Assembly: GCF_000003815.2 (NCBI RefSeq) | Contig: NC_049988.1 | Location: 12,180,917-12,244,916, forward strand | Length of the DNA: 64,000 nt | Direction: 5' to 3' | DNA from: Branchiostoma floridae | Lineage: Eukaryota; Chordata; Leptocardii; Amphioxiformes; Branchiostomatidae | Part shown: positions 1 to 64,000 of the stretch, in pieces | Layout of the letters: every line of letters starts with the position of its first letter | Numbering within the stretch: position 1 is the stretch's first letter | Program-made: the position numbers and the translations under genes | Notes under the pieces: generated by a model | The model's input: the letters and a program-made list of their open reading frames with translations, nothing else | Told to the model about the DNA's origin: nothing | Database searches by the model: none

Positions 1-652
1 TAACAGTCCACTTTTTCCCATTCTTATTTAAGGAAATGGAAAACAAACCACAGATGGTTTCAACTGATTTGGTATTTCCATTTTATTTAGGCCATGTTGA
101 TTTGATTATATGGATGGCATCCTCTGGCTTTTAAAGTTAGATGTAATAATTGTTCAATGAGCTGAAGACAGTGGTCCCACAGTTTGGAACAGATTAAATA
201 AGACATTATAATTGAGTCTCACTAAAGCTGATAGATAATCTTATATTTCTTTAATTGGTTTACACTTCCTTATTTACACTTCTTTAATTGGTTTACACTT
301 CCTTATTTAGTACTGGTAACCTTCAATTTTCAACTTATATCCATACATTATTACCTAAATTCATCATCATCTTCGTTGCATGTCAGTTTAATCTAAGTTA
401 TGGTTCTTTATTTAGTATAATGTGTTTTGCATTCTATTGGTCCCTTTATTTATAATCCATATTCATTTCTTTTGTTTAGTTTAGTTGTAAAGGGAGACCT
501 TCTTATGAGCAGAAACTTTTGGCCCCCTTGTACTGTCTTTTATATTTTATTGTCTAGTATTTATTGTTTTTATTCTTCTTTAGTAACAAACAAACAAGCA
601 AATAAACAAGCAAACAAACAAAGACAGAAGCGTGAAGTAACAGATTAGAAAC
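1..652. other. Part of intron 4 of the minus-strand GPCR
   Basis: No exon-like sequence seen; reverse-strand translation shows no NPxxY or TM7. Bases 578-622 are a CAAA-type microsatellite (GTTT on the gene strand). Bases 90-128 (ggccatgttgatttgatta...) match a repeat end also seen near 15448, 23941 and 43124. A 30 bp duplication (tttaattggtttacacttcc) occurs around 250-305. Confidence 0.6.
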
Positions 653-787
653 CTTAGCCCAGTAGACAGAAGCTGGTATCTTGTTGCGGATGTAGATTGT
701 TCGCCACAGGTTTAGCACGTGATTCGGCAGCCAGCAGATTCCGAAGAGGATGACCACACCCACTACCATGGATATGACGCGTCTGGT
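653..787 (-). CDS. KISS1R-like: Minus GPCR exon 4 (TM6)
   Basis: Acceptor tttcag|ACCAGACGC and donor GCTAAG|gtttct give 135 bp, encoding [20 protein letters not shown] and then [20 protein letters not shown] is the TM6 toggle-region motif. A (GTTT)n-like tract lies just inside the intron (roughly 578-622). Confidence 0.92.
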
Positions 788-3379
788 CTGAAAATTAAAA
801 AAAAAGACATTTCCGATTGATGTCTGCATGACTTCCTTAGTAGCAAAATACCTTACGACTCCTACATTGAATATTACGACACCCACGTAATAAAAAAATA
901 TGCTTCTGTTACATGGATGTTTAAATGTGATTTCGCGCTGCTAGCTACATCGCTGCGACCTAGAAACATGGGTTTTGTAACTGAAATATCATGCAAAAGG
1001 TAGAAGTATGACAGAAAATATAACAGAACAAAGTGTAAAAAGAAAAGATTCGTTTTTTTTAATCCGTAACATTCGTTGAGCGCTCTGTTGAATCGCTAAG
1101 TCACAGCATGGTAACCGCTCTAATGGATTGGATGATGGATGACGACTGTTATGCGTATTAACTGTTATATACTAGATAGTTATATAGATAGATGGGTTAT
1201 TACACAACAATTGCATCAGTGACAGTGTATGGCAATGCACAGATAACAGAGGTTACAGTCGAATGCTACACATCCACGTTAGTAACTCTTACAACAATTT
1301 CAGTTACTACAATACTGTATCGAGTGGAATCTACGTTAGATTATAAATGGAAATATTACATACATTGAGTATTTCTATGCTACTTTGTGACATAACATTT
1401 CTCAAAATACTTGCTCAGTTACTAGAATGCAAATCACCAAACCTTCGTTGCTCACAGGAAGGTATTAGAAAATAGTAGAAAGGTAGATTTGAGCCAATGA
1501 GAGACATAGATTACACCTATGGGCACCAAGGTTTTTGTCACATTCTCTCCGCGCATCCCTACATCCCCCCAATGACGTTAGAACCTTTCAAAGGTCTTAA
1601 CCCTGAGACTTTCCTAAGCCTCGGTAAAGGTGGACGTGGCACTCTCACTGGACGTGGGGCACGCTTGCGACATTGCTGGGTTCGTTCACTGCGTCACTGT
1701 TTTGTCATTTTCTCCGATTTTTTATAATTCAGATATTGCGTAATACGTAAAAGTATGACGTAGAATACGACAAAATACACAACAAGTAAGAATGTTCTTT
1801 GTCTCTGAAATTCGCAGAGTATCTTCCGAACCCAGCAATACCGCAAGCATGCCCCACGTCCAGTGAGAGTGCATCTCTAGACAAACTCAACGGTTATTCA
1901 CCTGCATGATGGAAGACAGCGGCCCATTTTCGCGCTCCTTGAAGCGGTTCCACAGCTGCCTGACGATGCAGAAACAGGCGCTGGAGCAGACGGTCATCGG
2001 GATGGCGTAGGTGACGAGGACGGTGTAGATCATGTAGCCTTGCTCCCAGGCCACTGAGGGCCACACCGGGCGGCAGTACGTGCGCATGCCGTGGAAGTTG
2101 AAGTTGACCAGGCGGTAGTAGATCGCCACCGGAATAGCCAGGATGACGGAGGCTGGGAATAAAGAAACAACAACAGGATAAAAAACAAAGACGGGGGCCG
2201 ATACAGACTGCCGGACACCTTTGACCCAATGCTGACGTCACACGTCCCTTAAGGTCACGTGACATATATGGGCCTCAGGTCGTTTCAACATCAAGAGAAA
2301 AACAAAAACGAGAGCCAATACAGACTACCGGACACCTTTGACCCAATGCCGACGTCACACGTCCGTTCAGATCACGTGACATAGACCTCGGGTCGTTTCA
2401 ATTTGAGATGGATCAAAGGACAGTCCGGAAGGTTGTTGGTTAGCGCTTTATTTTGTGTGCGTTAAAAGTGGACGTCGCTGTTATAATAGCTTGAAGAAAT
2501 GTTTTGTTCACCTAGTTTTCTAACAGTTACTGTCTTATTTCTTCATTTGTGTATTGAGATTTACACCTTTATGAAAGTATTGAGCTAAAAAGTGAATATC
2601 CCATTTCAGATGTAATCCAGGAGACCAGACGGTAAAGCGTGTTCAACTGAACTTACCAGGAAGGACCTGTACTCTTAAACTTAAAGTCGATGTATAGATT
2701 TAGATAGGTTTAGTTATTCATTTCGTCAGATGAAATTACATAACATATCGCTCTAGCTATCTTGTACGTTGAGCGTTGACCGATAAAGGGAATGTTTAAA
2801 AAGTCCAATATTTGATATCCGTACTTGTCTAATCCAACGGCTTTTTCAGCAATATTCGACGGTTTGATCAACTGATAGGCGTTTGATACTGTAATGCATT
2901 CCCTGATACAAAACTAGATTTTGATTCCACAATAATTGCAGAATGTACACTCATCCATAGATAAGTACGTTAACTCGTACCTGCCCACGTGCAGACGCTT
3001 GCGACCAAAGCGATACGGGTCCGCCTGTACTTCAGAGAGGCAAGCGGGTGGACGATGGCGCAGTACCGGTCCACACTGAGGACGGCTAGGGTCAGACAGG
3101 TCGCCTGGGCCGCGACCTGAAAAACATAATGCAGCTCATTACGTCTTCTATCTATGTCATATCCTAGAATCTACGTGTACATTGTACTAGGTCTATGTAA
3201 CTAGCCAGTAGCCCTATACAACAATTTGCCTTACATGTTAATATCCAGGAATATCCTTGGCCAACTAAAATTCTTATGATACCTACCTGGAGATCTACCT
3301 GGAGATTCTTACATGTTATCAGTGTTAATACTACAGTGCAACAAACATGGCATATTTGGATTTGCATTTTTGCCAAAAA

Positions 3380-3412
<33 letters not shown>

Positions 3413-6400
3413 TATTGACTATCATATCTGTGGTCATTTTTTGGTCAAAAAAAGCTTATTTGATAGAAAGATTATTAATTATGTAAGGCTGTTCAGAACA
3501 AAACCTTCTTATTAAAACAAACAAAGGACTTTGGTGCAGATTTTTCCATCTCCAATCATAACAAGCTTATGTTTTTCTTGTAAATCCTTTAATCATGCCG
3601 ATGAAAGTAATCAGTCTGAACCATGTGGCTGTAGCACATAGAATATGTCAAACACTCAGGTGATCAAGATTCTTGCATGTCCGCAATTGCATTTCTGACA
3701 ACAATTACATGATAATAATCATACAGGTGAATATTTTAGCAAAACATGACAACAACATAGAGTTTAGCATTGCTAAAATGTGTCTATTGCTAAAAAAATG
3801 TGTAAATCTAATGTCGGGATAAAACTAAATTTTCAAGAACAATGCTTTATAACGCTAGTTTACCTTTTTCCTGTGGGGTAACCTTTATCCATTGTTTCTA
3901 AAAGTAGGGATAGACATTGGTTTGAATATTTTTGATGTATAAAAATGTAATTAGAAAATATGGCACTTTGACGCAGACTTGATATCCATAAATACCCTTC
4001 TCCAAAAAAACAACGGATACAGGTTACTATACGGATAAAGGTGAACAAGCGTTAACGACCTGGAGAGGGAACCTGTAGAGAATAGATTGTGCTATGTTTG
4101 TGGGTGTAGTAAGTCATCAGTGGTGTAGTGTGGATGCTATCAACTTCTATCTCGAGTATGTAACAATACTTTTACAATGAAGCCATTTTTCTCTTCAAAT
4201 GGGTTGACGTTTGTCACAAAGATAAATGCACATTATCGTCTCAGGTATCTCAATTTCTTGTTGAGATTATTAAGGACGACTGAGTTGATTTGAAGAATAT
4301 GACAAGATAACTACATACATGGAAGTCTGTCACGAACAATGAGTAGTACAAAAGAGGTTAAATTATCGTCCAGTTTAAATTTAATGACCCACGATTAGGT
4401 ATATTGTTGCAGACTGAATTTGCACATATATCAAAAATATATCTCATGTCATGATAAGTTTCATTTCTGAAATCCAGTAGTCTTTTTTTCTTTTTCCGTT
4501 GGTAGAGTGAAGTGAGTTATCAGAGCGGACATTGCTGTTCTGAATATGCGATGTGTTGATTGAAGGTGAATATATATGTAGTCTCCTTTATGATAAACTA
4601 AGAGTAATAATAACGAAACCTTGCCAACGAAACCATAATGTAATATAGTCATCCTCCATCTAAATATCACGAATTGTCATCATAAAACCACCCAGTACCG
4701 GAAATGTTCAAGTTGGAAGGTCTTCGAGTGGGCACAGGATAGTTTTTGGCTCGGATCTCTTTTGGGTGCCGGGCTGATCTCAAAAGTTGGATTGGTGAAA
4801 GTTTGCTTGTAACTGAATAAATTAGCAGGTAAAGTTTGGCAGCCGCGCTCTAGGTCAGAGGTACACAGTCCTGGGTTCTGAGTTGTGCGGTTGACTGGTG
4901 GTAGCTAATAAGTGCCTGTTGCGATGCTTGGCTAACTGCATTTTGTAATTGTTATAAAAAAAGACTATATGTATAGAGGTTGTTGGGGGTTGTTGTTTAC
5001 ATGATGAAGGGTAAATGTTCTCAACAAAGAATGGATAATAACAATACAGTCTAAGTAGCTTCATTATGAACGCGCCCATGTAATGCACGCATTATAACAT
5101 AAAATGTCTGAAAGAAGGAAAAACGCATCAATAAGACCGGAACATTACACCCACAGAAGACTGGTAAGTATTTAGGGGGGGGGGGGTACCAAGGAAATCA
5201 CAATTTGGATGTATCTGTACAGACGATAAACGCGACTAGTCAAAAGGACCTAACAATACCATCGGTGCAAAACTGATTACCCCAAGGTACCCTGACTCAC
5301 TTGTAGCTATAGTATGAAACGGAAACTGCGCAAGTATCAATTTCCATTTCTCCATAAGTCACATGCCAATTTTCACATTTGAAATTCAACCATGTTTTCT
5401 TTTTTTTTCATTCCGTGGGTGTGAGATATAACCACGGTCATCAGTGTCTTTAGTCAGGGGTGGGCTGCTTAAGATTTCCGTAGTGGACTTTTTAATATTA
5501 AGTAGAAAGAGATCAAACTTTGCACACTTCTTGGTCTTGAAACAGCCAATAACTGTGCCAAGTTTCGTATCTTTTGGTTTATAGAAAAACAGTCTACAAA
5601 ACTTTTAATAAGTACGGTAGTTAGGTTGTGTAGACCACTCATCCGTCCCGAACATGATATGGAAAACGCACGAAAGCTAATACGGAAGAATTATTATTCA
5701 CGAAAGCTGATACGGAAGAAGTACTGTAAATGCATTTAAGTTCGCGGGGATTTAATTTCGCGGTAGAGGGAAAAAGGACTTTTCGCGGTGGTTTTAATTT
5801 CGCGGTAACACCATAGACTGCAGTCTAATACCATAATAGAAAAATGTTCGCGGTGGTTTTAAGTTCGCGGTAAGGTGGTCACCGCGAAAACCGTGAACAT
5901 TAATCCACCGCGAACATTTCTGCATTTACAGTATCATTCAGTGGAGTCATGCAAAGCAGCAATAATCAGTACGCAAAATAATAGCATCCCTGTCCATGAC
6001 CAGAGCGTTAACGAGCTCCTAAAGGAACGGGGGTAATGAACTGTAAAGCTCCGTTACCGCACTTTTTCAACATTGTTACAGAATGGGAGAAATCCCACAA
6101 GACTGGCAAATACTAGTAGGCATTATAGTCCCCATACATAAAGGCGGTGACACTAAGGATCTAACAATTACAGAGACACAACCCTATCCTCGTGTGTAAT
6201 CTAGAAGTATACAACAAGATTGTAGAATCACAACTTTCAGGTGCAGCTCATACCAGGATGTACCCCAGGATTGAACTAGGGTCTCCTGCTTACTAATTGG
6301 AACCAGAAGTGGAGTTTCTACTGTATGGAAACAGTTCAATACCCCCATACAGATGTAAACATACATTACCGATAAACACACACTCATTTACTGTCCAGGT

Positions 6401-7805
6401 CAGAAAGTTGCTGTTAGGAAAATTTGCTACTTCAAATTAAGGCATCGCATGAGTGATTATCCCACTATCATATGACGTCCATTAACTCTGCCGTGAGATA
6501 ACAAGATGTCCCACGAGCACACGTCATAAACGTACAAATTGATGCTGTTTTAATGTGTAAAGTAAGGGAAGCATGCTGTGATGCCAAGGATTCGAACTTT
6601 AGAGAAGGCAACATAGACGGTGTCAGTCCAATTATAAGACTAGAAGTTTGCAAGATACTTACTCACTTTTAGAGTGGGCGTAAGTTTTTTAGAAACAAAA
6701 CTCTCAAACGCTGAAATCTAGTCATATGCATGGCTGCAATGTGTACCATAATCTAGCTGTATTCATCTGTATCTAACCGTTATAGTATTGCTTCTACCGA
6801 AAAGCAGTTTCAAACGTACGGGAAAATGTGGCCTTCATGAATTCACAATATCTGACCCTGTAATTATAAAAGTTGTTTCATGTACAGCCAAAACACGTAC
6901 CAGGCAGACAAGATTAGTTTTTGATAAGTTTCTTTTGTTCTGATAAGTAGTTTCGTTTTGTCAACAACAATTCTTCGAAAACAATTATTCTACTTCGGAG
7001 AATAATACAATGTTGTCGTTAAATGCTGTGGACGTGTTTGTAGTTGAGTAGGCGGGAGTCAACGTGATGTTTGAAGCGGGTACGTGTTTCGTGGCGATGT
7101 ATAATATTGTATCCGAAACACTGTCGTATCCAGAATACGCTCCGAAGCACATACTAAATTTCCATATAGAACAGATTGCAAGTAAAACTACCTTTCCTGG
7201 ACATCCAGTTTTGTGTTTCTAGCGTGACAGATTCTGGATGAGGACGTGATCTGGATGGATCAGTGTATTCCAATACGTACTGACACTACTCTCCAAGCAG
7301 AGGTTATTACACTCCGGCTGTTTTTTTACGTGTTTTAGGCGTTTTTATCGGACTTTCTAGTTTGTACCGTCTTCAAGCAGCGAGACATAAAGAAAACGGT
7401 AGGAAATAGAACGCCCGAAAAAAATGCCTAAAACGGCATGAACGGAGCCTAACCTCTGCTTGTAGCGGACTGACTCACTTGTTTTAGGTAGTTGACGAGC
7501 TTGCACAGAGCTTCTCCAAATATCCAGGACGGCAGCGTGTAGTTAGCGGCCGTGAAGGGAACGCAGCAGACCAGGAAGGCCAGGTCGGTGACGGCCAGGT
7601 TGACGATGTAATAATTGGTAACGGTTCTCATCTCGCTGAAGCGGGCCACGATGTAGATCACCAGCGAGTTGCCCGTGACACCAACCAAGAAAATAACGGA
7701 ATACAAAGTTGGCGCTACATAAGCTTCTATCGTTGTCGGTATGTCAAGCAAGCTGGTAGAATTCCCAGTGAAATTTACCAGCCTGTCGACGATTCCAACG
7801 GGCAT
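653..7805 (-). CDS. KISS1R-like: Kisspeptin-receptor-like GPCR, minus-strand copy (3' end outside window)
   Basis: Rhodopsin-family peptide receptor predicted in the plasma membrane. Four exons join in frame (327, 136, 251 and 135 bp; phases 0, 1, 0, 0), covering the N-terminus to just after TM6. The N-terminus has two N-glycosylation sequons (NFT, NST). TM1-2 reads [20 protein letters not shown], followed by [20 protein letters not shown], which is very close to vertebrate KISS1R. The DRY motif, the ECL2 cysteine in RTYCRPVW and CWLP in TM6 are present. The TM7 NPxxY exon is not found in bases 1-652, so it must lie to the left. The neighbouring plus-strand gene at 11207-24415 is its paralogue. 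Galanin or allatostatin-A receptor is the main alternative family; the TM2-TM3 sequence favours kisspeptin receptor. Confidence 0.85.
1639..1872. mobile_element. MITE, family 'GCACTCTCACTGG', copy 1
   Basis: Inverted ends GCACTCTCACTGGACGTGGG and the complementary CCCACGTCCAGTGAGAGTGC, with a shared core (cagatattgcgtaatacgta). It lies in intron 3 of the minus GPCR, 29 bp from exon 3. Other copies at 16941-17160 and 28286-28516. Confidence 0.8.
1902..2152 (-). CDS. KISS1R-like: Minus GPCR exon 3 (TM4-TM5, ECL2)
   Basis: Acceptor ttcccag|CCTCCGTC and donor ATGCAG|gtgaat give 251 bp. The split codon resolves to Ala. ECL2 contains [20 protein letters not shown] with the conserved cysteine, followed by TM5 and a basic ICL3 start ([11 protein letters not shown]). 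Length and both phases equal the plus-strand copy. Confidence 0.92.
2183..2400. repeat. Tandem duplication with CRE-like and E-box-like sites
   Basis: Two copies of about 105 bp (2183-2289 and 2299-2400) at roughly 85-90% identity by eye. Both keep the CRE-like gacgtcac (TGACGTCA in the first copy, cgacgtca in the second), cctttgacccaatg and the E-box-containing tcacgtgac. They lie just upstream of exon 3 of the minus GPCR, in intron 2. Confidence 0.75.
2981..3116 (-). CDS. KISS1R-like: Minus GPCR exon 2 (TM3, DRY motif, ICL2)
   Basis: Acceptor tcag|GTCGCGGCC and donor TGGGCAG|gtacga give 136 bp. The translation begins [20 protein letters not shown] and continues [21 protein letters not shown] is intact and QATCLTL matches the KISS1R QATCATL signature. 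It leaves one base in the split codon, as in the paralogue. Confidence 0.92.
3850..4054. mobile_element. MITE, family 'TAACGCTAGTTCACC', copy 1
   Basis: Left end taacgctagtttacctt and right end aaaggtgaacaagcgtta are inverted repeats. Same family as 54559-54739 in the VWDE-like gene. In intron 1 of the minus GPCR. Confidence 0.65.
5722..5934. mobile_element. MITE, family 'TACTGTAAATGCA', copy 1
   Basis: Terminal inverted repeats tactgtaaatgcattta and tgcatttacagta with many internal ttcgcggt/accgcgaa units. It lies in intron 1 of the minus GPCR, just right of a small tandem duplication (cacgaaagct.atacggaaga, 5671-5720). Non-coding; a Tc1/mariner-type TA target is suggested. Confidence 0.8.
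6000..6240 (+). pseudogene. Degenerate LINE reverse-transcriptase fragment
   Basis: Bases from about 6079 translate [20 protein letters not shown] followed by GGDTKDL, the segment that opens many non-LTR RT domains. After a frame change, 6189-6240 reads [18 protein letters not shown], the next conserved block. Frameshifts and stops show it is dead. In intron 1 of the minus GPCR. Confidence 0.7.
7296..7463. mobile_element. MITE, family 'AAGCAGAGGTTA', copy 1
   Basis: Inverted ends caagcagaggtta and taacctctgcttg. The interior pair ctagtttgtaccgtcttcaa and cataaagaaaacggtagg recurs at 49543-49747. It inserts just inside intron 1 of the minus GPCR, near the exon 1 donor. Confidence 0.7.
7479..7805 (-). 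CDS. KISS1R-like: Minus GPCR exon 1 (start codon, TM1-TM2, start of TM3)
   Basis: ATG at 7805-7803 opens 109 codons starting [12 protein letters not shown]. The exon ends KLVNYLKQ with a strong donor, CAA|gtgagt, in phase 0. The TM3 disulphide cysteine (ALCKLVNY) is near the end. The paralogue splits at exactly the same residue (MMQ|VTTQ). A MITE at 7296-7463 sits 15 bp inside the following intron. Confidence 0.92.
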
Positions 7806-8407
7806 TTTGAAGAGCTTTTGTTGCCCTGCAACCTTTAATCGATCTCGACAGAACTGTTTTTTTTTTTATTCTACGTGTCCCAGACCAATCTTAACAACCT
7901 ACGCATGGCGTGATTGTAGTTACATGCATATTTATCCATCTAGTGGTTCAATACACATGAAAGAATGGAGTCAATGAGGATTATACCGCTGTTACTGGAG
8001 GCCATTCCGGCTTTGAAAATTGAGATTTTTTCTAAGAACCATTTTTAGGTCAGCAGTATTATAACTATTCATATAGCACATCATACCTTGTCTTGGTGAA
8101 AACACCTTGTAACTTTGTTATTCGTCTCCTTCGTTGTTATTATACCAATTATTCCGTCGAGCTTAACCTTTGAAGTGCCAACTTATGTACTATACAGAAA
8201 AAAATACACTGAAGAGTCCAGAGAATGGAATTCTACAATTGTGTGACAGAATTACCCATTGCAGAGTATAAGGAGATGCCCCAAAGTGTCGGTTTGATTC
8301 TCAACACGACTACAAGTTACAAATATCAGCGAAGAAGTCATATTGGATAATGGTTAACTGCTGATGACTGGTTTTCTTACCTACCTAAAATTTCGTGTCC
8401 TTGGAGG

Positions 8408-8628
8408 TACTGTAAATGCATTTGAGTTCGCGGGGATTTAATTTCGCGGTAGCGGGAAAATGGACTTTTCGCGGTGGTTTTAATTTTTAATTTCGCGGTA
8501 GCACCATGCACTGTAATCTCTTACTGTTATGGAAAAAATGTTCGCGGTGGCTTTAAATTCGCGGTGAAGCGGCCGCCGCGAAAAAAAACGAACATTAATC
8601 CACCGCGAACATTTCTGCATTTACAGTA
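8408..8628. mobile_element. MITE, family 'TACTGTAAATGCA', copy 2
   Basis: Ends are mirror images: TACTGTAAATGCATTTGAG and CTGCATTTACAGTA. If TA is the target duplication, the element begins and ends CTGTAAATGCA. The interior has repeated TTCGCGGT/ACCGCGAA motifs that let the whole element fold. Same family as 5722-5934. Confidence 0.8.
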
Positions 8629-9904
8629 TTATCTTTTCCTGTCTGTGTTCCCACATGTATTGGTAAGCACAACCTAGGGAGCCATGGGCGGGTTGTGATA
8701 TTAAGTATGTATGATTTGGGAAGACGAAGGTGAAGGTAGATTTTTGTCCCTCTAGTTCAGTTTGAGAAGAGAACAAGAAGCAATCCCAGCAGTCCAAGCG
8801 GTGGATGTCGCACGAGCGGAGGTCAAAGGCCATTTCCGTAAGCGTAATTTTCTACGACTGGCCGGTCCATGGAACCAAACACGGTCGACTGGCAAATCCT
8901 ATCATAACCACCGGACGGCGATCCATACGTATGCATATAAACATTAAATTCCATACTGGGTATACCGTACAAGATAACAAGTATGACTAACAAGACAACG
9001 AAACACAAAACACGGCAAAAGTTTCACTTTTCTTTAATACAGTGCGTTGAACGATCTGTCAAAGTTTAAGGGCGCCCTACTGGTGGGAGGGGGACATTAG
9101 TAAGATGCAATACAAATTAACTGCCAGAGGACTGTACGGCTGAATGGACGGCTGGGAACTTGCCAAATGCCCAGGATGTAACCTGTTGGTGGAAGTACCC
9201 GAGGCAGCAGAGACTAATGAAGGACTGACGCTGTTCAAAGGCGTCAAACACAGCAGGAATTGAATAATATCGTCTTTTAGTGAAGGGCGAACAGATTTTT
9301 AATGGCCACAAATGAAAATAAAGTACATCTCTAAGTTTTGGCAATATATCTTGCCAAGCATGCGAGCAATATTAGAAGAGGAAGTTGCAAACTGTTGAAG
9401 AAGTTTCAGTAACTTAGGTGCCAATAATGTGTACTTTCTGCAATTTAACTTAATTGTGGTGATACATGTGTACTGGGACCGATCCTGATTAAATGTAACC
9501 ATTTCTTATTCTGTTTCCAGTATGCGATTCCACCAGCTCCTATAAACTTTCTTTCTTCCTAAATGAAGGAATCCAAGTTTTTTGTTAATTACTAAACAAC
9601 ATTTAACGTTATTGGTGTTTTTTTTAAACTTTGTATTGTCTGTTAGTAGTCTTGGGTTTATGACGTCACGAAACCACCACTTATACCTATGGGCGTTATA
9701 TTTGGAGTGTGTCCCTAACATTCTAACATATGTATCCATCCATCTATCCATCTATCATTCTTTAGAAAGTTGAAATAAATGGAAAACTTTGATTGTACGT
9801 TTATTCTCACTAGTACATGCCATGGCTATGAAATAGAAGTACCATTACAGTGATTTAATCAATGTTATATCTTACATCATCTACGACTATTGTAGTATTG
9901 ATGT

Positions 9905-10180
9905 ATACTACATGAAATGGCCGAGTGGGTGTAGTGTTCGCCTTGCATTCGGTAGGTCGTGAGTTCGATCCCTGGCCGAGTCATACAAAAGACTTTACAA
10001 GCTGCTTTCTCTGTTTAGCGTTCAGCCTGTCACAGCATTCGAGAAAGACTATGGAGGTTGAACACACACCACTACCAGTGGACTAGCCCCCTGCTGTAGT
10101 GATTGCACAAACTTGTGTGGCCCAGGGCTACTGAAACGGAGATGGGCGCCGCCCTATGCGCCATCAGGTGAGGGAAGGAT
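9905..10180 (+). mobile_element. tRNA-derived SINE between the GPCR genes
   Basis: Pol III A-box TGGCCGAGTGG (9918-9928) and B-box-like GAGTTCGATCC (9961-9971) with tRNA spacing, followed by a non-tRNA body. The body segment ggctactgaaacggagatgg reappears in diverged form near 49850, which supports a dispersed SINE family rather than a functional tRNA. Boundaries are approximate. Confidence 0.65.
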
Positions 10181-11060
10181 CTTTGGTTTCTTTTTGCATG
10201 TACCATGTGATAAGACAGTGGTAAACGTACGGACATATGGAGCTTATAATACATGATTTATCTAATGGTATAAAGACTAAGAGGTTCCCTATGCTATTTG
10301 AAAATCGAATCAAAAACTATTAAGTTGATACTGTATACAATTAAAGAGGATATATCTATGATTGTTGTACAACACACAGTCAACACTAAATTGACATTTG
10401 TTACGTGCGTGGGAGGCTGGCGACAGTGACGTAAGACATTAATTTACATGCCGGCTATCTTCTCAACACGCAAGAGGACAGGGTGTTCACAAATAACATA
10501 AATCATGATAACAGTCAGGATGATTAGGTTATTGGCTTCATCTCGAACGAAGACATTAGATTCAATGAACCAAGAATATTGTGATGACAACAACCAAAAC
10601 AACAAAATGACGCTAATCAAAGAATGATATGAACACAGCTGCATTGCGCTGATAGATTGATCCCACACTCCATTTTTCCCTTCCTTCCTTCCTTCCTTCA
10701 TGTTGAAAGATCAAAAGCCATTGATCGACAGTTTCTGTATGCTTTATAATATTCCTACCCGTGACAAAAAAAATGTACGAGTAGCCCTTTGTAATCAGCC
10801 GCAGACATACGGCTAGTTGGGTAGCCCTGGATTGTATGTATTCTCTACATCCAAACTGATAAGCCAAATAAAATCAATACGATTCACATAATCTGCCCGC
10901 CTCCACCAATACACACCTTATACGCCGTTCCACGTCCAAATCCCATGCATATGTATGAAAGACATACATTCTTATTCCAGACCATCTTGGAGGCTTTAGA
11001 GGAACTCCTAAAGAGGAATGGCGCATGCCAGTTACGTGGACACGAGACCATGAAATCGTA

Positions 11061-11066
11061 TATAAA
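11061..11066 (+). promoter_or_regulatory. TATA-like box for plus-strand GPCR
   Basis: TATAAA sits inside tcgtatataaagg. About 25-30 bp downstream is the initiator-like tcagttcagt, and the start codon is a further 110 bp on. The spacing fits a TATA promoter with an unspliced short leader. No comparable box was seen for the minus-strand gene. Confidence 0.45.
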
Positions 11067-11206
11067 GGATTCATGGGAATCAGTTCAGTTCAGTGTGGTG
11101 ACTTGACTTCTGAAGAGAAAGATGCTTTCTCGTAAAGATATATTGCATGTAGTACACTGTACATTCTCGTTTTAGTACATTGTGCTGTTCTCATTCGAGT
11201 TACGCG

Positions 11207-11512
11207 ATGAATGTAAGTTTAAACGATACAACGCCATGGCCCCGCAGCGTGCACCTGCCGATAGTAGCGTACCTAGCGCCGCCCGTGTACGGCGTCATCT
11301 TCCTGGTGGGCTTCGTCGGCAACTCGCTGGTCATCTACGTGGTGGCCCGCTTTGCCGAGATGAGGAACGTCACGAACTACTTCATCATGAACCTGGCCGT
11401 GACGGACCTCGCCTTCCTCGTCTTCTGCGTCCCGTTTACAGCTGCGAGCTACGTCCTGCCGTCATGGGTCTTCGGCCTGTCCATGTGCAAGTTTGTCAAC
11501 TACATGATGCAG
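11207..11512 (+). CDS. KISS1R-like: Plus GPCR exon 1 (start, TM1-TM2)
   Basis: ATG at 11207 opens MNVSLNDTTPWPRSVHLPIV. The exon ends CKFVNYMMQ|gttagt in phase 0. It is GC-rich compared with the AT-rich intron that follows. Confidence 0.92.
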
Positions 11513-14500
11513 GTTAGTCAAACATTTCTAAACGACTATTGAAAAAATCACCCTCTAACTTTGGGCCGATATCTACAGATTTTCTCTGATTTCATCCGAA
11601 AATAAATTCATCAGGTCGGTAGAATATGGTACACAGGAGAATTATCTTACACAACCATTTTTTACTCACTTTGCTTACTCTAGTTAGAATCTCTGGGGAA
11701 GGTGTCTGAGAGACACGAAACGCAGGCAAAGTGAGTACAAAATGGTTGTATAATAAAACTGATTCTCCTTTATTCTCCGATTCCAAATGTAACTTTGCGA
11801 CTTAAAATTCAGTATTTCTGCATCAATAGAGACAAAAGTGTGTGTTAAGGAAACATCCGCCAATACTCCTTACAAAATCACTGAAACAAACGTTACAGTT
11901 CACTTAAAAGCTTTTCCTACACTGGTGAACTGTAAGTATCAGCTAATAGAGTGTCGAACAAGATTTTTATCTGATTTTTCTGGTGTAAAACAATCAAGTC
12001 ATTCAGTGGAGGCTCTAGTCCGACTTAAGATATGCCTTCTAGGCAACAGAAAGAATGATTGTTGGCTTTGGGCCAGATCTGCGGATTCCTGCGAATGCCA
12101 AGGATAACGTTGGTAAGGGTTACATGTAAGCGGTACGAAAGCCAGTGTTTGACAACCTGTTGAGTGGAAGACGACAACTTTGACGCAATATTTACGTCCT
12201 TTTTGCCTTGGTTTCTCTGACGAAGACTTGCGGGGTTTACCCACTTCTGTAGGGTGCTTGTTGATGGTTGATGAGGATGCATCAATTCGTGCTGATCTTT
12301 ACGTGCTAGAGGATTAGTATAACAGCGACGGTTTTTATTTGGCGATGCCAATGCATGGTAAACTAGTGGTGATTCTGCTCCCTTCCGTGTGTTTTCTTTT
12401 TAGTTTGTGACAACGTAATGGTATAGTCCATCAAACAAGCACGTCCACGTTCTCTGTTGGTCTTGTCCTTCTGGGCCTTCCTCACTGCTACACTATACGT
12501 GAGATAAATGCGTTAGTAAATTTCTTTTCTCTGACCTGGCATAAAACAACTTTTGGACTTAGATGTATGGTGAACGGCTCTTTCTGCGAATGGTGATAAG
12601 CACCCGGGTACCAGGCAGTAGTAGATGTCTCATAAGTTGCCCTTGACGCTCAAACGACAAGCTAAGGAAACTTCATCCATGCCAAGGCCAAATGCGGTAT
12701 TTTTTCCAAAGAACCAACTATGCTGCGTGCTTTGTATCTTCACAAGGTTGACTTTTCGCTATTGAGCGTTCAATCTACCTTTACTGTCCATCAACTGCAA
12801 ACCCTATCTCTGTTCCTCGCTTGGTGTACTTGAGAGATATCTATGTGAGCAGGTGGACAAGGGTAACGGTCTGTTTGTGCCGTTGCCTTGGGCAACTCAA
12901 TATTTCTGTCTCGGTTGAGAACTCTCAGATATGTGAATGCATGGAAACCTGTTGACGTTAATGCGTAACATTTGTTACAATGTCAAGAATTGTTTCTTTC
13001 TTTCCCCTAATCTTGTTAACAAGTATGAATATGTATGTATGTATGTGTATGTAATCTTGTCGATACAATTTTCTTCGTGGATGACTACAGTTTTTCTTGT
13101 CCACGGATATACATCATGGTGACAGGTTACCGTTACAAACTGACAAAATGTATTTGATTAGCAAACACTATGGGAAAATCTACACGGAAAGTCATAGGGG
13201 TGGGCATAGAGGCGTAAAGGACGTGTCATTTCAGATTCAGATCTAATCTTGGGAATAATGTTACCAGTGGCTTTTGTTGTGACCTTCATTTCTTTCAGTT
13301 TGGTAGGGTACTACAGCCCTATGCAAACTATTTTATATTTCCTGTGCCAAAACGTATTTTAAAGGTAATGCTGCGCAAAGTTGTATCCGTCACTGACAGC
13401 GGAATTATCCTAACTGAAATTCTTTTGAAAGATCTCCCTCTGCGGCGGACTAATCGTTATTAGATCACGGAGAAACTTGTGTATCATCCAGTCTGCCGCT
13501 TGAAGATAACGTGCACTGTTGGGAATCTAAATAGATCCTAGTTGAAGTTAGCCTGGGTACCATCCGGATAGTAGTTCGCTCCTATGTTCGCTTCTGCTAA
13601 ACACAGAGAAGCGACTGTATATAGTGTATAATGAATGTCAGAGCTAGAAGCGACTGTATATAGTAAATAATGAACGCCAGAGCGAACTACTTTCCGGATG
13701 GTACCCAGGCTAAGTTGAAGTTCCATTAATTGGACTTTTATAATTGTTATCTACTCATTATTGAAGGTCATGGCCCCTCGTTAACCCTGCTATCAAACAC
13801 GAACATACAAAGGATTTATTGTTAAGAGAATCTTAATCTTAACTACTCAGTCCTCTTTAGCTAGCTGGCCTTGGCGATATGGGCACGTGACTCAATGCAC
13901 CCGTGACGTCAGTAATGGGTCAAAGGTCGTTGGAAGTCGATATCATCATCTACACTAAGGCCCACCAAGCTTCTCTTAAGGGGCACAGCCCAGTATATTT
14001 GGGGTTTCAAATGGAGGCGGCACACCCTCAAGTCTAGCGACCATCTCTTCCAGGGAATTATACTGAAGCAAAATAACTGGTTATGGGATGAGAGGATATT
14101 CCTTCAGCTACAAGACCAACTCAGTTCCGATCCTTCAACTTCTCTAATTTTGAAAAATTATAGGGGAAAACGATCATTTTCATGTCAAAAATGATTGACA
14201 AAATCGGGCATTTTCGCATTGGATAAAACAGATGAAGAAGATCTTTCCGGCAAGCACGACTGATACTGCCAGAAATAGGAATTTCAAAGTCTAAAGAGTA
14301 ACCCAGTCAATTATGAAGAAAATTCTATCACTACAGTTTTTTAATCATCCAAGACGCGGGGCATTGCAACTTGGCTTAACACAGCGCTTCAGAGGTGAAT
14401 GTAGGTCACGGGCCTGTTTACATTCAGGCGTAGGAATATCGCGGAAGTAAGACGCGGACCAAAACACAATTTGCACCCAAAGCATACCATTTCCTACGCT

Positions 14501-17500
14501 TTTCAGTCATGTAACCGTTTAATGTCATTTCGCAGGAAATAATGAGAAATCTCAACTCAAACATAGACCCTCGGAAGCCTTTCGTCACTTTTTTTGTCGC
14601 GTACTACCCCTGTCGCGGAAGAACTGGGGTGTGCACCGTTAACTGAGACGCGGTTCGATGTTGACTTCTAACAACTTTTGACCCATTGATGACGTCACCC
14701 ACCCGTGCACTAAGTGTCGGTTTACAGTATGTTGGCAGATAAACAGCCCTAGTGTATATAATCTCCTTTACTGCATTCGCAAAGTAAATGCAAAGTCCTT
14801 GTATACTGACAGGCATTTATATCTAACCATTCAGTAGATACGTTAAGCCCATGATGCACACAACCGATATTAAGCTGCCAAACTGAATCATGATACCATT
14901 GAATGTCCAATAATCGTTCAGGCGCCACCACACGTAAAACCAATATTTATGTATCTGATGGTAAAGGCACTTTAAATGATAATAAGTATAGGCGTTTATT
15001 TGTATTAAAATGCCATTGCAACCATCAAATGATACCACATGCATCTTTATAATCATGTAGTGAATGACACACAGACAGATGAATAGAAGCGTTGAAATAA
15101 AATAGAAGATATGGACACAGCAAAAGCACAGTCACTTTTGTACGAACAATACACACGTCGAAATAAAAACTCCTGATAAATCTTAAGTTTCTACTAGTAC
15201 GGCCCCTTCGGTCAGTAAGAATAGCCATGTTAAAATCAGTCTTACAGCTATGGCTATGGCTATAAACAGTCCTATACGAGAATGGCAGTCTCTGTCACAT
15301 AGCGCACATCTGTAAGCTGACTCAGGTCTGCTGTTTTTTAAATTAGTTCTTTTTTCATAATCCGCTTTTCTTCTGCCACGTGCATCAGTCTTGCTTCTCC
15401 GGCCTTAGCTTTCTGGATACTGAGCAATTTCTACTACTAAGCCATAAGGTCATGCTCATTTGATTATATGGTTGACATCAGCGCGCGCAATAACTTCCGC
15501 CGTTTTCAAAAATAAAGAAAGTTTTGACCACACTGTAAATTGCACAATGCAGCTGTAAAATAAGCATTTATATTCCGTAGATTTGAATTACCGAAATGGA
15601 TCTAATATCACAGAACGCCAAAGTAAATTCCAAGGTCAAAAAAGATGTGAAAGAATAAAAAAGAAAATCTAGTGTCCTGTATATCTCCCCCAGTGTGTCC
15701 AGTCATTTGTTCAACCTTTCTGACTACGTTGATTTCATAATGAACGGACCGTTTTTCAAAACGTTTTTATTTGCACACTCGCAGAGGATGTCATCTACAG
15801 AATCAAATCAACATGGACTACAGGCTAGCATACGTAAAAACTTTAATAACTTGATACAATTGGGTGGGGCTATACGTGTCAATATATTTTCTAATAACAG
15901 AGCAATCTTTAATCTTCTTATGCACAATGGTAGTTGTCAAATATAAAGTTATAGTTGAATTTGCTTGTTGTTTCAAGTTTGTTGAAATCCGTTGTACTTA
16001 AAGAAATGTGACAAACTCATTACGTAAGACACCACATCTTAAGTATTCTATGACAAAAGTAAAATCAATTTCCATTTTGCTTCAAATGGTCAAAGTGGGC
16101 AAAAATGTGTGCTATCTTCCTGCTTCTATATTCAATTAATGACTGCTGACTCTCAAGTATATTATGTTATTTTCAAATTCATTCATATTAGAAAGATATT
16201 TTTTTCATATTTATAGCAATTTTCCTTCCTTTCTCCTTTTTAACACAACTAAACTACTCCTGTATGCGAACATATTGTATCCGGTAGCGAAGTTAATTGG
16301 CAGTATAATCGACGTTATAAGATTCCGTTTTCATCCGTATATATCCCCAAAGAATGCAAAGTAGTAATTTGGAAAGTGTCCTTGACATGATACATCCGGT
16401 CACGCTTGCCAGTAAGCGCAATATTGAATGCATCACAGAACAGAAAGGCTCCGGACGAATTTACCAAATGATAAGAGAATAACGAGCTGCATCAGCTAGA
16501 AAAGTACATAATTCCACTCATATGCCATCATTAGATGATATGATGAGAGGCTCTGTCTGTATTGGTCGTTAGATATCAGCTTCAATGAGCCGGATATATC
16601 ATGTATTGAATCATTAAGCGAGGCCCTGTCGTTTCTCAATCTCGTGGACCTTTCTGCACACGTAGAATGGCGCATTAAACATGCTCATCAACTGACAACC
16701 TCACTTCACCTTACTTCACCTCACCTCACCTCACCTGACCAGTCCCATAGAACCTGGAGGTTGTAAAACGTTGCGTTTGCCTTTCTCGTGACTCAACGAA
16801 TTGTAGAGAAACAAATCTTTTTACGCTTTGTGGGTTTTGTTGTCTTTTCAGTCACACTTTTGCATTATGTGTGATGTTACCAGTAGGCTACACACATGCG
16901 TTTTAGGTCGCAGTGAGAGCGCAGCGCGATCGATGTGTTTGCACTTGGGGCACCGGTGCGGCACTGCGGGGTTCATTCATTGCGGCACTGTTGTATTATT
17001 TTCGCCGATTCTTTTTTATGATTTAGATATTGCGTAACACGTAAAAGTATGACTTAGAAGACAACGGAATACGCAAAATGTAAGAAAATTCGTTCTCTAT
17101 CTCTGAAATTCGGTGAGTTATCTTTTAATCCCCGCAGTGCCACACCGGCGCTTTAAGTGCAGATGCCACCTCAACAAATTCCAATATCGTTTATCACACA
17201 CCACACATGACAGGTGTATGTAATTACGCACGCTGTGCGTCAGAGAAAACGGCAAATTGGATGTCGTTAGATAATTTACTAAGTGACTTGCGGCAAGCGC
17301 GAAGCAAAGTAATGGAGGTCGATAGAAATACCGCAACCTTCTGTTTTCGATCTGCAGGCATGCATCTAAAATAAGGGGGAACATACCAAAAAATCATAAC
17401 GATACTTCAACCCCTATTTGAGTTATTCTCTTGAAAAGTGTGAAGCAAAATTGTTAAAAATCGTTAGGAAACCGAAACTTACACCATTTGCTATCTACCC

Positions 17501-20500
17501 AAGAGCTATCTACCACTCAAAGACCAGTCCACAGCATGTCCAGAACACGTAATACCAAAACTGCAGTTACACTGCAGTACCTTAGAAAGCCGTGCCCATT
17601 ATATACAATCTTTATTGACACGACAAAAGTACAGCGACTTTCGTAAGGTCTACATGTATAACAACTACTTACAGTTCAACTAAACACATATATATGGATA
17701 TCTATAGGTATGGATACATCAACATAAAGGGTCTAGCATGTCATTTACACTATTGGTTCTACGGTATAAACAATCGTGGATATATTTGCCTACTTGTACA
17801 CAGTGAGGATTATCGCCTCCCAGAACGTAGTTAAATTTATCTATCGAACAGAGAGTAGCAAAGTCTTTAGAGCAAGCAGAAAGTAATGTGAACAGCTCAT
17901 ATATAACTTGACCTTTTGTTTGCCAACCCCTACCCATCTACCGAATATCAACCCTTGTCCTGCTGGCTATTTTTTGCCAATTTAACCTCCTAGAGCTGAT
18001 GGCTTCATCAGATCAGTAAAACGTAACCTGTTCTTTGCTGCTGCAGCAGATTCACTTCTCCATTCGATGGGCTTTGCTGCGGTATGCCACTTTTGCATGC
18101 GAAATACCCCAAACTCATAACAATACAGCTCAGCATGACAAGGGTTAAAATGTCCATCCCATTTATAAACGGGCTCAGCAGGACAAGGGTTCAATGTTCA
18201 GTTTCTCGAGTTATGCTGATGATTTGGCTTTTGTTTTCCTAACCAGCAATGGCAGCATCCAAATACCATTATAGAACAGACGAAGGTAAATATGAAAAGT
18301 TGACAATGCAACATATTGCCGAAAATGTTGAATAATAACAAGTATATTGTTATTTTTCAATCAGGTCACCACTCAGGCCACTTGCCTGACGTTGACCATC
18401 CTGAGCATTGACCGCTACTGTGCCATTGTCCATCCCATCGGTTCTCTGGGATTCCGGAAGCGCCGCATTGCCATCGTCCTGAACATCTGTACATGGATTG
18501 GTGAGTACTGGGAGTGGGTACCGATACATCATTCCATACAAAACAGTTTTTTTTTTCTTATTGGACCGGTCCAGAACTGGAACCGGACCTGTAAAAATTC
18601 GGGCCGGATGGCGGACAGAATGGTGGACCGGATGTTAGACCGATTAGAAAGCGAGGAAGCTATATATGGGCAGAAATTCACATGTTTGGGGATTACAAGA
18701 GCGAAGTAGAGTTCATTGTAATCTCTATCAAGTTTTACAATCAACCGTATAGTGTGGCAGTTAGACTTGTAGGATTTCAAAACGCCAGTCGGACACAAAT
18801 ACTCTGCCGAACAGATTTCTCTGTAGCGGAATAGACAATTGTTGGTTCTTATCGTATAAGCCATTGGCCACAGGGCTGTAAACCTCCCAACATCTAATGA
18901 AGCATTAAGCTTCAATGAAGAACAAACTATAAGTCTAAAGCCACTTGGTATTTTATCAATATTCCCTCTCATTAATATCTAATCATCAGGAGGTTTCTTC
19001 ATTAACCATATCATCAGTTATGGTTGCGAAGATTAGTCATCCAGGATACAATAAATTGAAGATGATTCAGTCTATACTTCTGGATATATATCAAATTTTT
19101 ATTAGACGTTTCGAACAGCGTCCGCCGTTCTTCATCAGTGAAATAGAAATAAACATTTGTAAACTCTTATTTTTATTTTACTGATGAAGAACGGCGGACG
19201 CTGTTCAAAACGTCTAATTAAAATTTGATATATATCCAGAAGTATAGACTGAATCATCTTCAATTCATATCATCAGTTGTGCGATACGGAGACTGTAAAG
19301 GCTCTACCCTGTCCTTGTTATTCAATCGATCCCAAACCCCAAACCATATCCAACTAAAAATCCTTGCAGTTTACTCTTTTGGTGGGGCCGCGTAGCACAG
19401 TGGTAGTGTATTCGGCCCGTGACCGAGAGGTTGCCGGTTCGAATCCGCCTGCCGTGCTGCCGTTCTTGTGCCCTTGGGAAAGGCACTTTACACGACTTTC
19501 CTCACTTTACTCAAGTGAAAAATGAGTCGTCCCTCGGATAGGACGTTAAATGGAGGTCCCGTGTATGGGGAGAGCCATACCCCATGCACGTTAAAGAACC
19601 CCCACACGTGCGATGGTGCGGTGTGCGTTGGTGCAAATCCTTCTGTCGGGAGTTGGTGATTCACTTCAAATCACCCGGATGGAGGCCTGACGAACCTCTC
19701 ATCATCATCATCAGTCACTGTGTTCTGCATCTATAGTCTGGAAAGTCCTATAGCTGCATTCAGTCTTTCTTCATCCTTTTCCATTGTTCCTTGCATCCTG
19801 CAAGCTTCCTTAGCTCCTCTGTCTCGTATCAACCACATGGTGAATTACATCATTCACCCGGATGGAGACCTGGCGCATCCCCGTCTTGTAATTAGCCATC
19901 GAAAGGGTATGTCACCCCGTAAGGGGCGGTATAACCCCGTCGTGTGTAAACAAGTGCGAACATGTTTGATCACGTCGACCGATGATGATGATTTACTCAA
20001 GGGTCAAGCCAACTATTTATCTTATCGACTTTTTGCAGGCAGAGAATTGGGAATCATAAATGAAGTAATATTTCTGACTCCACTAACCCACTAAGACTTC
20101 CAAATCCAAAGAGATTACTTTTCAGCTATATTAGGTAGATATGGAGAGACATGCCCATAGTGATGCGGATTGCTTTGGGCATAAAAGACACGGAGAGTAT
20201 CAATGGACTATGACTGGGCCAAAGGTTTCTAAGATAGAGGGGATGATAGAGTCGATTCAGAGTCACCGAGAGGGTTTTGAAATAATATTTGTAGTAAGTT
20301 TGAACTATTCTAAGTAAAAGAATATTTCAGCCACTGAAATTCTAAACCGTTCAAACAATTGAAAATGAAAGTTTGAACATGTTTGAACCTATCTATATAT
20401 GTTGGAAACGTTCGGAAATTAATAGTACAAATATCTCTTTATTTAGAACAATTTGGAAACATCTATGTGTTTTTGTTATTGTTGGAACATGTGATCAAAT

Positions 20501-23500
20501 GTCCCAACAATTTGCGTCATTTTTTTCCTCCATAAAAACTTTTATTACCACCATAAACCAACCTGCTAAGCTAGGCCTTTTGTTTAGGTCTTGTATTTTT
20601 AGATTTTCTTTAGTAGACACTGGTGACTCTTTTGTGAGAAGGTGTCAGACAGACACAATTTCCTGTCCTTGGCAGGGATGTGTGAATTGCCCTCTCCCCA
20701 GCCCACTGACCCAGTTTTACCATTTTTTCCATGTTCGAACATGTGCACGTGATCACATATGATCACAAATGATGAATCTATGTTGGAACAGTTTAGAAAC
20801 TAACAGAAATAATGTATTTGATGTAAGAAATGTTTCTAACATGTATGAACACTGTCGAAAATATTTAGAACATCACAATGATGTTATAAATAGTTCTAAA
20901 CAGTTACTATTCACAATTAGAATGTTATAAAGATTTCCAAAATGTTGGAACAAAAGGCAAGAACTCTTGGTAATGTGGAATCGACTCTAAGTTGGGCAAA
21001 AATGAAAATTTGGAAATTTGATCACGAACACTTCTGGGGTAAGCCGTGTCAGTTGGGAGGTGCTTTGCATACATACTGGGATATAATTAACCTGAAATGA
21101 ACCCCATCTTACCAAAAAAAAATTAAATCCGCATCATATTCAATGGTAGGAGATTTGCCCGAAATAAAAATTTGAAATATGATCACGCTGACTTCCGGGA
21201 TGAGGCATTGAGAGACATTTTGCATAAGAATTGGCATATAGCATGGAATAAACCCACTACATCACCCGAAAAGCGCATTAAATGCAATAGGGCACAGCCA
21301 TATCATAGTGATTTAGATGAATGCTTAAAGGCCATCTAAATCAATTCAAACAAGTCATGATCGTAATTAATTCATACATAGAACATACTGGACAATACAT
21401 ATGAAGAAAAAATAAAGTCTTAGAATGGAGGGTTTTTTAAACAAAATTGTAGCGTCAACTGGCCGCTTTATCATAGATTTGCTTGACTCATGTTTTGTGG
21501 AGAGTTAAGTTTGAACGAGAGGTAGCCTTAAATCACCCTAAAAATTATCATTTCGCACATTTGGAAAAAAATGCCCACTCTCCATTTCCATTAGGTAGCT
21601 GCTCACGTACCAGCAACGTTTAGTCTTTCATTTCTACTCTCTTGAAAATATCGATGACCAAACTTATGTTTTTTTGTAAACAACTATAGACTAATAAAGC
21701 CCACCAAACACAGACAGTACACTATTTGGCTCATATGCATTGTGTAAACTAGATTTATTTCCTAAGTGGGCGTCTAAAAGATTAACCTTTCACACTATCC
21801 CCCCTCTATCTAAGATGTAATAATTTTGGCCTTGGGGACAGACTTAACGGATATTGCGAAGGATATTACAAAGGCGTTGAAAAGAGCCCATCTTATAACA
21901 GAGTCCATTCATCATCCTGTCTGGATAATTCCAGGAACGGATGTTAACTTCCCGGAACGGTGACAGGTCTACACGCTTGTAATTCATTGTGTAGGAAAGT
22001 GTGATTTAGATATCTGACGATTAATGTCATGTAAGTACTAGCTTTCAACCACTACTTATCCTTACATAAATACATACTTGTCCTTAAATAGTATATAGCA
22101 AAAGTTGTTTCAAATTCACATAGAGAACTCGAATCAACTTGTTTTGAATTTATCTCTATGGAATATTCCTTGTGTTGCGGAATCACTATAGGTGTCAAAC
22201 TGTATTTGACATGCCAACCCGTTAAAATCTGTTATTCGTATGTTACAATGAAGAGTGGTTCATCAATTGATTTGATATATCATAGAATTCAAGGCATATA
22301 AACAACTAAATGCAGTATAGATGATGTTGTAGTCAACAGAAGAATAAAAACATTTTGCTGTTATGAAAGGCTAGAATTGCATACAAGATAAAACATGATT
22401 CTATGTTCAAATTTTGCGTTAAATTTTAACCCAATCTATCTCTCTCCCTCCAAAACTTTCTCTTTCTATCTCTCCTCCCTTCCTCCCAACCTCTTTTCTT
22501 TCTCTCTATCCCTTTCCAATCTCACTCCCACCTCTTTCTCTCTGCCCCCTTCTCTCTCTCTCTCTCCTTCTAACTCTCTATCTCTCTTTCTCTCTCTCGA
22601 CCTTCCACACTCTTTCTCTCGTTCTATCGCTCCTCCGGATCCCTCCCTCAAACTCTCTCTTACTCTCTTTTCCAACTCTCTCCCTCTCAAATCTCTTTCT
22701 CTCTGTCTCCTTTCTCTCTATCTACCTCTATCTCTATGACGACAGCATCCTTCCTGTTGGCCCTCCCCATGGTCATCTACTACAAGCTGGTCCCTATTTC
22801 CTGGTACGGAATCCGCACGTACTGCCGGCCCGTGTGGCCCTTCCCTGCCTTCGAGCAGGGCTACATGATCTACACCGTGCTGATCACGTACTTCATCCCG
22901 CTGGTGGTGTGTGCTGTCATGTGTGGCTTCATCCTCAAGCGACTGTGGAGCCGGTTTAAGACCAGCGAGACTAGACCCCGTAACCACACCCTTCAGGTAC
23001 ACCAAGGCGCATACTAGCCTGATTAAATATCGCTTATAGCAGTAAATATCGCTTATAGAGGGGCCAGCTAAAGCCCTGGAATTAGACTTTGTGTTTCACA
23101 GCAGACTCTCCACTAGATCTATATCTTGATGCGGTCTCACTGCGACCTATGTCTAGTATGTGTCTTTGTCATTGTGCTCTGTGTTAAAAAGCTTTCATAA
23201 AGTGTTTGCATGTTTTGATTTCGTCTACTAACAAAGATTGACGTCACATATTTCCACAAAGGGGCCTGGGCAATTTGAAGGAACGAAAAGTATGATATAA
23301 AGAACAATAAAAACACAAAACGGACGAAAAATAAATCATGTCTTGTGCATATTTATTGGCATAAACTTTAATTTTTCGTTTCTGCAAACAGCCTGGCCGG
23401 GCCCCGGTTTGGAAATGTGACGTAGGCCTAACCAGGCATTTCATGCATGTATGCTTGTTGGATACGCTTGTGCACAAAAGGTGTGCATCATTCGGAATTT

Positions 23501-24415
23501 CTGAATCCTTTATTTGACCAGACCAGACGCATCAGTTTCATGGTGATTGGAGTAGTGGTGCTGTTCAGCCTCTGCTGGCTGCCTAACCACGCCCTCAACC
23601 TGTGGCGCATGGTCAACATCCGGAACAAGGTCACCACCACGGTCTACTACCTGAAGGTTTGCTTGTTGTTTGTTTGTTAGTTTGTTTGTTTCGTTTGATT
23701 TCCCTAAATAAACTTTAAATCAGAAATTTAAATGAATGAGCAATACATGAATCATAGAATGCAGATGTTTTATAAATAAGCTTGATTTTAAAGGTTGGCA
23801 TAGAAGTAAACCTTTAAAGATTTGAAAATTTTAGGTGTGTCTCAGAGCACAATGAATTCTCATTGTCAATGGCATTGCTGTTATCAGTTGTTATCATCAC
23901 CTATGAGGCTATTGTTTGTTCCTTGTGTGTGTTCGCTGTTGGGCCATGTTGATTTGATTAATATACTGTACATGGATGACCTTCACGCAGGCATCAATTT
24001 TTGACCGTTTCCAACGAAAAAAGGTTTTAATCATAAATCGTTGCTGAATTAAGTAGTGATAGTTATAGAATCTCTTATAGAGTCTAACGTAAACTCATCT
24101 CCCTTCTTCTGTCAGATCATCGCCCTGTTCCTGAGCTATGCTAACTCCGCCGTCAACCCGTTCGTCTACACCTTCGTGGGAGAGAACTTCCGCAACTGCC
24201 TGAGACAGATGTGCCAGCGCAGGAAGGACTTCACCCTGGCACAGAAGACCAAGGTCACGTCCAAACTGTCCAAAAGCTACAACACCACCACGCTCACGGC
24301 AGCGTCAAAGATCTCGGTTCGCGGGTCGTCGTCTTCCCGCTCTGCCGGCGGCAGCAAGGGGAGCGTCAAGCAAACGTCGTCCAACAAGTGGGATATATTA
24401 GAGGTCGAAGAGTAA
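11207..24415 (+). CDS. KISS1R-like: Kisspeptin-receptor-like GPCR, plus-strand copy (complete, 5 exons)
   Basis: Predicted 375-residue seven-TM peptide receptor. The exons (306, 136, 251, 135, 300 bp) join without a stop. The N-terminus carries NVS and NDT sequons. Residues 22-47 form TM1. C94 and C174 would form the TM3-ECL2 disulphide. DRY is at 118-120, CWLP at 249-252 and NPFVY at 290-294. The C-tail is rich in Ser, Thr and Lys (VRGSSSSRSAGGSKGSVKQT) and ends WDILEVEE. TM2-TM3 ([20 protein letters not shown]) and QATCLTLTILSIDRY match KISS1R; human KISS1R also has five coding exons. The first ATG in frame is used; upstream codons in this frame contain no other ATG. Ligand is inferred from family only. 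Galanin or allatostatin-A receptor is the main alternative. Confidence 0.88.
11652..11748. repeat. Inverted-repeat element in intron 1 of plus GPCR
   Basis: Arms 11652-11674 (caaccattttttactcactt) and 11726-11748 are near-perfect complements. Between them is ggtgtctgagagacacgaaa, a small hairpin followed by CGAAAC. A related hairpin (ggtgtcagacagacac) occurs near 20640. Confidence 0.6.
13549..13712. mobile_element. MITE with 9-bp target duplication
   Basis: TIRs TAGCCTGGGTACCATCCGGA and its complement, about 32 bp each. Flanked on both sides by agttgaagt (13540-13548 and 13713-13721), a perfect 9-bp target duplication. The interior has a direct repeat of gaagcgactgtatatagt. A 9-bp duplication points to the Mutator-like class. 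Confidence 0.85.
13897..14708. mobile_element. Long inverted-repeat element, about 0.8 kb
   Basis: The left end (ccgtgacgtcagtaatgggt, continuing caaaggtcgttggaagtc) is mirrored at the right end (gacttctaacaacttttgac, continuing ccattgatgacgtcaccc) over about 45 bp with mismatches. The interior shows no ORF of note. Boundaries are approximate; no clear target duplication found. Confidence 0.5.
16941..17160. mobile_element. MITE, family 'GCACTCTCACTGG', copy 2 (diverged)
   Basis: Ends gcacttggggcaccggtgcg and cgctttaagtgc are imperfect inverted repeats. The interior keeps tagatattgcgtaacacgta shared with the other two copies. In intron 1 of the plus GPCR. Confidence 0.65.
18365..18500 (+). 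CDS. KISS1R-like: Plus GPCR exon 2 (TM3, DRY)
   Basis: Acceptor tcaatcag|GTCACC, donor GGATTG|gtgagt, 136 bp. It encodes VTTQATCLTLTILSIDRYCA followed by IVHPIGSLGFRKRRIA, ending one base into a codon. Confidence 0.93.
19055..19264. repeat. Fold-back element with 90-bp arms
   Basis: Arms 19055-19144 and 19175-19264 are complementary with only a few mismatches around a 30-bp spacer. catatcatcagtt occurs on both sides (19007-19019 and 19266-19278), possibly a target duplication. Each arm carries a CTGATGA...C(G/A)AAACGTC motif. In intron 2 of the plus GPCR. Confidence 0.85.
19384..19713 (+). mobile_element. tRNA-derived SINE with ATC-repeat tail
   Basis: A-box TAGCACAGTGG (19393-19403) and perfect B-box GGTTCGAATCC (19436-19446) head the element. 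The body contains ggataggacgttaaatggag and gttaaagaacccccacacg, and the tail is (ATC)n. U33 of the anticodon loop is replaced, so this is not a working tRNA. Confidence 0.8.
19852..19992 (+). mobile_element. SINE 3' fragment with GAT-repeat tail
   Basis: Starts cattcacccggatggagacc, resembling the tail of the preceding SINE, then diverges (gtcaccccgtaaggggcggt) and ends in (GAT)n. Probably a second SINE subfamily, lacking its head. Confidence 0.55.
20247..20989. mobile_element. Possible 0.74-kb element with short inverted ends
   Basis: Ends tagagtcgattc and gaatcgactcta are perfect 12-bp complements. Between them are many related motifs (gttgaac, ttggaaca, tttagaac). No transposase ORF. Tentative. 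Confidence 0.35.
22436..22740 (+). repeat. Long pyrimidine (CT)n-rich tract before GPCR exon 3
   Basis: About 300 bases are almost wholly C and T on the gene strand, ending next to the exon 3 acceptor at 22745. Apparent reading frames across it are low-complexity only. In RNA it is an extreme polypyrimidine tract. Confidence 0.9.
22746..22996 (+). CDS. KISS1R-like: Plus GPCR exon 3 (TM4-TM5)
   Basis: Acceptor gacgacag|CATCC follows a long pyrimidine tract; donor CTTCAG|gtacac. The 251 bp encode a TM4-ECL2-TM5 segment with [20 protein letters not shown]. Confidence 0.93.
23241..23424. mobile_element. MITE, family 'GGGCCCGG', copy a
   Basis: Ends acgtcacatatttccacaaa and ggaaatgtgacgt are inverted; gggcctggg and gccgggcccc lie just inside. 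Occupies most of intron 3 of the plus GPCR. Other copies at 33064, 36988, 37447 and 49376. Confidence 0.7.
23522..23656 (+). CDS. KISS1R-like: Plus GPCR exon 4 (TM6)
   Basis: Acceptor ttgaccag|ACCAGACGC, donor CTGAAG|gtttgc, 135 bp. It encodes TRRISFMVIGVVVLFSLCWL and PNHALNLWRMVNIRNK. A GTTT-rich tract follows the donor, as in the paralogue. Confidence 0.93.
24116..24415 (+). CDS. KISS1R-like: Plus GPCR exon 5 (TM7, C-tail, stop)
   Basis: Acceptor ttctgtcag|ATCATCGCC. TM7 is FLSYANSAVNPFVYTFVGEN, followed by helix-8-like FRNCLRQMC and a Ser/Thr/Lys-rich tail that could take receptor-kinase phosphorylation. Stop TAA at 24413-24415. No AATAAA was seen in the next 700 bp; the nearest is in an AT-rich stretch near 25640. 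Confidence 0.93.
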   Translation: MIALFLSYANSAVNPFVYTFVGENFRNCLRQMCQRRKDFTLAQKTKVTSKLSKSYNTTTLTAASKISVRGSSSSRSAGGSKGSVKQTSSNKWDILEVEE

Positions 24416-25327
24416 AGCGGGTATGTCAATGATGTGCACCAAATTGCAAAGGGTTTTCACAACGTGACGCGAACCGGCGCCAATTCGTTCCAAGAAAATG
24501 CGTTTTGTTTTTGGAAATTCTAAAACAAATTCGCAAAATGGGAGCAGTATGGCGTTAAACGGCATCACTGCATATCTGTTTTTGATGAATCTCAGTTGTG
24601 ATACATTGTTTTTTACTCAGTAGCAACAATGACATTTCTCCACAAGTTTTCTTGCATTTCATTTGAAACCCAAACTGAGGATGTGACATTCCGGGCGCGT
24701 CCATTTTGTTTGTAGAGGTCACTTATTTTATCCTTACGTGTGCGTCCGTGTGGCCGCGAGGGAAAATTGGCGAAAATTTGCAAGTTGATGCAATTTCCTA
24801 GAGCGAAAAGTTCAATGACATGACCGCTTAAAGCCACAATTACTCACTCACTCAGCTTCAAAACCCATACATTATGTACGTTAGATGCCCCTTCCGAATG
24901 GTTAGTCTGTAGGTTCAAAGAAAGCGCAACACATATAATATTTTGAACGATTACAAAAGGTGGCACAAAGGCAACATTTGCGAGCAAATACAGCATATTC
25001 ACTCCCTCTCTCTAATGTTCAACAATGGACGAGTCCATTGATCTTCACTCACAGAATTCAACCACCACAAATTTACCTCAATCCATGCATGGACTATCTC
25101 AACATTACCCTACTCGAAAATGGAATTTTCCTAACTTACCCCCATACAACAATGGCCTCTTCCAAAAATATCACTGTTCTAAATGGACCCATTCAAGTTC
25201 CTCAACCCCAATAAATCTCTAGTGCGAAAGCTACTCCCATACTGAATGTCAGGTCCTTGAATAACATTCACACAATGGCGCAGGAATATGAAATGTTGCC
25301 TTTCTGTGTCCAAATAGCTCCAAATCC

Positions 25328-26175
25328 CACAAGAAACTATTATGACTATCATGAACGGATGTATCCCAATACAGTGGAAGCCGCTTAATTGCACACCCAA
25401 TTTGCCAGCTGCGAATTCCCTGCAATTATCCGGCTCGTGCGATAATGCGAAGTTACCTGGTTGGACCGCACCACCACGGGATTTGAGTATTCCGTGCAAT
25501 TGGCCGAAGTGTGTGTTTATCCGACGTGCAATTAACTGGCTTCCACTAGTAAGAAAAACACATCACGTGTGTTCAAGGTACCCCACTGTATAGATTTTTA
25601 TAATCCTCAAACTGGCATCCAGTGATGAAACAAAAAAAAAATTCAATAAAATAAAAGTTTTTTCCAACATAATGATTTTTGGATATGACTCAAGAAGAAA
25701 ACTGTGCACTGGTAAACTTACTTGTTTGAATTTCCTATGGAAGGAGACAAGAGCTTTTCAGGGTACCTCCGTTGGGGACGTTTCCAGTGGTCTGTACTGC
25801 CACACCTTGACATCAGCAACTGACCCTTACACGTCACTCACGCATTCAAGGTAAAGTTTGTGAGTGACGTAAAAGGACGGGTATCATGTAAAACGGTCTT
25901 ATAAAGCTGAAGTGTTCAAATTACCCAACATCACATAAGAAACCATCATGGTATGAACGGACGTATCCCAAAAAGTGATGACCAAAAACAATATAAAAAT
26001 GGTTTCTGTCAACACAACGATTCTTATGTATGATTTAAGAAGAAAATGGCATACGTACTGTACTACATCACTGTGACATCAACACCTGACCCTAGCACAT
26101 CACTCACACACTGGAGGTAAAAGGGAGTTGTGAGTGATGTAAAAGGGTCGGGTAGTATGCAAAAAGGTCAGGGAT
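25328..26175. repeat. Tandem block duplication, left copy interrupted by a MITE
   Basis: The left unit (cacaagaaactattatgact, then gaacggatgtatccca) and the right unit (from about 25934, gaaaccatcatggtatgaac, gacgtatccca) share a series of landmarks, including a stem of tcactcac and gtgagtga(c/t)gtaaaa in each. The left unit is split after gtatcccaa by the element at 25372-25549. Confidence 0.65.
25372..25549. mobile_element. pogo/Tigger-like MITE
   Basis: Ends CAGTGGAAGCCGCTTAATTG and complementary caattaactggcttccact, flanked by TA on both sides. CAGTGGAA-type ends with TA targets are typical of the pogo/Tigger branch of Tc1/mariner. A diverged relative lies at about 61536-61665. Confidence 0.7.
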
Positions 26176-27579
26176 GGTATACATATGTATCTCTTAAGTA
26201 CAACTCACTGCAATGTGAATCAGCGTAGAAAGCTTTCCTGACCAGCTTGTTTTGAAAGAAACTTTACAGAACTTTCAACCATACGCCCTGCAATCTTCTA
26301 AAAAGCACAATCTAACTTGCAGATCCATTTCCACAGTCACCACCCCACAGCAATACCTATGTCTTGGAGACATTTCACGGAGTATCTCTCTGGAGATACA
26401 TTTAAAGCATCTCTGGCAGAAGATTTCATAATTTCATAAATTTAATAAATTTAATCATGAAACCATATGCCAGTGGTCCGTAACTTCGACATCACCCACC
26501 TGTTTGGTTTGGTTTGGTTTGTTTTATTGAGATCTCTATTAGTGCCAAGGCCTCATACAGCAGAATTTGATAGAACTTATAATATAATGGATAAAAAATA
26601 TCAGCATCATCATCACGGGTAAGTTGCCCGGACCAGGTATTCAAGCTATGGAAAGACCAATTATAAAATATAATATTCACCAATTACGATTAACAAGATG
26701 TTATCATCAAATAAAACTAAACTAAAATCAAAACCAAGCAATTTTCATGTAAAAGTGCACAGATGCTGTATTTTAACAGGAACACAAACGTGCCTGGTCT
26801 GCATAGAAAATGCGTGGCCCATTACCTTAATGAAATAGGACATGCCATTCTATGAAAATATGTCCCAGCTATCAACATACAGATCATTTGGCTTCAGTAT
26901 CAGTACACAGGGACCTAAAATGTACAGTTTTAGTCTCACATTAGCCTAGAATCCTAATACTGTACATCATTATAAAGTGGTGTATGCCAAAAGTGTAAAT
27001 GAGCCCTGTGGGCGTATGTCTTCAGCACTCCCCAATTCCAAGCCATTTGGTTATAATACTACTTTAATTAATGCAAAAGGGTCAACAAGAGTCCGTAGGA
27101 CACAGATTCTCGTAAGTTAATTATCCAGTGGCGTTGTAAGGTAGGGTGAATAATACAAAGTTTAGGAGGAATTCTATTAGAAATATATGTCATTTTTTTT
27201 ATCACACTTTGCTGTTGATATAGTTCTTATCAAGGAAGCCCTGTGTTTTTTAAACTTTTGCCTAGAGTAGTATCAATAGCAAAATTGCATGTGCCAAATT
27301 CGTAGCTGGTTTATTGCAATGTTGTGGATATTGCTTCCAGGTAGTCAACCGGCTTTTCAGAAAACAGCCCCACAAATACTGCTTTCGTCAAACATCTGCC
27401 GAGCTAGAAACCACTCGATATAGACAGTCGTATTTCTACCTGTTCACCTAAACTGTAAGTCTCTACGTCTAGCAATTCCAGAGTTAAGTCTGTGTGTTTT
27501 CAGCCGTAAATTGTTGTCTTCTTCGAGCAGATATAGAATCTCTACCAGTCTGTGTTACGCGTACTTTTTATGGTTTTAA

Positions 27580-27885
27580 GGTGGGGTCACACATGCGTAT
27601 ATATTCAAGTCCGTTTGAGGTGCGTATGACGCTCTTAGTCTCTACCAGGCTCCACAGGTCGCGGAAAAATAGTACAAATTGGACAAATATAGATACATAA
27701 CCTGCCAGATGAGTCATCTGACCGAGATGTATGGTTAGTGACCCAGCTAACTCGTCTGACATGTTACCTGTTTACGTTTGTCCAATTTCTATTATTTTTA
27801 CAACGACCTGTGGGGCCTGGTGGGGGGAAATAATCCCATGCGCGCCTCATACGGACTTAAATATATACGCAGGTGTGACCCCACC
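27580..27885. mobile_element. piggyBac-type MITE with TTAA target sites
   Basis: Flanked by TTAA at 27576-27579 and 27886-27889. Inverted ends GGTGGGGTCACACATGCGTA and the complementary side (atacgcaggtgtgaccccacc) extend about 37 bp with mismatches. Inside is a second inverted pair (aattggacaaatatag / tttgtccaattt). TTAA targets are diagnostic of the piggyBac superfamily. Confidence 0.8.
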
Positions 27886-28190
27886 TTAACACAGTGTGAG
27901 ATGTGCGTGTGTGCTTGTGCGTGAGTGCGTGCATGCGCGTTTATGAATGGTCCGATCACTCAATGACACTAAAGGGTGCGTTCACCATTAATGCTCAAAT
28001 TAATGTTTAATAAATACCGCATTCTAAAACACCCAATATTAACAGTCATATGGGAGGAAGAATAAAGATATATATAAACCTGTTCTTAGGGAAGACAGGG
28101 GGTTTGAATCCCAGTAGGAACATTACCATTCGTTCCACATTCTAGCAATTCTGTAAATCCTCATCCAAAAATAATGCAGTTCAAAGCAAG

Positions 28191-28240
28191 CATGTTACTA
28201 CATGTTACTACATGTTGCTACATGTTACTACATATTACTA
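28191..28240 (+). repeat. 10-bp minisatellite, five units
   Basis: Unit catgttacta repeated five times, with one base change in the third and fifth copies. Confidence 0.9.
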
Positions 28241-28285
28241 CTTGTATTCCGATATATATCTTTAATGGTATATCGATCTGTCCCT

Positions 28286-28516
28286 TAAGGTGCACTCTCA
28301 CTGGACATGGGGCACGCTTGTGGCATTGCTGGGTTCGGAAGATACTCAACTCTTACTTGTTGTGCATTTTGTTGTTTTCTATGTCATACTTTTACGTATT
28401 ACACAATATCTGAATTATAAAAAATCGGAGAAAATAACAAAACAGTGACGCAGTGAACGAACGCAGCAATGCCGCAGGCTTAAGTGCCCACGTGCAGTTT
28501 AATAGAGTGCACCTTA
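28286..28516. mobile_element. MITE, family 'GCACTCTCACTGG', copy 3
   Basis: Ends TAAGGTGCACTCT and AGAGTGCACCTTA. The core is inverted relative to copy 1 (tacgtattacacaatatctg). Intergenic. Confidence 0.75.
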
Positions 28517-29296
28517 CGACAAGAGTCAAGGCAATGTCATGGAAAGATACTGGGTTACAATTAGTACCCGCACTGAGGTTAATATAAAATCGGTTGTTGT
28601 TTATAATAGCCGTGGGGTCTGGGCAGCTGTGGCACTGGGATCTGACCCAGGAGGTTAATTAGAATTTCTAATGATGCTTATCCCTTGATTAAGCCTAACC
28701 TCTGCTTAGAGATAACATGGTTAGCGCTGGACAACAAAAGCCGCCAGGAATGGATAGATTGTTCCACTCTACTTTTACGATTGGGGTGTCCTTCTAGAAT
28801 TTTACATCAACTTGATATAACGCTACGGTGAAGACAAATCCCATGTTAACTTGGGACTTCACTTACTACCGACCTGCCAATATTCCAAAAATCTATCCAA
28901 AGGACGATAAGTTACAACAACGCAGACAGAACACACACACCCTTAGCAGGTGAACATCCTTCGCGGAGGTAAAACATATATTTCACTCCCACTCCTGTGG
29001 TAAGCAGTAAAATATAATGAATATCTATGTGAAATAGCATTTCGAGATTGATAGTTGTCGTAATCCGCTCTCATGTCTGAGCTTAAAATGCGATCCTGTC
29101 CGTTTTGAACTAACAGCCCAGTGATCGTGTTAGCCTTGGGAGGTTAATACATTTTGTGATCCCCATTCCCTCAGGTGAAATAGGTTGAAATACTTCAAAG
29201 TCTGATTTTATTTTTGGACTACGCTTCAGATCAGAGGAAGTGTACCTAGACATTTATTTATGCTCAAATACTGTAGACATGGTGACACCATTCGCA

Positions 29297-31690
29297 CTAG
29301 GCACTAGCGTCCTCTCTCATGTCTATTTGAAGGTCCTGAAGTTCAAAACCTACGTATGTACACGGAATTAGATTATCCTAAACTGAACTTGTGTCAGCTT
29401 AAAGTTCTTCATGTCAAAGGTGCCGGATGTCTCACCGCCGTACCGGCAAATACTGTGATGAAAGTTGACAACACGCACTTTCAAAAATTGCAGCTTTCTT
29501 AACTTTATACTACAGTTGATTACGCCAGCGCGCCTGACACATAGGCATTTGTGTACTTCCCGTCTAGACACGACAATGCCACTAGCATTAAATACTAGTA
29601 CACGTCGTTTCACGTAAATTTGCAAACACTCAAGTTGAAAACCGGCGTATGTACAAAGAAATACAGGTTCGAATGGGGACATTGTTTGGGGTTAAGTAAA
29701 GTTTGCGGACAGAAGTTGTATTTTACTTTACTGTGTTTATTGAACCAAAAAAAATTCGGTCGCATATTTTACCTAAATCATAAATTGTAACCCATAGGGA
29801 CTTCAATATACGCACTTAATTGTTTGACTGCTCTCTTAAAACACCTGCAGTAAGCTATGGTTGTATGATTAAACCAGGTTTTACCGTCTTATTGGTAAAC
29901 ACTGACCGTTGATTACCATACATAACACCAGAGCTCTGTGTCATGGAAAACTGCAGTTTTATTTCCTAGTTAATAGATTTGAAGCAGATCACGTAAGCAT
30001 ACACAAGACAGCTTGAGTTCAAGTGCTTTACGTGTACGTCTGTGGCAACGCCACCAGCATTATGTATACATGTTATCTCCAGACGATTTAAAGGTACTCA
30101 AGCTGAAAACCTACTTGTGTCAGCTAAAAGTTCTTCGTGTCATAGGTGCCGAATTTCTCACCGACTTTTCGGAAAATACTATGATGAAAGTTGACCACAC
30201 GACCTCTAAGGAAAGATGAAGCTTTCCTAACTTATATTACAGTTGATGTCGTTAGCGTGCCCTATGGGCAATTTTGTACTTCAAGTATAGACACGACAAT
30301 GCCACTTCCATTAACGTCGTTTCATTTAGATTTGAAAGCACTCAAGTTGAAAACCGGCGTATGTACACGGAAATACATTCAAGTTCGAATGGGGACATTG
30401 TTTTGGGTTAAGTAAAGTTTGCGGGCAGAAGTCGTATTTTACTTAGACTTTTACTGTATTTGGTTATTGAACCGAAAAATATATCGGCCGCACATTTTAC
30501 CTAAATCATTAACTGTAAATACGGAATCCATGGAGACTTGAATATACGCACTTAATTGTTTGACCGCTCTCTTAAAGCACCCTACAGTAAGCTATGATTG
30601 TTGGATGATAGGGCCAGATTTTACTGTCTTATTGGTAAACACTGACAGTTGATTACTCTACATCACACCAGAGCTCTGTGTCATGGAAAACTGCAGTTTT
30701 ATTTCCTAGTTAATAGTTTTGAAACAGATCACGTAAACGTACACAAGACAGCTTGTAATCAAGTGCTGTACCGTCTAGAGATGGCAACGCCACGAGCATT
30801 ATATGCACATGTCATCACCTGTCGATTTAAAGACACTCGTGTTGCATTTTAATTGGAAACCCAGTAGTCGTATGTACACGGAATTACATTGTCTAAAACT
30901 ACTTGTGTCACCTACAAGTTCTTCGTGTCAAGCTTTATTGGCAAATACTGTAAACGTTAACTACCTCTTTTTTTGTGAAAAAATGTAGCGCTAGAATTTT
31001 CTATAGTGACGGTTTATTACAGGTACGTGCCCTGAGCGTTTGTGTACTTTGCGTCTAGACAAGACAAGACAACGCCACTAGCATTAGATGATAGCACAAT
31101 GTGTCCTCTCCTGTGGAATTGAAGACACTCAAGTTGAATACGTACGCACATATGTACACCGAATGACATTTATCTTAAAGCACTTGTAATCAGGTATGAG
31201 GGTGTTTTTTTATATGATAACAGCCTTATCACTAAACGCTGACAGTTGATTACACTACATCTCATTAGAGTTCTGTGTCGTGGAAAAACGACAGTTTTAT
31301 TTCTTAATGAAAAGTTTTGAAGTTGATTGTGTGGGCGTACTCAAGACATATTGACTTGTTCAAGTGCTTTATGTCTAGGTACGCCACAGCATTATGTGTA
31401 GAGGTCCTCTCCGGTCGATCTAAAGGTACTGTAAGTTGAAAACCTGCGTATGTACACGAAATTACATTATGGCAAAGTAGTTGCATGTCATAGGTGCCAG
31501 TAATTGCAGCCGCCTTGTACATAGCGGCAATAATGTAACAGTTCGCAACATGGAAAAGTGCACTTTTTAAAAAGAAAATGGTTTTGGAGTCAAGTAGAAG
31601 AGCGTACCTTAGACATCTGTATTCAAATGCTTTCTGTCCAGACAAAGCTACATGACAAGCATTATGTACAAATACTAAGTACGGTTCAGT
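29297..31690. repeat. Diverged 0.6-0.74 kb tandem repeat, about four units
   Basis: Landmarks such as tggaaaac(t)gcagttttat recur at 29943, 30683 and (as tggaaaaacgacagtttta) 31281; tgtgtcagct(t/a)aaagttctt and tagacacgacaatgccact recur with them. Spacing is 740 bp and then 598 bp. ORFs within it are short and not conserved between units, so it looks non-coding. Confidence 0.75.
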
Positions 31691-33063
31691 TCAGTTCAGT
31701 TCATCCTCATATGAGGTGCCAGTCTAGCTCAAAACTAACGCTTGTACAATTGCGGTGTCTAAACTTTTTTACGTCAGAGTTGTGCTTGTCATGGTCACCA
31801 GCTTATCATTGCCTCAAAGGCAAACACCGTGGCAGGTAACTACCACAAATAAGGGAATTCTATTCTATGTAGAAATTCTTTTTCTCTCAAGTTAGCGGTT
31901 TAAAAGTTGATTGCAAAACCAAAGAAATCTAATTTTCTAAATTGTAGGTTTACCGTCTCTTAATTGTATATCGCGAGGGTAGAACTAATATGGATCGGCA
32001 TATGATAAGAATAATGAAAACCCTATGACGGATCGGCACCATATGGAGTATTTCCAAACTATTATACACAAGAAAATTGCAGGTACAGAATGTAATGTAA
32101 TGTGTTTAATATGTACTGATGGTCTACTATTTTACTGTGTACAGTCGCAGTTTTGTTCCTGTATCAATTATCGTGTGTCGTCCGTACATTTGTAATAATA
32201 TCCGGATACATATCCTTGCGTAATTGTATACTATAAAGTACACAAGATACCTGCATATGTGGACTTAACTGTAAAATTGTAATCTAATGAAACGAGAACT
32301 TGAGACGATTTGTTTATCAATTGGATTATCGGACATGTGATTGAATCGTGCTGACATGTCGTTCATAAGGTACTGTATTGTTATTTTGTCCAATAGGTGC
32401 TGTTGCTATATTGTGATCGCCTCAAAGGGTAAATTATAGCCATGTATGTAATATACTTGTAAATTGTATGTAAATATAAATATCGATTTGTCTATGTTGT
32501 AACGATGAATTCCATGCAGCTCGTTGCAAGTTTGCGATATGTAACCTTAATCTAGGTATACATTTACTACTCACTAGAGAAGGATGTTGCTACTATGATG
32601 TAACATTGACCGTTTGAGGGACCAATATTGATAATGGAATTCGATTTGTCAAAGTATTCAGGTAACTATTCTGTAAATATACAAGGTCTGTCTGTGATGC
32701 TGTAACGTAGAATTTGGTCATGTAATACCCTGGTTATCAGAGTACAGCGCTAGTCGGCCAAGGGAGTTATGCAACATACGAGCCGGCTAATTCGATTTAT
32801 GGGGCATTGCTAGCTATAGGGGCTCGGGAAAGACTCGTAGCCGCTGAACGTTGTTCTCTGGCGACCAGGGTAGTTATGATCTACCACGGTACTAATAAAA
32901 CTTAAATGTTTGTAGCAGATGTAAGAAGTTGTGCGTGGGTATGTGTACCATTCATGCCTATGGCATTCCAAAATAAAGTCAATTTGTGACTAAGAGCATG
33001 CTGTCACCATAAAGAATTGGTAAAGTTACACTTAAACCATTACATGCACGTCAGCCTGTTTAA

Positions 33064-33260
33064 GGCTTAGGTCACATTTCAAAACCGGGGCCCGGGGTTT
33101 AAAGAAATGAAAAATTAAAATGTATACCTAGTGATATACGCATGTAATTTCCAAGAATCTTATGTTGACATTTCGTGTATTTTGATGTCCTTTATATCAT
33201 TCTTTTCCCTCTCGAAAGCTACCCGGTCGGGCCCCGGGATGGCAATTGTGACCTAGGCCT
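33064..33260. mobile_element. MITE, family 'GGGCCCGG', copy b
   Basis: Left end ggcttaggtcacatttcaaa with ggggcccggg; right end cgggccccgggatggcaatt then gtgacctaggcc. Same layout as the other copies. Confidence 0.7.
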
Positions 33261-35063
33261 TAGGCTTGGGTCCCAATTGCATGGTAGCTCATGGTTAGCT
33301 TTCGACACTTTCGGACTTAAAATGAACCCGGGACCCGCTAACAAATAGACGCCGTGACCTACCCGTGGGGATCACCATGGGGTACCCACCGGAATCCGGC
33401 AGTCCACGGGGACAAATTTGTGGCTTCGGAGCCCGGCCGGGGCTACATCCCTGACAGGCACCGGTCCAAATGTACAGTCGTTCTTTACCATTCTTACTTT
33501 CATTTGGTGCTTTTTTTGGCCGTTAAAGTTGCGTCTACGACGATTTACAATTCTATCAGTCCACAATCTATCCCTTCCCCAGACACAATTTGCTATATAT
33601 TAGCTACAATTAATTGCGTAATCTGCACAAATGCACCAGTTTAGTCATAGGAGTTGCCCATAGATTGCATTCCACAAATAACCTGTCCTATTAGTCTTGA
33701 TCTGTACGTTGAGCAAGCGGCAAATTGTTTAGCATTGCCTTTACATGTATTAGCATTCAAATCCACCCACAGGTGTTGTAGGCTACAACCCACCGTAACA
33801 CTATTTCGTTACACTCGGGTAACTCTTAATGGGCGTGATAAGGTAGCAGACTACAGTTTTAGGCGTCGACTCGGATAGAATTTTAGTAGGGTGCACTTCC
33901 GAAACAGGACAAACGAGTATGTTAAAGTCGAGGATATAAACTACAAGAAAACTGAAAATCAAAATTATTTATGGAATTTTAAAAATTTTACGCAATATTT
34001 GAAATGGGGTCATGCGGGGCCATGCGAAATCGAGGTAGTCAACTGTAAAGGTCACGCGCATTAATACACCGAATGGGCAAACATCATGATCTTATACATA
34101 CGACCTGAAAGTCGACTCATTGTCAAGTTCATGCCCCGCTGTCTTTCACGTTACAGTGTTTACAGACGCTTCCAGATTTTGGCCCAACTACTTTTTTACC
34201 CCATACGTCATTGACTGGATGAGTACTGTACTCTGCTACCATAAAGTTTCCATCCTAGACCAGACAGGAATGACTGTATCTTTAAGCACTGCACACGCGT
34301 CGCATGTCCAAACTTTCTCGTGTGCAAAGGACGGCCGTAACCCTAACAAAACAGACATGACATTTCCTACCTGAAAAGACTCGTCACAGGCATGACAGCG
34401 TATGCCATTTCTTTCAAAACTGACGACATCTGAATACTGCTAACTTTTGAGTGAGGATCTGACAGAAAAGAGTGCAAGATCGGAAAAAACATTGAGGTCA
34501 TATAACAGGCAAGGACACCGATCAATATTTCCCGATTACATGACCGCAACAGTTGTAAGAGGAATCTCGGCTTTGTCACCTTTGACTTAAAAATAGACCA
34601 AAAACAGTGTAACTCACAGTCAAAACAGGTCAACCATTCCGAAGACAAAGTATCGTGCTATCCACCATAACATCGTTTTGTTTACGCCTCATTTACTTTT
34701 AATGGAACCGTCATCTTTTGTCGCCTCCCTTTTCTGTATGTGTCAATAAATTTCTCTCTTCTAAACATGATCTATTGACAGATGACTTCTGTAGAATGTG
34801 ATGACATACAAGGCAAACGGACAGGTTTGCTAAACAAATATTTTGTGACTAAATCATAATTGTTGTAAACAAAGTTGCCTTACAAAGAAATTGCGAAAAA
34901 CACTGCGCACAGTGGTTGCGCAGTGATCAAAACAAGGGACTTGTGTACAACATTTCGCAACCTAGGCCGACAGCGCAACAAGTTGTCCAAGGAAGAGGAC
35001 GCCTGTCCTAGCTTCAGACACTTTTTTCAAACCGTAGTGTCGCCAAGGAAGACAAGTTTCGGC

Positions 35064-35127
35064 ATGGGAGGTTCTTACTTCTCGACCCTCTGTCTGATAG
35101 TGTTCTGTTTGGCTTCAACCGTCGGAG
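35064..35127 (+). CDS. VWDE-like: VWDE-like exon 1: signal peptide
   Basis: ATG at 35064 opens [20 protein letters not shown], a typical hydrophobic signal sequence with small residues at the likely cleavage point. No other ATG lies upstream in this frame before a stop. Donor GGAG|gtaagt, phase 1. Confidence 0.85.
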
Positions 35128-38100
35128 GTAAGTTTGTTAACGTTCATAGTTATTATAATAAATTTATATGTCATGATGCAATGTCATCGAGTTCTGTAGT
35201 ATAGATATGTACGATTTCTGTAGTATAGATATATAACTTTACCATGCCCATGTGAAATCGAAAAAAATAGAATACAAACGTCATGTTTATTACTTAACGT
35301 AAATTGTAGTTTCATGTATGCAGGATTTTTTAAAGTCCATGTTGGTTTACAAATTTTCGAGTAATGTGTTCTTTGAACTCTGACGGATATTCGATTTGAT
35401 AATGACACTCTTAATCAAACCAGAAAACCCTCGGACTGGGAGGACGTTGAAATCATGAATAAAAAGGTCTCGAGAAAAAATAGCACGGACTCATGATCCA
35501 CTCATGTAGTTACAGCATTAGCGAAGTTTAGTGTCGTTGAAGTTATTATCATCTGACGTTTTCTAAAGCAAAGTATGGTGGTTGTTTTGCTATTGGCAGT
35601 AGAAAAATATCTATTAAGTACTGTTTTGGGACTGCTTTAGATTCATTATTTACATTGAGTGAATTTATGAAACCAAATACTAACTTAGCAAATCTCCATT
35701 TACCGCATATATGTGAATATGTTTTGTACTTCAATGTATCTACGGAGAAGCTTTGTTAATGCCTTGAAGAGAAGGACCAAAGTGCAGTTTCAATAAACAC
35801 TATTTATTTTTTTAAATGCATCGAATCTTCTATGTCAGCTGTAGAGTTCTGTAACAAAATACCCCATGACTCTGGGAAGGTAGTGTTATGGTGAAACTAT
35901 CCAAAAGTTTTCTAACTTATAGATGACACGAAGACCAAGGTCAGATATCCTTCAGACGTTAGCTTATATGTTTTGTGCTTGTAGTTAAAACACAAGCGGG
36001 TAGTCATATCTTTCAACGTGTTCCTGCCGAATGTACACGGGAAGCTGAATTTGGAGCCAATTACGCACGGACACCCGTCCTTTGCTTGCTCTCTGCCTTG
36101 CTACACTTAGCCCGGTGAGTGGCGAGGGCGTCCGATGATGTTTTTGTAACCCTATCGTCCGTGTGAACATTCTGTTACCCCGGCCGACGTACGGTCAACA
36201 CGTACCCAAACAAACGCACAGCAAAGACTTCATTCAGGCCTTTATTGTGAGTAGCGAAAAGAGTTGATATGCACCATAGACTCCCAGGGAATGCTTCAAT
36301 GAAAATATTTAAAGCCCTTTTTGGGAGGGGGGAGAAGAATTCGTATTCAGGAAAGTTTTTACATATTTTTCCTGAGACTGTAGTAAAAATGCCGATAAAT
36401 TTTGCAATTTGACAGTTAGTTTCACAAATGATTAAAATAATGAAGGCGGAAATAGAAATGCTGACCGTATGCGTGGAGAGACCTTCCTTGAAAACAAATG
36501 AAGGGAAGCAAAATTCTCAAAATTTGGTGATGATTTGAAAGGTACATTGAATACACGTGAGAAATGTCAGAAATATAGCTTATGCATGGGATCTTGTCCG
36601 TACGTACATGTAAATGTGGAGGCTGACCATACGTCTCTTTATGCTACATTAAGATTTCTTTTTTTAGAGTGGTTTTGTAATAGGGGCGTCTATGATACCC
36701 CTATTCCAAATGTGGTTATGTCGCACTTAACATTCAAGGCATCATCACCCTAGTATGCGTTGCGTATTCGTCACGTTTGCTAAATCTTTCACATAAACGT
36801 TTGATATGTACGATCATGCATACATACTTGTGAATGGTGGAATATCGATGGAACATGAATTCGCTTGGCCATATTTCAGCCGCTGAAAAAATAGGACCCG
36901 GAAAAAGTTCGGAATAGCAGTCTAGAAAAGCAGCACAGCTTGTGCTGTCATTTTTAAAATTATAGGACATGTTGATTCGGCTAGCTGGCTTAAGTCACAA
37001 TTCCAAAGCGAGGCCCGGCCGACAGCTTGCGGGAGCGAAAAGAATGACATAGAATACATCAAAATACACAAAATAAATGTCAAAATAACATTCATGGGCA
37101 TGATTTGTGTATATTCTAGGTATACATTCTAATATCTTGTTTCTTAATCCTTGCCGGGCCCCGTTTTGGAAATGTGACCTAAGCCTAAAATGGATGGCCT
37201 CTTCTGAGAGCCCAAAACGGATGCGAGTGTGCGAATAAAAATGGCCAGAATGTTGCCTTCATTGTGGAATATAACCAGTCAGTAGGGTTTTAAAAATGAG
37301 TAACACAAAGAATGGTATACTGAACAATAGATTTTCGTCTGTACGACTCTTAAATACTCATTGCTAACAATAATGAACTTTGATTTTTCGTGTCCGCAAC
37401 CAGCCCGGTCGGACCCCTGTCGGATGGGAAATGTGACTCTGGCATTGGCCTACGTCACATTTTCTACCCGGGTCCGATCCCGACCGGGCTGTTTGCAGAA
37501 ACGAAAAATTTAACTTTATGCCAATAAATATGCACATTGCATACTGTTGAATTATTTTCGGTCCGCGTTGTGCTGTTGTTGTCTTTCATATCAAACTTAT
37601 CATTCCCGAAAGCTGTCCGACTGGGCCCCATGTGGAAATGTGACCCTGGCATTACTGATAACCATAGTCCTCTTGTCCACGGTAGGTGTCAACATCGCCC
37701 GGGGGAAGACAACGCGCCAATCCAGCCAGTGGGAACAGGGTGCTGCTCGCCGTGCTGTAGACGGGAACACCAACACCTACTGGGGCTCGGACTCATGTAC
37801 ACACACCGAGAATGAGGACACTCCCATCTGGTGGGTGGATCTTGGTCAACCGTACAGCATTGACAGGTATGTACACAGAATGTGGAGTCCATCATTTATA
37901 CGGGTTCGGTGCGAATTACGTCAGATCGAACATCGCCGAACAAAGTTTAAATTCGGCTAGACCAGCCGCCACACCATGCATGCCAAGAGTTCTATGCAGT
38001 TTTTATTTCCTTCCGCGAGAGAAAGTAGTCCGTTCCATGACTCCGGGTGTCAACACCCCTCACATGACAGCTTGTCGCTGGAGTATACAACTGCGTATCT

Positions 38101-41100
38101 TCTTAATTTCAAGTAATTCACAGTATTTTAGCCTCCTTCTTAGCTCATATAGATTTTTGAACCGATTGTGTATCGTTTAACTGTCACAAATGCGACCCAG
38201 AATCAGGTAACTTTCGCGCAAATTCCCCTGTTGCTTTGATTCTGTTGTAGATTTCAAACCAACAGGAAATCTCCTGCGCAAGAAAGAGCAAACCTTCTAG
38301 TTTCTGAAAGTATAAGATTTATCAAGGATTTTTAGGGCGTAATGCATTTGCCCCGATATTCCGTGAAGTCATGTCATAATTTTGATTCCAGAATAGAACG
38401 CACCGGGTTTGACGATTCAGCAATTATCCAACCGGGACAGCTCCTCTCTCCATAAATCTTAAAGTTTATGACCGAAATTTTGTTAACGATGGTCCCAAGT
38501 TTATGACTTCCAAGTTTCAAGTAAATATACCAAGCTGAACTGATCTAAATCTAACTTCAAAATTTCTAACTGACTGCCGTAGCGAACCGCGCGCCGTTTT
38601 GAGACCGTTGTACGTCCCATGAACCCCGGGCGTCGGGACTACCTACCAAAAAGCTTGTCGCTCGAGTTTACAACTATGTACAATAAATATTTCATCACGT
38701 TTACAATTTTTAACGTTTCTATTTTACTCCTACGTTATTTTTAAACCGACTTTTACCTGTACCCGTTTGATGATATGATCTGAAATCAGTTGAATTTAGC
38801 ACAAGTTCCCCGCTGCGTTTTACCTTGCAGCAGATTTCAGAACGAAAAGAAATCTAGTGCGTAAAATAGATCGAAGTCTCTTCTTTCAGGTTGTGTATGG
38901 CATATTATCAATTTCGAGGGCGAAAAAGGCTTAAATTTGAACCGCGCGAGGCCACCTCATCCGAGGCGTCAGAAAAGGAACGATTCAGCGCTGGCATCAG
39001 CGCCCGTTCCACGGAGCGCATGCCGGACCCGCACCATTGTATTTACGTACTAGTTACCGTAAAACTAAGATACCATTTGCTAATTCACTCCGTCTTCACG
39101 TGTATTTTCCTTTAGGCATCCTTTGAAAACACTGGAGAGTACATTGGTTCCGATACTTGTGTTTAAAGTCGACTGCACTCGAATCAACCAAACCAACGAC
39201 TTGTGACATTTGGATTTAAAACAGTCGAAAAGGTGACCTCAGTAAACATGGAATTACAAACCTTCCCAGATTTCAAACCAACAAGGTTTTCACAGGAGGT
39301 ATAGTAGAAGATTCAACAATTCTGTCGCACTAGTCATTGAAAAAAGAATCGAATGCGTAATGCATTTGCCCCGAAATTCAAATTCGTCAAAATTCAGCTC
39401 AGTATGGCACCACCATTTTGCCAATTTCATCGTGTAACAAATATGATCAGGAAACTAGACATAATAGTTGTAAAAACCCACAAAAATGGATCATATCGAG
39501 ATTACATGATATTCCTATATAACAGATATAACACAGTCTTGGTAGAAAAGCCGCCAATCAGGTCTAAAGCAGCTGTAAAACTGGATGAAATCCATNNNNN
39601 NNNNNNNNNNNNNNNNNNNNNNNNNNNNNNNNNNNNNNNNNNNNNNNNNNNNNNNNNNNNNNNNNNNNNNNNNNNNNNNNNNNNNNNNNNNNNNNCCTAG
39701 CCCTAACCCCAACCCTAACTCTAACCCTAACCCTAACAGTAACCCTAACCCTAAGCCTAACCCCAACCCTAACCCTAACCCTACCCCTAACCCTAACCCT
39801 AACCCTAACCCTAACCCCTAACCCCTAACCCCTAACCCTAAACCTAACCCTAACCCTAACCCTAACCCCTAACCCCTAACCCTAAACCTAAACCTAAACC
39901 TAACAGTAGCCCTTACCCTAACCCTCATGTACACACACCGAGACGGAGGACACTGCGACCTGGTGGGTCGATCTTGGTCAACCGTACAGCATTGACAGGA
40001 ACGTACGCAGAATGTGGAGTCCGTCATTAATTGCAATATACATACAATAAAATACCAAGTATCATGAAAACCCATCCACAGGTTCTCGAGTTATGCTCTT
40101 GACCTACATTAAGACCCACAAACACGAACGAACTCATATCCAATTTCCAATTAAGTTAAAATCACTGATCCACAAATTGTTGTCAAAAAAGATCTCTGCT
40201 TCTATAAAAAGAAGTCTTTGACTTTGACTTGACTTAATTGACGAAGAGACAAGTCATTACAAGGGTCTGCCTAGGCAGCTTGGGGCTGGTAGCGGCAGAA
40301 CCTACAAAAATGCGGACGAACATACAAAGAAAGTCAAATCCAACCTTTCTAGATACAGCCAACACTAGTATTCGATTAGCCTCCTTTTACGATATTTTAT
40401 CACTGTTTATTGTCACATGTTTCTACCATATGCTTGCAATAGCTTCAAAAAGCTAGGGTCAGGGATAGGTTTAGGGTAAACCTTTAAACATGCATATCTC
40501 GAGAACAAAGCACCAGTTTTCTACGATCTTTTTACCAATCAACGAAGTACCAAGACACCTTTCCAATGATAGCAAGTTTCCTGACTTTAAAAAAAGGCTA
40601 CGGTTATTGTCATGGTAAGGGTTAAGGTTAGAGTTAACTATTAAACACGCATATCTCGAAAACAAAGCACAAATTTTCAAAGTGGTTTTCACCAATCAAC
40701 TATGTACCAAGAGACCTTTATAATACCAAGTTTCCTGACTTAACAAAAAGGGTAAGGTTATTGTCAGGGTAAGGGTTAAGGTTAGGGTTAGGGTCAAACC
40801 TACACGCATATCTCGAGAACAAATAAAGCACCAATTGTCAAAGTGGGTTTCACCAACCAACTAAATACAGAGACACCTTTCCGGTGTCACTATATCTGAG
40901 TTTACAAACATCTATCTTCAAAAAGCTAGGGTAAGGGTTAGGGTTAGGGTTAAACTTAAAACACGCGTATCGCGAGCTCGAGAACAAAGCACCAACTTTC
41001 AAAGCGCTAATTTTTCACCAATCAACTAATTACCAAGAGACCTTTCCAATGATACCAAGTTTGTCGACTTTACAAACAAATAGATTAGCCTCCGGAATGA

Positions 41101-44100
41101 ACTATGAAATAAGCTTTCTTTTTGACACTCCACAGAGTGGTCATCTTCAACCGCCAAGACGAGTGTTGTTGGGGACGAATCAATCCTTTCAACATCCACA
41201 TCGGGGATTCTGACCAGGTCAGCACGAACCCCAAGTGTGGTGGTGATCATGAATTCGGCAGCCAGAGCCAGAAGTCGCTTTCCGTTCCCTGCCAGGGCAT
41301 GCGGGGACGGTACGTGGGAGTACGTCTTCCCGTTACCTCCAGGGCACTGACCCTCTGCGAAGTTCAAGTATTTCCGGGTAGGACCATGCTACCTTCACTT
41401 CACGTGTGTATGTACTAGAATAGTCACCCTGGGAACTACAGAAAGACAGGAAATGGAGTTCAAAGTTGGTAGGATTAGTAATCCATAAGCCTTGTGTGAT
41501 AATGACGTTTTCATGTTGTAATTGCGGCATCTTAGGCGTATACAAAATGTATACGTATGTACGCTTATTCAATGCACCTTTATACAAAATGCTGACCTAA
41601 CAACGATGCCACGGGCACTGAGCACACTGATACAATCAATATCCTCACGAAACCTGAACAAGTAAGATATTGAAACAGTTTCTGTTTACGTACCTTATGA
41701 CACATGATAGAGAAATTACTTCCTGCGAAACGGAAACCTTCAGTCCACAACCGATTGATTGTCGACACATCTACAACTGATTGCCGACATAATTACAACT
41801 GATTGTCGACATGCCTATAGCTTACTAGTATCCTATTTCAGAGAAGCTACCTTGATCTCCACGAGAATTTCTCAATTTCCATTTCGGTTATGAGATGATA
41901 CATGTATCCATATCTTTATTTCTGAAGTCAATTACTGGCACCGGGTGTTCGCGACTGTAAGGGGGACAGGGCAGGATGTGTACGACGCCTGGACAGCCGG
42001 TGCTGGTGCAGACATTAAACACGACAAACACCCCATGGTCGAGCAGTGGGGCTCGTTGGATATCGATGAGGTAACTTTGCCTGTCTTTTTTTAGGCCGTT
42101 TGTTTGTATTTCTGTCTGTCGGTTGGTATCTCTGACTGCCTGTCGGTATGTCTGTCTCTATGGCTGACTGTCTATCAGTTGGCCTATCTGTCTGTCTGTC
42201 TGTCTCTGCCATGTCTGTCGGTATGTCTGTCTGTCTGTTTATCGGTGGGCCTGTCTGTCTGCCTCTGTCTGTTTGTCTGTTGGCCTGTCTGTCTGTCTGT
42301 CTGTATGGCGGCTGGCTGACTGTCGGTTGACCTGTCTGTCTGTCTAACTTACTATCTGTCGGTTGGCCTGTCTGCCTGTCTGTCTGTTAGCCTGTCTGTC
42401 TATATGTCTGACTTACTATCTGACAGTTGGCCTGTCTGTATGTATCGCTGGCTGGCTGATTGTCAGTGGCCCGTCTAGGTTGTTAGTATGCAGCACTTCC
42501 TTAGTCATTTTGTATTGTCTCATTTTCTTATAGTGATTCATCCTTGTTGTTTGATTCTAAGCTCATGGCATAATCCACCATAACTCAAGCGAAACTCTAA
42601 TAACAATGTTCTACAAACAGTTGTACTTAGTAATACGTTAAGCTTGTATGTTTTAGAATCAGAAGACTGTATCACTGTGCTCCCAGATAATGTTCAAACA
42701 TTACCAAGCATTGTTCGAGAATCAAACTCCTATCTATTAACTTCCAACAGGTGAAGATGGTATTTGAGTCTTCTGTCCAGGAGATAGAGCTCGTCTTCAA
42801 TGGGCAGAACACCAACAAGAACAACTGGTTTACCAAGAACCGCCTGCGGACGTCGCCGTGGAACGACATCAAATCAGAATCCACAAACTATTTCTCTATC
42901 GAAGGACACTCAGATCTAAAAAGGTAACATCATGATACTACTACTCTGTTTCCAAACTAAAGCCTCTTGGAACTTTGTGTGATTTGTGTACGCCCATAAT
43001 AACTAGTGTCGGATAGTGTAATAACTAAGCGCACTTTCACAAACATCCCGTCCATAAGTTTTACACGCAAGGCTTTCGCATTTGTCGCGCGATAGTTTTC
43101 AACAGAACTATCAATATTTGTTAGGCTATGTTGATATGATTGTATGGATGACATCATGTAGGAACACAAAAAAAAACTGATGTGAGCATATGAATGAAAA
43201 GTTTGGCCAAAATATTTGCCTTCATCATGAAATATATATGTAAGTGGTTTAGAAGGTGGAACAAATGACTGAACATACAGACTAAGGTATACCGAACAAT
43301 AGATTCTTCATTTTTCTTCTTTTAAATCTTCGTCTTTGATCTTGGAATTGATATTGGAATTAACCTTGGCGATATCGTTTTTGCAATATTCGGCATACTT
43401 TTGCTCATTTTGCATCTGCTTTGCACGATTGGATTTTTTTAATGGCTGAAAATTGATGCACGCGCTGATGTCATCCATGTAATAAAATTAAAATATTATT
43501 GTCAAATAACAGCAAACTAGCATGTCACAAAATCAAGCGAACATCACAGACATTGCTTACCGTCCAACATGGCGTAAACATTCAGTTCTAACCACGGAAT
43601 CACGGAACGAATGTAACAACAACTTCCTCACGGTCTAGAACATACCGTGAACCATTTGTTGTACTGGGGCACACAACGGTTGTCGTGCCGAGCCACCACC
43701 ATAGCCCATTTGGCCGATTCCTTGCATCTGAATACCACGTCGAGCCCAGCGTGAAGTGCATTAGTATCGACTTGTCCTTTTGCAAGTATTGGGGTAGTTT
43801 GAAACATGATACACTAAAGAGAGATCAGTTCAATAACCGAATTGGAACGACAATAGACACTGACGGGTCGCCATTTTCAAAACTGCCGCCTTGAGGTCAA
43901 AGGTTGTGCAGTGATGCCAACTGACGAACTGTTTAGGCATTGCAGAGTAATATATTGCCCTGCCAAATATTCTTAGGAAAAAGTTACAACTTATGTGACT
44001 TAGTCTCTATTTAAGTTCTTGAATAACATAGTTTATACATAATGTTATATGAATTACTATTGCTAAACTTAAAAAAACGACCAATGATGGTATTGTTGAT

Positions 44101-47100
44101 ATATTTGTTAACTGGCCTCTATACCTCTGTTGCTATGAAATTATCAGGCACAGACGTGTTACAGAACCACGATTATAGAAACTGAGTCTCTCCAACAAGA
44201 CAGAACTCCCCGTGCCTCTGAGGGCTCCGTCCGCATGCGTGGACTGTTCCATTAATCAACGGGGGACCTAAACTATTCTAAGTAACCAAATTGTTGTATC
44301 ACTTTCTTTTTTTTCATTGCAGACGTTTCTTCATCAACCGCCAGTATAATACCTGTGATCGGGACATGGGGTGGCTTCTTGTGGCAGAGGAGGGACAGTC
44401 AGCTCCATGTAGTTGGGAGCGGACGTCAGCAAGTCAGCTGCCCTACATCCGGGTCTCCAATGCAGGTAGAGCAGTCAACTGGAACAACGGTACGCGTTAT
44501 GATAGAAGAACTTTATTGCGCAACGATCGCACACGGTACAATGTAATGCAAGAAGAAAATAGAAGAAACAAACTTATCATCCTGATTACTAAAAAAAGTA
44601 TCAAACAAAGTACATATGCAGATTATGAATATAGAATGAAATTGATATCCTAATTTCTAGAACAATAAGAGCTAGCCTAAATATTGTATTACAATTGAGT
44701 GGGGCTAATTATGATTTTCGGCATTTTTTCTTATGACAAAGCAGTATTTTATATATTTACCTATTTTAGCATTGTGGGGGTTGTTACATCTGAATATATA
44801 ATCAAATCTGTCTGTAGCATTGAGTTTCTTAAAATCTGTTGTATTTGGTTCGAGGAATGTGAATAACTCATTACGTGAAACATTATATTGTACCTACTGC
44901 ACATCATGACAAAGTGAAATTCATCTTCAGTTTGCTTTGGATTATGTTGGACTCTCTCTTCTCTCTCTCTCTCTCTTCTATGTCTCTCTCTCTCTCTGTC
45001 TCTCTGTCTCTCTCTCTCTCTCTAACTCCTTCTCTCTCACTCTCTTCCTCAATCTGTTCCTGTCTTCCTCCCCTCCCTCCATTTCTCAATCCCTCTCCCT
45101 CCTTCCTCTGCATCTCTCTCTCTCTCTTACATTAGACATATGACTCTTTACAACACTTTATATATACACAAAAGACAATAGGGTTACTGTCCACAAAATT
45201 TTAATGGATTTTTACATGTAGGCGGATCATCTGAAATAAGAGCTGAGCTTAGTGCTTTTGAAATATGTACAAATGTTATGAACGCTGCTTTTCTTTGCGA
45301 TTGACTATACTGAGCATGTTCTTAACAATTGAATTTTCTTATGCTGCATTCAGATAATGGTTTTACAACAGCGGATCGCATGGTCATCTATATCGCATCT
45401 GGTAAATATATTTCTTCCATTTTGCAAATTGTAAAATTATGTTCTTTACACAATTGTCGGGTAGTAGACTTGATAAGATTAGAATTATTTGATACAAATA
45501 GGAACTGACAATCACGTGAAAATTTCGTGACAACTGTGACGTTTACATATGTCGCGAATCGTAATGGTAAAGGTAATCTCATCGCGTTTTGAGTGGGTTA
45601 TTATCTACTATGTCTGGGACACAGTACTTAGTATTGGGAGGCGGAGCCCAACTCTATTCTTCCACCGCTTTTTACCTCCCAACCAAAGCCAGATACCCAT
45701 GCATTTTTTGCACCTAGATGGAGTGAAGAGAAGTTGTGTAAAGTTCCTTTCCTAAGGACACGGAGTCTAGCCAGGAATGTATAGAATTGAATCTGTGACC
45801 TTTTGATTTCGTCACCGCTTGCTCTGATATTCGACGCCACATAACGCAAATTATTCGGACAATAAGTCAAACCGATATAAACTGTGATGTTCTGGACATT
45901 TTCAATCTCATGTCGATACTTTATGTAGGTTTTAACACAATTATTTCGATGTTATACAGAGAGATGCAGCGCATGTGAACAGAACTGCACATACACAGAC
46001 GGGGATTTCCAGTGTTCCTGTCATGCCGAATATACATTGAACGAAGATGGAACTTCCTGTGACGGTACGTCATATTTTTCATCAAAATTTATGAATGGGT
46101 GAATGAACGAATGGCTTTTTTTATCATTATAACCAGATATAAAAGTATATCACAAACACAGAATTGCATTATTACTCTGTGACACTGGAGGGTAACCTCT
46201 AGTAACAGAGTCTTCTTTTTGTTTTGTTTGTACGCACAATACACAGCATTGGACTATTCTTATACTGACTTGTCCTTGTTTTAATATAATGGTGGTCAGG
46301 AGATATTTGTGTTTACGTTAGTTGCTAGCATATCGCCGAATGCAGGTGCCAAACGGTTCCTGTATATCTCTGACTCGATTAGACGCTTTGCAAAGCTGCG
46401 ACACAGGGCCCGACGCCAGGCTTCTAGTGTGGGTAGGTGTAGTCTGCTACAGGCCTCCGTGTGGGTTGCGTATATATATATGCAGGACCAAGGATTACGA
46501 CATGTTCTTCTCTGAACAGCCTCATTCTTGGCTCGTTGCGTTGCTGATAAACCTGCACACCAGGTGCGTAGTCACATGCTGGTCGCACCGCTTAAGCTTG
46601 TAGCACCTCTTCTCGCACGGTTTTTTAGCACCGCTTGTTGCACGTAAGCAGTTCTTCATTGAAAGGTCGAAACTCACCAGTTTTCTAAGCAAGTTGCCCT
46701 TTTTGTCAACTAAACGTGGTTTACATGTTTGTCCACCATGAACTGCACGCTAAGTAGTTTCACAGTTTTAACCTCCACCAGAGGTTCGTCGGCTAGACGG
46801 CTAGAGACAACGGTGGTCTTGGGACGGCGACTTTTGAGAAGGAAACACCTTGTATTTGTGATGTTGAAGTACCGTCGATCATTCGGCTCCTTGCTAGGTT
46901 CGTGACGTTTACTACGCTTTATTGATGATGTCGAGGATGATGAGTAGACCTAGCACGATTCCCTGGGGAACACCACAAGTGGTCACAGTTCAGTCCGAGT
47001 AGACTCCACAACCATTTGTGGGTTTTGTTTGTGAGAAAACTGCAGAGCCAGTTGGCTTGTGACGGTCACAGTCCAATGTCATGTAGGCTTGTTTCCGCTA

Positions 47101-50100
47101 GGCGGTGGTCAACATGGTCAAACGCCCGAGGCTTGTGATTGTTCCTCTCGATCTGGTCAGCCGTTTTCGCCTGAGCTGGTTTACAATGTCCACCAGGGAG
47201 TGTGTCGTTGGGTGTCCTTGGAGGGAACACGTTATTTTGCACAGGACATTGTGATTACGTCAGCTGTAGTTTTTTTTTTTAATTCGGCGGAATGCCCTCG
47301 ATGTTCAGGGTGAGTTTCTTCCTTGGTGTGTTAGTCATGTCCTTGATATCTTAATTCCACTTTGATGGGTTTTCTATTTTAAGTACTTTAGTTTTGTTTC
47401 TGTTGAATTTTTATCTTGCTTTCCTGATTTTGTTAAAATGGCTCTTGTTTCGCAGTGTTCTCCGTTTTTCTTTGTTACCGGGCTGGAAGGTTTGTTGGCG
47501 TTCTTTATACATGGTGCTTTAGTCTTGGTGTTGATCCAATAATTGTCTGGTTACCTTCACTGAAAAGAGCTGGTCTATTTTCTCCATTTATGGAAGTATG
47601 TGATATTTGATTTTTTTTTTCTTTTTGTTTCAGACGTCGACGAGTGTTTGACAGAAAATGGCGGCTGTGATCACATCTGTACCAACACAGAGGGAAGCTT
47701 CCAGTGCTCCTGTAGTCCTGGCTACGTTTTGAATTCCAATGGGTTGGCATGTGATGGTAAGAATATGTCTTCTTCAATTTTCCTGAAGTGTAAAGGAAAT
47801 CTAAAACAACATGACTAACTCATAAATGGATAGAAATTAATTGACAACTTAGCCAAGAACGAGTTAAAATGTCCAAAACAATATTTTCTACACATGACAG
47901 GCACACTTTTTGCATTATTTTAACTAAGAGGGGCAAAACTACCACTGAATATATATGGCCTACCTAAACTTTGATATACTAACGGGAGGTGCCCCAACAC
48001 GGTACGCTTTTTCTTGCGCTCAAACTCATGGCGCTCCATCGCTAGTTGCCTGAGAGTGGTCAAATTTTGATGACTGAATTTTTTACACATAGATTTGAAC
48101 AACATACTTGAATAAGAAATGTATTCATGTGGTTCATGAACCTTTCGCGCTGCGTGTTACAAGCGGCAAACACTGTGAGACAATGTCGTGTATGTAACCT
48201 TCCAATTTTGTGCTACGCTGGACAGTGTGCCTAACTTGGTACGATTTGTTACATTTTGCTCTCTTCAGAAGTAAGTGGTAGATTTAAGTACACAGAAAAG
48301 AAATTTAATAGTATGATATTTTAACTTTCTTTTGACAGGAAAATCGTGACTGTATGTACTTCTTGTCTCACATGAGGAAGGCTGTACCTAGAACAATCCA
48401 GCTGATGTTTTTACGGCAATGGACTGAATGCACTGATTGTGAATGCCCGACTAAAATAACCATTACGAAAAAACGACACCGCCAACATCAACAAAACTCT
48501 GTCTGATTATATGAAAATATCATCTACATCTCTCTATCAAGTCTTATTTTCATATTAGACAGCACGAATCATTTGTTACAGTCAAATAAATCTTTGGAGC
48601 GTTCTCTAGTCTGCCACCTTCACGGCCACACTCCACAATGGTGGCAATGTTTATGTCGCTTCCTTTTGGTTGCTTTTCTACTCAACAAACATTTGAAGAC
48701 CCATATTCATAGTGTTTTATGGAACTATATTTATGTGTATCATGGCAGTTGTGTGACTGCTTGGAATAGTTCGTATAGTTAGCGACACGAGCCGCCAAAA
48801 CGCAGAGGCCGGTGACCTCAGTGATTCAGCACTGTCAACATTTCTGTTAGAATTCTGTTTTTAGAAAAACATGAAGTAAATATGTTAAAGTATACTTGGA
48901 ATGCAAATTAAAGCTGGGTGCATGGACTTGGTTTATTTACCTTTGTAATCAGCATAGTCAGTGGCAACAAACACGGTGTACTTATGGATAATAAGATCGG
49001 CAAAAAAGCCATACCGTCTTACGACGGGAACCATCTTAGGGCGACCCCCATTACAATACATACTTTCAATCCTGATTAGCCTCGTTTTGGCGGAATGGCC
49101 CCGGAAATCCAAAATGGCCGCCATAACTAGAAAGATGTAACTTTATTTCTTTCCCACCTCCACAGACGCGTGTCTGACGGCCACGCCCCTGTATGTTCCC
49201 CACCGTAGTACCGCGTACGCCACGGAACAGGAGCCGAACGTGTGTGATAATGACATGGAGGAGGGCTGGTACCGCTTCACTCACGCTGGAGGCACCATCC
49301 CCACCAGCTGTGTACCGGTCTTCCACTGTAGCACAGAGTATACCATATGGATGAACGGTTCACACCCAACTGGTAAGGTTTCTAATCCGGGGCCCGGCCG
49401 GGCAGCTTTCGGGAACGAGATATGTATGATATAAAATAAAAGACACAAAACTACACAATGCATTTCTATTTTTCGTTTCCACAAACAACCCGGCAAATGC
49501 GGCGGTAAAAATTTGGAAATGCGGCGTTAGAGTTGGGCACAGGATATTACTCTCTAAGCAGACTGGTTCGGTTCCAGCTATTTTAAACATGTTTTTACTA
49601 GTTTTTGGTGGGGTTTCTATTCTGTACCGTTTTCCGTTGGTCGACAGACATAAAGAAAACTGTACGAAATAGAAAGACCTAAAGGTGCGTCTAAAGGTGC
49701 GTCAAAAACCGCCGCAGCCGAACCTCTGCTTTGAGAGGAGTAATATCACAAACCACACTAACCAGATGTAGCCATACAATCTGAATCTTACGTATTTACC
49801 AATGAATAGCCCCCGGCCCTGTATAGCTCATGCACAGATTTGCAGCCCAAGGGCTTTTGAAAGAGAGATGGGCGTAAAAGTAACCCTATACAGCACAAAG
49901 GGTTTGAATTACAATATAAGCTATTTTTATTGCTATTATTCATTATTTGCAGAACCTTTCATTGATTGTTTCTTTTGTTGTCATATAATGACCTATAGAA
50001 CAATTTGGCAAATACAGAGTCTCTGTAACAACGTTGGTAATATCAACAATTTGCACCTTTAAAATACGTAGATGACGACATCGTTGACCGCGTGGCGTGC

Positions 50101-53100
50101 GTCAATACCGGTGAGGGTGATAGTTGCTGCTCCGACCAGTACAGCATGACCATACAAGTCAAGAGATGCCCCACCCCCGGACACACCTACTACGTCTACA
50201 AACTGGTGCCAGTTCCACAACCAGCAAGCACTGGTGGCGGTTATTATGGCTACTACGAAGAGTACTACAACCCCGAATACTACGAAGGGTATTATAACCA
50301 AGAATCGACACCAAGTCGATGTACAGCTTACTGTGCAGGTACGCCTTCCTTATTCCAATATCAGCAAATTATGAAAACATTTCTTATGTTTCTTGGGAAT
50401 ATGTGCTAACGTACCAATTAGCAAAGCTAGCATACTCTACACAAAGGGTGGACTGTTATTGATCTGTTCTCGCAGTTTGTGTCACTGTCAGGCTTTCTAT
50501 TTTGGACTGTTTTCATTTTGTCTGCAGCCAAACAAAAAAGCCTGAAACACGTCAAAAACACTCACTCACTCACTCGTCCTCTTGCACGTGGTGCGTAGAG
50601 CCGACTTTCTGTACTGTGGTTCTCCACCATCCTCTGTTCGTGGCTGCTTGCTGCGCCTGGTGGAGAGTGATGTTAATGCTCTGCAGGTCACGGGTTACGA
50701 CATCCATCCAGCGGGTGCGGGGGGCCCCTCTTGGTCGGCGCCATCCTGCCTTCTTAGGGTTAAAATCAAGTAGGGCTCTGGTGGGGTGCTCTGGAGGGAG
50801 TCGGAGGACGTGCCCGTACCAGCGAACCCTTCTCATGGCTGCAAGGGAGGAGGCGGGTGGTTGCCCGGTCTGTTCTCTAAGTTCAGTGTTGCGCACGCGC
50901 TCGTGCCAGCGGGTGCCCGTGATCCTCCTCAGGGCTCGAGAGTCAAATCCGTCGAGCCGGGCTGCCAGAGTGTTGTTCATTGCCCAGGTTTCTGAGCCGT
51001 ACAGGAGGACTGAGATAACTGAGGAGTTGTAGACTCGTTGTTTGGTGTGCAGGGAGATGTGGCGATGTCGCCAGAGAGGTTTCCACAGGGACTGTAGGAC
51101 AGCTGAGGCCTGGGCGCGTCGTTGGTTGATCTCGGGTTTCAGGTCACCAGTCTTGGAGATTATTGACCCAAGGTACTTGAATGCCGAGACGAAGTTCACG
51201 GAGCACTGGTTGAAGATGAGGGGCTCAGGGTCAGGGCCATCTCCAATGTGCATGAGCTCAGTCTTGCTCCAGTTGATACTGAGGCCAAGCTTCTTGGCCT
51301 CCTCATTGTAGACCGTGAGGGCTTCTAACAGTTGGTCCAGGCCATCAGTAAGCAGGGAGGTGTCATCCGCATACTCCAGGTCTGCCAGGTTGTACTGTCC
51401 AAAGGACACTCCAGGGACTCGTTCGCAGACCTTCGTCATCAAGTAGTCAATGACACAGTTGAAGAGGTCCGGGGCAGCCACACATCCCTGTCTGACCCCA
51501 CTGTTGATGGTGAACCACTCCGACTCTTTCCCATTCACTCTAACGCAGCTCTCCGCAGAGTTGTACAGCTGCTTGAAGAGGGAGATTGTCTTGTGAGGGG
51601 CACCAAGCAGTTTCAGGATCTTCCAGAGGGAGGCGTGGTCAACAGTGTCAAATGCAGCTCGGAGATCTATGAAGGCGATGTAAAGGTGACGGTCCTTTCT
51701 GAACTCCCGAGCCTTCTCGATAGCCAAACGGAGTGCGGAGATATGGTCCGTAGTAGAACGGTTTGGCATAAATCCTGCCTGTTGTGGGCGCCGTCTGCTC
51801 CTGATGGCGGGGATGGCTCTGGTGAGAAGGATGCGGGTGAAAAGCTTTCCTGGGATGGAGAGTAGGGTGATGCCCCTGTGGTTACTGCATACCAGCTGGT
51901 CTCCCTTCCTTTTCCAGAACGGTAGGATGATCCCTCGTCTCCAGTCATCAGGGAGTGTCTCCAGGATCCACACATGGTTCAAAAACAGCCGGAGTTAAAA
52001 CTCTACTTGGAGCATAAGTTAGGAATATGGCACATGCTGATGACAAAATCACAACATGTTTCAATTGAGTGAATCGTATTTATATTTGCTCACTAAGCAT
52101 TTGTTTGTTGTTTACAAGCAACACTTGTCTGTGCTTATCTACAGGCGATAGCGAGCCTTGTCCGAACGGTGAAGAATACAACGTGTTCCATCGAGCCTGT
52201 GGAAGTGAGTTCCCTTTTCATATTTTCGGTTTTGTGGTGGTGATGTTTTTGTTGTAAGAACACATGGAGATAGACAGCAGCATCTTAACGTCTAGCTTAA
52301 CGTTTAAGAAACACAAAACAGCACATTTACCGAGGCTTTGGAACATGTGACTTTTGTAACTTCCCATTCCTCCTGTTTGCAGACATATTTCCGTTGTTCG
52401 CTGACAACGTTACCCTCCACCCTCCTGAGTATGAAGTCAGCGCCAATCAAGTGACGTTTACGTGTGAGGTCCAATACGACCCTGATGACGTCACTGCCTG
52501 GTTTGACGTCATGTTCCTGTTCGATAATGAGTACTTTCCGGACGTGCCTAACGTGACCCTGACGGCCGGGAAAAGGCGCGCAAAGATGGACGCCAGTCAT
52601 CTGGGTCTGAACCAGCTGTATCCGAACGTGCCGGCCTCCTGGCCGTCCAAGATGGGGAAGGACGTAAGTTAGACATCCAGATTGCTAAATCTAATCTTAA
52701 ATGTTCTTTGGACTATAACCATTCATCCGCAATAAAATCTGTTCATGTATCAAACCCCATGAGTACGTACGGTCTTTTCAGATGGGAAAAGCATACCGGA
52801 AGAGCAAACTAGCATACTATTAGGTCGATGAATATATATTTTATACAATGGCTAGTAACACAAACTACGCCATGCTTTCTAATATCAGTGCCAAAATTGC
52901 GTTTCTTCTCTCTCTAAGGTTTCTTGTCAAGTAAGGTCCTACTGGGAAGGTACCCCGGATGTGAAAAGTGAGTGGCAGCAGAGCAACTCTTACTGGGCAG
53001 GCATTGAGGTAATGTCAACTTCACTAACTCTATAAATCTTAAAGGCAGAGTATTTCAGATTCATTTGGTGGTAAATTGGTGACTGAATTATGTAACAAGT

Positions 53101-56100
53101 CTGAATAGGGTTTGAATAAATACATACGTTAACGTCATTCTTACTTGTCAAACATTCTGTTTTTGTGTTTCCTAATAAGGCCGGAGGCACTGCTGAAGTT
53201 TACGAGTCTGCTGACCACTTCAAGCTGGAGCTGACCAGTACCGTCCCCTTTGTCTGCGAAGGTGGGGCACAAAGGACGGGGCAGTGTTACGCAGACGTTC
53301 CCTTAGCCTTCGACTCAAACGGAGACGACGTCTGCGTAGCTGACGGATGTCACGTGAGGTTCTACGCCGGCAATTGGTCGGATACGGAACATAGGGTGAA
53401 AGGAGAAGCTGTGTTGGTTGCCGTGAAAGATGGACAACAAGATGGCGACAAGTATATGAGCGTCAACTTCGGACAGATCTCGCATGCTCCCGTTGCGTAC
53501 AACCTTCCTCACATCTTCCACGGTTACACACCACAGATTAACTTAGCAGTGAGTAGTTCCAATGTATTACAATGTCTTATTTACTATTCTAAACGTGGAC
53601 TTCAGTTTCAGGTTTCTCCTCAAATTCCCCACGGTTCAAGGACGCCACATACACTCAGCGGAATGAAGCAGCACTACAGTCGTAGGTCACGGTATCTAAA
53701 CCCAACAGGGTAATATCATCGGTATTGTCGCACATCAAACATTACTTTATGCTGATTGGTCAAAGTAACATTAATCAACCAATCAATGCACAATTAATTT
53801 GGCGGTGTGGTCAAGTAGCTGCATTTATTTCTTTTGCTGCTAGGGTCGCTCATAGATGGCCAATTTAAAATCGTATTGATATATAGTATATAAATTACTT
53901 GGGTGCAATTCTGTTTGAATCCGCTTACAGACGTCCTTGACACACAGAGAAAAAAATTATGTTTGAATGTTTGGTTGAAGACAGTCTGACTCAGGTTTTT
54001 TTTTCAGGTTCGCACCATAGATGCCCTTGAGGCAACGTGCACGTACGCTGGTGATCCCCACGGAGTTTCCTTTGACGAACTCACCGGGTATGAACCACAT
54101 ACACTACTTAGTACTTACCTATAGAGCTGTAAACAAACGGATAGATTTTCAATAAATAACACTGGCTCACCCTTGATTGCTTGGTTTTATTGCATTATAT
54201 TGACATTTTGCTTGTTTTTGTTGTTGTTGTTGTTAATGTTAGGCATTCACGGTTTGTTCTGTTGTTACATCAAACTAAACCCGGTATCCATGTACAAAAC
54301 CCTTTTTGTGATACATGTTACTACAAATTTGCTCCCCTTACGATGTTGCCTCCATAGACTCGTATAGTCATTGCATGGAGACGCGACGTAAAACGTTGGT
54401 ATTTTTCAAAACCTTGTGAATAAACTTTGTGTCGTACCTCCTTTTTCCAGAGCTTGGCACAAACAAATTCACGTCATCAAACCGGGAGAATTCGTCCTGT
54501 ACAGAAGTACTAAACCCGGCAGGAATTTCGAAGTAAGTGGAAGTGATGACACCATACGTAACGCTAGTTCACCTTTATCCGCGGTAGTAACCTATATCCG
54601 TTGATTTTAAAAACAGGGCAATTAGGGATATCACGTCTATTGTAATTTGAATCCGGTGAGTTGATATCCCTATTATAATTACCTAGTTTTTAAAAACAAC
54701 AGAAATAGGTTACCCGCGGATAAAGATGAACTAGCATTATGCACACAGCTGCATTGTATTATAATGTATCGTTACAGATAATGTGTTGAGTCTTAGTCTT
54801 CGACAGTGTCTGTTGCCTTGGAATCTTTTATCAACATTATACAAAACAATCAAGTATGATTTTATTGCATGTATGGCATATAGGAATCGACAATAGTAAA
54901 GGATACAATGTGTGGCAACTTGTAGATACAAAACAGTTTAACTACATGAGTTAATATCCAACAATTACTAAGGAACTAATCGCCATTTTATGAATGATAA
55001 AAGTATAAACAATCGAGCTAGCGTTATGCGTGCTATGCCCTTGAAGATTATGACAGTATGCTGCTCCAAGAAAGCATTGTCTCGAGTTGTACATAAATTG
55101 ACCGATATAGATAGAGATACCAACAGGACATGATCGTAACATATTAAACATTTCTATCTTGGTATGTGGTAACATTGTATCAGACTTGCATTTGATAGAC
55201 TGTAACATTATGTAATCTCTATGAAGGTACACTCTCGGCTCAAGCGTTGCGGTAGTGGAAGATACACGAACAAAGTTTCCTGTAACTGCGGCGTGGCAGT
55301 GCGTGAGGACAATGATGTGGTGATAGTTGACTACTGCAACAGGAACTCTCCAACCATCGCCTACAAGACATCAAAGGGAGGGCCTCTCTCTCCGGGAGTT
55401 TTAGTCACTCAGGACAGCAATGGGAAATACATCAAGGTAGGAGAACAAGACGTTTTTCTGATATAGTCATCAGTACTATTTTGCAATATAATATCTTCGT
55501 TTCTATCAAAACTTTTTGTATTATTTCACATGTCTAAAGTACCTCCCTTTGTGAGTTTACATCATACCAATTTACCATGCCAAAGATAATACCCACAGGA
55601 AATTAATACTGTCACTATCTTTGTAGATTTCGATGCCGTCCGGTGCGTACGTGGAAGTGGTGGGTTCTGGTTTCGTCACCCTCCGTGCACACGCGCCGGG
55701 GATAGACAAGGGGTACACCGAAGGGCTCTGTGGATTCTTCGATGGCAATCCTAGAAACGATCGGAGGATGCCGGACGGCTCGACCTCCCGCCACTACGTT
55801 TGGCCACGATGGCACAGAGAGTTCTCCCTTGCTTGGCAGTAATTTGATAACCCTTTACTAATGTAGCATAGTATGTCTCTACTTCTTCTACTGCTACTAC
55901 TACTACTACTACTAACGTAGTTAATGTGCAGTCACAGGAGCGCGCGTATATCAAGTCCACATATGATGTCCGTATTAACATTTTTTCCATACGCAGGCGT
56001 ACACACAATACGTACCTCATACGCATCTTAATCGGTTTGGGGCAGTTTTGGGTACGCGAACTGCCCCGTACTGTGCGTATGCCTGCGTACCTGAAACGGA

Positions 56101-59100
56101 TACAAAACGATTGAGATGCGTGTGATATGCGTATCGAACGCACGACTGCGTATGAAAAATGTCAATACGGACGTCCTACGTGTACGGACTTGATGTACAC
56201 GACACTGTTGAACTATCATGCTAAGACCAACGTTGGTATTTGCTTGCAAAAACATATGATTCATTCAGGGCTATGTACCGATGAATGGCAATACTATCTG
56301 CCGTAGTAACTTCTTGTTTTGTCCTTGCTAGAATTCCGCGGGGAGAGAGTCTGTTCGACGTTGAGTGTCCAGAAGAAGTCACCAATCCGCTCTCCGAGTC
56401 ACAGTTCTGCACGTGTGGGAACAGGGTCGAGTGTAGCCCGACCAAAACTCGCAAAAACAACCACTTGAACCCAGCTTTGAACGTCATCCATCCGCTTCAA
56501 GATGAAAGAAACAAGAACTGCACTCCGCCACCGGAAGTGATCGAGGAAGATCCGGATCTGTACAATGACGATGTTTGTGACACGGAGTACGAGTTCGATT
56601 ACGCTGAAGACGAAGAACCCGAAATTAACGACGAATGGCCGACCCCGAACAGAGGGATCACGGAGGAGGAAGCGACAGGAACGTGTCAGCAAGGAATCTT
56701 GAACCTGACCATCGCTGAAGACTGTCGGGATGTGTACGGTGTTGATATATTCTCCGGAGTGGACTTCTGTGTAGCAGATGTGAAAGTGAGTTCTCTCCCT
56801 TATGATGGAAACTTGAGGACATTGACGTGTTTGTTCTTTTACACAGCCAATCAAGTCTCACCTGCTTACGTTTCGATGCCATCTTCCTTGGAGCTTCTAA
56901 CCGGAGTGATGCTTCTCGCAGCCAATGTAGGTGGCGCTTTTGCGACGAGAACACAATCTTAAATGTATCGAAGCATCACTCCAGAGAAGTTCTGAGGAAG
57001 TCTGATAGGCATCGAAATATAAAAAAGTGAGACTTTACTGGATATGTAAAATGACACTCCAATGTCTTATCTGAGGAAATTATTTTCGGAAATGAAGAAA
57101 ACTCGTTTTCCAATTTCACCAGTCTAAGAATAAGAAAAAAATGGTTAAAAGGAATCTGTACACAGATTTTGAATTGTTTTCATTGGTGTACCATTATTTT
57201 CAGGTGACTGAAGATTTCCAGTACGTTGACATCATCGTACAGAAGATTCAAGCAGAATGTGCTGAAAAAGCCTACAACAATGTCAGTCTGTACGAGACCA
57301 ATGATGACGGAACCGCGAAGCCTCCAGCCTTCATCACTGAGAACGTGTGCCCGCGCCAGTGTAGTAACCAAGGCCGGTGTGTGAACAGTACGTGTGAGTG
57401 TAACCATGGTTACACGTCTGCAGACTGCTCCATACAGATCGGCAGGCCTCCAGTCGCGCTGGAACTCCCCTCGGACGGGCTGTGTGACGTCAGGAGTCGG
57501 CCTTGTATGAAGACGTCCTTCTTCGCTGAAGACGTGATGAACTCGGAGAACCTGACCTGTAGGGTCACCCAAGTTCAGGTTCGCTTGGTTCTCTTAACAT
57601 TTCTTTTGCATACATTGTAATAGGTGCGTTGCCCTTTTCTATGATCATTACAATGGTTCTTTCTTCCTCTTTGCCCATTAGATACAAGATGGGATAAAGA
57701 CTGAAGCCAACTCCAGCGGCCGGTCCGAGGCGACGTTCCGCAGTTTTGGGGAGGTGTCGTGCGCCCTCCCCAGGTCTCCTGTACGGGACGGGACACCTGA
57801 CACCAAGGAAGGCGCGGTGGCTCACGGGATGCTGGTGTCCGTCAGTAACGATGGAGAACGGTTTAGTGAGGAGTTGTTCTTCACCGTGTACGACTCCGTC
57901 TGTCAGGAGTGTACTCAGGGAGGGGATTGTACTTGGAAGGTACGTTTTAACGTATTGTCGTAAGTCTCCTAATGTCTTTCGTCTTCTGGAAGTTTTTGGA
58001 GAATTCAATTCTCAAGTGACACGACGATTGTCTTAGATGGAAACTTTTTTAATTGCTTTAGAAAATCCTTTCTGTAGACCATTGAACTACAAAGGTCACG
58101 TCTATGACTAAGCGGTGTTTGATTTTGTCCACAGCCGGATACCTGCATCATTCGAGGGCACTGTTTCAGGAATGAAGACCCGAATCCGTCCAACATTTGT
58201 GAGCAATGTGTGCCGAGTCTTTCAGGTTCAACATGGTCAGATCGGCCGGGTAGCTATCTCCTACGTACCTTTTTTGTAGGATAAAAACTGAAAACAAAAT
58301 AAGTCAACAAGTGTACATTTTCAATGATCCGTTGAACGTTAGCCTCGTGAAAGTATGAATTTTGTTATCAAGCAAATCATTGAACTTGCTATTTGTTCCA
58401 TTTTTAGACAACGAAGCCCCAATCTTTACAACGGACTCCACTATCACAAAACTTCCCGATGAAGATCTGACCATTGATTTGGGTGCTGAAGATCCCGAAG
58501 GAGGGCCTGTGACGTGTAATATGACGTCATTAGGTGACCATGGCGTTACCCTACAGCCAAGCGGACAGCTGGACTGGACAGCAGGTGACGTCAGCTCTAC
58601 TTCCATCAACGTCACAGTTGAAGACGAATGCGGCGCGTCATCCGAACAGACGTTCCACCTCACCACAATGTCGTGTCCTTGTGAGAACGGAGGGTCCTGT
58701 GTGCCCGATCCCGACATGCCCCGCGGACAAGGCTCCTACAGCTGCGTGTGTCCTTGGTACACCGGAGCCGTGTGTGAAACTGAGCTGGACGAATGTCAGT
58801 CCAGCCCCTGTGCAAATGACGGAACTTGTATCGATCTTGTGAACGGTTATAACTGCACCTGCGCGGAAGGATACACCGGTAGTCATTGTGATGTGGAGGT
58901 TGAGGACAAGTGTGCGGCCCTGGACCCGTGTTTTCCCGAGGTTTCTTGCGTCAACCTGGACGATGGAGGCTACTTGTGTGGGCGGTGTCCTGAGGGATAC
59001 TTTGGAAACGGATACGAATGCAAAGGTACAGCACTGCAGCCTTCTTCTCTAGTGTTGATTTTGCTATTCATAACTGTTCAAAGACTATGGCCCTTTGTAC

Positions 59101-62100
59101 TACGGTTTCTTCTTTCAGATTGCATTCATTGTAGTAGATATGACGTAAAACAGACTATGTAGACAACCTACCGTCAAAAGAAGGTCAACTTTTGTTACAT
59201 TTCGGAGCTCCAGTGCTTGTGTAATTTTACACAGATACGGATGAATGTGAGTCAGATGAACATGGCTGCCAGCATGGCTGTAACAACCTTCCCGGAACAT
59301 ACGAATGTACCTGTCCGGACGGCTTCGTGCTGATTGGTGAAGACTGTTTAGGTAAGACTCCAATCTCAATTTCATTCATTTTCATCTATCATGTCTTCGT
59401 AAGTGTGTGTGTATGAACAGCTTAACTCGAGAAGGCGTGAATAGATTTTATTGGTATTCGGTACGTGGGTAGGCCTGTTTTTGAGGTCCAAATAGGAGTA
59501 AATTTTGCATGGCCCCCTACCTTTTACGGTATTGCAGCGGGACTTCAAGTTTTTATATTTCTGGTTCAAGACATTCTATGGTCATGACATTTGAGTGATA
59601 GATAGCTCTTGTGGCGGAGAGGAAGTATTGTAGGTTTAGTTTCCCTTGCGACTGCTTTTTAAGTGCAGTAAAAAGCAATTCCTGATTTTTTAAACAGATG
59701 TGGACGAGTGTGAGGCAGACATCGACGAGTGTTCTCACGACTGCACCAACACGGACGGGTCCTACACGTGTGGATGTCCGGATGGGTACGAACTGGACAT
59801 AGACGAGATGACCTGCATCGGTATTCATTCAGATTACATTCGAACTTGTCTATGCGTCTGAAGCGACCGCCACTTTTTGAAGGATGGCTTTGTTGATCAA
59901 AACAGATACGGATTTTTTAAAACTGTACTGATTTCACGCTGATATCGTATCTGTTGAATATGCAATGTTTAAAACGTATTCACCTTTATATTATCTATTT
60001 ATATATCAATAATACTCTGTCACTAGCCTATAGATATGATCTTCGATCACCTTTATGAATGTGATCATAATTTCTATCTATTGTTCAGATCAGAGATGTC
60101 CATCTCGAGTAAATATAACTAAAGAATCTGTCTGTTCTCCAGACATAGACGAGTGTAGCCAGGATGACCCCGACTGTCATGAGTGCACTAACACCCCCGG
60201 CAGTTATGGGTGCTCCTGTAGGGACGAGTACGTGGTCGGGGACGATGGGACATCATGTGAAGGTTAGTTTCACTTCGTACGTTCAAACGAGTATAGGACA
60301 CTGGAAACAATTCGGCTTCCTTTGACGTTTAGATTATACGTATTTCAATATCTTAATGGGTTGCGATTGAGGATGATTTATCCGTATCGTAGATGAATTG
60401 CCCTTCGCCGTAACACACCAGCTTCGCAGGCAAGGGCGCGGTGGCAACTGTCCATATTATACTACACGAACTGGCATTCCTAATCTTAGCACAAACGAGT
60501 TCCGCTTTACGATAGTTGAAAAACGAAATGATGATTATAGTACACTTTGAAATCTGACGAAACCTAACCAATATGGCGTCCAGGCTGCTTGTTTAAAAAA
60601 CACGAAGAACAATTTCCTTACGTAAATAAGTATTAGCATGTATAATTTCCTGGGTGTCGTTGAAATACGGATATCGGAATGCTTATCTTTTTTGCTTTGT
60701 TCTTTCGTCTTATTGGTAAACAGATGTGGACGAGTGTGCTGAAGGGCTTGACGAGTGTTCTCACGAATGCATTAACACGGAAGGGTCCTACACATGCGAC
60801 TGTCCTGAGGGGTATAATCTTACCTCTGACGGAATGAACTGTACAGGTAATCATTTCGACTTTTTCGTCACACCTTTTCCAAAAGCTTGTCTTCCTCATC
60901 AATACATCTATTTACCTGTTAGGGTAGGTTTGCGCGTGCGTATATATTCAAGTCCATAAAAGGTCCGTATGGAATTCATGGCCCCTACCAGGCTCCACGG
61001 GTCACTAAAAAATAATAGAAATCGGACATATAGTTTATTAGCCAGATAATATGTCAGAGGAGCTAGCTGGTCGCAAACCAAACCCCTCGGACAGCTAAGT
61101 GACATGTTAGCGTCTATATTTGTCCAATTTCTAGTAGTTTCTAGCGACCTATGAAGCCTGGAAGCCTTGAATGTATAGGCACGTGTCAACCCACCCTTTT
61201 ATCCGATATGTGTGTCAATGTGAGGATTAATTTACGGCGTTTCAGTCACGAAACAACCTATGATATCCTTTGTGCTGTTTTATTGTTGTTTTACATTGCC
61301 AGAAGGTGGACATTATCGATGACATTTATTGCTTTATTCTTTAGACATAGATGAATGCAGTCTTGACACCATGGACTGTCACGAATGCCAGAACACCCAG
61401 GGAAGTTTCGAGTGTTCCTGTATGGACGGGTATGAAGTCCATGAGGACGGGACATCATGCCAAGGTCGGTACAGCTAAACGAATCAGATATACAGTACAA
61501 GTCACTTGATTGCAAAACGGATTAGACTACTGCACACGTCTGCAGGGAATTCCAATATCCATAAACCCGGTGCGGTCCAGCTGGATAACTTCGCATTGTT
61601 GCACCACCCGGATGATTGCACGAAATGCGCAGGCAAATAGGGTTTGCAATTAAACGGCTTCTATTTTGGTGTATACGGTACCATAATTCATCGACGGTTC
61701 CTATAACCGGCCTATAACCACCAACTGAACGAGTCCCGAGTCGTAAGATCCCCTATTCACTTATAGTTGACAATGGCCTGAGAACGAGATTTATACCCCG
61801 GATGCGGCTAGTCTATCGGGTATTAATGGCAAAATTGAGCCTTCTGGTTGGTCGAAATTGTCTGGCTATATGATAATATGAAGTAGATGCCCTCATCACC
61901 AACACTACAATTTTCTATAGTCCCTGTAGACTCTGCATTTGGTCTTATATGGTTTTCCTTTATTTTTCAACAGACGTGGACGAATGTGCTTCGGATCTTG
62001 ACGAGTGTGCTCACGACTGTACCAACACAGACGGGAACTATACTTGCGACTGTCGTGCAGGGTTTGAACTTGACTCAGACGAAAGGGCCTGCAACGGTAA

Positions 62101-63901
62101 TCATTCCAATAATCTATTTGATCTGATACAACTGAAAACAGATGTCGTGATTTGGTTTCTTGGATCAATAGACAGTTAAGCGTTAACTTTTTTTTCATTT
62201 TATCCCTTAACAGACGTGGACGAGTGTGCGGCAGACATTGACGAGTGTTCTCATGACTGCACCAACACTGACGGGTCCTACACCTGTGAATGTCCGGATG
62301 GGTACGAACTGAGCTCGGACGAAAGGAACTGTAACGGTAACGATCCCCTACTTTCCAACCAGAGGTCCGGCTTCGGCTTTTGTTTGACGTGTTTCGGCGT
62401 TTTTGTCAGACTTTTCTATTTTGCCCCCTTTCCTTCATATCCACTGGTCATCGGAACAAAATAGAAAGGTCGGCAAAAACGCCTAGCCTGATTAAATCCC
62501 GTTTACAGCAGCCCGCCCAACAACGAGACAGCAGAGGTTGTGTTACATTGACTAAAACGCCTAAAATCCGACGGAACCGTACCTTTGCTTGCAATCGGAG
62601 AGCAGATCTCCATTGTATGTCTTTAAGGTTATCTATTATCCAGTAGTCTCTTGTTGTTAACATCAATAATATCAAGAAACGCTATTTTGAAAAACTATTT
62701 TGTTTTATCTCTAATTAGATGTTGACGAATGTTCGTCTTCGAGTCTCAATGACTGTTCTCACGAATGTACCAATACGGACGGGTCCTACACGTGCGGATG
62801 TCCCGATGGGTACACACTCAGCTCCGACGACAAGACCTGCAACGGTAAATCTGAAATAATAGTTTTGCTCCATATTGTTATGCTTTGTTTGTTTTTGCAT
62901 GTCAAATCGGCCACCATTTAACTTTTGTACTGCAATTGGACGGATTTTCATCATATTTTTAATTCATTTTCAAACAGATGTAGACGAGTGCGATTTGGAG
63001 CTGGATGAGTGTTCTCACGATTGTACCAACACGGATCTATCTTACACCTGTGAATGTCCCCAGGGATACCAACTCGGGTCGGACGACAGGACATGTGAAG
63101 GTATATACGTTACCAAGTTGACTGTTTTATTTTGCATTACAAAGTGACTTGAATTGTCATCTAGTAGCCAGTGCGTGCATGTTTTCAGTTATATTCGTAA
63201 TAACCTATTTCTTATCCTTCCACAGACGTGGACGAGTGTTCCACTAATGCCCACGAGTGTTCTGACGATTGCACCAATACGGACGGGTCCTACACGTGTG
63301 CATGTTCTACAGGGTATGAACTCAACTCGGACGAAAGGACATGTGACGGTAGGTATATCTGAAAGAAAAAAAAATATAAGTAGTCAGTTTCATTTGAAGC
63401 CTTACTCAGTCCACAATATAAGAAATGGGGAACATTTTTTGTACTCTGACTTCTTTTCTTTTTATATGGATTCTACCAGTATTCAAGAAACTTTTTCCCT
63501 TTTCAAACAGATGTAGACGAGTGTTCCACTGACACCCACGAGTGTTCTGACGACTGTGCCAATACGGACGGGTCCTACACCTGTTCATGTCCTACAGGGT
63601 ACGAAATCGGCTCGGACGAAAGGACGTGTAACGGTAAGTATTTGAAAGAAAAAGAAACACGTTTAAGTAGCTGGTTTCATACTTGCTAAATGGTACCGTG
63701 TACGGAATGTTCATTTTTGTGGTACTTTGACTTATTTTCTTTCTATATGTATTCAAGAAACTATTTTTGTACACACAGATGTAGACGAGTGTTTCACGAA
63801 CGCTCACGAGTGTTCTGACGACTGCACCAACACGGAAGGATCCTACACGTGTGGCTGTCCTACAGGGTATGAACTCGCCACGGACGGACTAAACTGTAAC
63901 G
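35064..63901 (+). CDS. VWDE-like: VWDE-like secreted protein with N-terminal fucolectin (FTP) domain; 36 exons in window, 3' end beyond
   Basis: Large extracellular protein; about 2130 codons join in frame over 36 exons. Approximate residues: signal peptide 1-22; FTP lectin-like F5/8C domain 23-161; unnamed domain 163-339; EGF 340-374 and 375-415; D8C 416-573; linker and beta-rich region 574-840; VWD 841-1034; acidic region 1035-1186; EGF-containing region 1187-1311; cysteine-rich region 1312-1435; cadherin-like module and three EGFs 1436-1641; twelve EGFs 1642-2130, all or nearly all calcium-binding. From D8C onward the order follows vertebrate VWDE. The FTP domain and following block are not in the vertebrate protein as I know it. 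The final exon ends with a donor, so the gene continues. FTP suggests fucose-type glycan binding; a matrix or innate-immune role is inference. Confidence 0.87.
36988..37185. mobile_element. MITE, family 'GGGCCCGG', copy c
   Basis: Left ggcttaagtcacaattccaa; right ttttggaaatgtgacctaag. Interior has the family's cacaaaataaatg segment. In intron 1 of the VWDE-like gene. Confidence 0.65.
37447..37650. mobile_element. MITE, family 'GGGCCCGG', copy d, next to exon 2
   Basis: Left ggcctacgtcacattttcta; right tgtggaaatgtgaccctggc. A right-half copy of the same family abuts it at about 37370-37446. Its edge is about 35 bp before the exon 2 acceptor of the VWDE-like gene, so it supplies part of the acceptor's upstream context. 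Confidence 0.7.
37686..37866 (+). CDS. VWDE-like: VWDE-like exon 2: first half of FTP domain
   Basis: Acceptor cacggtag|GTGTCAAC, donor GACAG|gtatgt, phase 2 out. Contains [31 protein letters not shown] and HTENED...[12 protein letters not shown], classic fucolectin/tachylectin-4/pentraxin-1 signatures including the fucose-site histidine. Confidence 0.92.
37945..39360. repeat. Duplicated intron 2 block, two diverged copies
   Basis: Landmarks (gcttgtcgct.gagt.tacaact, gcagatttcaaaccaacagg, gcgtaatgcatttgccccga) recur in the same order starting near 37945 and again near 38580, ending at 38339 and 39355. Non-coding. Confidence 0.55.
39596..39695. other. Assembly gap (100 N)
   Basis: Exactly 100 N, the usual placeholder for a gap of unknown size. 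It lies in intron 2 of the VWDE-like gene next to telomere-like repeats. Confidence 0.99.
39696..39925 (-). repeat. Telomere-like CCCTAA array with variants
   Basis: About 230 bp of CCCTAA with variant units (CCCCTAA, CCTAAA, CCCCAA, ACAGTA). It begins at the gap and ends directly on the exon 2 copy. Interstitial, since genes continue on both sides. Confidence 0.93.
39924..40026 (+). pseudogene. Partial copy of VWDE-like exon 2
   Basis: Aligns to 37792-37896 of exon 2 and the start of its intron. The reading frame is open ([20 protein letters not shown] then YSIDR) but the 5' half is missing and the donor is changed from AG|gtatgt to AGgaacgt. Presumed non-functional unless the rest lies in the gap. 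Confidence 0.8.
40447..41092. repeat. Tandem repeat of 140-175 bp with embedded TTAGGG units
   Basis: Four units starting near 40447, 40590, 40744 and 40918. Each has a run of (T)TAGGG/GTAAGG variants, then acgcatatctcgagaacaaa, then caccaatcaact and acctttccaatgataccaag. The last unit ends just before exon 3. Orientation of the G-rich strand is opposite to 39696-39925. Confidence 0.8.
41136..41377 (+). CDS. VWDE-like: VWDE-like exon 3: second half of FTP domain
   Basis: Acceptor ctccacag|AGTGGTC, donor CCGG|gtagga, phase 1 out. [20 protein letters not shown] carries the Arg-x-Asp and Cys-Cys pair. The second Arg is one residue further than in the canonical fucose motif (RxDx4R). It ends [20 protein letters not shown], the standard FTP C-terminus. 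Confidence 0.92.
41928..42070 (+). CDS. VWDE-like: VWDE-like exon 4: start of unnamed domain
   Basis: Acceptor tttctgaag|TCAATTAC, donor GATGAG|gtaact, phase 0 out. Encodes [20 protein letters not shown] followed by [20 protein letters not shown]. An alternative acceptor at about 41838 would run into a stop in this phase. Confidence 0.85.
42090..42475 (+). repeat. TGTC microsatellite/minisatellite in intron 4
   Basis: About 380 bp of degenerate TGTC units mixed with gactgtcggttggcctgtc-type blocks. Apparent Ser/Val/Cys-rich ORFs are only the repeat translated. Confidence 0.9.
42751..42923 (+). CDS. VWDE-like: VWDE-like exon 5: unnamed domain
   Basis: Acceptor cttccaacag|GTGAAG, donor AAAAAG|gtaaca, phase 2 out. 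Contains [20 protein letters not shown] and [12 protein letters not shown]. Trp/Asn/Phe-rich, no recognised motif; it looks like a beta-sandwich. Confidence 0.87.
43121..43490. mobile_element. Inverted-repeat element in intron 5
   Basis: Left ttaggctatgttgatatgat, continuing gtatggatgacatcat; right end gatgtcatccatgtaat is its complement. Interior (aatatttgccttcatcat, accgaacaatagatt) matches 37187-37345. Left-end matches also occur near 90, 15448 and 23941. Confidence 0.6.
44323..44489 (+). CDS. VWDE-like: VWDE-like exon 6: unnamed domain
   Basis: Acceptor tcattgcag|ACGTTTC, donor AACAACG|gtacgc, phase 1 out. Contains [20 protein letters not shown] and [20 protein letters not shown]. Two cysteines in this exon may pair. 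Confidence 0.87.
44946..45128 (+). repeat. CT-rich low-complexity tract in intron 6
   Basis: About 180 bases of ctctct-type sequence on the gene strand. Apparent ORFs here are low-complexity artefacts. Confidence 0.9.
45354..45401 (+). CDS. VWDE-like: VWDE-like exon 7: end of unnamed domain
   Basis: 48-bp exon, acceptor gcattcag|ATAATGG, donor CATCTG|gtaaat, phase 1-1. Encodes [16 protein letters not shown], a likely closing beta-strand. Microexon supported by consistent phase on both sides. Confidence 0.75.
45960..46064 (+). CDS. VWDE-like: VWDE-like exon 8: EGF domain 1
   Basis: Acceptor ttatacag|AGAGATGC, donor TGTGACG|gtacgt, phase 1-1. Reads [20 protein letters not shown] then [15 protein letters not shown]. 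Short EGF without the calcium-binding DxDEC start. Confidence 0.88.
46310..47260 (-). pseudogene. Degenerate antisense LINE copy in intron 8
   Basis: On the minus strand, RT blocks appear in order but in different frames: [28 protein letters not shown], then [14 protein letters not shown] (the GVPQG motif), and a C-terminal segment [20 protein letters not shown]. Frameshifts and stops break it. CR1/Jockey-like by layout; family not settled. Confidence 0.75.
47634..47756 (+). CDS. VWDE-like: VWDE-like exon 9: calcium-binding EGF 2
   Basis: Acceptor tgtttcag|ACGTCGACG, donor TGTGATG|gtaaga. Begins [20 protein letters not shown], with the C-x-N-x4-F-x-C-x-C Asn-hydroxylation consensus. Confidence 0.93.
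49166..49372 (+). CDS. VWDE-like: VWDE-like exon 10: D8C domain, first half
   Basis: Acceptor cctccacag|ACGCGTG, donor CCAACTG|gtaagg. [32 protein letters not shown] and the WMNGSHP ending are hallmarks of the uromodulin/GP2/OIT3/VWDE D8C module. Confidence 0.93.
49376..49531. mobile_element. MITE, family 'GGGCCCGG', copy e
   Basis: Starts tctaatccggggcccggccg immediately after the exon 10 donor and ends aaatttggaaatgcggcgtt. The outer left end is missing, so it is truncated at the splice site. Confidence 0.55.
49543..49747. mobile_element. MITE, family 'AAGCAGAGGTTA', copy 2
   Basis: Ends gatattactctctaagcag and ctttgagaggagtaatatc are inverted. Interior tctgtaccgttttccgttgg and cataaagaaaactgtacg match 7296-7463. 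A further relative lies at about 62351-62600. Confidence 0.7.
49815..49905 (+). mobile_element. SINE body fragment
   Basis: tgcagcccaagggcttttga and gagagatgggcg resemble the body of the SINE at 9905-10180. No Pol III boxes remain. Confidence 0.45.
50072..50338 (+). CDS. VWDE-like: VWDE-like exon 11: D8C domain, second half with Tyr-rich insertion
   Basis: Acceptor aatacgtag|ATGACG (weak pyrimidine tract), donor GTGCAG|gtacgc. [20 protein letters not shown] and [18 protein letters not shown] are D8C-like. The usual short link to the last CxxYC is expanded by a stretch containing [18 protein letters not shown] (50242-50295). Confidence 0.9.
50561..51978 (-). mobile_element. 5'-truncated LINE with open reverse-transcriptase ORF
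   Basis: Non-LTR retrotransposon inserted antisense in intron 11 of the VWDE-like gene. An uninterrupted frame of about 470 codons (50570-51982) carries RT motifs: [55 protein letters not shown] and the catalytic YADD. A C-terminal [10 protein letters not shown]...GAPRTRWMD region follows. The N-terminus, including any endonuclease, is missing. The 3' end on the minus strand is a TGAG-type short repeat. tcaaaaaca flanks both ends (50552-50560 and 51979-51987), a likely 9-bp target duplication. Not a host gene; clade (RTE-, CR1- or Jockey-like) not resolved. Confidence 0.9.
52145..52204 (+). CDS. VWDE-like: VWDE-like exon 12: Cys-rich linker
   Basis: 60-bp exon, acceptor atctacag|GCGATAG, donor TGTGGAA|gtgagt. 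Encodes [20 protein letters not shown], matching the CPxGE linker that follows D8C in VWDE. Confidence 0.87.
52383..52663 (+). CDS. VWDE-like: VWDE-like exon 13: beta-rich region before VWD
   Basis: Acceptor gtttgcag|ACATATT, donor AAGGAC|gtaagt. Contains [20 protein letters not shown] and [16 protein letters not shown], resembling the VWDE region between D8C and VWD. Extracellular NVT sequons present. Confidence 0.9.
52919..53008 (+). CDS. VWDE-like: VWDE-like exon 14
   Basis: Acceptor tctctaag|GTTTCTTG, donor ATTGAG|gtaatg, 90 bp, phase 0-0. Encodes [20 protein letters not shown] then [10 protein letters not shown], like the VWDE CxVR...YFAGI segment. Confidence 0.87.
53180..53548 (+). CDS. 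VWDE-like: VWDE-like exon 15
   Basis: Acceptor cctaataag|GCCGGAGG, donor TTAGCA|gtgagt, 369 bp, phase 0-0. Contains [20 protein letters not shown] and a CHVRF segment conserved in VWDE before the VWD domain. Confidence 0.9.
54008..54087 (+). CDS. VWDE-like: VWDE-like exon 16: start of VWD domain
   Basis: Acceptor tttttcag|GTTCGCAC, donor CACCGG|gtatga. The GDPH motif of VWD ([15 protein letters not shown]) is intact. Confidence 0.9.
54451..54532 (+). CDS. VWDE-like: VWDE-like exon 17: VWD
   Basis: Acceptor tttttccag|AGCTTGG, donor TTCGAA|gtaagt. Encodes [20 protein letters not shown] then RNFE, the VWD beta-strands after GDPH. Confidence 0.9.
54559..54739. mobile_element. MITE, family 'TAACGCTAGTTCACC', copy 2
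   Basis: Ends taacgctagttcacctttat and ataaagatgaactagcatta are inverted, with gatatc-type inner complements (agggatatcac / gttgatatccct). In intron 17 of the VWDE-like gene. Confidence 0.75.
55227..55436 (+). CDS. VWDE-like: VWDE-like exon 18: VWD
   Basis: Acceptor ctatgaag|GTACACTC, donor ATCAAG|gtagga, 210 bp, phase 0-0. [20 protein letters not shown] and [17 protein letters not shown] match VWDE VWD. Confidence 0.92.
55627..55838 (+). CDS. VWDE-like: VWDE-like exon 19: end of VWD
   Basis: Acceptor tctttgtag|ATTTCGATG, donor TTGGCA|gtaatt, phase 2 out. The [15 protein letters not shown] motif is the conserved VWD C-terminal signature. Confidence 0.92.
55928..56210. mobile_element. Inverted-repeat element in intron 19
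   Basis: gcgcgtatatcaagtcc near the left and ggacttgatgtacacg near the right are complementary; the centre folds again (tacgcaggcgtac / gtatgcctgcgta). The outer motif resembles the TTAA family at 27580. Boundaries approximate. Confidence 0.5.
56332..56785 (+). CDS. VWDE-like: VWDE-like exon 20: acidic Cys-containing region
   Basis: Acceptor ccttgctag|AATTCCG, donor TGTGAAA|gtgagt, 454 bp, phase 2 in, 0 out. The centre is strongly acidic with tyrosines ([20 protein letters not shown] then [12 protein letters not shown]). The C-terminal half ([20 protein letters not shown]) resembles the VWDE segment after VWD. Confidence 0.87.
57204..57578 (+). CDS. VWDE-like: VWDE-like exon 21: contains an EGF domain
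   Basis: Acceptor attttcag|GTGACTG, donor GTTCAG|gttcgc, phase 0-0. Contains EGF-like [27 protein letters not shown] flanked by VWDE-like sequence. Confidence 0.9.
57682..57939 (+). CDS. VWDE-like: VWDE-like exon 22
   Basis: Acceptor gcccattag|ATACAAG, donor TGGAAG|gtacgt, 258 bp, phase 0-0. Contains [17 protein letters not shown] and [20 protein letters not shown] then [10 protein letters not shown], a TIG-like fold seen in VWDE. Confidence 0.88.
58135..58249 (+). CDS. VWDE-like: VWDE-like exon 23: Cys-rich segment
   Basis: Acceptor gtccacag|CCGGATAC, donor CGGCCGG|gtagct. Encodes [20 protein letters not shown] and [18 protein letters not shown]. Confidence 0.87.
58408..59025 (+). CDS. VWDE-like: VWDE-like exon 24: cadherin-like module and three EGFs
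   Basis: Acceptor attttttag|ACAACG, donor GCAAAG|gtacag, 618 bp, phase 1-1. [20 protein letters not shown] with [11 protein letters not shown] is cadherin-like as in VWDE. Three EGFs follow ([10 protein letters not shown]..., [16 protein letters not shown]..., [16 protein letters not shown]...). Confidence 0.92.
59235..59351 (+). CDS. VWDE-like: VWDE-like exon 25: EGF (117 bp)
   Basis: Acceptor ttacacag|ATACGG, donor TGTTTAG|gtaaga. [20 protein letters not shown], phase 1-1. Confidence 0.92.
59698..59820 (+). CDS. VWDE-like: VWDE-like exon 26: calcium-binding EGF
   Basis: Acceptor ttaaacag|ATGTGG, donor TGCATCG|gtattc. [20 protein letters not shown] with GSYTCGC; 123 bp, phase 1-1. Confidence 0.93.
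60143..60262 (+). CDS. VWDE-like: VWDE-like exon 27: calcium-binding EGF with possible alternative start
   Basis: Acceptor gttctccag|ACATAG, donor GTGAAG|gttagt. [20 protein letters not shown], 120 bp. A second good acceptor at 60088 (ctattgttcag) is in frame and would add 18 residues ([18 protein letters not shown]). Confidence 0.9.
60724..60846 (+). CDS. VWDE-like: VWDE-like exon 28: calcium-binding EGF
   Basis: Acceptor gtaaacag|ATGTGG, donor TGTACAG|gtaatc. [20 protein letters not shown]; 123 bp, phase 1-1. Confidence 0.93.
60920..61195. mobile_element. Diverged relative of the TTAA MITE in intron 28
   Basis: gggtaggtttgcgcgtgcgt, tatattcaagtcc, taccaggctccacgggtc and tttgtccaatttct match 27580-27885 in order. 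Its ends are eroded and no TTAA pair is evident. Confidence 0.6.
61345..61464 (+). CDS. VWDE-like: VWDE-like exon 29: calcium-binding EGF
   Basis: Acceptor ttctttag|ACATAG, donor GCCAAG|gtcggt. [20 protein letters not shown]; 120 bp. Same DxxDCHEC subtype as exon 27. Confidence 0.93.
61536..61665. mobile_element. Diverged pogo/Tigger-like MITE remnant in intron 29
   Basis: The reverse complement (agaagccgtttaattgcaaa, ... caacaatgcgaagttatcca) aligns to 25372-25549. One end is missing. Confidence 0.55.
61974..62096 (+). CDS. VWDE-like: VWDE-like exon 30: calcium-binding EGF
   Basis: Acceptor ttcaacag|ACGTGG, donor GCAACG|gtaatc. [20 protein letters not shown]; 123 bp, phase 1-1. Confidence 0.93.
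62214..62336 (+). CDS. VWDE-like: VWDE-like exon 31: calcium-binding EGF
   Basis: Acceptor cttaacag|ACGTGG, donor GTAACG|gtaacg. [20 protein letters not shown]; 123 bp, phase 1-1. The intron before it is only 117 bp. Confidence 0.93.
62351..62600. mobile_element. MITE remnant in intron 31, 'AAGCAGAGGTTA' family
   Basis: ccaaccagaggtccggcttc near the left, facing aaaatccgacggaaccgtac and ctttgcttg near the right. cagcagaggttgtgttac inside suggests a nested or rearranged copy. Confidence 0.4.
62719..62844 (+). CDS. VWDE-like: VWDE-like exon 32: calcium-binding EGF (126 bp)
   Basis: Acceptor ctaattag|ATGTTG, donor GCAACG|gtaaat. [20 protein letters not shown]; one codon longer than its neighbours. 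Confidence 0.93.
62978..63100 (+). CDS. VWDE-like: VWDE-like exon 33: calcium-binding EGF
   Basis: Acceptor tcaaacag|ATGTAG, donor GTGAAG|gtatat. [20 protein letters not shown]; 123 bp, phase 1-1. Confidence 0.93.
63226..63348 (+). CDS. VWDE-like: VWDE-like exon 34: calcium-binding EGF
   Basis: Acceptor ttccacag|ACGTGG, donor GTGACG|gtaggt. [20 protein letters not shown]; 123 bp. Very close to exons 35 and 36. Confidence 0.93.
63511..63633 (+). CDS. VWDE-like: VWDE-like exon 35: calcium-binding EGF
   Basis: Acceptor tcaaacag|ATGTAG, donor GTAACG|gtaagt. [20 protein letters not shown]; 123 bp, recent duplicate of its neighbours. Confidence 0.93.
63779..63901 (+). CDS. VWDE-like: VWDE-like exon 36: calcium-binding EGF, last in window
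   Basis: Acceptor cacacag|ATGTAG, donor GTAACG|gtaagt. [20 protein letters not shown]; 123 bp. The good donor shows the gene continues to the right. Confidence 0.93.
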
Positions 63902-64000
63902 GTAAGTATTTGTATGAATGTTTGTTTCCCCGTGCCATTCAAAACGATAATAGGTGTTTGTGATTAGTGCAGGTACGATACGCGAAATTTTTACTTTTGA

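Follow-up and report, generated by a model that had tools for sequence, protein, structure and literature searches.

In vertebrate VWDE, the D8C domain stands directly after the signal peptide and the protein is secreted. For the F-type lectins, the key survey is said to be that of Bishnoi in 2015. The available parts of two papers link the VWDE family to vertebrate appendage regeneration (PMC9117669, PMC8930769); in the first, the EGF region of Equinox is described as resembling VWDE and the VWD domain is given as the mark of VWDE, and in the second the D10C of VWDE is aligned with GP2 and UMOD, the D10C cysteine pattern being that of GP2 and uromodulin. For Branchiostoma floridae, more than 70 F-type lectin clusters with diverse partner domains are reported, and a Nematostella lectin is combined with CCP, EGF-like and other domains, with no VWDE-type partner named in the part of the paper available to us (PMC5712786). 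Lectin mosaics in amphioxus are thus already known, and the arrangement described here, an F-type lectin and a further domain, X, on a VWDE-like stalk, may be a variant not named in the literature searched. That search covered titles and visible abstract parts, and it likewise returned nothing for VWDE with Branchiostoma or for F-type lectin with SEA and von Willebrand; the gene may well be annotated somewhere already.

The gene lies in a 64,000-nucleotide stretch of the B. floridae genome, hereafter the window (C10:12180917-12244916; 513,431,437 bases in 431 contigs were searched). On the plus strand, 36 exons form a stop-free chain of 2122 codons from 35064, the ATG of exon 1, to 63901, the last exon base ahead of a donor, and all 35 junctions are GT-AG with agreeing phases. 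A sequence-only reading of this DNA had described a continuous in-frame series from a signal peptide to EGFs, and this was borne out, although its count of 11 exons gave way to 36 inside the window. Because splice sites were picked with phase in view, phase agreement alone is weak support, and small exons (7, 8 and 14, for example) were located by intron reading only. For exons 2-6, 9 and 10, each chosen site had the top score, alone or tied, within the stretch inspected; the one exception was the acceptor of exon 5, which ranked second. Three sites scored below zero, the acceptors of exons 11 (-2.4) and 18 (-0.8) and the donor of exon 19 (-0.8). The domain order is signal peptide, F-type lectin, X, a truncated EGF and an EGF, D8C/D10C, a Cys linker, a VWDE-type Ig region, VWD and EGFs. 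The domain search that the sequence-only reading had proposed as a check, run with Pfam on this chain, returned the F-type lectin (F5_F8_type_C_2, 4.8e-22; F5/8 type C, 3.7e-13), D8C_UMOD (9.7e-9), VWD (3.7e-8), Big_9 (3.3e-7) and several EGF families. Since exon 36 ends in a donor, the gene runs past the window.

From the computed exon chain, domains and paralog comparison, we infer a single transcript, a surface location, sugar binding and a role in recognition, and we put the probability at roughly two in three that this is one gene for a type I membrane mosaic protein, in which a lectin and X form a head, most likely glycan-binding at the cell surface, on a VWDE-like stalk. The F-type lectin and X would make up an N-terminal recognition unit, and the stalk would run from EGF, D10C, Ig, VWD and an EGF array to SEA, a transmembrane helix and a PPPPPY tail. 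The observation itself is real, the one-gene reading is likely, and the function is best described as a candidate recognition role.

The order D8C, VWD and EGF array is that of VWDE, as the sequence-only reading had stated and as both the exon chain and Pfam confirmed; a candidate VWDE-like Ig region, with a sub-threshold match, lies at the corresponding place between D8C and VWD. In contrast to VWDE, in which D8C comes first, the signal peptide and D8C are here separated by the lectin, X and two EGFs, and a SEA and transmembrane end is added. The predicted SEA and transmembrane segments are the reason that we file the gene as VWDE-like and not as VWDE. Equinox differs in having TSP1 domains, whereas the present gene carries the VWD domain that the available part of PMC9117669 gives as the mark of VWDE.

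The signal peptide is encoded by exon 1 (35064-35127), which has a phase-1 donor and DNA homology to the signal-peptide exon of an inverted paralog, B. The two halves of the lectin follow in exon 2 (37686-37866; triad residue His61 and the cation motif AVDGN) and exon 3 (41136-41377; Arg88, Asp90, CysCys and Arg96), both supported by splice scores and by the match to striped bass FBP32, and exon 2 also by Pfam. Lectin residues 26-160 matched FBP32 at 1.4e-48 over its whole two-repeat chain and at 7.2e-24 in the best single stretch, and, with homology spanning the whole domain, the assignment as an F-type lectin is real. It shares with AAA and MsaFBP32 the complete domain, the His-Arg-Arg triad (His61, Arg88 and Arg96), the adjacent cysteines and the AVDGN cation motif in exon 2, which agrees with h2DGx. 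The His, Arg, Asp and Arg of the fucose motif are all there, but with a spacing of HX26RXDX5R the strict published spacing is not matched; His and Arg are 26 residues apart instead of 24, and there is one extra residue between Asp90 and the CysCys of exon 3. The published motif is HX24RXDX4(R/K), and the available part of the same source notes that some domains deviate (PMC5712786). In all 10 other aligned lectin copies, drawn from the eight best loci of the genome, RxD and CC stand without the extra residue. With the triad and cation motif intact but the spacing deviant, binding is a plausible prediction.

A 100-N gap (39596-39695) lies between the two lectin exons, which raises the question of whether the signal peptide and first lectin half were joined to the rest by an assembly error. 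In favour of this, the gap is inside the lectin and adjoins a (CCTAAC)n repeat and a truncated exon 2 copy; against it, exons 2 and 3 together make one complete in-phase lectin domain, exon 1 matches the first exon of a paralog, and the window is N-free from exon 3 on, and we regard an artefact as highly improbable. The truncated copy (39924-40032), which is 90% identical to the end of exon 2 plus 33 intron bases and abuts the repeat and the gap, was considered as an alternative lectin exon and rejected, as it lacks its 5' part and has GA in place of the donor GT.

Domain X, of 177 aa, is encoded by exons 4-7 (41928-42070, 42751-42923, 44323-44489 and 45354-45401), whose borders are common to other X loci. 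Genome-wide, X has 99 exon-level matches (E up to 0.1), which include three from the lectin-headed gene itself and form 39 clusters, 34 of them with at least two exon matches. At the X loci examined the matches break at identical exon borders, and 43 columns are invariant across 10 aligned members, the X of the present gene included; at one of these loci, L036, a sushi-like stretch was seen by eye after X. None of the 10 members matched Pfam at E up to 1, comparison of the X profile with the PDB gave nothing below E 0.14, and a search of a bacterial and archaeal collection gave no relative among 85 pattern matches. An AlphaFold2 model of X alone had a pLDDT of 28 and was set aside. Given the genome-wide clusters, the common exon borders, the invariant columns and the lack of a Pfam match, X is read as a conserved animal domain that is absent from Pfam and has no name. 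Introns within X contain long TCTG and CT simple repeats (42111-42410 and 44952-45045).

Skipping of exons 2-7 would keep the frame, since the phase-1 end of exon 1 fits the phase-1 starts of exons 8, 9 and 10, and the lectin and X exons might therefore be an insertion left out of most transcripts, the usual product being signal peptide-EGF-D8C. Exons 2-7 nevertheless retain intact frames, splice sites and triad residues, and the identical breaks of X matches at other loci also argue against a bypassed insertion, which we consider rather unlikely. Poly-A-type hexamers occur within 1.5 kb beyond the read-through stops after exon 3 or exon 9, and short isoforms terminating after either of these exons are possible.

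The stalk begins with a truncated EGF in exon 8 (45960-46064) and a full EGF in exon 9 (47634-47756), both recognized by Pfam, followed by D8C/D10C in exons 10 and 11 (49166-49372 and 50072-50338). In the predicted sequence this domain has ten cysteines, at residues 418, 442, 464, 470, 494, 503, 504, 517, 568 and 572, arranged as in the D10C of GP2 and uromodulin. A Tyr-rich insert follows the eighth cysteine, ahead of the ninth, and the best PDB match of the domain is uromodulin (1.2e-15). It resembles the decoy module of uromodulin and GP2 in having an EGF before D10C, ten cysteines and a sequon (NGSHP against NGTHP), and it differs in the Tyr-rich insert and in being followed by VWD and an EGF array, without a ZP module. 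A 474-aa open frame on the minus strand (50570-51994), presumably of the LINE reverse transcriptase type, lies in the intron that separates exon 11 from exon 12. Exon 12 (52145-52204) is a short Cys linker matched in paralogs B and D, and exons 13-15 (52383-53548) encode the VWDE-type Ig region, which is conserved in copies B and D; its Ig_VWDE match between D8C and VWD (E 0.0079 here, 0.00069 in copy D) is in both cases short of the curated cut-off. Exons 16-20 (54008-56785) comprise VWD in exons 16-19, found by Pfam, and a tail with an acidic stretch in exon 20. Exons 21-23 (57204-58225) encode a tenascin/teneurin-type EGF and the conserved VWDE-like core, as identified by Pfam and copy comparison, exon 24 (58408-59025) an Ig-like Big_9 domain with EGFs, also by Pfam, and exons 25-36 (59235-63901) are twelve EGF exons in the exon model, all of phase 1-1.

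The junctions from exons 6-7 to exons 12-13 are all of phase 1, so that the modules around them could belong to either of two neighbours, a lectin-X-EGF gene upstream and a second, VWDE-like one that starts at the D8C exon; signal-peptide candidates ahead of D8C in copies C and D, although weak, would fit such an arrangement. Scanning the window for hydrophobic phase-1 first exons with loose limits gave four on the plus and two on the minus strand, and with strict limits exon 1 was the sole signal-peptide first exon on both strands. When the limits were lowered further, two phase-2 signal-peptide-like candidates appeared inside the intron between exons 8 and 9, a point against the one-gene reading. 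The intron between exons 9 and 10, where a separate VWDE-like gene would have to begin, contains no signal-peptide-like first exon in any phase. The VWDE-like gene of the paralog, moreover, has a signal-peptide exon homologous to exon 1, and in paralog B, too, the exon immediately ahead of D8C is an EGF exon resembling exon 9. One gene is likelier than two because the signal-peptide exon of paralog B is homologous to exon 1 though a different module comes next; a pair of adjacent genes, which the sequence-only reading had named as the result that would overturn it, is disfavoured on the same ground, and we hold it to be very unlikely.

Paralog B is inverted and lies tail to tail downstream. 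In window-continued coordinates its signal peptide is at about 104.8 kb, and exons 9-24 have matches in it in the same order, with 64-94% identity where the sequences align. The two signal-peptide exons align over 53 bp (75.5%, E 3.4e-5), the alignment extending past the donor, and the score of the two peptides was reached in 0 of 2000 shuffles; exon 9 is homologous over 137 bp (79%) to the EGF exon before D8C in B. In place of the lectin and X, the N-terminal slot of B holds, before the EGF, a 124-aa Cys-rich exon on the minus strand (G000:C10, window-continued 99937-100308), here called module Y, which runs from phase 1 to phase 1 (acceptor 9.0, donor 1.9) and had no Pfam match. Exons 2-7 gave no tblastn match in paralog B at E up to 1, its slot containing a 100-N gap (window-continued 101214-101313). 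Between exons 10-24 and their counterparts, dN was 0.129 and dS 0.582 for paralog B (1161 codons), and 0.249 and 1.516 for copy D (1152 codons), indicating that these exons are under purifying selection.

In a further copy, E, located on C5, the VWDE core is 92% identical to that of the lectin-headed gene; the copy also has a weak D8C hit (E 0.005) and, on the same strand, an X, which lies about 20 kb from the core and may belong to one gene with it. A signal-peptide exon stands directly before this X and matches that of paralog B (109 bp, 70.6%, E 1.9e-7), with no DNA match to exon 1. No lectin was found between the signal peptide and X of copy E, where a 100-N gap sits. In copy D, a scan for phase 1-1 exons between the signal-peptide candidate and D8C found none.

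Taken with the homology of the paralog's signal peptide despite differing modules, these copies are most simply read as a single gene family whose N-terminal slot is swappable, and the lectin with X, X alone, or Y seem to occupy this one slot behind phase-1 introns. In the gene described here, the head would sit in the slot behind a common signal-peptide exon, with sister genes filling it with X alone or with Y. The 100-N gaps in the slots of copies B and E make a lost exon conceivable in either, and they also temper a broader proposal, in which the VWDE-like genes would be a family of membrane receptors with a common signal-peptide exon and stalk and with heads (lectin with X, X, Y or none) exchanged by phase-1 exon shuffling, X and Y being undescribed binding domains. 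We regard this proposal as tentative and, on present evidence, doubtful; if true, it would describe an innate recognition system that is fixed in the germline yet swappable in evolution.

The sequence-only reading had proposed a secreted or matrix lectin, and this was not supported once the sequence beyond the window was added (60 kb, then 140 kb more). The full model has 47 exons and 2642 aa and ends in a terminal stop; the eleven exons past the window, eight EGF, two SEA and one transmembrane-tail exon, lie 50 to about 9800 bases beyond the window end, with moderate splice scores for exons 45-47 (2.4-6.9). The SEA domain was found by Pfam at 2.6e-11, and with a 19-residue hydropathy window the top peak of the protein (2.8) fell at residues 2582-2600, the signal peptide coming next. 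The last exon encodes this predicted transmembrane helix and a tail with PPPPPY, which we take to be a PPxY motif. Copies B and D likewise have SEA matches downstream, and the one of B was confirmed by Pfam (5.2e-10). With SEA, a transmembrane segment and a tail in the extended model, a secreted or matrix location is probably wrong and a surface location is predicted. The stalk would then present the head at the cell surface, where its most likely targets would be glycans of microbes, mucus or cells, with fucosylated glycans as the first candidates.

Across the genome, 53 exon matches were grouped by eye; 46 fall into 22 loci with the VWDE-like core, and seven weak ones, limited to the EGF part, were left out. 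That the pairing of lectin and D8C is unique to this gene was considered and rejected, since at two other places (C9:2.97 Mb and C9:18.0 Mb) a D8C hit is preceded, no more than 4 kb upstream on the same strand, by a PF22633 hit. The D8C hits give minimum counts, the split D8Cs of copies A, B and D being absent from them. At the second place (L049, G000:C9:18004800-18006400), inspection by eye showed a lectin-like exon and a D8C exon on the same strand about half a kilobase apart, with a fucose motif that looks degenerate. The suggestion that the fusion may be undescribed is thus upheld by the literature searched, which names no such fusion, and weakened by the lectin-like domain beside D8C elsewhere in the genome. 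The pairing of lectin and X was narrower, as only 1 of the 39 X clusters, that of the lectin-headed gene, had a PF22633 hit within 30 kb on the same strand among the 150 of 647 PF22633 candidates that were scored, split lectins scoring poorly.

At this locus a fucose-lectin-type head is joined to a VWDE-like stalk, and in the VWDE-like genes of this genome the front may be exchangeable as a module. Since the same stalk appears to bear different heads in sister genes, the shuffling of exons for recognition modules becomes directly testable within one locus.

Upstream of the gene, both strands of the window carry fragments of rhodopsin-family GPCR genes (about 560-24412, by Pfam), and one plus-strand exon among them has human KISS1R as its best PDB match (7.5e-28). 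A tRNA-family match of 34.7 bits, possibly part of a SINE, was found in the same region on the plus strand (19386-19457).
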